Source: Trebouxia sp. TZW2008
Lineage: Eukaryota > Chlorophyta > Trebouxiophyceae > Trebouxiales > Trebouxiaceae
Direction of reading: 5' to 3'
NCBI GenBank assembly: GCA_002118135.1
Contig: BDIU01000211.1
Coordinates: 1-64,000, forward strand
Length of the DNA stretch: 64,000 nt
Positions 1 through 64,000 of this stretch are shown piece after piece. A program made the translations under genes and the position numbers. Position 1 is the first letter of the stretch. Each line of letters starts with the position of its first letter. The notes below the pieces were generated by a model. That model saw only the letters and a program-made list of their open reading frames with translations. It was not told where the DNA came from and ran no database searches.

Positions 1-63
1 AGACTTGTACAACATCAAGGATCTGGTTTGCGTGCCATGATGTAGACATGTGCGGATAAGTCA

Positions 64-1564
64 AACCTGGTCAGGCGTGCATCCTTCATACACAAGCAGC
101 TGATCGCCCTTCAAGCGTAACAAGTGATGTCTCTTCCCATCAGTCAAATCCAAAATCAAAGGAAGTTGGCACATTGCGTGCGCTGCCAGCAAACAACAAA
201 TGACTTGGCCTCTGCCTTCATTGAAGGAATATGGTCTAGGTGAGGCCACTTCTTTCTGCGAGCACACATCAAATGTTGTACAAATGCAATATCAGACAAC
301 ATCAGCAATATTTGCTTTTGAAACCACAAGAATGGAGCTTGACCTCACCTGTGTTGCATGTGGATACTTGATTTGAAATGTTGCTTTATCTTCTGTGGAC
401 TGCTTATGCTCAAAGCCTATTCGCAACATGTTTGTAGCTGAAGCTGCTCTCACAGCAAATGGCAGGACACCTCCATCAATGCCGCCGCTGTAATTTTTGT
501 CTCCTATCCGTACATGATACAATGTTGCTTCATGCAAATCATGCACTTGGTATCCATTGCGCCCCATGCGTACGCCACACGCGTCTAACTGCCTCTGATG
601 ATACTCAAGAAATTTAGGTGTCCCTTTATCTTCAGTTTCAAATTCAGAGTAGTCAAATGGTTCAATGCAAGCCACTCCTGCAACAGCACAGTGTGAGCCG
701 AGTCCATGATGTGTACATCATAAGTGCTGAGAGTGCTGGCAAGAGACTTCACCTAGCTTCAACCAACTCTCACCTGTTGGTGCGTCCAAAGGAAATTCTG
801 CAAACCCATCCACCTCAGTCAACTGCACATCTTGCAACAGCCGGCTTGCCGCTGCCCCTGATATTGATGAGAAGGCAATACTCTTGGCTGAAACGCTTGC
901 CTGGGACAACATTGCTGTAAATACAGCACACAGAGCTTGATGTTGCCAGTAAGACTAGTGTAGAGCAAGGCAGAGCGAGTGCATACACTCTCAACTCACC
1001 CTCTCTTAGCAATCGAATTTCGTTGCACAGATGTTCGATGAGCTGCATTGAGGGCTGCTCCAGTCCTACACATCATGCAAAAGCTTAGCGATTTGTTAGG
1101 CCATACTCAGGTTCAAGGAGTGTCAAAAACGACAATGAGATTTCCAGTGCAAGATCAAGAAGTCATTGGCACACAGTGCATGACGGCATGAGCGCAAGCC
1201 TGAGTCTTTGGCTGAAGAGACTAAGAGCTCTTACTCATCTTGCCAACCCCTATCAGGCAACAATGTGTTCATGCTCAAGATATGCTCCTAGAGATGCATG
1301 GTGCAAGCCAGCCCTTGCCATAGCGCCCGACTATACCAAAGAGGATTGTGTGGCAGAAGCTGAGACGGTGAAGCGAAGCTCACCAGAGGGCAGGGCTGTG
1401 ATCGCGGCCTGAACTCGGTCCAGGAACTTATTCAGCGCGCCCAGCACTTCATGGTCTCGAGCCCCTTTTTCTCTCTTCAGTTCCGCAGCCTTTTGTGCCT
1501 TCAAGTCTTTTAGCTCTTCTTTCAACTCGGCCAACTCACTGCCACAAGCAGTGCTGGAGGCCAT
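64..1564 (-). CDS. Crinkler-like (CR) protein with PD-(D/E)XK nuclease-like domain, 3' end off window
   Basis: I read four exons on the minus strand: 1564-1337, 900-753, 677-349 and 255-64, with phases that join cleanly. Exon 1 encodes a charged coiled-coil header (ELAELKEELKDLKAQKAAEL at its core) that is almost identical to the header of the divergent neighbour. Exon 3 carries a D...E-x-K pattern (D about residue 193, FEHK with E215 and K217). Exon 4 has the hydrophobic strand LILDLTDGKRHHLLRL, which in CR nucleases lies after the catalytic strand. CR proteins are modular eukaryotic effector-like proteins with restriction-endonuclease-type domains (established for the class). Reading through at 64 gives a stop at 61, but CCAG|GTTTGA may be a donor, so the gene may continue left. 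No kinase part is seen. Family assignment is from motif recall, moderately sure. Confidence 0.6.
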
Positions 1565-2462
1565 CCTGACGACGAAAAGACACGGTTCAATGGCAGACAA
1601 GCGTAACGCCGAGATACCTTCCAGGATTTCGTACCTCAGAGCAGCGCAATCGGAAAGGTCGACCAAGATCTATCAGGTGGAAACCGTTACTTCAGGCCAA
1701 AGCGGAGCTTCAGGTGTGCCGGAGACTGAGCACTGTGTGCCTACAGTACTGTACATGCAAGAATGCAACGATAGATCAGCCAGCTATGGGCGACGATCTC
1801 GGCAACCTGCTGAGTCGTTAATTTGACCAAAACCTGCCAATTGTGCAAACCCCAACATGACCTAAAATACCCCTCCATAAATTGGGTTGGAGGTCAAGCT
1901 ATTTGTCAGGCGGTCTTTTAGGTCACGATGGGGTTTGCACAATTGGCAGGTTTTGGTCAGATCAACGACTCAGCAGATTGCCAAGATCGTCGCGCGTAGC
2001 TGGCTGAATTGTCGATGCACTCTTGCACGTACAGTACTCTTGCACGTACAGTACAGTAGACACAGAGTGTTCAGTCTCCGACACACCTGCAGCTCCGCTT
2101 TGGCCTGAAGTGACGGTTTTCACTTGATAGATCTTGGTCGACCTTTCCGATTGCGCTGCTCTGAGGTACGAAACTCTGGAAGGTGTCTCGGCGTTACGCT
2201 TGTCTGCCATTGAACCGTGTCTTTTCGTCGTCAGGATGGCCTCCAGCACTGCTTCTGGCAGTGAGTTGGCCGAGTTGAAAGAAGAGCTAAAAGACTTGAA
2301 GGCACAAAAGGCTGCGGAACTGAAGAGAGAAAAAGGGGCTCGAGACCATGAATTGTTGGGCGAGCTGAATAAAGACCTGGACCGAGTCCAGGCCGCGATC
2401 ACAGCCCTGTCCTCTGGTGAGCTTCGCTTCACCGTCTCAGCTTCTGCCACACAAGCCTCTTT
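1338..2462. repeat. Large inverted repeat (~540 bp arms, ~40 bp spacer) holding two divergent first exons
   Basis: The left arm (about 1338-1875) and right arm (about 1912-2462) are reverse complements at roughly 90 percent identity by eye. The centre is the stretch around CAAAACCTGCCAATTGTGCA (left) and its complement (right, about 1937-1955). The arms encode the same coiled-coil start in opposite directions. One clear difference is a doubled TCTTGCACGTACAGTA segment in the right arm near 2028-2060. Confidence 0.9.
1565..2235. promoter_or_regulatory. Shared divergent promoter region of the two CR genes, itself palindromic
   Basis: The two ATGs (1564 minus, 2236 plus) face apart and the 671 bp between them belong almost entirely to the inverted repeat. 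Each gene therefore has a near-identical upstream sequence. No TATA-like box can be defended by eye. Confidence 0.5.
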
Positions 2463-5423
2463 GTTGTACTCAAGCACCAAGTAAGCCCTGCCTTCATCTT
2501 GTACGCATTGGCTTGCCTGTGTTCACGTCATTTTGCGCTCCATCCAGTTGAAAACTAGGTCAGGCGTGTATCAAGTATCAAATGAGTGTAAAAACTGGTT
2601 GCACTGCACAGCTCTGGGGACAGAAACCATTGAAAATGCCTCATGATTGCAGTGCATATTCATGTTCAATAATTAGCACACTGACTTGAAAGCTGACAAC
2701 TGGCTGATGTATTTGTGCACAACATCACATGGTGCTGACATGCTCTCTACCGTCACCTTTGTCTATGGCCGGGCTCTTATCAGCCTCCATGCACACATTT
2801 TTCTTGCTTTGGTGTGGCAAATCAGGGTCATTCAACATATGTTTTGACCTCCCAACATATCTTGCGGTGTATGCATGCAGTGCGCCAGGAGCCACATCAG
2901 CAGCTAGAGACATGTGACGAAGGTATGCATACAAGAAGCTGAACTTGCCGCATTTTTGTCCCAAGTGCGTTCTTGTGTGCTGCTTATGTTTCAAAGCTGA
3001 AGGCAGATGCACAATCACAACAGATGTGCTTACTTTGCTGGATGCACATGCCAGCTCAACTAGGCCGAAGCGCAGTTGTGAGTACAAGCCCTGCTATGTT
3101 TGTCATCCCGCTGTACTTTGGATAACAATTCTTTTGTATGTCTCATGGTATAGTGCTGACGTCGAATCCATTTTCCTTACCTACGATTTGCATTTCTTGG
3201 GCCGAGAGCAGGCCCACATACATTCAATCAATACATTCAGTCAATACAATTTCTTCTGCATCATTTGGAAAACAATTTACATACACAATACCTGGTAAGG
3301 CTGATCACAAACCAATGGCAGGTGACCTGTTGTTGTTCTGCTGTCACAACTATTTGTGTCACAAGGGTCCTGAGCAAGCCTTGTGCTGCAGATCTTACTG
3401 GCCAGTATGTGCGCCACCTTTTGGAGCCTACCTTCTGCAGTGTGCCAACAGCTGCTGAGATTCCGGCCTTGTTTCAGTCCGCGCTGCGCATTTCAGGCAC
3501 CCTCCCCTTTCCAGTTCCAGATGTGTTCTATGAGTCTCAGAGGCGGCAGAACGGCGACATGAAGCATTACCTGGCACCAGTATCAAAGTCTGCAGCTGTA
3601 AAATTCAGCTCTAAACTTCATGATGTACTCACAAAGAGCTTCCCTACGGGAGCAGAGATGGTACAAGCAGGTCTGTTTCTGGCTGACATGTTTAGCATCC
3701 GCTTGCTTGTGTTCTGTGGGCTGTGGTGTGTCACATGAACAGTTCTTGTGCTTTGCCATTGGTTTTTATTGATTCATGTGGCATGTCAGCACCCTGACGC
3801 CAAATTCATACCAAGAACAAGTGATGCTGGCATGTAGGGCATTTTGATCAGCTTGTCTGTGAGATGCTGGAGCTCTTGGATCAATACGCTGGTCGCCTCA
3901 ATTTGAAGCGCAAACGGAATGAGGGCGAAGCGTCTCCGACCTTGAGTGCAAAGCGCCCTGATCTCTGTTTGCTTGTGAGGGATGCTCTTCTGTTCAAAGG
4001 TGAAGATAAGACTGATGCGAGCAACCTTAACCAGGCTGTAGCTGAGCTAAAGCAGAAGATGCGTCGCTGGAGTCAAAGCTATCATGGGAAGGTAATTCTG
4101 TCACATTGACATAAGCTTGGTGCCATTGCAGGGGTACTGTCATTGACAAAGACCATGAGCTTTGCCTTATAGATTGCTTACAAAAACAAGTTTCAGTAGC
4201 AGTGATAGAACAGCATAGAAATGGTTTGGGTTGAGCATGAGAGTGTTTTCTGGTCTTGCTGTCCTGTAGCTGCTGATTGTGGATCCTGTCTGGCATCAAG
4301 AGCACTATATTAAATGCATGCATCTAGGACATGTATGCCAGGTTGATGGTGACAGCAGCTGCAGCTGCTTTCAATCAAGGCAGCATTCAAGGAGACAACT
4401 CGAATTGGGTGTGAACAGGGCTAAAGCCATTCTGGTTATTCTCAACAAGGCTCGTTGACTGGCTAGTAGTTGTAGTCCTCCGCCCTCTCTTCTTCCTATA
4501 TCATGGCCTAGTCAAATTTCATGATTTGGCAATGAAATGCAGTGTGACACTGTTGTTGTGCACTGCAGGTTGAATTTCTGCTATGCTATGCAATGGCTGG
4601 AGGCCATGTCAGGATTTGCATGCTACGACATGAAGACGCAGACAGCTGCCAGGTTTTAAGTGGCGATCACAGCATCTATGACATCAGAGGCAGAATTGAG
4701 CTCCTACGCATTGCTGTTTTGTTGTATCGCATTCTGGCAATACAACAAACCCAGTTGCCAAGTGATGCGGTGCCGCTGGGAAGTCAGCGAGTGTTCTCTT
4801 CTGGCACAACTATCACTGTTATGGAAGACTATGTCATCAAGCGTGTGGACCTTCAAAAGCAAAAGCATCTTGTTGACCAGCTTTCAGAGCTTCAGATGTT
4901 GTACAAGGCAACAGCAGCCAGTAAGCATCTCATACGGTCTAAAGATGGCCCATACATCCATACCAAGTACACAGTCAGTCTGTATCCTTTTGGTGAACAG
5001 CTGTGGCCTGAAAATCTCACAGTCAGAATAACATCACAGGCACAGCTCCAAGCAGCTATCAGATGCATATTGCATGCCCTAAAAGATCTTCACGCTGCAA
5101 ACTTTGCGCACACTGACATTCGGTGGCCAAATGTGATAAAGTGCAGCAGTAATGCATTTTGCTTGATTGACTTAGAGACAGCAGTGGAGCTGGGGTGCAA
5201 GTGGAGTGCTGCAAAGCATGGCCCCAGGCGCATCTGCTGGCCAGACAAGATCTTGACCAGGGGCAAGTACACAGAAGAGTCAGACTTGATGTTGGTGGGT
5301 CAAATGCTGAAACAACCTGAACTGCCATCCCTTGATGAAGCTGGTGATCTTTTCGCTAAGCAGCTGTTGGCCAAATCAATTTCAGTGGAAAGCGCCCTGC
5401 ACCATGTCTGGCTTCAGCCTTGA
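2236..5423 (+). CDS. Crinkler-like (CR) protein: coiled coil, PD-(D/E)XK nuclease, protein kinase
   Basis: Four exons: 2236-2480, 3366-3670, 3838-4091 and 4569-5423 (552 aa; the second acceptor at 3365 is the least certain). The header (residues 1-82) is the coiled coil shared with the divergent gene. The middle has a basic KRKR run (207-210, possible nuclear signal) and then RPD...FKGEDK with D225, E239 and K241, the PD-(D/E)XK pattern. The last exon is a kinase-like fold: VIKRV lysine 359, HTDIRWPN with D451 and N456, and LIDLE with D469 in place of DFG. The order nuclease then kinase is a known CR effector architecture. A TGTAA motif at about 5576, the green-algal type of polyadenylation signal, follows the stop. 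Whether it acts in host defence, transposon biology or parasitism cannot be told from sequence. Confidence 0.65.
2725..3087 (-). other. Open frame of unknown nature inside the first intron of the kinase-bearing CR gene
   Basis: A 120-codon minus-strand frame with balanced composition (for example RARYVGRSKHML-like basic stretches) lies antisense in the intron 2481-3365. It could be an exon of a nested or decayed mobile gene, or chance. No domain recognised. Confidence 0.2.
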
Positions 5424-5777
5424 ATTCAGAGTCATGCATGACACTCAGCTGTTTGTTGTCTCATGCTACAGGAAATTGTCGAGTGTGCGTGAGTGCTGCA
5501 TGTCTTTGTAGCTGTTCAACAACACTATGGCTCTAGGGCTTCTACGTTATGTTGGTATGCACATTGCGTTCTTCTGTAATGTATTTATTCCATATTTGAA
5601 GATGTACATATCGTGTGTCATTTATTACATCTGGAACAAGTTGTCAAATTGATCAACAACAATTCGTTACTACCTACACGAGCACTATTTTCTGCCCTAA
5701 ATGGAGTCCATTGTCCGACGGTCGGGTTGACATAGCTGACACCTTCTGCTCTGCTTTCACAGTCAGGTAGGGCATTA

Positions 5778-5870
5778 GGGACTAGTTAAGGGGGGGTCTG
5801 GTGCAGCCAGACCCGCCCCGGGGGGGGTGCGGACTAGGTACTAGTTAAAATAGGGGACTAGTTATTGTCC
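5778..5870. repeat. Three GGACTAGTTA-type repeats around a G-rich hairpin
   Basis: GGGACTAGTTA at about 5778, a variant TAGGTACTAGTTA at about 5837 and GGGGACTAGTTA at about 5853 flank a perfect 7 bp stem (GGTCTGG, loop, CCAGACC, 5795-5813) and an eight-G run. Function unknown; it could be the edge of a small transposon. Confidence 0.5.
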
Positions 5871-6161
5871 CCAGCTGTTTGTAATTTGAACACTGAGCAG
5901 GACAGACGGCACAACAATTGCTCTGGCATAGAACACACAATTTGAACATATGCTGTTCAAATGCAGTGCAAAAAATTGCATAGATGCAGGAATGATCTCA
6001 GCCAGCAAAACTACTACAATTGCGCTCACTACTTGACTGGCTACTGGTTGAGCTTCGTGGCTTTTTTTTTTGCCATTGAGCCACTCCTTGTCTGACCTGG
6101 CCTTTTTGTCTGCCCGCTCAGCTGCAGCTGCTTCAACTGGAGGCAATTTGCCATCCTTGGC

Positions 6162-6709
6162 CTACCTAGCTATGGCTTTCTGATTGGTGTGCTGAAACTT
6201 CGTAGGATCTTTGCCTTTGCTGATGACATATAGAAGGCATTCATGGCCAGCAAATGGCACATGACCAAAGAATTTTGAGCATTGTCCACACTTGCCTGTA
6301 CCTCCAGCACCTCCTCTCCCTAAGCCACGACCCAAGCCTTGGTCATCATGTGGTGGCTGTAGCTGAATTTGGGCTGCGCAAATGCTTGATGCTGCAGCTG
6401 GCAAGCCATTGATTGCAGAGGTTGCAAGAGCGACCTCAGCTTGGCTTGCCTGCAACACAATGTGTTTCTCGTAGGCCTTCAAATCACTTTCACACTTGAG
6501 GTACAGATTGCACAATGTGCCAGTTTGCTCCCAAGCAGTGACTGCCCTGAGATTGAAATCTCTGCAGAAGCTGAGCCAGTTAGTTTTGCCCCTTTTGGTA
6601 TGCAGCAAAAACAAAAAGCATGCTCTTCCAGTGATTTGACAGGCTTGACGAAGTCTATAATTTCCAGTTTTCTGCTTTGTTTCCCTCGCCTTCGAAAATA
6701 GTCTGGCAC
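6162..6709 (-). other. Possible decayed ORF with CxxC...H...HxC motif
   Basis: Two overlapping minus-strand frames (6614-6162 and 6709-6479) look like one coding segment with a frame change near 6600. The longer one ends with a Gly/Arg-rich hinge followed by CGQCSKFFGHVPFAGHEC, a possible zinc-binding cluster, close to its stop. Such tails occur in mobile-element proteins, but I do not recognise the family. Confidence 0.25.
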
Positions 6710-8817
6710 TTTGCTTATGTTTTTAGGGTTTATGCCTGTTCCTCAAGCACAGAAAAGCCGATGATCTGTCATGCAGGTCTGTCTTTCAAGCAGCTTGCTT
6801 GGGTTGCCACAGTCATCATGTATCAAATACTGAGCACTTGGGCCCTATTAGCGCATAGTGCATCCATAAGTTTCAGGTCAGCAGTGCATTCTTAGCAGTC
6901 TGACCAATCCAAGGTCACTGGAATGCCTGGGCAATGTCACAAAATGGGACAATACATGTGCTGCCAACATCAGTCACTAGAGTTGCAAGTGTGACGCCGC
7001 TGCATAGCAGAATCAGCATGGTTCTGCGTAACTATAGTCCTGTCTGCTTGTGTCAAGCATCCATGATGCACTAGACTTGCATAAAATATGGTCACGACAA
7101 TTGCAAGAGCGCCATACACTTCATTTGCAATTGTGCAAATTTCAGTAGTCTTCGGCACCAATTGCATAAGTCAGCACTTGTTCTCGCTCAGCAAGAGCAA
7201 CGCATGTCCATGTGGTTGCTTGCGACTCAAGCATGGTCAATAAGCAGCTCAGCTCAATGGAAAGCACGCCGCAACTGGTTCATGTGCAATGTTGTGCTTG
7301 TAGAAAACCTTTCTGTAGTCAGCACTGTTGTAGGGCTGCCAAAGTTCCTGTAGCAAACCCCAGCCCTGCAAACATGCTGCATCCGTTCATGCTTGATCAT
7401 TCAAAATGCATGCTTGACAGGCTCAGCAATCCAGCAAGGCACGTGCTGGAATACTCAACTGTCTCCAACCAGTCAAGTCTGCAAACATTCTGCCATGACT
7501 TGAGCAAGGTGTCGTGACATGACAGCCTGTACAGTTTAGACGACCAGGTCGTCACTTTGACCTGTGTGTGAATACCAATTGCATGCATACTGGCTTGCAG
7601 CTATAAAACGGAAGTCTGTGCCATCAGGCGTCATAGTGGAAGCATCTGTTAGTGGAGACAGCCCAAGTGCAGCTGGGTGTACAATGAATGCCTGACTAGT
7701 GGCATGCGCCAGCCACTTTGTTGTGTACATTGCAGCGAAATTTTATCTGAAAAAGAACAGCAGCCCACATGTTCCCTTCAGCCTGTTGCCATGCAGTCAC
7801 CAATGACATAGTTGATGCGCAACTCTTGTTCTCAATGCATTGCACTTGTCTTCAGGTGTTCCGGATGCTGGACTACACACACCCAACACATCTGCTGGCA
7901 AGTGTAGCGCATTTGTTGTACACCACCAGCTGTTGTTTTTATTTGAATGAGTTGAGGTGTGTGTTAATGCAATGTGGCTTTGCGTGAAATTGCAACAGAG
8001 GCAGCAAACTGCTTCTGAGCACACCTTGACCACGGACTTGGGCCATCACTAGCAGACATGTAGGTTGTGATTATGTAGTGCAGAGGTGTGCATGAATGGG
8101 CTTGAGCTCATTACCTTTCGGAACTTGGCAAGACCCCTATCGCACATCAATTCATCCCATAACAGTTGGTGGCAGTGCGCTATTCGCCCCACCCTGCGTT
8201 ACACACCAAGTCATGCTGTTCGCTTGAAACAAGGGAGTGAAATGAGCAAGTCTCGCGATGAATGTTGTTATGGTTATGAAGTTGACCTCTACAGTCTGAT
8301 GTCAGGCACAAGACATTCCATGCACGTCATTTTATCCCGAAAGTGCCAGTACTTCAATGGACAGAACGTAGTTGGAATATTCAATGAAAGCTTAGATGAG
8401 TCACAATGCAGAGCTTCATGGCAGCACATCAGTGTGCTCTCAGCTCAATCCTCAGGCAGGTGACAATGCAGTTGTCGAGATGTTCAGGATGCAAGCGTCA
8501 ATGTGTTTATGATACCTGATGCAGGTGTCAATGTGTGTGAATCAGCAGGTCATGGCCACAAGCATGATGGGCTACAGCACAGCACCATAACATTTGAGCA
8601 GGAGTCAAACTGACACGCCCAGGAAGGGCAAGGCACCCAAATTTATACACGGGAACAAAGCTGTGTTGGCCAGAAAAGGCAAATGCGATGCACCTGAAGT
8701 TGTGCACACAAATAAACGTTTTAGGTCAGACCCAAAAGTCAAAAGGGAGCATGAACGCTATCTGGGACCCATGGTAGCCACTGTGAGTAGAAGCAGCCCT
8801 GAGTCAGAAGAAACAAA

Positions 8818-11800
8818 TCACCTGAAGTTGTGGGCAGGAATGAAGCTGTATCGCCATGCTTGTTTTCTAGCTATATCAGCCTCCATCTCCTGTGTATTGG
8901 GAAGCACAAAGTCACCCTGCACACATACAGCTAAGTACAGCAGGAGCAGCAGCAGCAGCAGCAGCAGCAGCCCTAGTCCCAGCAACAGTCACAGCAACAG
9001 CAACGGCAACGGCAACAGCACTCCATGTCGATGTTGCACGCATTCTATGCCCCAGTCACTGCACATTCTGTAAGGGCTGATCCCAAGTCTATGTGTTCAA
9101 TGGCAAATATGAAGGGTGGCAGGGGGAAAGAGGGGGCGGGGGCGCTGTGGGCCACAGTCACTGCAAATTCTTTAAGGACTGATCCCGAGTCTATGTGTTC
9201 AGTGGCAGATATGAAGGGTGGCAGGGGAAAAGGGGGGCGCAGGGTTTGGGGTGTGGGCTTACTTGTAACAGTGCAGCCAGCCATTCTGCTTGTAGGCCGC
9301 TGGTTGTGACTGCATTGTAGGTGATCACCTCGCTACCCACAAATGCTAGACCCTGCAACAACCACACATGCTGATCATGCTTGTTGCTCGACTCACAGGC
9401 CCCGTCTAGCTCCACCAATCACTATGATCAAGCCTACTGTTTCTGAAGTCAAATTTCACAACCTGCTATGAAGGACCACAGGCACGGCACGCAATTCAAC
9501 ACACTTGACACCTTTCAACTGCAAAGTATTGACTAACTAAATGACCAAATGACTGAGCAACCAGGTGAATAACATAGCACAACATCTGAATCTTTTGTTG
9601 GAGAGCATTGAGTGACAAAATGACAATGGCAGAGCAACCATTGACATTGCTTGCATATCAGAGCAATGTGTTATGCAGTTCATTCATTGCACTGTTTGTT
9701 GATTGCAAACAGCACTCTGGCTCGCTGTGTTGCCAGTGACACATTACACTGCGTGTTGTCTCACTGGCACAACTGGAACACCAGTCAACAAAAGGAGCTC
9801 AACGTGTAAGTGTTTTGGTGCAAATCACCTGCACATGAGGGGGGATGGTGTCTCTGTACAATGGAGTGCCTTCCTCTGTTTGATGTAGCTGTTTCAACAC
9901 ATCTTTTGACAGGTAGTCATATTTTCGGTCAAAGCCGGTGGCATAAATGACCAAATCAGCTGCTATGTGTTGGCTTGATGCTGTTTGCAAACCTCCCTCT
10001 GTGAAGCGCTCAGCTTGACCTGCTTGAAACACGCAACAGTGAGTACAGAGTAGTGAGTAGCATGTAGCGAGCAGTGAGTGGTGAGCAGTGAGTAGTGAGC
10101 AGCCTTGACGTGCAAAACAGCGTTCATCAACAGGGTTGCTGTGTTTGACACATGCATTCTTGCATTGCATGCAAGACTTCGGAAAGACGGCACCACTTAC
10201 CAGCAGCATGAGCCATGTCGTTGTGTTGACCATAAGAGTCAGCTTGGTAGTCCACCTGAAATAAAAAGAAAAGAAATGAAAAAAAGAGAAAAGAAAAGGA
10301 AAAAAAAAGAAAAGAAAAGAAAAGAAAATAGCCTGATTTTTGCTCAAGCGCAGGTGCTTCAGGAAAAGAGTGGCCTTGCAGCAGCATGGGCAGTGGAGCC
10401 CGTCATGAGGTCAGAGTGAACTAGCTACACAAGTCAGCTTGATGACCCTGGAGTGCCCACCTGGAATGACCTTGATCTTGCCTGAGCGCAGGTGCTTTAG
10501 GAAAATGGAGCCTGCGTTTATGGTTCCCAGCTCCGCAAAGGTATCTTCCTCAGCACCTCTAGTTGGAATCATCTCAGGTGGTAACCTGCGGGTGCATGAG
10601 ATCGAAGCATATTGGACTTTCATGGAAGCAGTTCATTGCATCATTATACACATAGATGCTGGGTTCCAAAGCCTGCCTAGCAGGCATAAAACCTAGCACT
10701 CAGAATTCCAGAATTTAGTCATGCTTTCTTCCCTGCTCAGTCATGCACCCCATCACAAGAACCGTGATGTAACCCTGAAAATGCTTAGTGATGGCAAATG
10801 GTCAGTGTTGTAAATACATATTGACCGAATATCTGGGTGAATGAAACGTGTCATAGCTGCATGCTGTACATGGCAGTCTGCATTGCATGTTAGCTCAGCA
10901 ACTCATGAACATGGAATGGCAGCCAATCAGGTTCTCTCGCAAAGTGTACCTTTTCAGCAAGATACTGAACCACGCCTGACTTGGAATGCGATTGCACCAA
11001 GTGCCACTTACAATAAGGCTTAGTAAGACATGCAAGGGAACATAAATGTGTGCATTAGCAGTGTTGCAAAAGAGCCTTCTTGCCTAGACTGCCATGGCAA
11101 AAGCCAGCCTACTGATTTCCATATAGCACGCTTTACAGGTCTCATGACGGCATGAAAAAAGCTTGTCAACCCTGGCAAACTGGGGTAGCTGCTGGGGTAG
11201 GGGTGGGTAGTCAGCCACACCCCAAAGCGGGAGTACTTGATGTAGTTGCAGGGCACTATGCCAAGTATGTTCAAGGGCATGAAGAAGTGAGCCTGCATAG
11301 CAATAGAGACACCGTAACAAATCAGGCATAGAAAGCACTTGTGAACCTTAGCAGAGTGGGGTAGCTGCTGGGGTAGGGGTGGGTAGTCAGCTACACCCCA
11401 AAGCGGGAGTACTTGATGTAGTTGCAGGGCACTATGCCAATCATGTTCAAGGGCAGGAAGAAGTGAGCCTGCATAGCAATAGAGACACCGTAACAAATCA
11501 GGCAGAGAAAGCACTTGTGAACCTTGGTAGACTGGGGTAGCTGCTGGGGTACAGGTGGGTAGTCAGCTACACCCCAAAGCAGGAGTACTCGATGTAGTTG
11601 CAGGGCACTATGCCAAGTATGTTCAAGGGCATGAAAACGTGAGCCTGCATAGCATCTAAGATACTGAGACACATGAAGCAGGAGTTCAGGAATATTCAAG
11701 CCCAGTCCAGTAAACTCTCTTTGTAAGCACACTTGATGTAGGACAATCTGTATGTAAGGACAACGCCATTGGTACCCAATCACTGCATTCAGACTGCAGT

Positions 11801-14755
11801 GATCCCTTCAAGTAAGGACAATGTAAGGGACATATCCCTTGGTAACCAAAGCAGCTGTTACAGAGAGAGTTTACTGTAGTCATCTGTTACTCAATGATGT
11901 AGTTGCAGGGCAACTCGCTCAGTATGTTGAAGGGCATGAAAAAGTGAGCCTGCATAGCAAATGGCAAACAATCAGGCACAGTATATAAGCTCCTGAGTCA
12001 CTTGGTACACAGTGCATTCAGTGAGTCTGCATGGCAAGTGAGACACTGTGGCAAATCTGGCAGCAATTCAGGACCATACAAACCCAGTCCTGGTTTGATG
12101 ATGCTCAGTGCACAGTCTGAACCCACACCCCCAAGTTGACACAGTGTCACTAAGTTGCAGCAATCAGGATAGCTTGTTGCTTGCTGCAGCTGGTTTTTAC
12201 CACACCTGTTGAGCATACAGTCACAACAAATGTGAGCGCATGGACTTATGTCACCACATCATATCCCTTGCAAGTTGCCATCGTGCAATGCAACAGTACA
12301 CACAGATTTATTCAGCATCAAGAAAAGGACTGGGAGCGTTACAAAAACACTATAAAATGGCTTTTTACATAGAAACCTCTCTGCCTTACTTGATGATCTG
12401 ATATACACGAAAGAAGTATACGACAAGCTTCAGACGTCAGGAGACTGATGGCTGGCAACCTAAAAAATACTTTTCCGTATGGTAAGGTATGCAATCAAGC
12501 AGTGACACAATGGCAGTATGCTGTAGACAACAGCAGCTTCAGCTGTGCTCAAGAGCTGTGGTCTGGTATGCCCTGCTACTAATCATGTTTCAGCTAAGCC
12601 GAAATGCTCCGTGTTTGACTTCCATATCAAGTCAGCACATGTGACTTGACTTACAGTCTTGACCAAAAAGAGCATGCTGATGTTGCACAGATGGTTCAGA
12701 AATGGCTGCCGAACATCAACAACTCTATATGCATTGTGGACGGCAAGTACCATGCACTGCAGAAATTTCACATGCATACAGAACTGCCCACCTGCCGAGA
12801 CAGCATCTTGACTGATTCTGCAACTTCACCAGCAGCTCCAGCCACGTCTAATGCAGATTTGGCACTGCCAATCACAACAACCCTTTTCCCTTGGGCAACG
12901 GCCAAGTTCTCTGTTGTAAGCTCTCTGGCGATGATCTCCCTGCCCTTGAAGAAATCCCTGTCCTGAAACAAGACATTTGCCACGGTTCTCAGAAAATAGA
13001 TGTGACCAATGTTACCGAGCTGATTGCTTGCACAGATTCCATTGTATAAGCAGTTGTCTCGATAGGCAAACCTCTTCAGGTGTCAATTCTATGCCGGTAA
13101 TCAGGCAGTTCGTATGTCATTGAACATCAGCGTTTGTAGCAGAAACAATCATGGAGTGTGTGCAACTTGTTGTATTGTGTTGAAACAGTGCAGCTTGTGC
13201 CTTGCAAGCACACTCCGATACTGCAGCTGCACCTCATGTTACAGTCAGTGCAACCGACTGAAATCGCATGTTCAATACTGACCACAAGGTACTCAGCACT
13301 GTTTGTGGAAACAGAGTTAACAATCTGTGAGAGTGTGATACGGATGTCAAGGCAGATACCAGTCAACAAGAATGTCACCTGAGTATTGGGACAAAAGCCT
13401 TGGCAGGAAATTGTTTGTAAACATTTACTTTTGCCAAAGTCACGCACATGAAAGCTGTCGAAGCAGTATTTCACAAGGTCAAACAGCATCTGTCAATACC
13501 AATCTCACCTGAATGTCAGGGATGCGGGGAGTTATAAAGCTCCCAGTGGCCAACACAATGTAGTCAAACTCCTCCCTCATGGCATCTGCATCTGCTCTTT
13601 TTGCTGAGGAGCTGAGCACTGTCCACTTCTTTGTCTCTGCACAATGATAAGAACATCAATGATAAACATCTCCTAGACCATAAACATCTACATGAAGTTT
13701 GTGTTCATGAAGTGTGTGTACACGAAACGAGTGTACATGTCATGGATTACAGTGATGTGAGTCTCTTGCTTGCTGCTTGCAATTTTGATGAGGCTTTCAA
13801 GGCAACAGTCCACATATGTCCCCCTGATGGCCATTGCAATGCAATTGCAAAATGGGTCAGTGCACAAGATGTCAGCAATTCCACGCACAGCATACCTGAC
13901 AGCATACAAGGTGCAGGCAGTCCTCATGGCATGCATCAAGTAAGGGACAGTGGCATGGTCTGATGCAGACAATCATGTGCTTACCTTGGTTTTGCGATAC
14001 TTGTGTTACAGTGGTGGAGAGGCTGATGGCAGAGTCCAAGGAGAAATGTTTGGCGTACATCTACAGCAAACACACAACATTCTTATGTGTTTGATGGCCC
14101 TGTGACAGATAGTGCAGGGGTTGTACATGTGGGCTGGAGGGTCGACCATGACGTCTCTCCCAACACTCAGTAACACATTTCATAACACGCAAAAAATGCT
14201 TGATATCAGCACTAAAGCGGCACCTTCAGCTGAGATACTTCCGTCTTGTGCTGTTTTGTGCTGTTTTGTGCTGTATTGACTGCTGAGCTGCTGTCAATGC
14301 TCATGCTGCTTTTGTACTGTGCACATGCAATGTAGCAGCAGGAAATGCCAACCTCAATGTACCGCTGCACAGCTGGACCAGGTGGGGTAACTGCATCAGG
14401 GTACTGCTGCTTGAGACTGGTTGGCCAAGGAAATTCTGGGAACTCATAGTACGGGTATGTCACTGCATACGGGCGAAAGCGTATTGCGTGTGCTCGTGTG
14501 CAGCGCAAGCTGTTCTACTATGACGGCAGCGTGCTGTTATATCTGTTCGGCTTTCATGATCACAAGTGCCGTGAGCAGCCGACTTGAGAACCACCGCGCG
14601 CGCTTGCCTTGAGCGCCTTGCAGATGCGCCGTCTGCCTCCAGACTCCGCCGACTTTCTCGGCCGCTTCATAAATGTGGAAGTCGATTCCGCGTTTCTGCA
14701 GAGCTCGCCCCTGCTGAAGGCCAGCGATGCCAGCGCCGACAATCGCTACCCTCAT
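8818..14755 (-). CDS. Flavin-containing monooxygenase (FMO-like)
   Basis: Starts at 14755 with the FAD-binding GAGIAGL (GxGxxG) and VGGVW motifs. Readable exons (minus): 14755 to about 14600, 14462-14353 (YYEFPEFPWP), 14060-13985, 13636-13509 (DYIVLATGSFITPRIPDI), 12962-12792 (second Rossmann motif VVVIGSAKSALD), an exon present in four copies between 11960 and 11095 (ILGIVPCNYIKYSRFG then FFHAVMRPVKRAIW), 10585-10471, 10255-10201, 10019-9829 (ADLVIYATGF), 9352-9263 (LAFVGSEVITYN) and 8916-8818, stop TGA. Class B flavin monooxygenases use NADPH and O2 to oxygenate N, S or ketone groups; the substrate here is unknown. The C-terminus is a little short if the stop at 8818 is real; a donor-like AG|GTGATT overlaps it. 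It faces away from the WLM gene. Confidence 0.85.
8945..9022. repeat. (CAG)n and imperfect (CAACAG/CAACGG)n microsatellite
   Basis: Nine AGC triplets in a row at 8945-8970, followed by an imperfect hexamer run to 9022. It lies in the last intron of the monooxygenase gene. Confidence 0.85.
9053..9240. repeat. Tandem duplication of ~107 bp in the last monooxygenase intron
   Basis: The block starting CAGTCACTGCA at 9053 and ending in a purine-rich run near 9135 recurs from 9160 to 9240 with a few changes. On the minus strand both copies read LPPF..A.EHID.GS.L.E, which resembles a degenerate version of the FMO C-terminal exon, so these may be decayed exon copies. Confidence 0.7.
10257..10327 (-). 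repeat. Extreme ~70 nt polypyrimidine tract at a 3' splice site
   Basis: On the gene strand an uninterrupted (TTTTC)n-like tract runs straight into TTTCAG at the acceptor of the 10255-10201 exon of the monooxygenase. It is both a microsatellite and the splice-site pyrimidine tract. Confidence 0.8.
11095..11960 (-). repeat. Four tandem copies of one monooxygenase exon (unit ~180 bp)
   Basis: The segment encoding AHFFMPLNILGIVPCNYIKYSRFG is present at about 11302-11216, 11481-11397, 11654-11575 and, more diverged, 11960-11895. Copies 1 and 2 are nearly identical including flanking intron; copy 3 has changes such as SCFG for SRFG; copy 4 reaches a stop soon after. Only copy 1 reads on without a stop into the downstream FFHAVMRPV segment. 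Confidence 0.8.
11745..11885 (-). mobile_element. Introner-like element copy 1 (in monooxygenase intron)
   Basis: Read on the minus strand it begins TACAGTAAACTCTCTCTGTA and contains GTTACCAAG, a TTGTCC box, the core ACTGCAGTCTGAATGCAGTG and a final TTGTCCTTA. Same family as 17862-17990, 19902-20041, 27265-27420 and 53190-53300. It begins a few bases after exon copy 4 of the monooxygenase array, in gene-sense orientation. Confidence 0.6.
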
Positions 14756-15490
14756 CTCGAACGCTCACAACGTGGCCTTCCCGATGTCTGTTGATAGATT
14801 TGCAGCAATCGCGTGAAATCCCGGTTCAGTGTAGCACTTCTTGCCGTTACTGTTGCCAGTGCTTGGAGCTTCTGCTTGTACTGCTGAGGATCATGTCATT
14901 ACCAACAATCTTAAGCCAATTGCAGATCTGGTCATGATGTGTCTTCTGCAGTTTGTCTATATCATGCATGCACTCACACCCAAGCAGACATAAGTGACAG
15001 TGATGAATGGTATCTTGCATGATGGTATCATGCATAATGGTAGTGTCAAGCTGTAAAAGGTGCTATTTGAGCACTCCTCCGGCAAAAGTGAGCCATTCAC
15101 TTGCAGGAAGGCACAAAACAGAATCACTTTTTGCCACAAATGCTCTTCACAAACGACAGCTGAGGTCTGTGCACCATCTAATGCATGATTGCATGCAGGA
15201 TCATGCGTCATGCTCACGTGGCTTGCACGTGACGAGCTGCTTCACGTGCTTCATCTCCCCATCGAGTCCGCGGTGACGCAAGACTTCGAGAATACACTGA
15301 GCAATGCAGTGAGATCTTGCACAGCGCAAACCTTGCATGACATCTCTGCAATCGCGGTACTGAGCTTATATCGGCTTCCGCTGGTGCAATAGCACAAGGC
15401 GCCAACGCTCGTATCCTTGACCTGTTTCGTCGTTTCATCTTTGGCAAACCGCACTCAGCGTAACAGCAAGGCTTATAACCTCTGCCGGCC
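14756..15490. promoter_or_regulatory. Divergent intergenic region, monooxygenase / WLM protease
   Basis: The 735 bp separate the two start codons. They hold no open frame I can support and no clear core promoter element. Confidence 0.45.
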
Positions 15491-18400
15491 ATGCAGTCTT
15501 CCGCTAAAGACTTTCTCATGCACGTACGATACCGCACCCTCGACACTCACATACGCGTCACAAGCGAGAATCCAGCTGCTGAGCAGATCGCCTCTGCAAT
15601 CTCCTCTGCAACTGGGGCTGACCCCCAGACCATCAAGCTCCTGGTGTCAGGTCACAAAGATCGCATGATACGATTGCTGACTACGCCGACACAGACAGCC
15701 CAAGAATTGGGTAAGTCAGGCACTGACTGTCCAGCTGATTTCTCCAGTCCACTATGCATAGACAAGATGAATGCCTGTCACTTTTAAGTGAGCTGAGTAT
15801 GCAGGCTTGGTGTCAGGCATGAGAGCTACAGTATATGCCAGCACGAAGGCAGAGATTAGCCAGGTGCAGAACAGCAGGGATCTGCCTGGCCTTGCCGGTT
15901 TTGAGCAGGAGTTGAAGCAGACCATGCGCAGGCAGCGAGGCAGCAGAAATGGCACGCTGAAACTGCCTGCTGGTGAGTTTGACTGTTGGACTCTCAGCAT
16001 AGAACTGACACGCTGAAACTGCCTGCTGGTGAGCATGACTGTGTGACTCCCAGCATAGGACTGGCACGCTGAAACTGCCTGCTGGTGAGCATGACTGTGT
16101 GACTCTCAGCATAGAAAAGAATAAAGAAAAGTCTATGCTGTTAGGCGTCATAACAGGAGCCTCCGCTTGAAGAGGCAGCCTGGGACTCTCAGCATAAAGA
16201 TGCATACCTGACTTTCACCAACATGTTGCTGGAACGTGTAGACATTATTGGCACCAACATGTCATGTACGAATGCTCACCTGTCCAGCTGAGGCTTTTCA
16301 CATTATGGAACAGCTATTGTGTGCGTGTTCTGAGGTTGGTGATACCTGCAACATCACTACAGCTGAGTTGCATGATCAGATTGGGCATGCACGAATCTGG
16401 CAAAGCTGTAATTTGTCTTCCTTCCACAATTGGCAGCCTGCCTTGATTTTCCAGATGAACTGTCTCAGAAATTTATGTGGCTTTAGATGAAAGAAGTATT
16501 GGCAGCATCAGGACCTTTTGCAAGCTGCCTAGCCTTGTTAACATTGTTCCATTTAGGAGGCTTAGATGGTTTGGTCACACAGCACATATGTCACAGGACA
16601 GACTGCCTTATCAGTGTATTTTTGGGCGGTTATTGGGCACTCAGGCCAAGGGTGAATCCAGAGATACTTGGCAGTCAAATGTTTACAAGAATCTCTCCAC
16701 CCTTCATGTCCAACATAGTTGGTTTTAGATTAGCGCATGACCGAGCTGGTTGGAGACAGTTGATTGCTTCTGTACGTACCCAGTCGCGCTTGCTGAGCCT
16801 GCCTAGCCCACGTTTCTGAGCAATGAATGCATGAATGAATCTGCAGCTATATGCATCAACACAAATGCATGGGCGAGCCTTTGTGCCTGCGCGCCACATG
16901 CCACTTCAGCTGAGCACTTCCGGTTGCTTGCACCTCCAGCAACACACTTGTCTGTTGGTACACAAATGTATTGCATGCTGTCACAAGGGCAATTCTTCAT
17001 TTGCTCATGTACTGAGCTGCCTGCTTTATGCTGTCCCAGGACCTTACACCTTCCAGAAGTTTGAGGCTTGGCAGCGCCCAGGTCTTTCACCAGTACTTAC
17101 TGAAGGGCTCAAACTGCTTCACAGGTGCTCATTTCACTCATCTCATTCATTATAAACGTAGGCTAGGCAGGCTCAGCAGGCCCAACGAGGTACCTACAGA
17201 AGCAATCAACTTCCCCTCATGTTTAGCTGCACCATGTCTAGCTGCATCATCTGGACTGTAGATGATCACCATCTTGTCTGGCTGCACCATTAGACCTGTA
17301 TGTTGATAGTTCGGGTATTCGGTTGCAAGTTGCATGGCTTCCCCCCATGTCTGGCTGCACCTCGTCTAGCTGCATCATCTGCGCTGTTGATAATCACCAT
17401 CATGTCTGGCTGCACCATTTGACCTGTACATTGATAGCTCGGGTAGCCGTTTGCACGTTGCATGGCTCATGCACCACTATCTTGTTGACTGCTCATGCAT
17501 CATGGCATGTCAAGAGCCAGCATCTGATCATGCATAATGAGTTGCAGCCATCAGATACATGAAATGTTGCACAAACTGCCTACTGCCACTTGATCTTGCA
17601 TAACGAGTCTCAGCAATCAGATACATGACATGTTGCACAACTTGCCTGCTGCCACTTGCTGACCTACAGTCATGCCTTGCTTTGTGGTTTGAACTGCATG
17701 CACCTGTCCAATGCATGATTCTTGCACATGTCTGCTGCTAGACCAGATGGACTCATTGAGCCAGTGACAGTGGTATGTGATCGTGGCAATTACAACTATT
17801 TTTTTGACTATAGTTCATTTCATTTCTCTTGACAAGGATACAGCAGATGAAGATGTTTGTGATATAAGGACAAGGCAGTTGAAACAAATCATTGCATTCT
17901 GACTGCAGTGGTATCTCTGAGTGTAGATGATTTAGTAGAGGGACAAGTCTCTTGGCAACTCAAGCAGTTGTTACAAGAGAAGTCACTGCTTTGCTGTGCC
18001 TGATGCTAATTGCTGCAATGCAGGTTGGCAGCGGACCCTGGCATTGTGGGCATTATGAGTAAGCATCGCTGGACTGTGGGGCTGTTAAGTGAGATGCCCC
18101 CAGAGGGTAAGGTGGGGGTCAGCCCTGTCTGCATCCTGGGGGTCAACATCAATGCTGGACAGGAAATCAGCCTGCGCCTCCGGACAGATGACCTTAAGGG
18201 CTTTAGGAGGTATGACTCACTTGCTCAAACGGAGGCCATCACCAGCGCCTGGTGTTGCGTCTTGTGTGATTGTCAGGATGTTGAGCATCATGCAGCTGTC
18301 ACCACATCACCTTTTGGTTGCATGTTATGCCTGGAATTGAGAGGTGCTCTTATTGTGATTATGGGAATGACAAACCTTGGCTGATGCTTTGTGGCATCGT

Positions 18401-20869
18401 TGTCTGACTTCCACAGCTTGCAAGGAAGGAAGTTATATTAGCATGTCTCATTAGCGCATCTATCCGTGTGACCTGTCGTGTCCAGTGCAGCGATTGGCAA
18501 GACAACCATCAATAGTATTAACTGGCTCCTGTAGATCCTGGTCTTGTCACACAACGCGCACAAGGGCTTTCTCTCTTTCTCACCACCTGGTTTCCTTGCT
18601 GTAGGTATGACAGGATACGTGAGACGCTGTGTCATGAGCTGGCCCACATGGTGTGGGGTGAGCATGATAACAGATTCAAGCAGCTCAACTCTCAGCTGCT
18701 CAAGGAATGCGGTCAGCTTGATTGGACAGGGCATGCAGGGCTTGCTGTCTCAGGGTTACAGGAGGCAGCATTTGCCAATCCGGCAGAACCCACATGGGTT
18801 GACGAGGATGATGTCATGGCAGTGACAGCACAGTCCTCTGGACAGAGCCTCAGGCAGCTGGCAGGAGGCGACGCACAGCCGCACGGACGGACTGTGACCG
18901 ATCCAAGGCGAGCAGCAGCCATGGCAGCTTCTGCCAGGCTTGCTTCTGCCAACGCAAGCCCTAGCACTAGCAAATTCACAAATCCAGAAGCAACAGCAAG
19001 CAGAAGTACAAACAATCAAGCCTTAGGCTTGGCAGGTGTTGAAGGAGAGTCATCTGCCCACACAAATGCAACTTCTGCTGAAGCTGCAGCAGGCACAGAG
19101 GTGGCACTCAACCCTGAAGCTGACATTGCGAGTATGGGACATCATGACCCTACCACTGAGCAGGCCGAGGAGGCCATGAGAGCACTAGGGTCTATGGACT
19201 TTGCAGCTGAGGCACAGTGCGTTCAGCAAGATGATCACAAAGGCGATGACAACTTGCATCAAGCATCTCAAGCCCGATTGCAGCAGCAGCATGGTTTTGT
19301 GGCTGATGCACTTCAGAATGTTCAGAGTCCTGCTGACAAGGACGTAGCAATGCCTGATGCCAGCATGCTTCAGCAGCAACAACCAGACCAAGCACATGCT
19401 GCACCTGACTTCCACAGGCAGCAAGCAGGTCATCAATCACCTGCTGGTGCACATAAAGCTCATGCTGCAGTTAGCACAGGCACAGATACTGTGCTGCTGG
19501 AACAGCCAACAGGCCAAGCTGATACAGCTGCTTCAAGGCAAGCTGTTGGAACAGTCAGTCATGAGCCAGACGCAAATTTGCATAGTCGTCAAGCACACCA
19601 CAGTCCAGAAGCTGCTTTCAAACAAGCAGATCATAGTCGACAAGCCGCTCCGACACAAGCAGATCCTAATGTCGAAGCCACCTTTACACAGGCACACCAC
19701 AGTCTACAAGCTGCTTCTGCACAAGCGGATCACAGTTTACAAGCTGCCTCCCAGGAAGTTGATGGCAGCAGCAGTTTGGATGCAGATGACCCTGCTGTGC
19801 AGCGGTATAGGCAAGCAGAGGCCGCGCTTGCACAGCTGAAGACCCAGGCTGGCGTTGCAGGCCAGCAGGCTGCCTTGCAGACGCTGGCCAAGATCCTGCA
19901 GGTACAGAATTTGCTCTTGACAACAACTGCATTATCAAGGAGACTACATCAAATTGTTTGTGATCAAGAGTGACCATTGCGGTCAGAATGCAGTGCTGGG
20001 TCACCAGCTGTTCTTAGAGAACGTCCTTATATCATGTGGGTTTTATATTGAGGGATGATTGTAAGACCACTCAATATGTCTGATCATAATGCTGTGGTGC
20101 TGTGTTCTCTTAGCAAATGCTGACAGCCTGTGCTTTGGCAATGACCTTTGCCCAATGATTGTGTGGTGTGCTTGACACAAGCATCTTGTCATGCGAAAAT
20201 GGCTCCCAGTGCTTTGATCAAAGCAATTGCTCTGTCTGAGCAGGCTGCAATACCATCTAGACAGCATGCGTGGCATGTATGCTGCTTGTGTTGCTGACTA
20301 CATTAACATGATACAAGCAGAACACATATCGCCAGCGTCCTGTCTTTAGAACATTGCACAGCAACAAATACATACAGCACCCATATTGACAGCGTCTTGC
20401 TCTGCAGAACATTGCACATCCAAAGCTACATGCAGCACCCATATTGACAGCGTGATGTTCTGCAGAATATTGCACGCCCACAGCTGCATGCTCCATGTCG
20501 ACAGTGTTATATACTGCACAGCATTGCACATTCAGAGATACATGCAGCACCCATATTGACAGCATCAAGTTTTGCTGAACATAGCACATTCATAGATACG
20601 CGCAGCACCCATATTGACAGCTTTTTGTTCTGCAGAACATTGCAAGCCATCCTGGTGAAGCTAAGTACAGTCACATCCGGCTGGGCAATGCAGTCTTTTA
20701 CACAAGGGCAGGCCAGTTTCCTGCAGCCCTGGAGCTATTGCGGGTTGCTGGGTTTAGTGAGCAGGCGGAGGGGTTAGCTGACAAGGCTTTGGTGTGGAAG
20801 CGAAATGATCATGGCCTGCTTTGGCTGACATTGTCAGCGGTCAACAGCGCTCTGCAAAGCCCTGCTTAA
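15491..20869 (+). CDS. UBL-WLM-PUB domain zinc metalloprotease (Wss1/SPRTN-like class)
   Basis: Six exons with matching phases: 15491-15710, 15805-15972, 17040-17124, 18024-18209, 18605-19901 and 20636-20869 (729 aa). Residues 8-115 form a ubiquitin-like domain ending GMRATVYAS. Residues 158-270 are the WLM domain: LAADPGIVGIMSKHRW, LRLRTDDLKGFRRY, then HELAH (230-234) with a further His at 240. WLM proteases of the Wss1 type cleave DNA-protein crosslinks and SUMO conjugates. A long Gln/Ala/His-rich linker (about 270-610) includes tandem 12-residue units of the ADHSLQAAS type. The C-terminus (about 615-729) fits a PUB domain (HPGEAKYSHIRLGNAVFY), which in other proteins binds p97/Cdc48. The combination suggests ubiquitin- and Cdc48-linked proteolysis in the nucleus. 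Introns carry boundary repeats, two introner-like copies and LINE pieces. Confidence 0.9.
15951..16115 (+). repeat. Threefold tandem copy of exon-2 end plus 5' splice site (WLM gene)
   Basis: The string CACGCTGAAACTGCCTGCTG followed by GTGAG occurs at 15953, about 16008 and about 16063, each with the following ~30 bp of intron. The first is the donor that keeps the frame; the other two are intact-looking donors inside the intron. Confidence 0.9.
16477..16822 (+). mobile_element. LINE (non-LTR retrotransposon) 3' remnant
   Basis: The plus strand shows the typical LINE C-terminal signature LRWFGHTAHMSQDRLPYQCI and then, in another frame, AHDRAGWRQLIASVRTQSRL with a stop at about 16820. Broken by at least one frameshift; sits in intron 2 of the WLM gene. 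Confidence 0.65.
17152..17218 (-). mobile_element. Short 3' fragment of the same LINE family, minus strand
   Basis: The minus strand reads GKLIASVGTSLGLLSLPSLR, matching the end of the 16477-16822 element (LIASVRTQSRLLSLPSPR). Lies in WLM intron 3. Confidence 0.55.
17862..17990 (-). mobile_element. Introner-like element copy 2 (WLM intron 3, antisense to the gene)
   Basis: The reverse complement gives GTGACTTCTCTTGTAACAAC, a TTGCCAAG box, CTTGTCC, CACTCAGAGATACCACTGCA with the core GTCAGAATGCA, and TTGTCCTTATAT. It ends about 33 bp before the acceptor at 18023. Confidence 0.6.
19902..20041 (+). mobile_element. Introner-like element copy 3, starting exactly at the 5' splice site of WLM intron 5
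   Basis: The exon ends CTGCAG at 19901 and the element begins GTACAGAATTTGCTCTTGAC, with CTGCATTATCAAG, the core GCGGTCAGAATGCAGTG and the end GTCCTTATAT. Same family and same start as the copies at 27265 and 53300. Confidence 0.65.
20349..20640 (+). repeat. Five to six tandem ~57 bp units that each repeat the exon-6 acceptor
   Basis: CAGCACCCATATTGACAG starts at 20375, 20433, about 20488 (degenerate), 20545 and 20603. Each unit ends with a version of TTCTGCAG|AACATTGCA, which is the real acceptor and first codons of WLM exon 6 at 20635/20636. At least three upstream copies keep CAG or TAG before AACATTGCA or AATATTGCA. Confidence 0.9.
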
Positions 20870-21297
20870 TAAATGTCGTGATATGATGCAGAAGTAAAGC
20901 CAAGCTAGTGATGTTCAGATGTGAGGTGCACTTCGACAGCAATGACAGCTCGGATAAGTACATACATGCCGCATGCTGCGGCAGCAATGTGGATATGAAT
21001 TGCAACGAAGCTCACTGACCGCCCAGGAAGGCTTGACAATCTTTATACGACCTCTTGATAAGTATCTGTATAAGTATAAGTAGGTACGCAGTCACCCCCC
21101 CTTCCTTTGTGCCCGCTTGAAATCGTGTGATCAGCTTTGCGCAAGTCGGTATGATGTCTTAATGTCAAGAATGGTCGAAGCGCAAAGAATCTTGGGGCAA
21201 TCTTTGAGGAGCATTGGCCTTGAGAGAGACAGAGAATGTTTTTACATGCTTTAGCCAGCCAACAAGGCTGATCACATGTGCCACACTGTGGCAATGA
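20870..21297. other. Intergenic, no gene seen
   Basis: Follows the WLM stop codon. An (AGTAT)n-like run near 21040-21085 is the only structure noted. Confidence 0.5.
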
Positions 21298-21626
21298 CTA
21301 TATGTTCATGAAATTCAGGCAGTCTATGACATGGTGAAACACCCCCAAATGATCATGTTGCGCAAAAATAGCGCGCATGTTATAACCGCAGCTCTCAAAC
21401 AAACCAGGGTACTTGGCCCGCAACCCAGCCAATGCTCCACATTCAAACACTAAGTGCCTTTCATCGCCCAAGGCCCCAGAATCACAAAGTGTGCACAACC
21501 TACAGGCTCTAGCAATGCCACTGCGACGACCAGCAGCAATAGGAAGCTGGTGACAACCAAGCCTAAACTGTAGAAAGCGCTGCATGTTCCTGCCAGAATA
21601 TATGTCCATGAAATTCAGGCAGTCTA
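21298..21626 (-). mobile_element. LINE remnant with CCHC-type C-terminal motif, bounded by a 27 bp direct repeat
   Basis: A minus-strand frame reads RLCTLCDSGALGDERHLVFE and then CGALAGLRAKYPGLFESCGY, the Cx2C...Hx4C tail typical of several LINE reverse transcriptases. A 27 bp repeat beginning TATGTYCATGAAATTCAGGC occurs at 21300 and again at 21600, so the frame begins and ends in the same peptide (DCLNFM). No reverse-transcriptase core is left. Confidence 0.65.
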
Positions 21627-21893
21627 TTGCAACATTGCCACAAGGGCTGACTGCGCGTGCAGCTGCTGACTCTCGTGTTGGATTTGTAAAAATTAGTCAT
21701 CTAATGGTGGATCCAGGTGCAAGTTGAAGTCGTGGGTTGGTCACAGGTTTCAAAGGGTGCCGTGCTGGACAAGGCAAGATTGTGCAATGCAGATTCGGGT
21801 GAGCTTTGCAGTGAAGGATCAACTGCAGCTCGTTGAGGCCTTGGGCTCGGCCGTGCAAGCGCAGCTGCTTGTAGCTCTTGCTGATCCTGACTT

Positions 21894-22141
21894 GAGTACG
21901 CTCCGTGGACTGTCAAAGGCGCATGATCTCAATTCCGGCGGGTATGGAACTGGGACAGGTCATTGGAAAATGCGGCAGCAACGTCAAAAACTTGCAGACA
22001 AGGTCTCGAACACGTATGTCTGTTGACCGCAATTCGAGAGCAGTGATAGTTGAAGGCTCTACAAGGGACGTTTCGACGGCGGTGGAATTTTTGGCTAATC
22101 AATTTGCAAGCTGGCGTTCGTCAGATGAGGCCTCCTTATAG
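21894..22141 (+). CDS. KH-domain exon (probable RNA-binding protein, partial)
   Basis: The frame to the TAG at 22139-22141 encodes ISIPAGMELGQVIGKCGSNV followed by a basic helix and the strand RAVIVEG. GKCG fits the GxxG loop of a type I KH domain. Upstream, stops in this frame near 21875 and 21893 mean a splice acceptor (for instance ACTTGAG at 21896) or a frameshift; a good donor, GATTCGG|GTGAGC at 21799, could end the preceding exon. Upstream exons are not resolved. KH domains bind single-stranded RNA or DNA. Confidence 0.45.
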
Positions 22142-22562
22142 CTGTGCAAGTAGCCCGAAAACAGCAAAGTTGTCAAGCAGCGTTTCCGCAAAGACAACAA
22201 CGCGCCACGCGGGCAAGCCGCACCTCGAACTGAGTTTGCGCTGCCAAAAGGCGATTGCAAAGATGCACAATCAAGAACTTTCGATGGCAAAATGAGATCT
22301 ATGCATCTCTGACAACCTCCAGTCATGTTTCTGTTTGTTGCATCTGTGTCTGCCTATCCCCATCCAACAAAGGTTCGGTATATTCTGACAGCAGTATCTC
22401 AGCTCAGCGCCCCTCTTGTGTTCACAACAATGCCATCTGGTGAGCGTCCCATGCTGTCAGCTCAATGCAAAGCTAATGCGGGGTTTTCTGAAGTGTTGCT
22501 GTATATTGCTGATGCGCCACGTCTCGTTATATCTCACCTGCTCTGTGAATATGTCATTGCAG

Positions 22563-25372
22563 ATGATGTCACACGAATTGCAAACCGTCGTGAAAGTCTG
22601 TACCGTCTCCAAGCCACAGGCATAGACTTGCCGGCGCGGACCGCATCTAGCCCCGACAGTCAGCTGCTGGATGATATGGAAGCCTTGACAACGGGCAATC
22701 AGCTACAGGTATAGTACAGTCCTTTTTAAATTTTGCACGCTTGCAGCATGTTTGCAGACAAACGCCATCATGTGAGACCTCAACCATATTTGTTCAGCAG
22801 CACTGTGCCAGCTCCTTTCTTATTTTGCCATGCAAAAGCTGGGTTGTCAGTAAAGTGTGACGGGTCTACACTTTGCTATACTGTTGATGACTGTACTGAT
22901 GGCCGTGCTCCACACCTTTTCCAAAGGTGGCACAAAACTTTGTCACACAGCAGTGCCTGGGACACGACTGCTGCTTTGAAGAGCTACTGCCTTGCGTCCT
23001 GCTTGTGCAAGCGGTAGTACCTGTGACACTATAGATTGGAGTCCAGTCCGGAACATCAAGCGCCTTGGATGATATGATGTCAGCTGCAGCAGGTACTGCA
23101 ACTCTTGGAAGCAAGCTTGCACAGCTGAAGGTCACTATTCACATGGGCAAGACCTTCCCTTGCATTGTGTGATATTACTGATACCTTAGTCTATAGCAGA
23201 TGGGCAAGCCACAGTTTAGAAGGTATCACAAAAGCTTCATTGTTTCCAGACTTGTTTCTATGCAGGCACCCAGCTTTTCTACAAGGGCAGATCTATGCAA
23301 GTGCCCGGTCAGAATCGCAAAATGTCTGTGAACTTTATAAATGTAAGCCTTCAATTGCCTTGAAATGTGCACATTGATGTTGCCTGCTTTGCGGCACTGT
23401 ACTTGCCATTAATTTGGCTGTTGTGTCGCATCAAATTGCAATTCTGCACCCTTTTGCAAATGTACCTGTCGAAGACAAAGAGACCAACTCTGTCCCTAAC
23501 AGATCAAATGATCAGCATGATTGTGCAGAGTCTCAATACGCGGGGAAGAGATCAGGGGCTCAAATCCGTTTACAGCAATGCTGTAGAAGCCAAGCAGGTG
23601 GACAGTTTAAAAGACAGGCTTCTGGCCCTTGGTTTTGAGAAACTGTATGACAAAGTCAGCCTCCGTTCATGTTAATGACATGGATCTAAACACCAGCCTG
23701 GTCGTGTCTTTCAAGCGCTCAGGGTAAGCTGATCAAGCTACTGATGAGTGATGATCACAAGTCCCAACACATGCGCCACATGCCTGCAAGTGAATGAAGT
23801 CAGTATCTTGGTCTTATGCGTAATTTATGCATGTGCGTAAAAAAGCGAGCATCACATTGTGCATTGTTGTGCATATGTGCGCTGAGTGTATGCATGGTCT
23901 CTTTGGGATCCAATCCTCCAGGTCGCCCAAGGATGATCTGGAATGACAGTGTCTTGTCTGACTTTCAACAGTTGAACATCAGATGTCCCTATCGCGACGC
24001 TCAAGACAAGCCTGCCTGGCGAAAGAGGACTTGCGCCACACAAACCTAGCAGTATATGATGGAATATGTCATCATTTATTATTATTATTATTATTGTTAT
24101 CATCATTGTTATTATTATTATTGTTATTGTTATTACGGTTACTTTGGGCTGCTCCACCAAATTTAAGCGCAGCAAATGTAGCAACGCTAGTCGTATATGG
24201 GCTCTGCAATTAGCTGCGTTACAGCGGCCATCACCCTTTTCGTTACAATTGGTTTCGGATTCTGGAACTTGTTGTTCTGGTAACGCTTTGGACCTCATGA
24301 ATTGTAGCAACGCTAGTCGCATATGGGCTCTGCAATTAGCTGCGTTACATCGGCCATCACCCTTATCGTTACAGCAAATATGCGTTGCTGCCAAGCATGA
24401 GGGTGTTGGACTCTCCATCTAGCAATCCATGCTTGGTGGACTGGCTTGCCCAGTCACAAGCGCTTTTCAGTTTTGCATGTGCCACATGCAATCCAGTTCA
24501 GTGCCTAGTGCCCTGTACAAAGCATTTTGCACTTGCTTCATATCAGTCACTGCAATGCATCCTATGTAAATGTGCATACAGGACCCAGCTGAGCCTGCGC
24601 AAGATCAAAAGCGGCGCAATCAAGCCCTTCTTTCTGACTCTCGTGCAGCAGTGCCCACACTCTGATGTGAGGCTGAAGCTCACAGGCACAAATTACTTGC
24701 CACAGGTGCAGATTTGGACTGTGACTGATGCTATTGCCCCTTTCAGGCCCCTGATGCATGACGCATGTAACTCAGAACTGTGCTGTACCACAGGGCGGCC
24801 CAGAAAGAGCAAGCGTACACAAGATTGCAAATGCAACTGTGGTGAAAGATGGACTTCTGCAAGTGCCGTGCTCAAGCATTCAGCAGCTTGACAAAGCGCG
24901 CGTAAAGCAGAAGGAAGTTTATGAGGGCTCCTTTCAGGCAAGCAATGGATTTGTGTACATGCTGACAGGACTCTTGCTGTCAGATGTTTAGACTCTTGTG
25001 TTGAACTCTCTGCCTTGCAGATATCAAGCGTGCTTATGATGGTGCTGTGAATGAGCTCCAATGTTGACATCATTGGCTGCATGTTGACATGCCTGTCCCT
25101 AAGTCACTCGTCTAAACATATATCACTTGACTCCACAAGCTGATGCTGACTTTGTGCTGACTGACAGGAGCGGATCATCTGCGTCAGCTTCACAACAGTT
25201 CGTGAGGAAACTGGCAAGGAGCACCATGAGATCACTGGCCGCATGCCGGCATTGAACAGCTGCTTGCAGTCTGCGCTGAAAGTCAACAACGCTCAGGGCA
25301 TGCAAGGCCTGCTGACCCAATGCACTGCAGACCTGCATGCGTTAGTAGCATTCTGCAGGAATTTTGCAGCTT
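22563..25372 (+). CDS. Unidentified multi-exon gene (or two genes)
   Basis: Exon-like segments on the plus strand with splice consensus: 22563-22708 (RRESLYRLQATGIDLPAR ... LLDDMEALTTGNQL, donor CAG|GTATAG), about 23503-23651 (helical, DRLLALGFEKL), about 24591-24708 (donor CAG|GTGCAG), about 24788-24939 (IANATVVKDGLLQ, possible GC donor), about 25020-25063 (IKRAYDGAVNEL) and 25172-25372 (VREETGKEHHEITGRM, stop TGA). Phases between the middle segments were not all reconciled, and a LINE piece lies between the second and third. I do not recognise the protein; composition is mainly helical. Could be one protein with the KH exon upstream, which is speculation. Confidence 0.35.
23890..24060 (+). 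mobile_element. LINE 3' remnant, family 2
   Basis: GSNPPGRPRMIWNDSVLSDF followed by QQLNIRCPYRDAQDKPAWRK is a LINE-like C-terminal end, and a TTA-rich microsatellite follows directly, as in many LINE 3' tails. A second copy is at 53880-54010. Confidence 0.55.
24076..24140. repeat. (TTA)n / (TTATTG)n microsatellite
   Basis: Imperfect run of TTA, TTG and ATC triplets after the LINE remnant. Confidence 0.85.
24168..24380. repeat. Direct repeat of ~75 bp, two copies 130 bp apart
   Basis: GTAGCAACGCTAGTCG followed by ATATGGGCTCTGCAATTAGC and GCGTTACA..GGCCATCACC occurs at about 24177-24250 and 24303-24378. Confidence 0.85.
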
Positions 25373-26101
25373 GACCCCCTAAGCAACTCTGGGCTAGGGC
25401 CTGGGCTATAACGCCTGGCACACAATGTACACAGCCTCAGTCAATGCATGCAAAGATGATTCCTGGCTCATACACGCACAAGGGCAACGATTCCACCTTC
25501 CTGTCCTTGTCAGGCACTTGTCGTCAGCTTGAGAAAAGCTAACACGACACAAAAACCAAGATGTGATTACGATATGCGAGAGCATGGGCCTCTTTAAGCA
25601 CATCACTGCTTGCTTTCACAGCCATGAGTTCTGGCCATGTTCTGCTTTGAAGACCAGAATTGCACCTGAAGCGTCGGACTTCTCATCCGAGCTTGCATCG
25701 GTGTAAAAGTTATGCAGCTATGTCCTTCACATTACAACCTGCAGGCTTTGTCCTTGACAATCATTGAATTTTTGGCCACATTGGTGTCCAAAATAGCAAA
25801 CGAACTTGCAGGCGTGCCACAGATGGCTCAGTCGGTGCTGCCTCTAGTTTTATGATCGGACGGCAAATGTTGTGTTCCCTTTGAGCCACACTAGTATTGT
25901 GAAAGTTTCATCTTACACTCTCAGAGGAGAGGCTCCGGAACCAATCCAGGTCTGCCTAGTTCAATTTTGCTGCCTCAGCTACGCAAGCTATAGGCTCGTG
26001 TTGAGTCAAAAAGTCGAGCGCGGCCCCTGCCCGAGCTCCAGGCATCGCACCTGGCACCAAGCTGCACGCCGCCTGCTGTCCTGCCACCGTTACCACACAG
26101 G
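25373..26101. other. Intergenic / 5' region of the SUMO-like-domain gene, no gene seen
   Basis: No frame with splice support on either strand. The plus-strand frame at 25872-26396 is interrupted by the start and first intron of the next gene. Confidence 0.45.
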
Positions 26102-28034
26102 ATGGCAGGGGTCTGGGACTATGGCGACGCAGACGATATCAAACCGCTCACTGACAGTAGCGGTGAGTGGCAGAGCAATACCTGCTGCATCTGCCATCTC
26201 CAGCTGGCTGCACACGAAGCAGAATGCAGCTTCCGTCAGTAGGCAGTTGCTTGTAGAAGCTTCTGACAACAGCCTGTTCCTACAGAGGATGAGAACAGCC
26301 CTGGTGACGACCATGACGAGCTTTCGTTGCTTCCTGCAAACAAACGCAGGAAGCTACGAAAAAGGAACCACGCACGCAAATCTGTCGAGCTGGTAAGGTG
26401 TACTCTCTGCGTGGATGTTAGATGTTGCCACAGCTGACTGCTTCCCCGCTGCAGGCCACAGCACACAGTCACATGCGTTGAGCAAAATCCTGCACATTGA
26501 CTGCACCCAGCATGCTCAAGAGCCAGTGGTTTGTGCACTAGAGGCAGCGTGCCAGACGTCTCAGCTGTAGACATCTGAGCAAGTCTTTCCTGCAGATTGA
26601 TCTGGAAAATGAGGAAAGTGATGATCAAGACAGAGGCTTGCAAGACATGTACAAGAGTAGCAAGCCTGCAGTGAGAAGGGCCACCCGCTCAGACTCTGAT
26701 AGTGATCTTGAGTACAAGCCGACTGTGAAACGGTCAGCAACGGTCCCTGTCAAAGTGGCACAATGCATGTAGATCCTCTCACCATCTCATGTTCACTCTA
26801 CAGCATTATCATGTAAACGCATGCACAATATTGCAATCTTGGCACACAAGACTCACGCTGCAATCTGATGCACCTCCTGCCGTATTTGCAGCCTGTATAA
26901 AGCTCAACGTCATTCTGTGGCAGTCATGCTAGCAATTGCATTGCGCTATGCTGGCCCACTACATAAAAGTAAGATTTGCATTGCTTCAGCGTGATGATTG
27001 CAGCGTCATCTACACTTCACTGGCATTAGCCAAGTTAGTGCTTCTTTTTGAAGGCAACAACTGCGCTATGCACTGCTTGAGTTCGTCATCATGTTGTGAT
27101 TTACCTTCATCAAAACTCAATGGAATCAAGCAAAGTTAAAGCCTGCTCCTGTAGGCACCACATCAGCAGTATACCGCTTGATCCTATCATCCTACAGAAC
27201 CAGGCATTGCTGCAAAGCTTCAGGGAGGCTGCACAGGAGCCTGAAGAAGAAGAGCCTTTGCCAGGTACAGTAATTTCTCTCTGTAACGACTGCTTTGAAA
27301 ACCAACAACATTGTCCTTGCCATGAACTGAATGACTCAGAGGCACCACTGCAGTCAGAATGCAGCGATTGGTTCCTGTTTGCCTGGTCCTTACATTGAGA
27401 ATGTCGTTATAAAGATTGAGTGGCCTCACAAAGAGAAGTAGTGTACTCGTTTGCATCTGCTAGATAGGTCCTGCAGGTGAAGCGCGTGCACTAAAGCGAA
27501 ATCATCAGCTCATGCATTAGATTCTAAAAATGTGTCGACCCTTCATAGCAGCAGTCAGTGCGTCCCCAGTGAAAACTAGTTACATGCTTTAGTGCCGCAT
27601 CTGCATGCAGTGCACAACAGTGGAAGCCCTCAGATCATAAGGGTTCAACAGCTTGCATTGGCCATGCAGATCCGATGCCTCGCCTCACAAACAGGCAGTT
27701 GGTTCCAGTACCAGAGACCCTCACAGACTTTGAAGACGATGATAAGGGTGATTGTGGCAGTGATATTGGAGAACCAACTCCAGAGCCAGAGGACGACAAA
27801 GTTGTTTTGACCTTGCAATGCGCAGCAGGCAAATTGCAGCTCAGAATAGGCAGAGATATGGCTTTCAGCAAATTGTTTGACATCTACAAGCAGCAAGCTA
27901 GTAAGAAGGGATGGCTTTCGGCTGACAAGGCGCCAAATGTGAGATTTGTGTTTGACGGAGATAGACTTGGTGGCAATGAGACAGCCACCCAGCTTGATCT
28001 TGAAAATGATGACATTATTGAGGTGAACTGGTGA
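26102..28034 (+). CDS. Rad60/Esc2/NIP45-like protein with C-terminal SUMO-like domain
   Basis: Five exons: 26102-26162, 26286-26392, 26596-26754 (donor AAA|GTGGCA is weak; 26742 is an in-phase alternative), 27198-27264 and 27670-28034; 252 aa. The N-terminal part is acidic and basic by turns (DENSPGDDHDELS, then KRRKLRKRNHARK, a likely nuclear signal; RSDSDSDLEYK). From about residue 170 the protein is a ubiquitin-fold domain: VVLTLQCAAGKLQLRIGRDM, FVFDGDRLGG, then DLENDDIIEVNW at the very end with no di-Gly, so it cannot be conjugated. This fits Rad60-SLD proteins, which help SUMO-dependent genome maintenance with the Smc5/6 complex. The family usually has two such domains; I see one. An introner-like element begins at the donor of exon 4. 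Confidence 0.75.
27265..27420 (+). mobile_element. Introner-like element copy 4, starting exactly at a 5' splice site
   Basis: Exon 4 of the SUMO-like-domain gene ends TTGCCAG at 27264 and the intron begins GTACAGTAATTTCTCTCTGT, then AACGACTGCTTTGAAAACCA, TTGTCC, GACTCAGAGGCACCACTGCA with core GTCAGAATGCAGCG, and GTCCTTACATTGAG. It matches the copies at 11745-11885 and 19902-20041 along most of its length. Confidence 0.7.
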
Positions 28035-28542
28035 TGAATGGGTTTGGCAGGCCCGCTTCAGTGATTGATTGGCTGTTTAAAATTATGTATCATATATTTT
28101 GAGCATTCACTATGCTGTCAGCCTAGTGTCACAATATAAATTTCGAGGGAGCTCTTGTAGCCTTTGCAACTCGTACTTTTCAGGACTTGCTCACGACTGC
28201 AATTTTCATTACTGCTTCCAGATCAAACTTCACCACTTATACCAGTGATCAGCACTAGAGTTGTGACTTGACAGTGTACGTGTTGTACATTGCAAAAAGT
28301 TGTCACACTCAGATGCCACAGCATCTGTGTGTCTGTGAAGCAGCTGACCCACGCAAAGGCGCAATTCTTGCTCACTGGCCTCTGTACTGTTTCAAATCCG
28401 CAAATCTCACAGTGTGTCTGTTGCTCTTGGTATGCAATATGATGCAGTGGCTGTCCAGAATCATGACTATGATGCAATGGCCACAAAGCTTTGCATTGAA
28501 AAGGAGTCAGCCCCTCAGGCTGCTGAAGCAGGACGCAGTGTA
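28035..28542. other. Convergent 3' region between SUMO-like-domain gene and methyltransferase, no gene seen
   Basis: Both flanking genes end into this stretch. Plus-strand frames here overlap the last exon of the methyltransferase and are shadows. Confidence 0.5.
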
Positions 28543-30905
28543 TCATCTTCTCTGGTAGAGAACATGAGCAACCCCCCAAGTCGCTCCAGAGGAATGCCTA
28601 AACAGCTCAGCTGTCATCATGTACACTAAGCGGCATTGCATGTACTGCTTCTGACTTTGCTGTGGCCCATAAACATCCTGCAGGCACCGCCTGAAGCTTG
28701 ATGACAAGCCTCAGAAGTCAGTACAGCGATTTCTTGATGTCACCTCTGCATTTCTTAGCAAAAGCTAGCCATCATATCAAATTGTCACTACTCAGAAGTA
28801 CCATTGCAGTCAAAATGCAGTGCCTGCTTCCCACTGTCATTGTTGTTCCATCAAGAATGTCACGATACCAAGTGTCACCACGACAAGAAAACACCGTACA
28901 CGAGTCCGCTGTGAGACTGGGCAGATGTCAATATTGGTCAACATCTGCCATGCTTACCTGCATCACAGCCATGATTGCCTTGTGCTGTTGGTCGTGATTG
29001 TGCAGCCAAGCTAGAGCAGTCTTTGCATAGTTCTGTCCACTGATGAACCATTCCTTTCTGAGTCTCAAAGCGCCCTGCAGGCAAGTCATCAGCACATGTT
29101 GAGTTAGCACAATAACGTACAACTCACCCTGTCATTAGACTGTCTTCCAATGTGTGGCCATCACTTATTGCTGTACAACCCTGCCACAAGAACGCAGGCT
29201 TATCTATACAGTGAGTGACAACATTTGCTTGCACATTGCCATTCACTTGTCGCTCAACACACTAAATTGCAAGTTGCACGGCAGCAAGATTTGTACACCC
29301 CAAAAGAGGGCACAGTCTGCTGTATTGATGGGTCCTGTCTGTACTACAACATGCTTGCACAAGGACCAACACAACTACAATTGACTTGCCAAGAAACGAG
29401 TAGAAAGTTTAAGTTTGGGACAGGATCTCACAACCATGACTTGCAACATTTTACCAATGAAAGCTGTTCAGCAAGTTTCATGCGTACCTGGCTTTTGTGA
29501 CGTTTGGAGTGGTGGCATTCCTCTTGCATGAACAGAAAGCCATCAACTTTGAGCTGCTGCCCAGCACCAAGCGCAGTAGCCTACACAGGCACATACTTGC
29601 TCAGTGATGCCACAAACAAACACTTCTCTCGTGTAGACTCCACCTGGGTTCAGCAATTGCTTGATTGATGTACTACTCTGAGGTGTTTTGCAGCTACCAG
29701 GCTGTACCTGAAACACTCCTGGTTGCTGGCAGCCTTCGATCTTGAGTACTCTATCATACTGCGTGCCACCATTGAAGCTGGGTGCATCCCTGAGCACCAA
29801 CTGCAGACAAGACAGAACACGTTGCCGCAGAGTAGAGCTTCATGTGGCTGTTCTTGCATGCCAAGTCTTGCCAATGCAGCTTACAAGCACATTGCAACCA
29901 CAGAGAGGATCATGCACATTGCATAACAGACAGCACTCAAAAAGTCTTGTGGCAGATCAGCATGCATGCACAGCAAAATCACCATTGCAGAATCACCTTG
30001 AGGTTTGTAAGGCCTCTCTGCCTGCGCTGTCTGCTGACATAAAGCTTTTGTGACCTGCTGTTGCAGACTGCAGTCACTCGGCTGTTTGGGTATCTGGCAG
30101 CAATGTACAGACTCAAGGAGCCCCAGCCGCAGTTGACATGCAGGACGTCTTGGCCATCTGTGAGCTGTGCTCTTTGACAGGTAAGTTCTGTAGATATATG
30201 TCAAGTGAGCATCATCAGCACGTACGAAACTTAGCTATCTGTCACGATGATGCACACTTTTCAGACCAGTGCAGTCTCAGCATGACAGTATTGTTGCAGG
30301 CTGTCCACCATTGATAAGTGCACAAAGACAGGCAGTTCTCCTGCCAAAAGTCACCTAGCATGCTGTCCTCAGCCTCATCTAAGGTCATGTCCGCATCAGG
30401 GAACAAGCAGCAGCTGTCTTTGAGCTGCCTCCCCAAAACAAGCTGATGGTAGGCTGCAGGCAACTGTTGATTGCATCAGGCTTGCTCAAGTCACTGCTCA
30501 TGCACAGCTGATCGCAAAGACAGCTGGATGTACCTCAGCGTCAAGCTGCTGGGCACACCATGCAGGCCACAACTGGGTGGTGTCGCTTGCAGTTGGATCG
30601 CCTTGCAGCCGCTGTGTCGGATTGCCGCGTTTGCCTGTGGTGTAATTCCAAGCAACGAACATTCGCAGTCCCATTCGCGAAATAGCATCTGGGACAAGTC
30701 CACGGTTGAACAGGGCAGCGCAGACCCGTGTGGCTAGCTGACAACATAGCCTAAACGCGTGCGAAGACAACATCGCAATGGTGCTGCCGTTGCAAGTCAG
30801 GCAGACCAGATATTGAGCAAGTTGAAGCGCAATAGTGCGAGTCAGCTGTGAGTTGCGATAAGCGCATGCTGCGAGACCACTGCGAATACCTCGTCTCGGA
30901 GCCAC
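28543..30905 (-). CDS. Cyclopropane-fatty-acid-synthase-like SAM methyltransferase, divergent
   Basis: Eight exons with consistent phases: 30905-30534, 30463-30355, 30187-29997, 29800-29708, 29677-29597, 29556-29488, 29074-28958 and 28677-28543 (388 aa). Family features in order: FNRGLVPDAISRMGLRM near residue 75; PAAYHQLVLGRQLKDSCCLF and MTLDEAEDSMLG (residues 125-160); SAM motif I region GQDVLHVNCGWGSLSLYIAA (about 172-191); RRQRGLTNLK; TQYDRVLKIE; then NYAKTALAWL and AELFRHSSGATWGVAHVLYQ at the end. CFA-type enzymes use SAM to add a methylene or methyl group to unsaturated acyl chains. Oddities: motif I reads HVNCGWGS where ELGCGWGS is usual, the EMFEH and GGxMPS segments are missing or unrecognisable, and the intron 29596-29557 is only 40 nt. 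It may be a divergent active enzyme or a decaying gene. Confidence 0.75.
28780..28840 (+). mobile_element. Introner-like element, partial copy
   Basis: AAGTACCATTGCAGTCAAAA then TGCAGTGCCTGCTTCCC repeats the core of the element (ACCACTGCAGTCAGAATGCAGTG). It lies in the last intron of the methyltransferase gene, antisense to it. Confidence 0.4.
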
Positions 30906-31139
30906 TCACAACTTTCGGCCTCTCTTGTACGCTTCAAGCGCTTGCTGAAACCTTAATTTGCGACATTTTTACGGCGCACCGCAACCTTCATCAGTAGCAA
31001 CGCGCAGCATCAATTCGCCCAGCATGCAAAGCGCAGCACGCCGAGTAACGCTCGCACTCGCGCGAAAAAAGATAAGAGCAGATTCATACTGCAGCGCGCT
31101 GACCGGGCTCTTTCGCTCGGAACAAAGTAGTGCTTCAAT
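30906..31139. promoter_or_regulatory. Divergent promoter region, methyltransferase / thylakoid protein
   Basis: Only 234 bp separate the two start codons, so the genes very likely share a bidirectional promoter. The stretch is richer in GC and CG dinucleotides than its surroundings. Confidence 0.5.
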
Positions 31140-33700
31140 ATGTCTTACTCATTGGCAGGACTCTCTTCTGGGCTGACCTTGCAGCAACGATCTGCGTCAA
31201 AAACAAAACAACCTGTTCGTGCGACACGTGCTGTTGTGCGATCGCACTTGTCGCCAGCGAGAGCGGCAGAGCAAGCATGCGAAAATGTGACCAGAACTGC
31301 AGCTGCTATCAGTGCCGCTGCTTTGCTATTGGTAGGCTGGCATCAAACGCAAGTGCTCTGTACTGATCTAAGTGCTTGCTTACACCTCTAAATCTACTGC
31401 TCAACACCGTGACGCAGGTCCTGCCTGCAAATGCTGCGACGCCCACTCTTCTCGAAAAGGGCTCCACCTATCAGCAGGAGCTGCAAGACCTGATTGACAA
31501 GAGAGGATCCTTGCCACCACTACCCTCAGTAGGTTGCAATCTAAAGTGTAATTGAATTTGGGGCAATGCATGGTCGAAGAGATCATTGCCCTCTGCATTC
31601 ATGGTAAACTTTTTGGCTGCAGTCTTGTGACACCTATACAGACATGCTTATTTGAGCACTGACGCTGCCAACCAATGTGCAAGTGAACTGTTATGCATGC
31701 AGCCTGGTTCGTCCAGTGAGCAGAAGAAGTCTTCAGGCGACTCAGCTGGATTCAAGCTGCCAAATGTGGCAAAGACCACCCTTGAAGCCCCACAGGAGCT
31801 AGCAGAAAAGGCTTTGCCACAGGCATTGAACCAATTGCCACCTCCACCTACGCCCAGTATGCTTTCTACCCTGCACTCCGTGAGCCATTTGCACACCAGC
31901 AATGTTCTCTATACTCTGGATGACAAGGCAGCATGTGTTTAGTGTACCACACGCAGAGCACGTCAGCGCTGATTGTTCATGCTACTCAGCTGCTGACAAC
32001 TGTGCATCATGACAGAAGCTCAGCTGCTGCTGTAGAAGCTAGAGCAACTGGCACCGCTGCTCATCATTTGGCACAATTTGGGTTGAGAGCCTAGAAGAGC
32101 CACTTGTCGACACTCAGTGCAAACTCCTTGTTATACAATAGCTGATCCAAACAAGTTCCTCTTGTCAAAGCTGTGTCATGCATGCAGCACCAGACTCAGG
32201 AACGCCTGGTCAGCCAAAGGCATCTGTCCCAAAGCCAAGTCTGCCAAAACCCGATTTGCCCAAGCCTGACCTGCCAAAGCCAAAGCTCGAGGCACCCAAG
32301 ATTGACATACCCAAGGTTGAGGCACCCAAGCCCCCTTCACTACCCACCCCCAAGTCATCATTTTCTGGCCCACAAGAAGTGCTTCCACAGCAGCCAGGTA
32401 TATGATGCAATGGACAGCAAAGCTGGACCCAGTCCAGCAAAGACCCCTTGCACACAAAGTTGGACAGTCCCTTTGACCTGTACTGTCATGATGTCAGCAA
32501 CTTAGATGCAAGCATCACAGACATTGCTCAAGTACATTTGACTACTATTTTGGCACGAGCAATTGGCATGTACAGCTTGTAGAATCGGTGAAAGTCATTC
32601 TCAATGGGTTTATGCCTCTTGCCTGCAATACGTACTGTTGTCACATGTGATAGCAGTCAGGGCAGCAACATTGAGTCCAGCACTGACCAGTTGTTCTCCA
32701 TTCCCAGTTGGTGCAAAACTGGATGAACAAAATACAAGACATTGGGTGCCTTGCAGGTGGAGGTCTACCCACCCCATACCTGATAGCAGGGGGTGTGGCA
32801 GTGGCCGGAATCATTGGCATAGGGCTGGCTGGGGCCAGCCCTGACAGGCAGAGCCCTACACCACCTGCCACTGCAGCTGCTGCAAAGAGTGGTGGCGGAA
32901 AACCATCTGGTGGCAGCAAGCCGTCTGGCGGCGGGAAGGCATCAGGTCAGAAATATCTCCATTTGTTCAGTCAAATGGGCAGTCCACTTGGTGAGTTCAA
33001 CTGGGCAACTGCACAAGATTTCTGAAGACATGTCGTCAGATCATGTCGAAGAGGATCGCAGAATGAGGGTTCTGTGCTGTCATTGTGCCCCTGCTGCGTG
33101 TTCTTGATAGGCTTCAAAACCATGTGCTGATGCCTGGGCTTTGCGCAGCATCATGCAACATGTCGTCGGCTTTCAGTGTTGTTGTTTGCATCATAGTCCG
33201 TTTGCTGCCTTAATCTCTGTTACATGTCATGAGATGCTCCTGCAGTCAAAGAGAGAGAACAGAATAGACTTTTGAAGAGGAGGTAAACGAAGTATGCGGT
33301 GACGCTAGCACCGTCATATTGACTCACTGGTTTTGCTAATAGACGACTTGAAGCATGCGTCACATGACAGATGCCATGCAGTACCTTGTCAGCGCTCATC
33401 CGGTGTCTAAATCAGCACGTGCTATGTTCATGAATTTCCTGCTTAGCAAGATTGTTATCAGACCCATGGGATACATTCAGGAAACATCACCCAGGGTGCA
33501 ATGCCTGCTATTCTTTTCATCAGTTGTGGAGGTGCGAGTACTATTTTGCTGCGTCATGTCTTACACTCGTTTGTGACAAAGCCTTGCTGATTTTTGCAGG
33601 AGGCAAGGGCGGTCTGCCGGAGGGCAAAGACCCACAGCTTGACAGTGAGGTTGCAAAGAAGAAAGATCCTTTCTTCAAGAATGTCAAAAAGAGAAGTTAG
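31140..33700 (+). CDS. Predicted thylakoid Pro/Lys-rich membrane protein, unknown function
   Basis: Six exons with matching phases: 31140-31331, 31418-31528, 31703-31856, 32188-32397, 32757-32945 and 33600-33700 (318 aa). The first ~50 residues are Ser/Ala/Arg-rich like an algal plastid transit peptide; then a hydrophobic stretch, AAAISAAALLVLPANAA, spans exons 1 and 2 and ends in an A-x-A site like that cut by the thylakoid processing peptidase. The middle has LPKPDLPKPDLPKPKL and PKIDIPKV repeats, rigid and charged. Exon 5 has a membrane segment, YLIAGGVAVAGIIGIGLAG, followed by a Gly/Ser/Lys-rich KPSGG tail; the protein ends in KKDPFFKNVKKRS. I infer a thylakoid-anchored, lumen-spanning linker; no family recognised. 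Confidence 0.7.
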
Positions 33701-34315
33701 AAGATGATGCTGTTGGTAGTGAGAATTGAACGGATGCGTGGGTGTTGTATGCAATTTCACAGCTCAGCAACATAATAAAGCAGTGGGCCATCAGCTGTGT
33801 CTGGCTTGAGTATACAACGTATGAACCATGCAATCGTAGGCTTACTCCAGCTGTGCTTGGAGTGTAGCGTGAGTGAAATGTTTAGTTTGCGTCATCGATG
33901 GAAAAGGAAACTGTTCAATGGACTGTTGGAAGCAGGTTTGTGTGACCCAGGACAGTGTGTGCAAGGAAACTTCTTGTGCTTAATGTTTCATTGAGCATGG
34001 CTGAATTTTTAAATTCCTTAAGGACTTTCAGAAGCTTACAGATGACGTGAGATGACACAATCAGGATACTTCATCATCTGTGTGCAAGTTGAACCAAAGT
34101 CAGCATTGAGTGCATAACGCCTGCACACGCCTTTGAAATTTGAACAGCCCGGTTGCCTGGCAAACGCATGTAAAAACTTCTTCCTGAGCTGTGCACTGCC
34201 GTGGCCACGATTCCTGCCAAATTGGCCACGACAAAGGGTGAGATGTGAACCTCGGACTTCACGCAGGCATCGACGTCCGCTGCACAGCATTCGTACAGCG
34301 ATCGACTGCAGCGAA
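33701..34315. other. Intergenic, no gene seen
   Basis: Between the thylakoid protein and the GFA gene. The frame upstream of 34316 stays open to 34133 but its composition does not match the family, so I leave it as 5' untranslated. Confidence 0.5.
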
Positions 34316-34753
34316 ATGTACACAATCGAATGTGCCTGCAAGGCGGTCAAGTTACAGCTTAACAAGGACCCAATGGGTCAAACTTGGTGCCACTGTGAGA
34401 GTTGTTGCAAGTGGAATCAGGTTCGCCCCACTGGCATCGTGGCGTTTCCGAAAGACAGTCTCAAAGTCCTTGCTGGCTCAGAGAGCGTTGGTCAAATTGT
34501 GCTGACAAACCCAGAGTTTGAACGGAGATTTTGCAACAAATGTGGATATAAGCTCTACGGTCATCACAAGGATTCTGGTGTTGAGTGTGTCTCCTCCTTC
34601 AATCTTGAAGACTTCAAGTTTGAACCTACCCTTCACAGCTTTTGTGAGGACGCACCAAAAGGGGACCTGGTCCAATTCAAGGATGATGGGCTTCCAAAAT
34701 GGGCAACAGTCCCGGCATCACTTGGTGGCTCTGACAAGCAGATAGAGGTTTGA
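34316..34753 (+). CDS. GFA / CENP-V domain zinc protein
   Basis: An intronless 145-residue protein. Zinc-ligand cysteines are placed as in the GFA (glutathione-dependent formaldehyde-activating enzyme-like) fold: CAC (6, 8), CHCESCC (25-31) and CNKC (73, 76). Known members bind two zinc ions; bacterial Gfa speeds the reaction of glutathione with formaldehyde and CENP-V acts on chromatin, but for most members the substrate is unknown. The start at 34316 was chosen because the family begins a few residues before the first CxC. Being single-exon among intron-rich neighbours is unusual and could mean retroposition or a bacterial origin. Converges on TIC236. Confidence 0.85.
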   Translation: MYTIECACKAVKLQLNKDPMGQTWCHCESCCKWNQVRPTGIVAFPKDSLKVLAGSESVGQIVLTNPEFERRFCNKCGYKLYGHHKDSGVECVSSFNLEDFKFEPTLHSFCEDAPKGDLVQFKDDGLPKWATVPASLGGSDKQIEV

Positions 34754-35586
34754 ATATGTCAGGACAGCAGCAGCTGAGTTGACTTGATGGCCAGATAATC
34801 GTTCGCTGAGACAGAAATCGTTTAGCTAGTAGTAAAAGTTCAAACTGGCAATTGCCCTCCCTGTGGGACAGTGCTCATGCAGTGAATTGCCTGCTAATGA
34901 GTGCAGCCTGTAGCCAGTCTTGAATTATAGACCCCAGCACAGAAACAATATTGCACTCGCTATCAATGAGCAGCTTTGGTCCAAGAGACATCGTCGCACT
35001 TTCTGCTGTGCCTTCTGTTCTGATAAACTTTGCTTTATTTTTGTAATACAAGTTCAAGCCTGACTACAGCTGTGACTTGCTTATTGAGTGTCTTTCCTAT
35101 GTTGCTAGTTGCAAATTCCCATGTTGACAAGATTCTGCAATGTGCAGTGCTAAAGTTTGCTGCCTGCATTGACATTGCCTGGTGGTTGCAAGGTCAGCTG
35201 TGAACCACAGCAACGCATGCAGCAAATCGGCTATGCATGTACACAAGCCAACAAGATGTCACCAGTGTTTGGACGTGCTCATGGTCAGTCAGTCCTGTAG
35301 CCGAAGCATTGCAGCATCATATTACCAAAGTTGCATTGCGTTGACGACTTGGTGTAGACCCATCAACTACATGTACAGCAACATGGAATTCCTTGTTGAA
35401 GATGGTCACTTGATGCTGATCGGTTGACTTGAAATGTCAGTAACATCAGTGTACAAAACAGCTGGTATCTGTCAGATGAGTCAAAGCGCGCAGCGAGTGG
35501 GTGAGTGCAATGACAGATTCATGCATGAGGATGATTGGTCACGAACGTGCATACACCAGTGCAATGTTTGACATTGAAGTATCAGG
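34754..35586. other. Convergent intergenic region, no gene seen
   Basis: Lies between the stop codons of the GFA gene and TIC236. Frames here are short and lack splice support. Confidence 0.5.
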
Positions 35587-38500
35587 CTAATTTGGCCTTG
35601 GGCCGCCTTCACTAGTGTACTGGAACACCAGAGTGCGAGGATATGGTGAAGAGCTGCTGATGTTGAACTGCATTCGCAACTTGTTGTTGAGCTGATAGTT
35701 GAGGGTCCATTGTGTGGCAACGTCACTGTCTCTCAACTTGCGAGCCATGGTTGCCTGTTGCAGCACACCAAACTGAACATGGAATGCTTTCTTCCAAGAC
35801 ATTTGGCGCCGGCGTTTGTGCCGTCAAAATTGACAGTAGTTGTGCTTCTGCAACAGTGTCGCAAGCAAGTTGCACAAGCCAGCGGCAATACTGCAAGGTG
35901 TGAGAACAAGATGCGCTGACGCGTAACAGTTACACAATGACAAATTAGGCAGTTTAGGCCTGCCAGCAGCTGTAGCTTAACAGGGACAGAGTCTGTGTAG
36001 CTATGCACTGTGGTTTTCCGTTGAGCTAGTCACTCACAGGCCTCTCAAAAAAATATCGCCCCTTAACCTGAAGGGCAAGTCAGGCAAGATCAATGCTCAC
36101 CTGAAGGGACTTGCCAAACTGAACCTCCACTTCAGTGCCCATGGTGAGGGAGGAGAGCAGGGAGGTGGGGTCTCCAATGGGGTCAAGACTCAGCAGCCCC
36201 GGGATGCTTGGAGCACTCACGAGTCGCCACCTGTTAAGACAACCACACTGAAGTGCGTCAAATCAGCAGCAGGTCTTTTTTGAAAGCGTAGGAGTTCGTC
36301 ACCAACCCTTCTCATAACTGGAAGGCTCAGCAGCTGGTGTTGCTGGAACGTCTTATCAGCCACAATCCGTCAAGACAAAATGACTATGCTTGGTGCCACA
36401 AGAGCACAAAAAGGGGCTGATCAGATCCTTCAGCCCTAATGCATGCGCTCAAGCCATGTGCTCAGCAGCCTGAGGATGCCGAGAGTACTTGCCATCCACC
36501 CATCTGTCAAGACAAGCACATGATGCATGTTAGAACAGTGCTGACAAACTTCAACATCCCAGAAAGACACGCCCCCAAAATTGCCATTTTGACAATGTGA
36601 TATAACTTCACAGAACATTCTCAATGTTGGTTTAGGGTTTTCGAAATCTTAACTCATCGAAGGTAGGCTTGCAAACAACCCTGTCTGATAGCAAAATCGT
36701 ATTGAGGACAAAGCAACCACAAGGACTGGTCGAATGCTTCCGCAAGGGTGCATGAGCTCAGTCATTCCTGGATTTGCAAAGCTTTGTCTGACAATATGTA
36801 CAGCAAATCGTCACATCATTGACTTTGCAGGCGTAGCTCAACAAACACAGCTCAGAAAAGTATCAAACCTGGCTTGTCCCAGTTGTCCCTGGGTTTGCAG
36901 CCTTGGCATGACAGCATGAACAGCTGACTGGGCCAGATTGGTGAGGGCTAGTTGGCCGTCCTCTGCCACCAGGGCTGATGCCAACTGCCCCTCAAAGATC
37001 TTGGCAGCCTGGCTGGGCTCCAGCTGCTCTGCTCCTTCCCCTGCAGAAGAAGAAGAACATGAAGTCACTGCAGGGAAAGGAGGAAGCAGAAAAGGGGGAA
37101 CGTGGGTGAGGGCTCATTTGCTGTCCTCTGCCACCGGGGCTGATGCCAACTGCCCCTCAAAGATCTTGGCAGCCTGGCTGGGCTGCAGCTGCTCTGCTCC
37201 TTTGCCTGCAGCAGAAGTAGAGGAACATCAAGAAGTGAGTCACTTGCAAGGAAGAAGAAGAAAAATGGCAGAAGGAGGAAAGCAAACGGGGACTGAAGCA
37301 GCAGAGTAAGCAAGGCAGGGAGGCAGATCAAGCAAAAGAGGAAGAGGCAGAAAGTTCAGCACAGCAAGAGGAAGAGGAGCAAAAGGAAACAGAAGCAGCA
37401 ACACTTGCAGTCTGCAGGCAAGAAGATGGGATCTGCAGCTATCTAGCTATCCAGCAATACAAATTAGAGTATGGGGGAGGGAGGTTTGACTCATCGGACT
37501 TCCTGGCTTGAAAGCACAGATGAGTTGTGATTCGACTTAACACAGCTACGGGTTAGAGACTCACCTCCAGAACCGCCAGTGGGTCTTAGGGTAAGGTGGT
37601 TCTGCCAGGAGGAGGCAGGACCCTGAATCAGCACCCGTAGATTGGCCCCCCTGAACTTGAGGTCCACATGGGGGTCTAACCCCTTCTCCCCCCCAGAGAA
37701 CACCATCTGATTGTTGTGCTCACGATCCAACACCAGCTGTGTGGCAACCAGATTCACCTGGGCAGGCAATCACAGAAACGCTGTGATGATCAGCTCAAGC
37801 TCAACAGACAGGACTAAGCATGCAGCTTTTCAGTCTTGACGGCAACATGCAACTTGAGCCCCTGCTCAACTTTAGAATATAATCTGAACGCTGTGCTCGC
37901 GATCCAACACAAGCTGTGTTGCAACCAGATTCACCTGGGCAGACACAAATGCGGTGTCATGGTCAGCATAAGCTTGGCAAACAGAACTGAGCGCAAGAGC
38001 TGCTTGGCTGCTCAGAATGTGTTTGATCTTTGAACAATGCCTGTGTTGCTCAGTGAGCCTTGACTGCTGAATGACTGAGCAGCTGGGAGTATGAGTGGTC
38101 ACAAATGATGCATAAAATGCTGGCTGCTTCAGGACATACTAGCAGTCCCCAGCTGCAACACATTTATCCGCAATATAGTCATTTCAAGCTACAGAGAGCA
38201 CGGGCAGATGGCTATTCCTACTGAAAGAAGGGTACCTCTCCGCTGTCGAGCTTGATGACGCCCTGCAGCTGCAGGCGCTTGGGATCTGCAGGCCCTGTGA
38301 TGTTGACCTGCCCTGAGATGTTGAAGTTCATGACCACAGGGTAGGTGGTGCGCAGGTCTGGCCCCAGCTGGATGGTCAAGCCTTGAAGCATCACGTGCTC
38401 TGCCACTGCTGGCTGCGCCAGTGCCGCCTCTGCCTGCAAGAAGAAGAAGAAGAAAAGGAGTTGGCAGCGCTCAGGAAGAGGAAGAGATACATGGCTGGGG

Positions 38501-41500
38501 ACTCCAGTAGGATGGTCAAGCGTTGAAGCATCACATGCTCTGCCACTGCTGGCTGCGCCAGCGCCGCCTCTGCCTGCAACAAGAAGAAGAAGAGGAGTTG
38601 GCAGGACTCAGGAAGAAGAAGAAGGAATATATGGCTGGTGACTTCAGCTGGATTGTAAACCCTTGAAGCATCAAATGCTCTGCCACTGCTGGCTGCGCTA
38701 GTGCTGCCTCTGCCTGTAAGAAGAGGAGGAGTTGGCAATTATCAGGAAGAAGAGGAAGAAATACATGGCTGGTGACTTCAGCTGCATGATCAAGCCTTGA
38801 AGCATCACATGCTCTGCTACTGCTGGCTGCACTAATGCCGCCTCTGCCTGTAAACACAGTAAGCGCAGTTGATGTCCATCAGGGAGATGACAAAAGGTTA
38901 CTAAAGCCACCGATGGATGAGTCCTTTGGAATCGCATGTTCTGCTACTGCTGGCTGTGCCAGCACCGCGTCTGCCTTCCAATTGAGGCAGGACAACATTA
39001 GGTCAAAGCCTCTGTACCTGGGACAAGCCTTCCAGGCGGGGTTGCTGTCTTAGCAGCCCTGTATCCCCTGCCATGACATCGTCATCAAATATCTGTGATT
39101 TTTCCTGTCAATGTCCCAGACCAGCTGATCAGAATTCTCATCATAACTCCTGGCAACACACAACAAAATGATGCGCAGGTACAATGCACTGCTGTGCAAG
39201 CCATGCTCTAGGTTGTACTTCTGCAATCAATCTGGCATTTCAAACGTCAGGACACCTGAGACAAGCCTTCCAAGCGCGTTTGCTGTCTGACCAGCCCTCC
39301 ATTAGCGGTCCCGCCTTCCTTTCGCGCTTGCAGCGCAGCAAAGGCGTGAGCTACCAGCTCAGCTTCTCTAGCCCCTGCCTCAGCAGCGCCCTGCCCTGTT
39401 TGGGAAGGCCCAGGGGGATTCAGGTAGGCTACCCCCCTGCTGAACCTCATGAGCCCCCCAACCTCTGGCTGCATCAGGCCATGCCGCAGCTGTAAGTCGG
39501 CATCTAGGTGACCTGCAGTTAGCAGCCGCGCATCAGTGTCTCTGCATGTATGACGTGTGCCTAATCTGTCTGCATGCACAGTTTACGCTAGGTGAGTCTA
39601 CATGCAAGGCTGTCTCTAAAGCTTTCAAGAGATGTGTGACAAGACGTGGTGGCAACGGAGATCATGCCTGTGGTGGTCAAATGCCAGATTGACCTTGCCA
39701 AACGTGTATCACAACCACAGCCAAAGTAAGCGATACAATCATATCAGCTTGACAATTGTCTACAATCTGTATGACAACGTTAAGGTGCAACGACTCTGCT
39801 TTGTCACTCTCCTCCCCCATACTCTGAACACCAAAAGCACACGAGCTGCCAATACATCCCTCCCCTTGCAAGGTGCTTCCATGTTCACAAGCACAGTACG
39901 CTTTCCAGGCAAGGTGCATGAATGTGTGAGGCACCTGTATAGACGTTGCGAATGCGCAGCTCCAAGTTCTGTACAGTTATGTTGATGCTATCTTCGGCAG
40001 CATCCTGATCTGCTGCAGAGGGCGAGTCAGGGGTTTGGGCACGGGGTTGGTGGGGGGTCACAGGTAGAGCCCCCCGCACTTTGATGTGTCCCTTTCTGCC
40101 ACAGCGCGCTTCCAGTCCCTCTACCTGTGCAGACCGGAATTCACATTTGTTGGCAGTCATGTCAGTGTTCAAGCGTTTGGTGGCGTCGTTGAAGAAGATG
40201 CGTGGCGCGACTTGTGCTGTATCACTCATGATGGAGCAGCTATGTCGTGCATTGCATACAGGCTAGCAGATGGGCTGTCATTGATCATCCCTATGAGGCA
40301 TCACACGTTCCACAGAGTGTGCTGGCAGTGATGTTGACAGACGCACAGACCTGAAAGGCAAAGCCTGCTCATGCTGCATGTGGCCTGTCAGATGAATGGA
40401 CACTAGCGATGCAAATAACGGGAATTGAACCCATCTTTCCAGAGTCACAGTCTGGCACTGTAACCATCTAAGCTGTATCCGCCACCTTGCACAATAACTG
40501 TTTTTCTCTATACGTTTAGAGAAAAGAACAAGTCTTTTTGAGAGAAACCAATCTATACTCTTTTTAAGCACATTCAAATCCCTGAATTGTTATCTCTTAC
40601 GGGATTGAACCCATTTTTCGCCGTGAAAAGGCGATGTCCCAACCACTAGACGAAAAGGCTGGCTGCAGTGTCATGTAATGCCAGTGATAGTATGGATCAG
40701 AGATAAAACACAGCACGGCACCAACGAGAACCAATCACAGTATGAATAGAGGCAGTATGACGCATGAGTCTACCTGAAGGTGATTGTTGGCCATTTTGAT
40801 GTCGGCGTGCAGGTTGGTGACAGGGTATTTGAAGTGGGGGCAGAAGATGGCAGCTCTCCTGAGGCGAGCGCTGCCCTCAACCTTTGGCGCTTCCTGCTGT
40901 CCTGTAACCCTGTGAAGCACATGCAAATGCTCACAATGACAGCTGCATACGCTCAGTAGGGCTGGCAAAATGAGTCCCATAATTACCATTCCAAACACCA
41001 GCTAAATGCTGATTCAGCTGTGCATACCTGACAGCAATGTCAGGGCTGCCAGACTGCCAGCTGAAAATCCATAGCCATAGCTCTGATGAGCATCATGCCA
41101 GCGTGTTTCACAAGCAGCTTGGCCTCCATTTAAACAGCTGCATACTCTCAACAGGGCAGGCAACATGTGAGTCCCATCATTACCGTTGCAATCGCCAGCT
41201 GATTGCTGATCCAGCTGTGCATACCTGACAGCAATGTCAGCGCTGCCAGACTGCCAGCTGAAGTCCAGAGCCTCAGTCCTGATGAGCAGCACGTCAATGG
41301 TTTTGAGAACAAAAGCTGCAGGACCTCAGCGATAAGTGTATCTCACAATCGCCACGAGCAGCAGCTGATCACTGCTGTTGAATCACTACCACAGCGTGAG
41401 CTTAGCTTGAGCGTGCCCACGTCAGAATCCTTGCTCAGCTGCTTTTACCTGACAGTAATGTTAGCGCTGCCAGACTGCCAGCTGAAGTTTGGAGCCACAG

Positions 41501-44500
41501 TCCTGATGAGCATCATGCCAGCATCTTCCACAAGCAGCTCTGCTCCACTTGAGGGTGGTAGCTGCATACTTTCAGCAGAGCCACAACAGCAGGTGTATTT
41601 TTCCAGTGACATAGCAGAGTCAAAGTGTGCACTGGATCAGCTGTGCCTACCTGACAGCAATGTCAGCGTTGCCAGATTGCCAGCTGAAGTCTGGAGCCAC
41701 AGTTCTGATGAGCATCATGCCAGCATCTTTCACAAGCAGCTCTGCCTCCAGATCATCAGGGCCCAGGGCAGGGGGCCCTTCTGGGGTGCCCTCTGCCAGC
41801 TCTTCTTCCTCATCCCAATCAGCCTGGCTTGGCTTGGGGCTTTCCTAAAGCAGAAAGCGTCAAACTTTTGATGGATAGCTCTTTGGAGGTATGAGCATTG
41901 CATATTGCATGCGTTCAAGGAGATATGATTAATGGCTGAACTCTCGAGCATAGCTAGCGTGACAAGTTCTGAGGCAGTCATGATCAAATCTCAGCTCCAG
42001 GCGTGACGGAAGCTTGGAAACAAAGATGGACAGCCAGAATCACAATGTTTCTGTGAGCTCAAGTCTGCCAACTTTAAGTCCTAACTCTTGCTTTGGGGCT
42101 GTTTACAGTTTATTCTGCTGACTTCAACGTCAGGTCAGCCTGAGCCCTAACCTTGGGTGGTCGCTTAGCTTTGCTGATGGATGATAGCACTGAGGCAGAC
42201 AGCTTGACATGAACTGTCCGGCCATCAATGACATCCATAGCCAAGCATCATCAACAAGAGAACCATGCAATGGACGCGCGTTGCCAGGTATGGTCCTTGA
42301 CCCATATCTTGCGTGGTGGCGTAGCTTTGCTGAAGGACAATGGTATTGAGCCAGACAGCTTGACATGAAATGTCCGGCCGTCAATGGCATGTCCGGCCGT
42401 CAATGGCACCCACATTCACAGCCAAGCATCATCAACAAGAGAACCATGCAATGGACATGCTTCACCAGTTTTGGTCCTTGACCCATACCTTGGGCGGTGG
42501 CTTAGCTTTGCTGAGGGACAATGGCATTGAGCCAGACAGCTTCACATGCACATTTTGTTGGGCTTCTGCAGGCTCCAGGTGAAACTCAAGCACAGTCAAC
42601 ACAACAGACCAATCAGTCACATGCTTAAGTGACTTGAATCTTTGATCCTTGCCTTTGGTTGTGGCTTTGCTTTGCTGAGGGACAATGGCATTGAGCCAGA
42701 CAGCTTCACATGCACGTTTTGTTGGGCTTCTGCAGGCTCCAGGTGGAACTCAAGCACAGTCAACACAACAGACCAATCAGTCACATGCTTAGCTGACTTG
42801 AGTCTTTGACCCTCACCTTTGGTTGTGGTTTTGCTTTGCTGAAGGACAATGGCATTGAGCCAGACAGCTTCACATGCCCGTTTTGTCGGGCTTGTGCAGG
42901 CTCCAGGTGGCACTCAAAGGCAAGGCGCTGCTGGCTGTCTAGGCAGGCGGTAGCAGTGGCTTGGGCCAGTCTGGTAGGGCCTATGGCGCCCTCAAATAAT
43001 CTGACCATCATCTCCCCTTCTGGCACTGCCGCACTACCACCTGCGTGCTCACAATCATGAGGCAGTACAAGAATGGCCAAGACTACTCTGACAAGATGCA
43101 AGAGTTTGGGCGTTTAGCAGGTGGTGGCTCAGGCAAATCTAGTGAGAGCTATGGCACCCTCAAACAGCCGAACCATAGCCAATGCCTTCGGCATTGACAA
43201 ACTGCCTCCTGCACGATGGTCATTACACAGTACAGTGTGAAAGCAAGAATAGCCACAGCAGTAACATTTGTAAGTACAACATATGTCAAGGTCAGCATCA
43301 ATATTGACAGTTGTAATGCACTCAACAATGGTCATAATGACAACAGCAACAACGACTCCATATTTGGGGTGGTGACAGTTCTCAGGACATCACCAGCATC
43401 GTTTTGCATAGTCATGATGGTGATAGTTTTGAAATGACGGGTGACATCAGCAACAACAGCAGTAAGGCGTACATTAGCAAATGGGCACAAGAGTAGTCCA
43501 CCAATGATTCTGATGATTTTGAAAGGACGGACGACATCAGCAACAATAGCAGTGAGGAGTACATGAGCAAATGGGCAGAAGAGTAGCCCACCAACAGTTC
43601 CTCTAACAAACAGCAGGCCATTCACAGGGCTGTTGCTGAGCAGGGTGTCCGAAGGAATGATGGGGTGAGGCTTGCCAGTCCTGGAGAAGGCTGAGTACAG
43701 GTTGTGAAAGGGGCTGCCTGCCGTAAAGCCCAGAGTGTCGGAGTAGGACCCCACTGCTGGTGCTGCATGCTCTAGAGCTGGCACAGCCCTGCATACATAG
43801 GGCACTTGTGTGAAGCCTGAAGGCTGTGGATTGAATGGGTCTGTCTAGAGCCAGCTTGCAAAGGAACGAGGGGCAGTTGATAATTGGTGCATGGGCCCAT
43901 CACGCTTGTGGCTGTAAAGGCTGTGTCAAAGCGCTAAGGTGCTGCCTGCTGTGAAGCCCAGGCTGTCAGAGTAGGACCCCACTGCCGGGGCTGCATGCTC
44001 TAGAGCCGGTACAGCCCTGCATACCCAAGGCACTTGTTTGAGAGCTGTGGGCTGACTGAAACGGCCTAATGCCAGACTGCAGTGAATGGGGAGCAGTTGA
44101 ATGCATGCAGTAAGCTTGTGGGTGTCAAGGCTGAGTAGAGGTTGTGAAAGGGGCTGCCTGCTGTGAAGCCCAGGCTATCAGAGTAGGACCTCACTGCTGG
44201 TGCTGCATGCTCTAGCGCTGGCACAGCCCTGCATACACAAAGCATCTGTGTGAAGTTGGGGGTTTGGCGTTGACTTGGTCTGACTGTAAAGCTGTTTGTC
44301 AGCAGATAGCTGCTTCTGCATACATAGAGCACATGTGTGAGGGGATGCCTGCTCTGAAGCCCAGGCTATCAGAGTAGGACCCCACTGCAGGGGCTGCATG
44401 CTCTAGCACTGGCACAGCCCTGCATACACAAAGCATCTGTGTGAAGTTGGGGGTTTGGCGTCGACTTGGTCTGACTGTAAAGCTGTTTGTCAGCAGATAG

Positions 44501-47500
44501 CTGCTTCTGCATACATAGAGCACATGTCTGAAGGGATGCCTGCTCTGAAGCCCAGGCTATCCGAGGAGGACCCCACTGCAGGGGCTGCATGCTCTAGCAC
44601 TGGCACAGCCCTGCATACACAAAGCATCTGTGAAAAGTTGGGGGTTTGGCGTCGACTTGGTCTGACTGTAAAGCTGTTTGTCAGCAGATAGCTGCTTCTG
44701 CATACATAGAGCACATGTCTGAAGGGATGCCTGCTGTGAAGCCCAGGCGATCAGAGCAGGACCTCACTGCTGGTGCTGCATGCTCTAGCGCTGGCACAGC
44801 CCTGTATACACAAAGCATCTGTGTGAAGTTGGGGGTTTGGCGTCGACCTGGTCTGACTGTACAGCTGTTTGTCAGCAGTTAGCTGCTTCTGCATACATAG
44901 GGCACATGTGTGAGGGGATGCCTGCTCTGAAGCCCAGGCTATCAGAGTAGGAGGCTGCATGCTCTAGCACTGGCACAGCCCTGCGTACACAAAGCATCTA
45001 TGTGAAATCGAGGAATGGCGTTGACTTGGTCTGACTGTACAGCTGTTTGTCAGCAGTTAGCTGCTTCTGCATACATAGGGCACATGTGTGAGGGGATGCC
45101 TGCTCTGAAGCCCAGGCTATCCGAGGAGGACCCCACTGCAGGGGCTGCATGCTCTAGGGCAGGGACAGCCCTGCGTACACAAGGCGTGTTGTTGAGGGCT
45201 AAGAGCTGAAAGTTGATTCAGTCTCGCTCCCAACACAACTGTTCCAAGGCATTTTGCTGCTTCTGTCTTCTCTGGGCGCAATTGTGGAGATTCCAGCAGG
45301 GAGATAGGTGGTGAAAGTGCATACTGAAGCAGCTTGAGCTGGCCTGTACATGTGCAAAGTCAGACACATGCAAGGTCTGCTTGTGTGCAAGCAGAGTCTG
45401 ACAGAAATGCTGAACAGCAGACCATCAAGTCAGGTTGATGCAAGCTAGTTCTGATCAATGGAACCTGCATGCTTCTGTGATGGCTTGTCAGCAGTCACTC
45501 TACTTCCCAGCAGTGCCCAGACAGCAAATGGACATCCATAATCATGTAAGTGTGAAGGTTCCTTCTGTGCTGCAGCACACTTTGATGATTACAAATTTGG
45601 GCGTTGGCCTCATAGGTCCCCCTGATGTAGCAATGTCTGCGACATAACGCTGACGCCAGGATTGTGCAAACGTCGACATTCATTGCAACGAGATGTGTAT
45701 TTGGTACAAAATGGGGCTGCTGACCTGAAGAGGGGTTGCAGAAGGGCAACTGGGAAGTCAGTCAGCATGAGGGTGGCATTCTGATGGGGCCCAAGCAGGG
45801 TGCCCCGAAGCACCAGCTTGGCATCAGCGGCTCTGAGGGCCATTTCCTCCAGCTTCAATCCCTCATTGCTGTGGCAGCTGCCCACCGCTAACACCTGCAC
45901 CCAACACATGCTCTCATCTGTTGATGCTCCTCTTTGCTATGATATGTTGGTGTTTGTGGCAGCTGCCCACCGTTAGAAACTGCTCCCAGCACATTGATCA
46001 ACTTCTTTTATTCATTGACTGAAGAAGGCACATGCTGGCACCTGCAGCTCTTAGCGCCATCCCCTCGTTGCTGTGGCAGCTGCCCACCGCCACCTGCACC
46101 CAACATATGCTCTCATCCATTGATGCTCCTCTTTGCTATGATATGTTGGGATTTGTGGCAGCTGCCCACCGCTAGAAACTGCACCCAGCACATTGATCAA
46201 CTTCTTTGATTCATTGACTGGAGAAGGCTCGTGCTGGCACCTGCAGCTCTCAGGGCTGTCTCCTCCAGCTTCAATCCCTCGTTGCTGTGGCAGCTGCCCA
46301 CCGCTAACACCTGCGCCCAACATATGCTCTCATCTATTGATGCTCCTCTTTGCTATGATATGTTGAGATTTGTGGCAGCTGCCCACCGCTAGAGACTGGC
46401 CCAGCACAGACCCAGCACTCTGTTCAACTTCTTTGATTCATTGAGTGGAGTGGCAGCTGCCCACCGCTAACACCTGCACTCAACATATGCTCTCATGCAT
46501 TGATGCTCCTCTATTTGCTATGATATGTTGGGATTTTTGGCAGCTGCCCACCGCTAGAAACTGCACCCAGCACATTGATCAACTTCTTTGTTTCATTGAC
46601 TGGAGAAGGCACATGCTGGCATCTGCGGCTCTGAGGGCCATCTCCTCCAGCTTCAACCCCTAATTGCTGTGGCAGCTGCCCACTGCTACTACCTGCACCC
46701 ATCGTATGCGCTCATCCATTGATGCTCCTCTATTTGCTATGATATGTTGGGATTTTTGGCAGCTGCCCACCGCTAGAAACTGCACCCAGCACATTGATCA
46801 ACTTCTTTGTTTCATTGACTGGAGAAGGCTCATGCTGGCATCCGCGGCTCTGAGGGCCATCTCCTCCAGCTTCAATCCCTTGTTGCTGTGGCAGCTGCCA
46901 ACGGCCAAAACCTGCACCCAACACATAAACTTATCCTTTGGCCCCTCTCCTTTCACTAACATGAGATGATTACACTATCACCCCACGCACTTGGTTCGTG
47001 CAGTCAGTGCCCCGCTGCAAATCGACGCCCCTCGCATGAAACCCTGATTTGGCTGCCATCCTCTCTACCTCATCACATTACGCCTGAAACTTTCCCTTGC
47101 CACCCTTACGCACTCACGTCATTGCGAAACCCTCAAGTCCCTCACCACTTGCTAGCAGGGCATGATCAGCACGCAGCAACACTCACTTGGTCCATGGAGT
47201 AGTTGCCCCACTGCCAGTCAGCTCCCTTCACATCAAAGTCTGTATTGGCTGCGCCGCCTCCACCCCCATAAGCCTGGAAGGCCCCACTCCAGGAGCCCCT
47301 CAGGTCTTGAAGGCCTGGCACATTCCCACGGACGCCCCCACCCTTGCCTGGGCTGCCGTCAAAGGCGTTCTTGTCCTTCAGCGCTGGCAGGGACGTGTGT
47401 GCTGAAGCCTCCTGCAGGGTATGTGCCTGCTGGCGCGCCTGTTGGGCAGCTTCCTTTAGCTGCGATGCCAGGCTCTGCAGCAAAAACAGAACAGCTGTGT

Positions 47501-50500
47501 TTGTGAGAGTGTGTGTAAGGCATGTCACAATCCAGCAGAAGAAGGAGAGTGGCATATGACATCATCTCAATTGTCACAGTGCAGCACGAACAGCACACAG
47601 AAATGAGCTGTGGGACAATGTACCCCACTCTCGGAGAAAATAGCCTGATCTGAAGCAGCTCACTAGTCACAGTGCAGCAAACAAGACAAGCTGTTTGTGA
47701 AATCAACATGTGCCGAAGCGCAGCAAAGGAAGAAGAATCATATGCAGACGCTCACTTGTCACAGTGCAGCAGAACTTGCAGTCATGAGACAAAGAAGATG
47801 AGACATACATCATTGAAGCTTGGTCAAATCTCAGCAGCTGCAACATCGTCAATACCCCATCAGCGGCAGGGCAGAACAAGCTGACCTGATGAGACACACA
47901 CTTAGCCAATCTGTATGAATTGTGATGTTGACGGTGATTTTTACTGTAATGCACAACGTGGTTGCTATTATATGAATATCATTTCCAAAAAAAGCTTAGC
48001 AACAGGCTGACCTGGGCATGCAAGCCGACGTCCTGCAGCCCTGCCAGGAACTGGGCCTTGGCACGGTCATAGTCAGCGGGTGCCACAGCAGTGGCCCTGT
48101 TGAACAGGCGGGCAGCTGGCAGGATCTCCTCCATCTCTGCATGAGGCACATTGACCTGCAATCACACGGCAAGAGGTGACAACAGTGATCTTAGGTGGAA
48201 GCTCCTCAACTTTGCATGAGGCACTGTCACTTGCAATGCCTGGCACAGGAAGTGACAGCAAGCACACAACAATATTTTGGCATCCCTATGTGCATGCCCG
48301 AAAGCACAAGAAGGTGACAGCATGTAAACAGCAGTAACCCTGCTCAGCAGGCGGGCAGCCAGCAGCATTTCCTTCATCTTTGCAGGAGGCATGTTGACCT
48401 GCAATGCCCAACAACTTCTGTATCAGCAGGCAGACAGCAATATCTCAGAGTGGTCGCTTCTCCCTCTCTGCATGAATCACTACCTGCATGCTCAGATAAT
48501 TTGCTTGTTCAAGCAATGGCAGACAGGTCAAAAAGTCTAGTTGAGGAGTAGAGAAGTATTGGGAAGCATCTGTACCTTAATGTTGCTGATGGCCAGAGCA
48601 TGAAGCTATGGTGGCACATGGGAGGAGGGCTATGCACAAGGGTAATGACAAGGGTCATATAGCAGGCCAAGATTCAGGCACCACTTATGCCAGAAATTGC
48701 AGGTTGATTGGGGAAAAGCTCAAGGTTGATCAGCAAGCAATAGGATGAGGAAGAAGTAGGTGGTACCTGAAGGCGCCAGCGGCCAGTGGCCTGTTGGATG
48801 GCGGCTTGAGAGGGCTTGAGGGGGGCGGGGGAGCGGGGCCCCATCAGCTCTATGGGGGCCATGGAAGCTGCACTGTCAGGGATGCGCGTGTCTGATGGGA
48901 TGACATATTCTCCTTGTACCTCATACCTGTAAGCCATGTACAATTATCATCATGCCTACTTTTAAAGTTTTTGGCTTACAGATTTCTGGGTGGCCAAAAA
49001 GTAGAGCATTTTTGCCAGCTTGCAGCTCCGCAAAATTGCAGCTCATGCTGATGGTGCTTCCTTGCGTGTTCTGCCCTGTCAGTGTCATGCTGATGCCTTT
49101 CTATCAGGGTGATTGAGCAAAAGGATGGCTGAGCAAACTCATTAAGCAGTTACGCAGCAGCAATGCCAGAAAGGGCCAGCTGCAAGGCAAGCCAGCAACT
49201 GAGTGCAACATGCTAATCAATGTGACACAGTAGAGGATATGTACAGCATATTGTGTCCATACAAAAGCAGCACCCACGAGCTGATTTTCATCATCAGCAG
49301 TCTTGATTGCATCCTGCATACATGGGTTTTGAGCATGAATCGACAACATGTGCATGCAATTCAAAGGTTTGCAACACACCTGGATGCCTGCTGCTGCAGA
49401 ATGGCCTTCTCAAGGCGGATGACGTCCCTTTCCCAGCGCACGCCACCGCTCAGGGCTTCTCCCTGCAGCCCTGAGAAGCGGGGCCCCGCTATGTTGACCT
49501 TGCCTCGGCCCATACGGGTGTCAAAGTTCAGATTGAGGCTGACTTCTTGGACTTCCCCTCTCAAAGAGGCCAGCTCTAACTCATCCAGCTGCAGACCCAT
49601 CACTGATGCATCCACAACGCTGCTGCTGGCATTCACCTGCGTACCACAACCAAACCGTCAGTGCTGCAAAATGCAGACAAACCCCATTACTGCTGCATTC
49701 ACGACGCTGCAGCTGGCATTTACTGGCATGCAGCAAAACAAGACCCATCAGTACACATGATGCAGATAGGCCGTGCACTGATAAATCCACGATGCTGCTG
49801 CTGGCATTTACCTGCATGACACAATCAGATTGCTCAACGCATGCAGCTGCATGACACAAAGAGCCGCATTTCTGCCATACTTACAACGCTGCTCCTGGCA
49901 TTGACCTCCACAATGCAAACAGACCCATCCCGCTGCATCCACGATGTTGCTGCTGACACGAAAAGGCCAAGCTGAATGTGACATCAGCAACAACGCAAAC
50001 AGGCCGTTGACACTGCACCCAATCTTCTGCTGCTAGCTGAGCAAGTATATGGCTTGCACGGCAGCACATTGAGCACAATCTGTGATGTGCAATCTGTTGG
50101 ACTTTTTATCATCTTTTGGAGCTGAGTCAATGCTTGTGGGCTTTCAAAGACTTCAATCCTTCAGGCGCCCTCATTGTACAGGAAGTATCGAAAAACAACG
50201 ATCACAGTGTAGTGTACCAATCAAATCGCATTTCGTGAAGTGTCACTGAGTGCATCCCAGGCATGAGGATTGGTGGGCAGTACCTCAGCTGAAATGCTGA
50301 GTTGCCCACACCTCAAGGCAAAGGTACCCCCCTCGCCCACCCCTGTTCCTGCTGAGGGCTTCATGGCGTTGCCCTGTGCAGTCCTGCGCCCACCTGTACC
50401 CCACACGGCAGCCTGACTTTGATGTGGAGGAGCATGGTTTCCCAACATGGCACAGGACCTTCCCATAAGGGCATCAACCAAAGCATCTTTACAGGAAGAT

Positions 50501-53500
50501 CACTAATCATACAACAGGACCAGTCTGAGGTTGGCACTGCTATCATGGTGAGCTTTGCTCGTGTCTGAAGTTGAGCTCATCGTTGTTTACTGGGCAGCAG
50601 CATGCTAAAATAAGCCTGGAATAGGATGCATCACTGTAAAGCATAATCTCAAATAACCTGCCTAAAGATTGAGAGGCTTTGCCAAAGCGCGGCACAGGCA
50701 GCATGTCAGCAACCCCTAGACGGCCTGGCAGCAGACCCCCCAAGGTTTGGGTCTTGACGGGGGGCGGCTGTGGGGCAGCTTGGGACTGGAACAGGGGCAG
50801 GGCCAGACCAACATCCAGTGACTCATCAGACCTTGAGCCCTGCAGGAGGAAGAAGATGGATGAGACTCTAAGCCCTGCAGGCAGAAGAAGAACAAGAAAG
50901 CAGCACAGTACGCGCTGCAGTCACAAGTTCGTGCAGATACATTAATCGCAAGCCCCTTAAACACACATCTGAGCAGGGCTCATATGCTCCAATACTGCAA
51001 GCCTTCCAAAAGTAAAATGTATTTTTGAGCAGAGAGCGTGTGAAACAGTTGCTGGCAAGCTGCCTGGCAGGCTTCCTGAGAAGGATTTCCAACTACCACA
51101 TATAGTCTCTACAGATCCTGGTCTTGCTCTCTGGTTGCAGGGCAGCTTCACCCTTGGCCAACTGCATCAACAGCTACTGACAGAGTAATGGCTTACCTTG
51201 GCATGCATGTGGACCCCCTGGTCTGACACCTGCAGGCTGCCTGCCAGGTTGCGGGAAAGCTTCAGCTGGTTCACCCTCAGCCCATCCAGCAACACATCAC
51301 CTGGAGCAATAACAATCACCTCACATGCAAACACAACAACTTGCAGCAACAGCAGACAGCTGCAGGCTGCCTGACAGGTCGCAGGAGAGCTTGAGCTGGT
51401 TCATTTTTAAACCGTCCAGCAGCACCTCACCTGAAATAACAGCCTATCAAGCGAAGCAGTAAGTCCTGCCTCAAGCAGGCACAGATCAGTGTGGCGACCA
51501 CGCATGATTTGGAGCAGCAAAACAAAACCTGTCGAACTACGATCCCAGCATTTCATTTCACTTCACTTCACTTCATTTCATTTCATCATTTCATATCTGC
51601 TTGTTTGCATTGGTCAGGACAGCGTTGAACTCATCTGCTTCAAGGCAGTCAGCTGCTTCTGCATGCACCCATGAGGGTGCAGGTTCATGAAGCCTCGCTA
51701 TAGCATACACATGATGGTGGTGCTGATGCGTGCAGAGTTAGTAGGAGCGGATTTGGGTATTAGTGCAGGTCAAATATGATGCAGCATCAGCTGCAGTGAT
51801 GGCTTTACGTGACAGGTAGGCAAGGTGATGTGTACCTTCAAAGGCTGCAGCAGGCAGCTGAGCAGCAGTGGCAGGCAGATCTGGCTGTGGTGAGAGGCGG
51901 CCAGACAGGCGGGTGCGACCTGTCAGCCTTAGCCTTGTGGGCTGCCCAAACGATGGCCTGTCGGCTGTTGATGGGGACACAAATGGCATCACATCCAGAC
52001 CCTGGAGCACGAAAACGAATTTGGACACTACACTGCAGGCACATTTGAATCAGCCCAGCTAGGAAATGGTGGTAGGCAGATCTGGCTGTGGTGAGAGGCG
52101 GCCAGACAGGCGGATGCGGCCTGTTAGCCTGAGCCTTGTGGGCTGCCCAAAAGATGGCCTGTCCGCTGTTGATGGGGACACAAATGGCATCACATCCAGA
52201 CCCTGGAGCACAAACACAAACTGGCAGTGAGGTGCAGTGGTGATACATTTGAATTAGCTCAGCTGAGCAGTGGTGGCAGGCTGGTCTGGCTGTGGTGATA
52301 GGCAGCCAGACAGGCGGCTCCGACCTGTTAGCCTGAGCCTTGTGGGCTACCCAAATAATGGCCTGTCGGCTGTTGAGGGGGGCACCAAAGGCATTACATC
52401 CAGACCCTGGATGAGGAATGCAGGAGTTCACATGTTGAGATTGAGACTGGTAGATTGCAGTAGCCTTGTCAGCTGCCCTAACAATGGCCTGTTGGCTGTT
52501 GAGGGGGACACCAAAGGCATTACGTCCAGACCCCGGAGCAGGAATGCAAGAGTTCACATGTTGAGATTGAGAATGGTAGATTGCAGCAGCCTTGTCAGCT
52601 ACCTTATTGATGTCCTGTCAGCTGTTGTTGCGGACACCACAGGCATTACGTCCAAACCCTGGAGCAGGAATGCAAGAGTTCACATGTTGACATGGAGACT
52701 GATGGATTACAGTAGCCTTGTCAGCTGCCTTAATGATGGCCTGTCAGCTGTTGTTGCGGACACCAAAGGCATTACGTCCAGACCCTGGAGCAGGAATGCA
52801 AGAACTCACATGTTGAGATTGAGACTGGTAGATTGCAGTAGCCTTGTCAGCTGCCTGAATGATGGCTTGTCAGCTGTTGATGCAGACAGCAAAGGCATCA
52901 CATCCAGACCCTGGATCATGAACACAAAGAAACCTTCATCTTGGTAAGGCTGAGCACCCCTGCTTGAGGCATACAGAAGCTCTGCATTGCCTTTGCCATC
53001 AGAGCCATGCTGTTTGCTCCTTCAGGCAAGGCCTCAAGCATTTGTTGTAGAAAACAAAGTGAGTCCTCCGCTCTTTGGCCCTCTCAAAGAACTGATGTAC
53101 CAGGCCTCCCCTCAAGTTAGATAGAGGAATAAGGGGCAAGATATGGCTCCGACATTGACCAGCAATCTCACTTGACAGCACAATTGGGAGTCGACCACTG
53201 CGTTCTAGATGAAGTGTTACCTCTGAGTCAGGACAACCCTATATTTTGACAACCACCATGGTGTCTGACGCAGAGTCAGTGTAAAGAGAAGTTACTGTAC
53301 CTTGAAGGTTGCATCCACTTCAGCTCCTTCCAAGAGCGGCACTGACACTGCAGTGACCTCGGCTTGCGTGATGGCTGCCTTCACCTTCTCAGGCGCTGGA
53401 GGCTGCATGTGTAGCATGCCAGTCACGTCCACATCAGGTGACCTGCACAACAGAGTGGTTGACACATATCTCAGCTAGCTAACATCAACTGCTTTACTGC

Positions 53501-56500
53501 TCGACATGAAGTCAGACTTGATTGCTTTTTTGCAGATATGTTCACAAAACAAACCAATGCACCATATGTGGTATGCATTCTCTGCTAATGACTGCATGCA
53601 TGAAGTTTACATCAGCCCTGTATGGCTGAAATGTCTTTTTACTTGTTTCGTTTTGGATATTGTCTGTTGACCCCCTTGTTTCGTTTTGGATATTGTCTGT
53701 TGACCCCACTGTTGAGTCCCAAGGACAGAAAATGTGATGTGATGTGATGTGATGTGATGTGATGTGATGTGATGTGATGTGATGTGATGTGATGTGATGT
53801 GATGTGATGTGATGTGATGTGATGTGATGTGTCCTATTTGAGCAGCACTACATGCCTGACATTGGGTTGTCTGACTTCTGACATTGTTTTGTCTGACTCT
53901 TGACATTGTTTTGCCTGAGTTTCAACAGTTGAACATCAGAAGTGATTTTTGTGATGCTCAAGACAAGCCTGCCTGGCAGGACAGGTCTTGTGCCACACAC
54001 ACCTGGCAATGTATGCTAGAAAGTATAGTGATTGTTTCTAGTACATGCCTCACTGGAGACGCACATCAACTAAAAGTCACTGTGGAGTTGGAGATCTCTA
54101 GACATGGACCTCATTTTATGCAGTGGCTGCCTTGACCACATGTTGCCGATGTGGATGCATCACTGTGGACAAAGTCTGACAGAAATAATACTGGTTGAAC
54201 TTGGACGTCTGACAGTAACTCGCTTGACTGAGCAGCTTACAGACGTCCACATGAGCAACCTTAGCAAGCTTAGGAAATTGTAACAGATATGGGAACTAGT
54301 GAGCTGTAGTAACATAGCAAGCGCTTTGTGGTTAGTTTGACATGAAAGGTTGTCTTACTTGGCGGAAAGGTGCATGGAGTCCTTGTCTAGCTTGACTCGG
54401 CCTGAGGCCTCAGCAACCGGGACCTGCCAGCTGGCACTGATGGTGGGGTTGGTGTGGCTGCCCTCCATGGTTCCTTGAACCGCCCCAGGACCCAAGGGCA
54501 GGGCCTTCGGCAGCATTGTGCCCTGCAGCAGCAGCACCTTTTGTCAAACAGTTTGAACAGCTGCAGACAAAGTTCTGAGTCTGAACCCATGACTCAATTT
54601 GACGAGAGGACCCACCAGATCTGCTGTTTCCCTGGCTGATACTTAGACATCAACAGAATAGCGCCTGCTTTTTGCAGCGTGACCTTGATTACTAGACCGG
54701 CTGGCAGCATAAGAAGTGGCGTCAGCAGCAAGACTAACATTGCATGTCGGGATAGGGCATTCCCATCTCATGCTGACCCACAATAGCTCTGAACTAGCTT
54801 TCAACATATGCTTACCTTGGGCAGGTAGCGCTTGAGGAGGGCTTCTGTAGGGAGGCCCTGCCCTTCCATGCTCATTTTGACAGCCCTAGGGTCCTCAAGG
54901 GCGGCTGGCGCCACCCACATATGCCCAGACCCCAGTATCTTGCCTCCACCCACAGGCTCAGCCTGCAAAAGCAAAAGTTCATGCCACTCCAGATTCCGGG
55001 CTGTCTCTGCGCCCACTGGGGCTTAGGGACCATAGTGACCAATATGATGGTTGATGGTAGAAGCCTTCACTCTATTTCCTTTTGCATGATGCAGCCAGCC
55101 AGCCAGGTCAAGGGCACTAATCACACCTCAGGGAGCAATTGCAAGTGTCAAGGCGAAGCATGGCAGGGTGAACAAGTTGGTGGGTCAGTGTCTAGTGCAA
55201 GGTCTCAGGGCCAAGAAGCTAACAGTACAGATAACAAAAGACAAAGCAGAGTCATGTATGGAATTGTGCAAAATGCAGAGGCCAAGTGGCTAGAGGGCTC
55301 AAGGTCTGATGCCAATGGACTTTGCGTTGCACAAGGTCATTTCCTTCAACAGTCATGACAATGATGTTACAAAAAGCTAATCTGCAAGACATGCAAATTT
55401 TTCATGAACCCAACCCAATTGGCACCACATATATAAGCACTTGTATCATGTTAAGCATCATCAGCAGGTCTGTTGATGGTGCATTTGATTCTTGCCAGTG
55501 TTCTCGAGCCCTGCTCTCAAGCCCTGCTCAAAATGTCTGAAGCGTGTGAGCATCACCTGGAAGGAATGCAACATGAAGATGTCAGTGGATGTGTCCATGC
55601 TGAAGAGGCAGCTGGCAGCAGCCAAGGGCATCTTGTCGTAGGCCCCCACACTGCCTGAGGCTTCTTGCAAAGTGCCCTTTGCAGCGCAGTCCTCTGTTGC
55701 CTCCAGCATTGCTGCTGTTGGTGCTGTTGCCACTGCAGTGCCTGCAGCCCTAGCCCTTGTTCATGTTTGCTGACGAATGTGCGTTGGGGAAGGGGAGACG
55801 GGGGGAGGGGGGTCCAATGGGAAGGCCTTATGTTGCTCGACACATGCAGTCAGTATATGCAGATTCGGGATGCAGATACAAGGGGAACAAAGCAAGAACA
55901 TGACAATGATGTGGTCAGATTTTGTGGATAGTGTGAAAGAGCAAAGCTGCCTTTTATTTGGTTCAGCTCCAACTGTAGCACTGGGTTCTGCAGCACAAGC
56001 GTAGTTCTGATGGCTTGTGACAGCGTGATGCAAGTTCTGCACCGTGCAACAGGTGCATTTCTGTCTGCAAAGGCCAGTCTGCACCTTAGCAGTTGTAGGC
56101 GCAGCAACTGTGCACCAGTCTTCACAGCAAATCACTCCTGTGCAACAGTAGGCTTATCAGCTGTTGCAACTGCGTGGTTTGCAGTGGGCGCTGCACAGTT
56201 GCTGCATCTGCAACTGCTAAGGCGCAGACCAGTCTTTGCTACACAAACAAAGCCTTGGTGTTATGACCAAGAAGCGGTGTTGTGGATGAATATGTCCCCC
56301 CTGACAGCATGTTTCACAGATGGTGTACTCCAGCTGCTTGACCAGCGATTGGGTATGATGAGCTGACAGACAAGCACTGAGCACATTGGGAGGAGGCATC
56401 CTGAGGTGCTGAATATGCTTGAGAAGAAAGGGCAGCAGCAGCACAACCTGTGCTTGGCATCATGCCAGCACTGACAATATTCCAATTGTGCAGTCCCTCA

Positions 56501-59500
56501 CTGGTCATTGCATTTGAGAGCATGAGAGATCAAGGTATGTGCGTGAGATGAGTCATGCATAACACCTGAGAAGACTGGCTGCTCAAGTGGCCCTGTCACA
56601 TGAAGCACCCCCCTGACTGCCCCTCCTACACTGTAGGGGGTAGGCCTCACCCCCAGAGTCTTGCGCATCTCGTTGACCTCAACACCTTCAACTTGGCCTG
56701 ACAAGCGATACTGGCCAGTGTCTGGGTTGATGCCAACATCCCCTGCAAGCACCAAATTTCAGCACATGGCAACATCACCTTCTGGAGGTGACATGAGGTC
56801 TTCAGAGCAGTTGAAGCCAAGCTTGAACATTTTCCAACTGAACAAGACACGTCAACCCCACTGGGATAGCCTGCGACTGACGGTTTAAGGAACGCCTTAC
56901 GTGGACCATCTGCTACTGCTGTCTCCTTGAAAGGATGGCGTCGCACGCATACCTGTGTCCTATGTTGAGTGTTGAGAGTCAGACTTCATGCATGTCTTGC
57001 CAAGACAGTATGTATTCAATGCTCCAGGGTTATGACAATGATATGTGTTCAGGTGCAGCTGCCTAGCAATGTTCACAATGCAGCGCAGCTTGGCAAATGT
57101 CATCATTGTGCCTCACTATTGTCCAGACAACTGATTGAGCAGAAAAGATTGAATTCGCACCAGACAATGTCAATGGCACCGATCCGAAATAGCCAGAAGC
57201 ATTGTGCATGTACAGGCGCTGGTCATCAAAGACAAAGTCAATGTCAGTCTTGGACAAATCATCGACTGCATCCCAGAAATGGAAGTCCAAGCCTCTGCAT
57301 GCTACTTGGCCTGAGAAGCATGGGAACTTCCAGGTTGCTGCGTCGTGGCAGTGCATCTTTAGCTCGCCATCGAGCCTGCCTGCATACACACACACTTACA
57401 CAATCAAATGTAGTTTGTGTGAAAGTATTACGGCGCTGCCGAGAGTGTGCTGGGTACTGAACATCTGTCACAGAGCCCTATAGAGATCAGTAAAATCTTC
57501 ATTCATGTATCATGCATAAATGTGGGCTAGGCAGGCTCAGCAGGCCCAACCAGGTACGTACAGAAGCAATCAACTTTCTCCAACTAGGAAAATCTACAAT
57601 AATACAGCGTACAAATTTGGCATTGGGGCTTGTGTGCCGGGACAAGGTATTGCACAATTGAGCAGTTGCGACAAAAGCAAAAGCATCTGTACGCAGACAC
57701 AATGGCACCATGCTAGACAGCACTGGAATCACAACAAGACTGCCGAGACATGCGCAGATTGCGCAGAGATTTGGTCCTGTTGGTAAACCAGCAGACAGCG
57801 CTGGAATTCTCAAGCAGCAGCACAAGTATATCAGTCACTCCTGCATTGTCTATTAATCCAACAACACAGCTGAGCACCATTGGGCACAAGCGACGCAATG
57901 CTGTGCCTTTTGTGCTCTTGTTCACCACATAAAGTATACAGCTTGGGCACAATGAATTGCAAGCATACATGTCATTGAATAGACAACAAGCTGACTGTGC
58001 TCAGCAAAGGAACTAGAAAGACAGTACCGGAGGTGATGTCAGTTGGGATCTCCACAATGCGCTCAATCAACGGAGCATGCAAACCCTGGGCTTTCAAGCT
58101 GACTTTGAGGTCTGGAAAGGTCTCGTTGTCCTTCTTGAGCCCATCACTGGTGACGTGAACATGCAGCCGCCCACCTGTGCCACACAGAAGGGACAAAGGT
58201 GTATTTCACCACCCAGCAGATCAAGACTAGTTGTCATGCTGGACTTGAAACATGCGCAGTTGTCTACAGGAGCACTAAACGGTGAGACAAGCCTGCCCTG
58301 AAGGCTTGTGAACAGCAGGATGTTGTCCTCAGTATGGCAGCTTGACCTGACGCTGAAGGCCATGGGCAAGACACTTGACCAAGCTGGTTGGGTTGCTTGA
58401 CCATATGCACTCAGCTGGATGAAGCCATGGGTAAGGATGTGTATTCAAAGTGCTTTGCTCAAGATGCACAGCCCAAAAGCTGATGTCAGATGCTGCTATG
58501 ATTTGTGGCCAGTTTGCACACATACCAGTTGGCCTCTGGCTTTGCTGCCTGTGATGTTGCCAGCCCCAGTCGGGCTGCTGGGCACCCTCTTCTGACCCCA
58601 GGAGGGTCGACCCAGGGGGACTTGGGGGCCCTGAGAAGGGCGCCTGCCCACTGCTCAGAGCAGCGGTGGTGGCTGATGGCTGTAGTGATCCTGACATCCC
58701 TCTGAGATGTCTGGTAGCATTTGGGTTGAACATGGTGCACTTGTCCTGTGCTGGGTCCCGCTCATGTGCAAGTGCTGCAAAACAAGCATCACTCATCAGC
58801 ATCACTGTTCTCAGGCTATTTGCAGCATTGCTCAATCCCAGGATTGACCTGCCTCTTGGCCTTGACCAGCATTTGAAGGTATCAGTTGCTAGTAAGGAGC
58901 AGTGTCAAGATCAAACGTCAAGAGTCGTCACAGCCAGGACAGTGTTTGCTTTGAGCGCTTATGCCTATAGTCATTAACGGTGTCAGAAAGCTCACTGGTG
59001 CCAGCCAGCATAGGCAATGCTGGTTCAAACAAAGCAAACGATACAGGTCCAGTAGCACAGCACAGCACAGCACAGCACAGCACAGCACAGCACAGCACAG
59101 CACAGCACAGCACAGCGCAGCGCAGCGCAGCACAGCCCGGCCCAGTTATATGAGTCGAAATTGCCTGATGCTGAGAGGCTGAGCTTGCTGAAAATGCCTC
59201 ACAGCCCAAAAACACAACCTGCAGCCAGTCAAAGCTGGGACACAACAGGTGTATAGCCCGATCACCTCGATTGTCAATATATGTAGACACAGCCTGTGGC
59301 AGCAATGTACCGCAAAAGCCATAGATTTGACTGACCTGAGAGCTGCATTTCCAGCCCTTGGTAATCCTGAGTAAGCCGCAGCAGGGCGTTCACTTGCTCA
59401 AAGTGGCGAGGCACGGTTTCACCAGCCACCCAGGCATTGATGGCAGCTCCCTTCAATGCTATGCTGTCCAGGCTGACTTCAGGGGCCTGTAGCTTGGATA

Positions 59501-59736
59501 GAATTGCCCTGCCAAACTGCCCTATCCACCGCTGAAGCCTGGCGTCTGCATCACAAGAGTCGGGATCAGCATCAAAGACCTCCAGGCAAACAGTGCTGAC
59601 AATGCCTGCAGCTTGGAGAGAATTGCCCTGCCAAACTGCCCTATCCACCGCTGAAGCCTGGCATCTGCATGACACAAGAGAGGGACAGAGCGTGAAGACA
59701 GCCATGCAGGGGAGACCAGGAACCTGTGAATGATAG
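35587..59736 (-). CDS. TIC236: TIC236 (TamB-family) chloroplast inner-envelope protein, conserved part
   Basis: TIC236 is an inner-envelope protein that spans the intermembrane space and links TOC75 to the TIC translocon; it is the plastid relative of bacterial TamB. About 29 exons on the minus strand fit it, for example 59555-59335, 58180-58028, 57385-57170 (RGLDFHFWDAVDDLSKTDID), 56745-56572, 54965-54815, 49636-49380 (LDELELASLRGEVQEVSLNL), 48928-48768 (YEVQGEYVIPSDTR), 48158-48012, 47478-47190, 45895-45727 (LRGTLLGPHQNATLMLTDFP), 43795-43585, 43045-42815 (NGHVKLSGSMPLSFSKAKP), 41845-41650, 40915-40775, 38435-38221, 37758-37565 (NLVATQLVLDREH), 37043-36870, 36232-36101 and 35757-35587 (TQWTLNYQLNNKLRMQF, stop TAG). 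The DUF490/TamB C-terminus is complete. Most introns are swollen by tandem copies of exon ends. Exon limits are approximate. Confidence 0.85.
36940..37210 (-). repeat. TIC236 exon-start duplication (two copies)
   Basis: The start of the exon encoding EGAEQLEPSQAAKIFEGQLA (about 36975-37043) is copied with its acceptor at about 37140-37205. Confidence 0.8.
37695..37940 (-). repeat. TIC236 exon-start duplication (two copies)
   Basis: VNLVATQLVLDREH with the acceptor CACCTGGGCA is at 37700-37762 and again at 37875-37940. Confidence 0.85.
38370..38980 (-). repeat. TIC236 exon-start array, five copies of ~140 bp
   Basis: AEAALAQPAVAEHVMLQGLT with its acceptor occurs at about 38375-38435 (the functional exon), 38515-38578, 38655-38718, 38785-38852 and 38930-38975. 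Each is followed by a GAAGAAGA-rich tract. Confidence 0.9.
39005..39305 (-). repeat. TIC236 exon-end duplication (two copies)
   Basis: RQQTRLEGLSQ with the donor is at 39258-39295; a copy reading RQQPRLEGLSQ is at 39015-39055, on the downstream (intron) side. Confidence 0.75.
40411..40482 (-). tRNA. trnH: tRNA-His (GUG), mitochondrial type
   Basis: 72 nt. Acceptor GCGGATA pairs with TATTTGC (two G-U pairs), the anticodon stem CCAGA/TCTGG encloses CTGTGAC (anticodon GTG), and the T arm is ATGGG-TTCAATT-CCCGT. No encoded CCA. Cloverleaf intact apart from a weak D stem; organellar rather than nuclear in style. Probably not expressed in the nucleus. Confidence 0.75.
40591..40660 (-). tRNA. trnE: tRNA-Glu (UUC), mitochondrial type, degenerate
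   Basis: CGTCTAGTGGTTGGGACATC is the usual organelle tRNA-Glu D arm; the stem TCGCC/GGCGA encloses TTTTCAC (anticodon TTC). The T loop has six instead of seven bases and the acceptor stem pairs badly, so it looks like a pseudogene. Confidence 0.65.
41030..41760 (-). repeat. TIC236 exon-end array, four copies
   Basis: LIRTVAPDFSWQSGNADIAV with its donor is at about 41650-41720 (functional), 41450-41515, 41222-41285 and 41030-41090 on the intron side. Confidence 0.85.
42130..42910 (-). repeat. TIC236 exon-end array, five copies
   Basis: The segment encoding GHVKLSGSMPLSFSKAKPQP plus donor is at 42815-42890, with copies near 42640-42725, 42490-42560, 42310-42380 and 42160-42220. The two copies nearest the exon are almost perfect over ~160 bp and also contain exon sequence upstream. 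Confidence 0.85.
43700..45195 (-). repeat. TIC236 exon-start array, about eight copies of ~180 bp
   Basis: RAVPALEHAAPAVGSYSDTL with its acceptor is at about 43735-43795 (functional) and in copies near 43980-44040, 44180-44235, 44370-44430, 44560-44620, 44755-44810, 44945-44995 and 45125-45185. Intervening intron (GTCGACTTGGTCTGACTGTA and neighbours) is copied too. Confidence 0.9.
45845..46930 (-). repeat. TIC236 exon-start array, about six full and several partial copies
   Basis: GTGGCAGCTGCCCACCGCTA plus the acceptor (encoding VLAVGSCHSNEGLKLEEMAL) recurs from the functional exon (45860-45895) at about 46070, 46280, 46450, 46670 and 46890; shorter copies with CTAGAAACTG lie between. Confidence 0.9.
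48095..48405 (-). repeat. TIC236 exon-start array, three copies
   Basis: VNVPHAEMEEILPAARLFNR with acceptor is at 48100-48158; copies reading VTVPHAKL (about 48205-48235) and VNMPPAKMKEMLLAARLLSR (about 48338-48400) lie upstream. Confidence 0.85.
49570..49960 (-). repeat. TIC236 exon-start array, four copies
   Basis: The acceptor and first codons (VNASSSVVDASV) are at 49600-49636; copies lie at about 49685-49722, 49775-49815 and 49880-49955. Confidence 0.8.
51195..51435 (-). repeat. TIC236 exon duplication (two copies)
   Basis: GDVLLDGLRVNQLKLSRNLA at about 51225-51300 is repeated as GEVLLDGLKMNQLKLSCDLS at about 51365-51432, both preceded by an acceptor. Confidence 0.8.
51545..51595. repeat. 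(CATTT/CACTT)n microsatellite
   Basis: Imperfect pentanucleotide run in a TIC236 intron. Confidence 0.8.
51835..52920 (-). repeat. TIC236 exon array, seven copies
   Basis: GLDVMPFVSPSTADRPSFGQ (exon at 51835-52005) is repeated as long copies at about 52070-52203 and 52272-52410 (these include LSGRLSPQPDLP) and short ones ending near 52535, 52665, 52785 and 52912. The copies differ by a few bases and several keep an open frame. Confidence 0.9.
53190..53300 (-). mobile_element. Introner-like element copy 5, starting exactly at a TIC236 5' splice site
   Basis: The exon ends ACCTTCAAG at 53301 and the intron starts GTACAGTAACTTCTCTTTAC, with GGTTGTC, TTGTCC, GACTCAGAGGTAACACT and GAACGCAGTGG. 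Similarity to copies 3 and 4 is clear in the first 20 bases and patchy after. Confidence 0.55.
53733..53832. repeat. (GATGT)n pentanucleotide microsatellite, about 20 units
   Basis: Perfect run of ~98 bp in a TIC236 intron. Confidence 0.97.
53880..54010 (+). mobile_element. LINE 3' remnant, family 2, second copy
   Basis: FQQLNIRSDFCDAQDKPAWQ followed by DRSCATHTW matches the remnant at 23890-24060 at DNA and protein level. In a TIC236 intron, antisense to the gene. Confidence 0.6.
57520..57592 (-). mobile_element. LINE 3' fragment, family 1, third copy
   Basis: Minus strand reads WRKLIASVRTWLGLLSLPSP, the same tail as in 16477-16822 and 17152-17218. Confidence 0.6.
59055..59136. repeat. (AGCAC)n pentanucleotide microsatellite
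   Basis: About 16 units, the last ones AGCGC; in a TIC236 intron. Confidence 0.97.
59490..59680 (-). repeat. TIC236 exon-start duplication (two copies)
   Basis: DARLQRWIGQFGRAILSKLQ with acceptor at 59490-59552 (functional) and at 59610-59672; DNA nearly identical over ~65 bp. Confidence 0.9.
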
Positions 59737-60015
59737 TGCACACCTCAATGCCCTGGGTTTAGCAGCTCAGCATGTGAACAGTACAAAGCATTTGCCAATA
59801 GACACATGATGTAGTTACACGTTTTGGCTGATTTGTTGTGGCATTGCTACATTGCCACCACCTGTTTCTGCTTTGGCAGACCTGTCCAGTTGGGCAAAGT
59901 TGTGATGAAGCTACTGATGGCATGTATCATTCATTGACAAGCTGCGGGTGTGTCGTTGACGTTTGTCATGATGGGCAGCGGTGAAAGCATGACTGACAAG
60001 CTGCACAATGAAAGA

Positions 60016-63000
60016 ACCTGCAGTCGTAGAGATCTGTAGGGTCCCTCGGGGTGGAGCCGGCACCCCAGGTGTATACTTGGGCTCAACGCTTCTGCTGTCC
60101 CTGACCCCAAAAGCACCCCCCGCCCTGCCCCTGGTCCCCCTGACAGGGTCAACAAGCCCATCCCCAGCACGCCTTTTCTGCTTGAGCTGACCAACGCTTG
60201 CCCTGTCTTCAGTATTTGCTTCCCCATTTAAGCTGTCTAACAGGTTATCGGCATCATGTATTGTTGCGTCGGCATCTGTATCTGGATGCCGAGTCAGGCC
60301 TGTGGCATCCAACCCTGCCAAGTCTGCATCTGGAATCATGATGGTTGACTGCGTCAGCACAGTTGGACTGTGTGTGACAGATGGGCGGGGAAAATTCACA
60401 AAGGGGCTGGTGAGTTCTGAAAGAAGGGTGGTGCCAGTGGGCCTATGCAGCCTGAAGCTGATGAGCAGTTGGTTCACAGGCTGAGACACAGATGTTGTGG
60501 CAGCTTCATTAGCAGCGGCTACAGCAGCTGCTGATACAGCAGCTTTATCAGCATCTGCTGTTGCAGCTGCAGCAGCAGTTGTTTTAAGGGTCACAACATG
60601 GGACTCAGCAGCTCCATCAGCAGCTTCATGGGGCCGCTTGTGCGCTTTGGCCTTCTGAATGGCTGTTGAGTGAGGCTGTTCATGCAGCCTGCTCTCAGCA
60701 CTCTGTACAATTGTTGCCTCTATGGGCCTGCTGACTTCAGGCAAAGCATGGCTGGGTGTTTCCTGTTGAGGCAATGCTTCAGCTTGGGGTGGCTGGGTGG
60801 GGATGGGGGGCTGAGGTGGGGTCAAGTGGGGTGAGTCCCACTTTTCAGACAAACGCCAGGGCAGGCTCTTGTCACTGAACAGCCTATCAGCAGTGGCTTT
60901 GCTGTTGTCTATGCCTTGCACAAGACGCCTCCTGGTCTTTGCCAAGCCCTGCTGTAACCTAGACAACAACCCATGTTCTGACTGCATGAGCGGCGTTGCA
61001 GCTTTTCCTGCATCAGCTGGCTGAGTGGCTGTCTGAAATGCGCCCAAAATCTTGTCATTAGGCGTGTCTGTTACTGCATCTCTGCTGGCATGGTATGTAG
61101 GAGCATGAAGAGCTTCTGCCTGATCAGTCAACTGTGAAGCTGCTGTAGCAGAGGCTTCTGACGGCAAGTTCTGCGGTTGGTGAAATGTGCTCCATGACGG
61201 AAGCAGATCAGCTTCTGGTGACTCGTAGTACTCAGCTAAACCAGGATCCAAGGGAATGCCTGCAGAAACAAGACATTGCATTGTGTACAAAGAATGAATG
61301 CGACCTTGGCCTGTCAGGTTAAAAATCTTAGGCAGAGCAGGCAATTAACCATGCCGCCTGTGCACTTGCTAGCTTTGACTCCTAGAAGACAGATTACAAT
61401 TTGCGTATGTTTGTGCATGCTCATAGTGGCACAATGCCAGCCACAAATGCCTTGCAACCTCTGCTGCCGTGACTTCATAATCCCCACATTATACATTGAT
61501 GCACGCACCGCAAGAAGAGGGATGTGCCTACCTGACTGTACATCTGCGCCACGCAACATGCTGCGAGTAGTCCGTCTGCGAGGCAAGCGTTCCTGGCCAC
61601 CTCTTTCCATGTAGCCACCATGCTGTTGCATGTGCTGCTGCTTTGCCTGTTCCTGATGTCCTGCTCTGAGCTCTTCCTCTTGCAAACGCCACAGCCTCTG
61701 CTGCATGGCATCATCAATGTTGTCTGTCCGTGCAGATGTGGCGGTGGATGTGGCTGTGGGACTGTCTGAAGCCCCAACAGAGCTTGCACTGGAGGCCGCA
61801 AATGGGGAGGCTGCAGGCAGCTGTGGAGATGCTGAGTATGATGATGTGGATTGTGACGTCAGACTAACATCTGCTTGTCCTTGGACGGCTGACTCACGAG
61901 TCATTGGAGGGAAAGCTGTGGGCGCTGTACTATGCTTCTTCTTCTTCTTCTTTGTGTTTAGTGCTTTGTAAGACATGTCATCAGGTGCAGTCCTTGACTC
62001 ACCAGCAGCTGCAGGGTATTCTGATGCCGTTTCTACCTGTTCCTGAAGGGCTGCCTCATGACTCAGAAGGGGAAAAGCTGAAGGCCCTGCACGGCCCTTC
62101 CTCTTCTTCTTTTTCTGCCGCCCTTCAGCGCGAGCATCATGTGGTGAAAAAGATGGCTCAACATCAGCTGTAGTTGACTTTGCATGGACCTGATGTAATG
62201 GTCTTTCCTCAAATGCAGGATGATCTGATGCAACTGCCAGCTCAGCCACTGGCCGCTGCCGCTGCTTAGTCAGACCATGTGCATTGACAGGAAGCTTGAG
62301 CTTAGGTGTATCATCCGAAGGCTGTGTGCTTGCTTCTGCAGCATTGCCGCAAGCAGAAGCAACCTTGTTCTGGCAAGTGCTATTGCTGTTGTTGCTGCTT
62401 GTGACTAACATTGGCAGTCTGCTTAGGAGATCTGTGCACTGGTCAGTATTTGGCTGTTGGGGTGGCTCAGGGTCAGCCCTGGGGGTTTGAGGGGGAGGGG
62501 AACTGTGGCGGAAAGCTCCAAGGCTGATGGAAGCAAAAGGGCCTTTGCGCCCATTGCCCCTAGGAGGGCTTTTGGTGGCGGGCCTAGATCTGGATGTGCC
62601 ATCAGGTGAGTCACTTGTGCTGGCAGATCGGCCTGAGGCCCTCCTGTTTTCTGCTGCTTGCATTTCTTCGCTTCTGTCCTCTGTTGAGTGCACAGCAGAA
62701 GCCTGACTAGGAAACGGAGTTGTCCGTGCGTGTGTGCCAGCATAGCCTGCATGCGTGGGTGCATGCATGGTGCGGCCGGCTGAACTGAAATTGGGCTTGG
62801 CCTTGTTCTTGGGCTTTGCTGAGCCCTCAGTGATTAGGTCCTTGCCTGCAAGTAGAGCATTCCAGCTGTTTCAAACCATGTGTGCTTTGTGGCAGAACCA
62901 TGCAATTGACTCAACAGGCGCAGTATAGACATTGACGTGATGACTTGAGGCAGCATACTCATGCAACACTGTCAGCTTCAGCGAGTTGCACTTTGCCACA

Positions 63001-63792
63001 CACACATCCAGCACCAACAGCATACAAAGCCCAGGCTGCTTGACCACAGCACGTGCATATATGCAGCCACCCCAAAGCACGCTAAGAGGCAAGAATCATG
63101 CTAAGAGGCAGGCAGCATCAGCTCCAGAGTGGCTGACAGCTAATTTGGGCCAGAAACTATCACAGAGTGAGGTGTTGTGGTTCTCACCAACAGCAGAAGA
63201 GAAATTGATGGCTGCATCAGGTGGCGAAGGCATCTGCTGCTTGACCATGTCCTTTTCAGCTTGCCTTACAGCAGCCTGTTCCAGATATGCTTCTGCAGCA
63301 TCTTTGTGCTGTTGGGCAGACCCTGTTCCAAAGGCTTCTGTCTGTGCTTCATCCTGTCGCAAGACAGACGGCTATTGGTGACACAGCCCAGTGCAATACA
63401 GAGGTTTGTGTAGACTGCAATTTGTTTTCTGGAGCAAGCACGCATGATGCTAAGGCAGCACAACTGTAGGTTCCGCCGCAACAAGCTGTTCCTGGTCACT
63501 TTGTGGCTTGCTGTCCGTCATTGACATGACAAATGCATTAGCAGCTGCTTTGCAAAGCACTTGCAACCTCAAAAAACAGGCGATTGTGCATGCCTGCTGA
63601 TGAAATTGCACTCACCTGCCTGTTGAGCTTCGCCTTGACCAACAGCATCAGTCATAGATGCAGGAGCCAGCGTCACTGCAAAGATAAGTACTGTACCTTG
63701 ATTGAAAGACCAGGCAGAAAGCTTCGAGCAGACGGCGAGGTGTCATCTGGGAACCCAAACCAAGACAGGTTGCCAGCTTGCACCAGATCCAC
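60016..63792 (-). CDS. TIC236: TIC236 N-terminal region with large low-complexity exons (continues off window)
   Basis: Same gene as 35587-59736. Segments: 63792-63697 (NLSWFGFPDDTSPSARSFLP, like the plant TIC236 stretch before its variable region), about 63675-63616, about 63355-63190 (Gln/Ala-rich coiled coil), 62845-61533 and 61260-60016. The last two are giant exons rich in Ser, Pro, Ala, Thr and Gln with Lys runs (KKKKRKGRAGPSAF and KKKKKKHSTAPTAF, a doubled motif) and PQPPIPTQPPQ; they add over 800 residues that I do not know from plant TIC236. The junctions 63697/63675 are too close for an intron, so exon limits there need transcript data. The start codon, transit peptide and membrane anchor lie to the right of the window. 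Confidence 0.65.
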
Positions 63793-64000
63793 CTGCACAA
63801 GACATTCCCTCATACTGACTGTATACAGGCGAGTCAGGATGCACAACACGTGGGAAATGTTGAGCCATACGCCCACAGCTGAATACACGCCTGCAGCGGC
63901 TTGACTCTGCTTGCATCAGAAAGCTGCATCGCAGATCAGCAGCAGGCCTCGATGGCTTCCCATTTGTACCACCGCAGCATTTAAGAGTCTCTGTCTCTGT

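Follow-up and report, generated by a model that had tools for sequence, protein, structure and literature searches.

A probable IS630-Tc1-mariner-type MITE family enriched at 5′ splice sites in Trebouxia sp. TZW2008

The repeated element found at six places of this 64,000-nucleotide stretch of DNA from Trebouxia sp. TZW2008 (the window) is very probably a non-autonomous MITE of the IS630-Tc1-mariner type, which has invaded existing introns at their donor sites while keeping the donor readable. This MITE inserts at a TA, duplicates it and favours targets having a G directly before it. Where the TA that is hit makes up positions +2 and +3 of a donor (for example in CAG|GTA, the bar marking the splice junction), the duplicated TA would keep the AG|GTA and the CAG of the element would come next, so that the donor would read AG|GTACAG. 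The element would thus become the 5′ part of a pre-existing intron and lengthen it. With host donors resembling a loose CAG|GTA or GTG, the targeting of a G before TA would make donors frequent landing places. We infer that these putative donors are spliced in RNA; which transposase moved the element and why copies are in excess at donors are matters of deduction as well.

Structure of the element, its target site and its relatives

The consensus of 61 full or nearly full copies measures 178 bp, both TAs counted. It starts with TACAGTAAcTTCTCTTTGTAA and carries the inverted equivalent at the other end; the inverted repeats, CAGTAA...TTACTG, are flanked by TA, and the interior holds a short hairpin as its core, besides five GTAAGGACA repeats. 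We refer to the end near ACTGCTTTG as the B end and to the opposite end as the A end. The far end of the element, ...ACTGTA, has no AG of its own. The RNA fold of one window copy is better than that of shuffles (z -5.2), as expected from its long inverted repeats. Short, non-coding, present in many copies and bounded by terminal inverted repeats, the element has the features that define a MITE.

The original prediction had described dispersed, similar boxes at six places of the window. All six belong to one family (Table 1) and the boxes correspond to inner parts of the ~178-bp element; the copy boundaries first given were too short and missed inverted-repeat partners, for instance at the left end of the 11706 copy. 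The placement of three copies at AG|GTACAG donors proved right: each of these donors is preceded by an open, coding-like stretch, and all three use the B end. The predicted empty site of the 19903 copy, AG|GTAAGACC, is of an ordinary donor type. As for the genes named at the time, the WLM and SUMO-like (Rad60-SLD) domains are backed by Pfam matches, whereas Pfam searches of 9799-10407, which had been called a monooxygenase, and of the exon before 53300, which had been called TIC236, gave no match. The names monooxygenase, TIC236 and methyltransferase are putative.

Table 1. Element copies, adjoining donors and coding stretches in the window
Feature	Position	Strand	Remarks
Full copy, inverted repeats of 19 bp (18 matching)	11706-11878	+	nhmmer E 6e-44; left TA mutated to TC
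Inverted arms of the 11706 copy	11708-11726 and 11858-11876		
Diverged full-length copy that has lost its terminal TAs	17814-17990	+	nhmmer 17816-17989, E 8e-28
Coding stretch with WLM domain, ends at donor 19902	18522-19901	+	Pfam PF08325, E 2e-15
Donor CTGCAG|GTACAG	GT at 19902	+	Adjoins 19903 copy; predicted empty site AG|GTAAGACC
Diverged copy, B end adjoins donor of WLM-domain gene	19903-20063	-	E 2e-15
Donor CCAG|GTACAG	GT at 27265	+	Adjoins 27266 copy; predicted empty site AG|GTACTCG
Full copy, B end adjoins donor of Rad60-SLD gene	27266-27445	-	E 6e-38
Open frame with Rad60-SLD, downstream of 27266 copy	27573-28034	+	Pfam PF11976, E 3.3e-11
Full copy, TA at both ends	28722-28898	-	E 6e-28; core alone seen originally
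Copy with degenerate outer left end, B end at donor	53159-53299	+	E 1e-17, profile positions 54-178
Donor CAAG|GTACAG	GT at 53300	-	Adjoins 53159 copy

The target site was read from tandem repeats in which some units are free of the element. At three loci (L055, L082 and L040) the element-free units align without gaps through the junction and hold a single TA, and the target duplication is therefore TA. A TA stands at both ends of 93 of the 111 copies with recognisable ends, a count that is partly built in, copy ends having been placed by the best match to a TA-bearing motif. No direct repeat longer than TA was found in these copies, the flanks agreeing for 1, 2 and 3 bases in 26, 6 and 0 of the 111. 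A 3-bp target duplication, considered for L005 with its AAG on both sides, was rejected, since flank identity is at the chance level over the 111 copies.

A search of the genome for PF13358 (DDE_3) gave four places. The genome contains transposases in decay that have DDE_3 and Tc3-type HTH domains; one relic (L109) has the motifs QQDNA and SPDLSPIEN. In PMC8533490, QQDNA and SPDLNPIEN are given as catalytic motifs and TA as the target duplication of most Tc1/mariner families. Taken together, the TA duplication, the CAGT ends and the decayed DDE_3/Tc3-type transposases place the present family, by mechanism, with the IS630-Tc1-mariner MITEs, which it also resembles in being short, non-coding and bounded by inverted repeats. 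It differs from them in its enrichment at 5′ splice sites. It differs also in that neither transposase relic read (L109 and L110, two of the four DDE_3 places, ~1.8 kb each) is flanked by CAGTAAACTCTCTTTGTAA-type inverted repeats, an observation that we count against the reading of the family as an invading MITE. A search of the genome for PF03184 gave no match, and none was obtained in control genomes either. Stowaway MITEs of plants show a TA duplication, a small size and inverted-repeat ends of the CTCCCTC type; the present family shares the first two, but its inverted repeats start with CAGTAA.

Enrichment at 5′ splice sites

Genome-wide, element ends are three- to fourfold enriched at AG|GTACAG-type sites. 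Of the B-end matches, 35 of 385 have AGG before their TA, and of the A-end matches 15 of 244; for the 21,028 TA sites in sampled DNA the proportion is 2.2%. Among copies that were not selected for AGG, it was found at 9 of 146 ends, namely 8/75 B ends and 1/71 A ends. A B-end bias at donors is possible; about 18 of the 100 A-end places listed are internal matches as judged by eye.

Many of the AGG ends are real exon ends, as follows from Pfam matches in the DNA upstream. Out of 55 upstream pieces, 19 were picked by hand for the Pfam search and seven gave matches above the gathering cut-off (HECT, E2F, abhydrolase, MatE, TMP-TENI, F-box and ceramidase); of the other 12, six matched below the cut-off at E<0.01, one at E 0.028, and five gave no match. 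With a crude coding model and a strict threshold, 18% of 39 upstream flanks of B ends were coding-like, against 0 of 16 for A ends and 2-3% elsewhere.

Part of this enrichment is due to the taste of the element for a G before its target TA. At the 137 ends that do not have AGG, G precedes TA in 47% of cases versus 29% (p 7e-6), C stands at -4 in 39% versus 24%, and few C occur at -2. A weak estimate, made with loosened thresholds and a crude coding model for which 19 long frames served as the training set, gives the host donors a C or A ahead of the AG, an A or G in position +3 and little beyond, which corresponds to a loose CAG|GTA or GTG. It is thus conceivable, and we hold it to be a tentative reading, that the coincidence with donors reflects target-site preference alone, GTA-rich targets overlapping with CAG|GTA donors and donors not being special; part of the AGG excess might be put down to a wider motif of the CAGG kind. 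Two results speak against this reading. First, among 177 B ends that have a G before TA, 35 are AGG, where 7.8% were expected (p 3.5e-7). Second, coding-like DNA lies upstream of 35 of 55 AGG ends versus 169 of the 442 remaining AGGTA sites (p 4e-4 at an odds ratio of 2.8; counted with a later coding model and a looser threshold).

The enrichment therefore exceeds what the target motif gives, which hints at a preference for donors. This excess may come from open DNA at exon ends, from the wider motif just mentioned, or from tolerance at donors combined with loss from exons. With some reserve, we put forward that this transposon family may have a preference for 5′ splice sites: its liking for a G before TA and a C four bases ahead of it, together with its CAG end, would let it enter a donor and restore it as AG|GTACAG, a splice-neutral niche. 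If so, the family would be a natural example of a transposon that exploits the overlap between target site and splice site to do little harm. Introns would then grow from their 5′ end, have a donor that is partly transposon-made and resemble introners, and an old intron would occasionally shrink until the element is nearly the whole of it. That donor enrichment is stronger than the preference for G explains is also an observation counted against an invading MITE.

Pre-existing and new introns

The original prediction inferred that the element is introner-like and creates introns through the splice sites that it carries. The enrichment of its ends at 5′ splice sites stands; the creation of introns is not supported. 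The view that the first bases of the element are the GT of the donor has to be revised as well: the GTA of these donors is target sequence, with G coming from the host and TA from the target, and the element proper starts with CAG.

The most direct evidence comes from L055, where an exon end and the start of its intron are tandemly duplicated, one unit without and one with the element. The element-free unit reads GTGCAGAG|GTATGTAGAACGG, with a donor, AG|GTATGT, of an ordinary type; the filled unit reads GTGCAGAG|GTA followed by the element and TATGCAGAACGG. To judge from these two units, the insertion took place at the TA of a donor-like site which is also present without the element. Among the copies analysed, this is the one donor copy that has an element-free duplicate, its duplicated donor is putative, and its being the only one is counted against the reading of an invading MITE.

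A second line of evidence is given by a copy that adjoins a HECT-encoding exon (L004). Here the domain continues from VELVPGGSN in a downstream piece made up of five units with a period of 126 nt, the first of which lies 155 nt beyond the element and the last 659 nt. Joined to the last of these units, the donor exon gives a HECT match of E 1.3e-17 instead of 1.8e-8, which indicates that this intron runs past the element by 155 nt or more. Finally, an upstream frame could be recognised clearly in 35 donor copies. Read through the empty site, this frame is free of stops over 20 codons in 13 of the 35, the two other frames in 15 and 12, and there is no excess over chance. The coding score of the flanks downstream of donor copies is at the background level. 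Insertion into exons is not supported by this frame test or by the empty donor of L055.

In two other cases the element makes up nearly the whole putative intron. At L062, the next exon apparently begins 28 nt past the element, leaving 31 nt for an earlier intron. Joining the exons hardly alters the Abhydrolase_1 match (E 1.9e-7 before, 1.3e-7 after); Hydrolase_4 then gives a weak match across the junction (E 0.008). The 31 nt of the empty site would shift the frame. At L039, a compatible frame seems, by eye, to resume 5 nt past the element, and the Pfam search found no family there. Both may go back to introns that have shrunk, or else the element itself may, exceptionally, be the intron; the two of them make a rare intron-forming role possible. 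The 31 nt at L062 and the 5 nt at L039 are among the observations counted against an invading MITE. The ends of the element thus lie apart from those of the intron in the HECT gene and nearly coincide with them at L062 and possibly at L039. In the acceptor scan, wrong phases often scored as high as the right one and most next exons were left unplaced.

A true introner would insert into an exonic AG|GTA and make a new intron, its donor formed by the target and the inverted repeat, its acceptor by the element or by the flank just past it. Like introners, the present family has many similar copies, some of which start exactly at a donor; its ends are enriched at AG|GT, and several of the upstream pieces are proven exons. 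Its donor comes partly from the target, as in some introner families; introners elsewhere can draw splice sites from target duplications or from the adjacent exon, according to PMC9860276. The lack of an AG at the far end, although it speaks against an introner, would therefore not exclude one by itself. Together with the introns of L062 and L039, these points favour an introner; the donor of L055 that is present without the element, the HECT intron that is longer than the element, the open frames that are no commoner than chance and the frame shift predicted at L062 weigh against it, and we consider it improbable. No new intron in a continuous exon was seen at L055 or in the frame test, a single filled/empty pair being at hand. 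Since intron creation was tested on this limited material and was not observed, the family is not classed as an introner.

Two look-alikes are thereby kept apart, namely elements that make introns and elements that enter a donor already present so that it can still be read. Where introners are recognised as similar introns with the same starting sequence, a survey could miscount a family of this kind among intron gains; filled/empty pairs such as that of L055 offer a direct way to tell the two apart.

Identity and size of the family

An nhmmer profile built from 56 copies, all from outside the window (a first profile had included five window copies), matched the six window places with E 2e-15 to 6e-44. 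In 20 order-1 Markov resamples of the window it gave two matches, the best at E 0.31. The genome searched comprised 68.5 Mb in 527 contigs; allowing up to 3 mismatches, the core pattern of the family had 1,414 matches in it and none in the reversed control. That the copies resemble each other by chance, or through low-complexity sequence common to introns, is on both counts practically negligible.

Exact core patterns had no match in viral and prokaryotic collections, a result of little weight given that the search asked for exact matches and that near records may be absent from the collections; among the titles listed in the literature search, none describes this MITE family. The core pattern occurs on at least one strand in 86 of 131 copies, and on both strands in one. 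Because just these 86 carry it, the 1,414 matches suggest that the genome holds at least about 2,000 copies; the 131 copies were not drawn at random. The mean pairwise identity of the copies is 77%, which indicates that most of them are old.

Duplicated candidate donors and tandem arrays

At a locus on contig C67 (G000:C67:186140-187350), the end of an exon lies, together with its donor, in a segment that occurs as two tandem copies about 132 bp apart, so that two candidate donors follow one another. Tandem repetition is also seen in the HECT-domain gene (L004:1831-2400), where a unit composed of an exon start and the intron that precedes it is present five times with a step of 126 bp. The same step is found in an array of the window, at 51838-52947, which may be a coincidence.

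Further tandem arrays and tRNA matches in the window
Feature	Position	Strand	Remark
tRNA match	40410-40482	minus	score above Rfam gathering score
tRNA match	40591-40660	minus	score above Rfam gathering score
Long tandem array	40939-41750		copy-copy identity within 66-92% (range for the four arrays)
Long tandem array	42145-42917		as above
Long tandem array	43687-45209		as above
Long tandem array	45819-46948		as above

Other repeats and a transposase relic

A second dispersed repeat, possibly another small inverted-repeat element, occurs at 7386-7484, 16746-16839, 17133-17212 and 57498-57599, its copies at 16758-16826 and 17143-17211 being inverted to each other. A separate dispersed repeat links 23944-24064 and 53901-54021 (80% identity across 121 bp). 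The window also harbours a large inverted repeat at 1329-2471, with arms of 434 nt that are 94% complementary, and inside it lies a further pair of arms (138 nt, 86%). Finally, on the same contig as the window, G000:C203:210500-212300 carries a broken Tc1/mariner-type transposase relic, whose DDE_3 and Tc3-type HTH matches fall in different frames.
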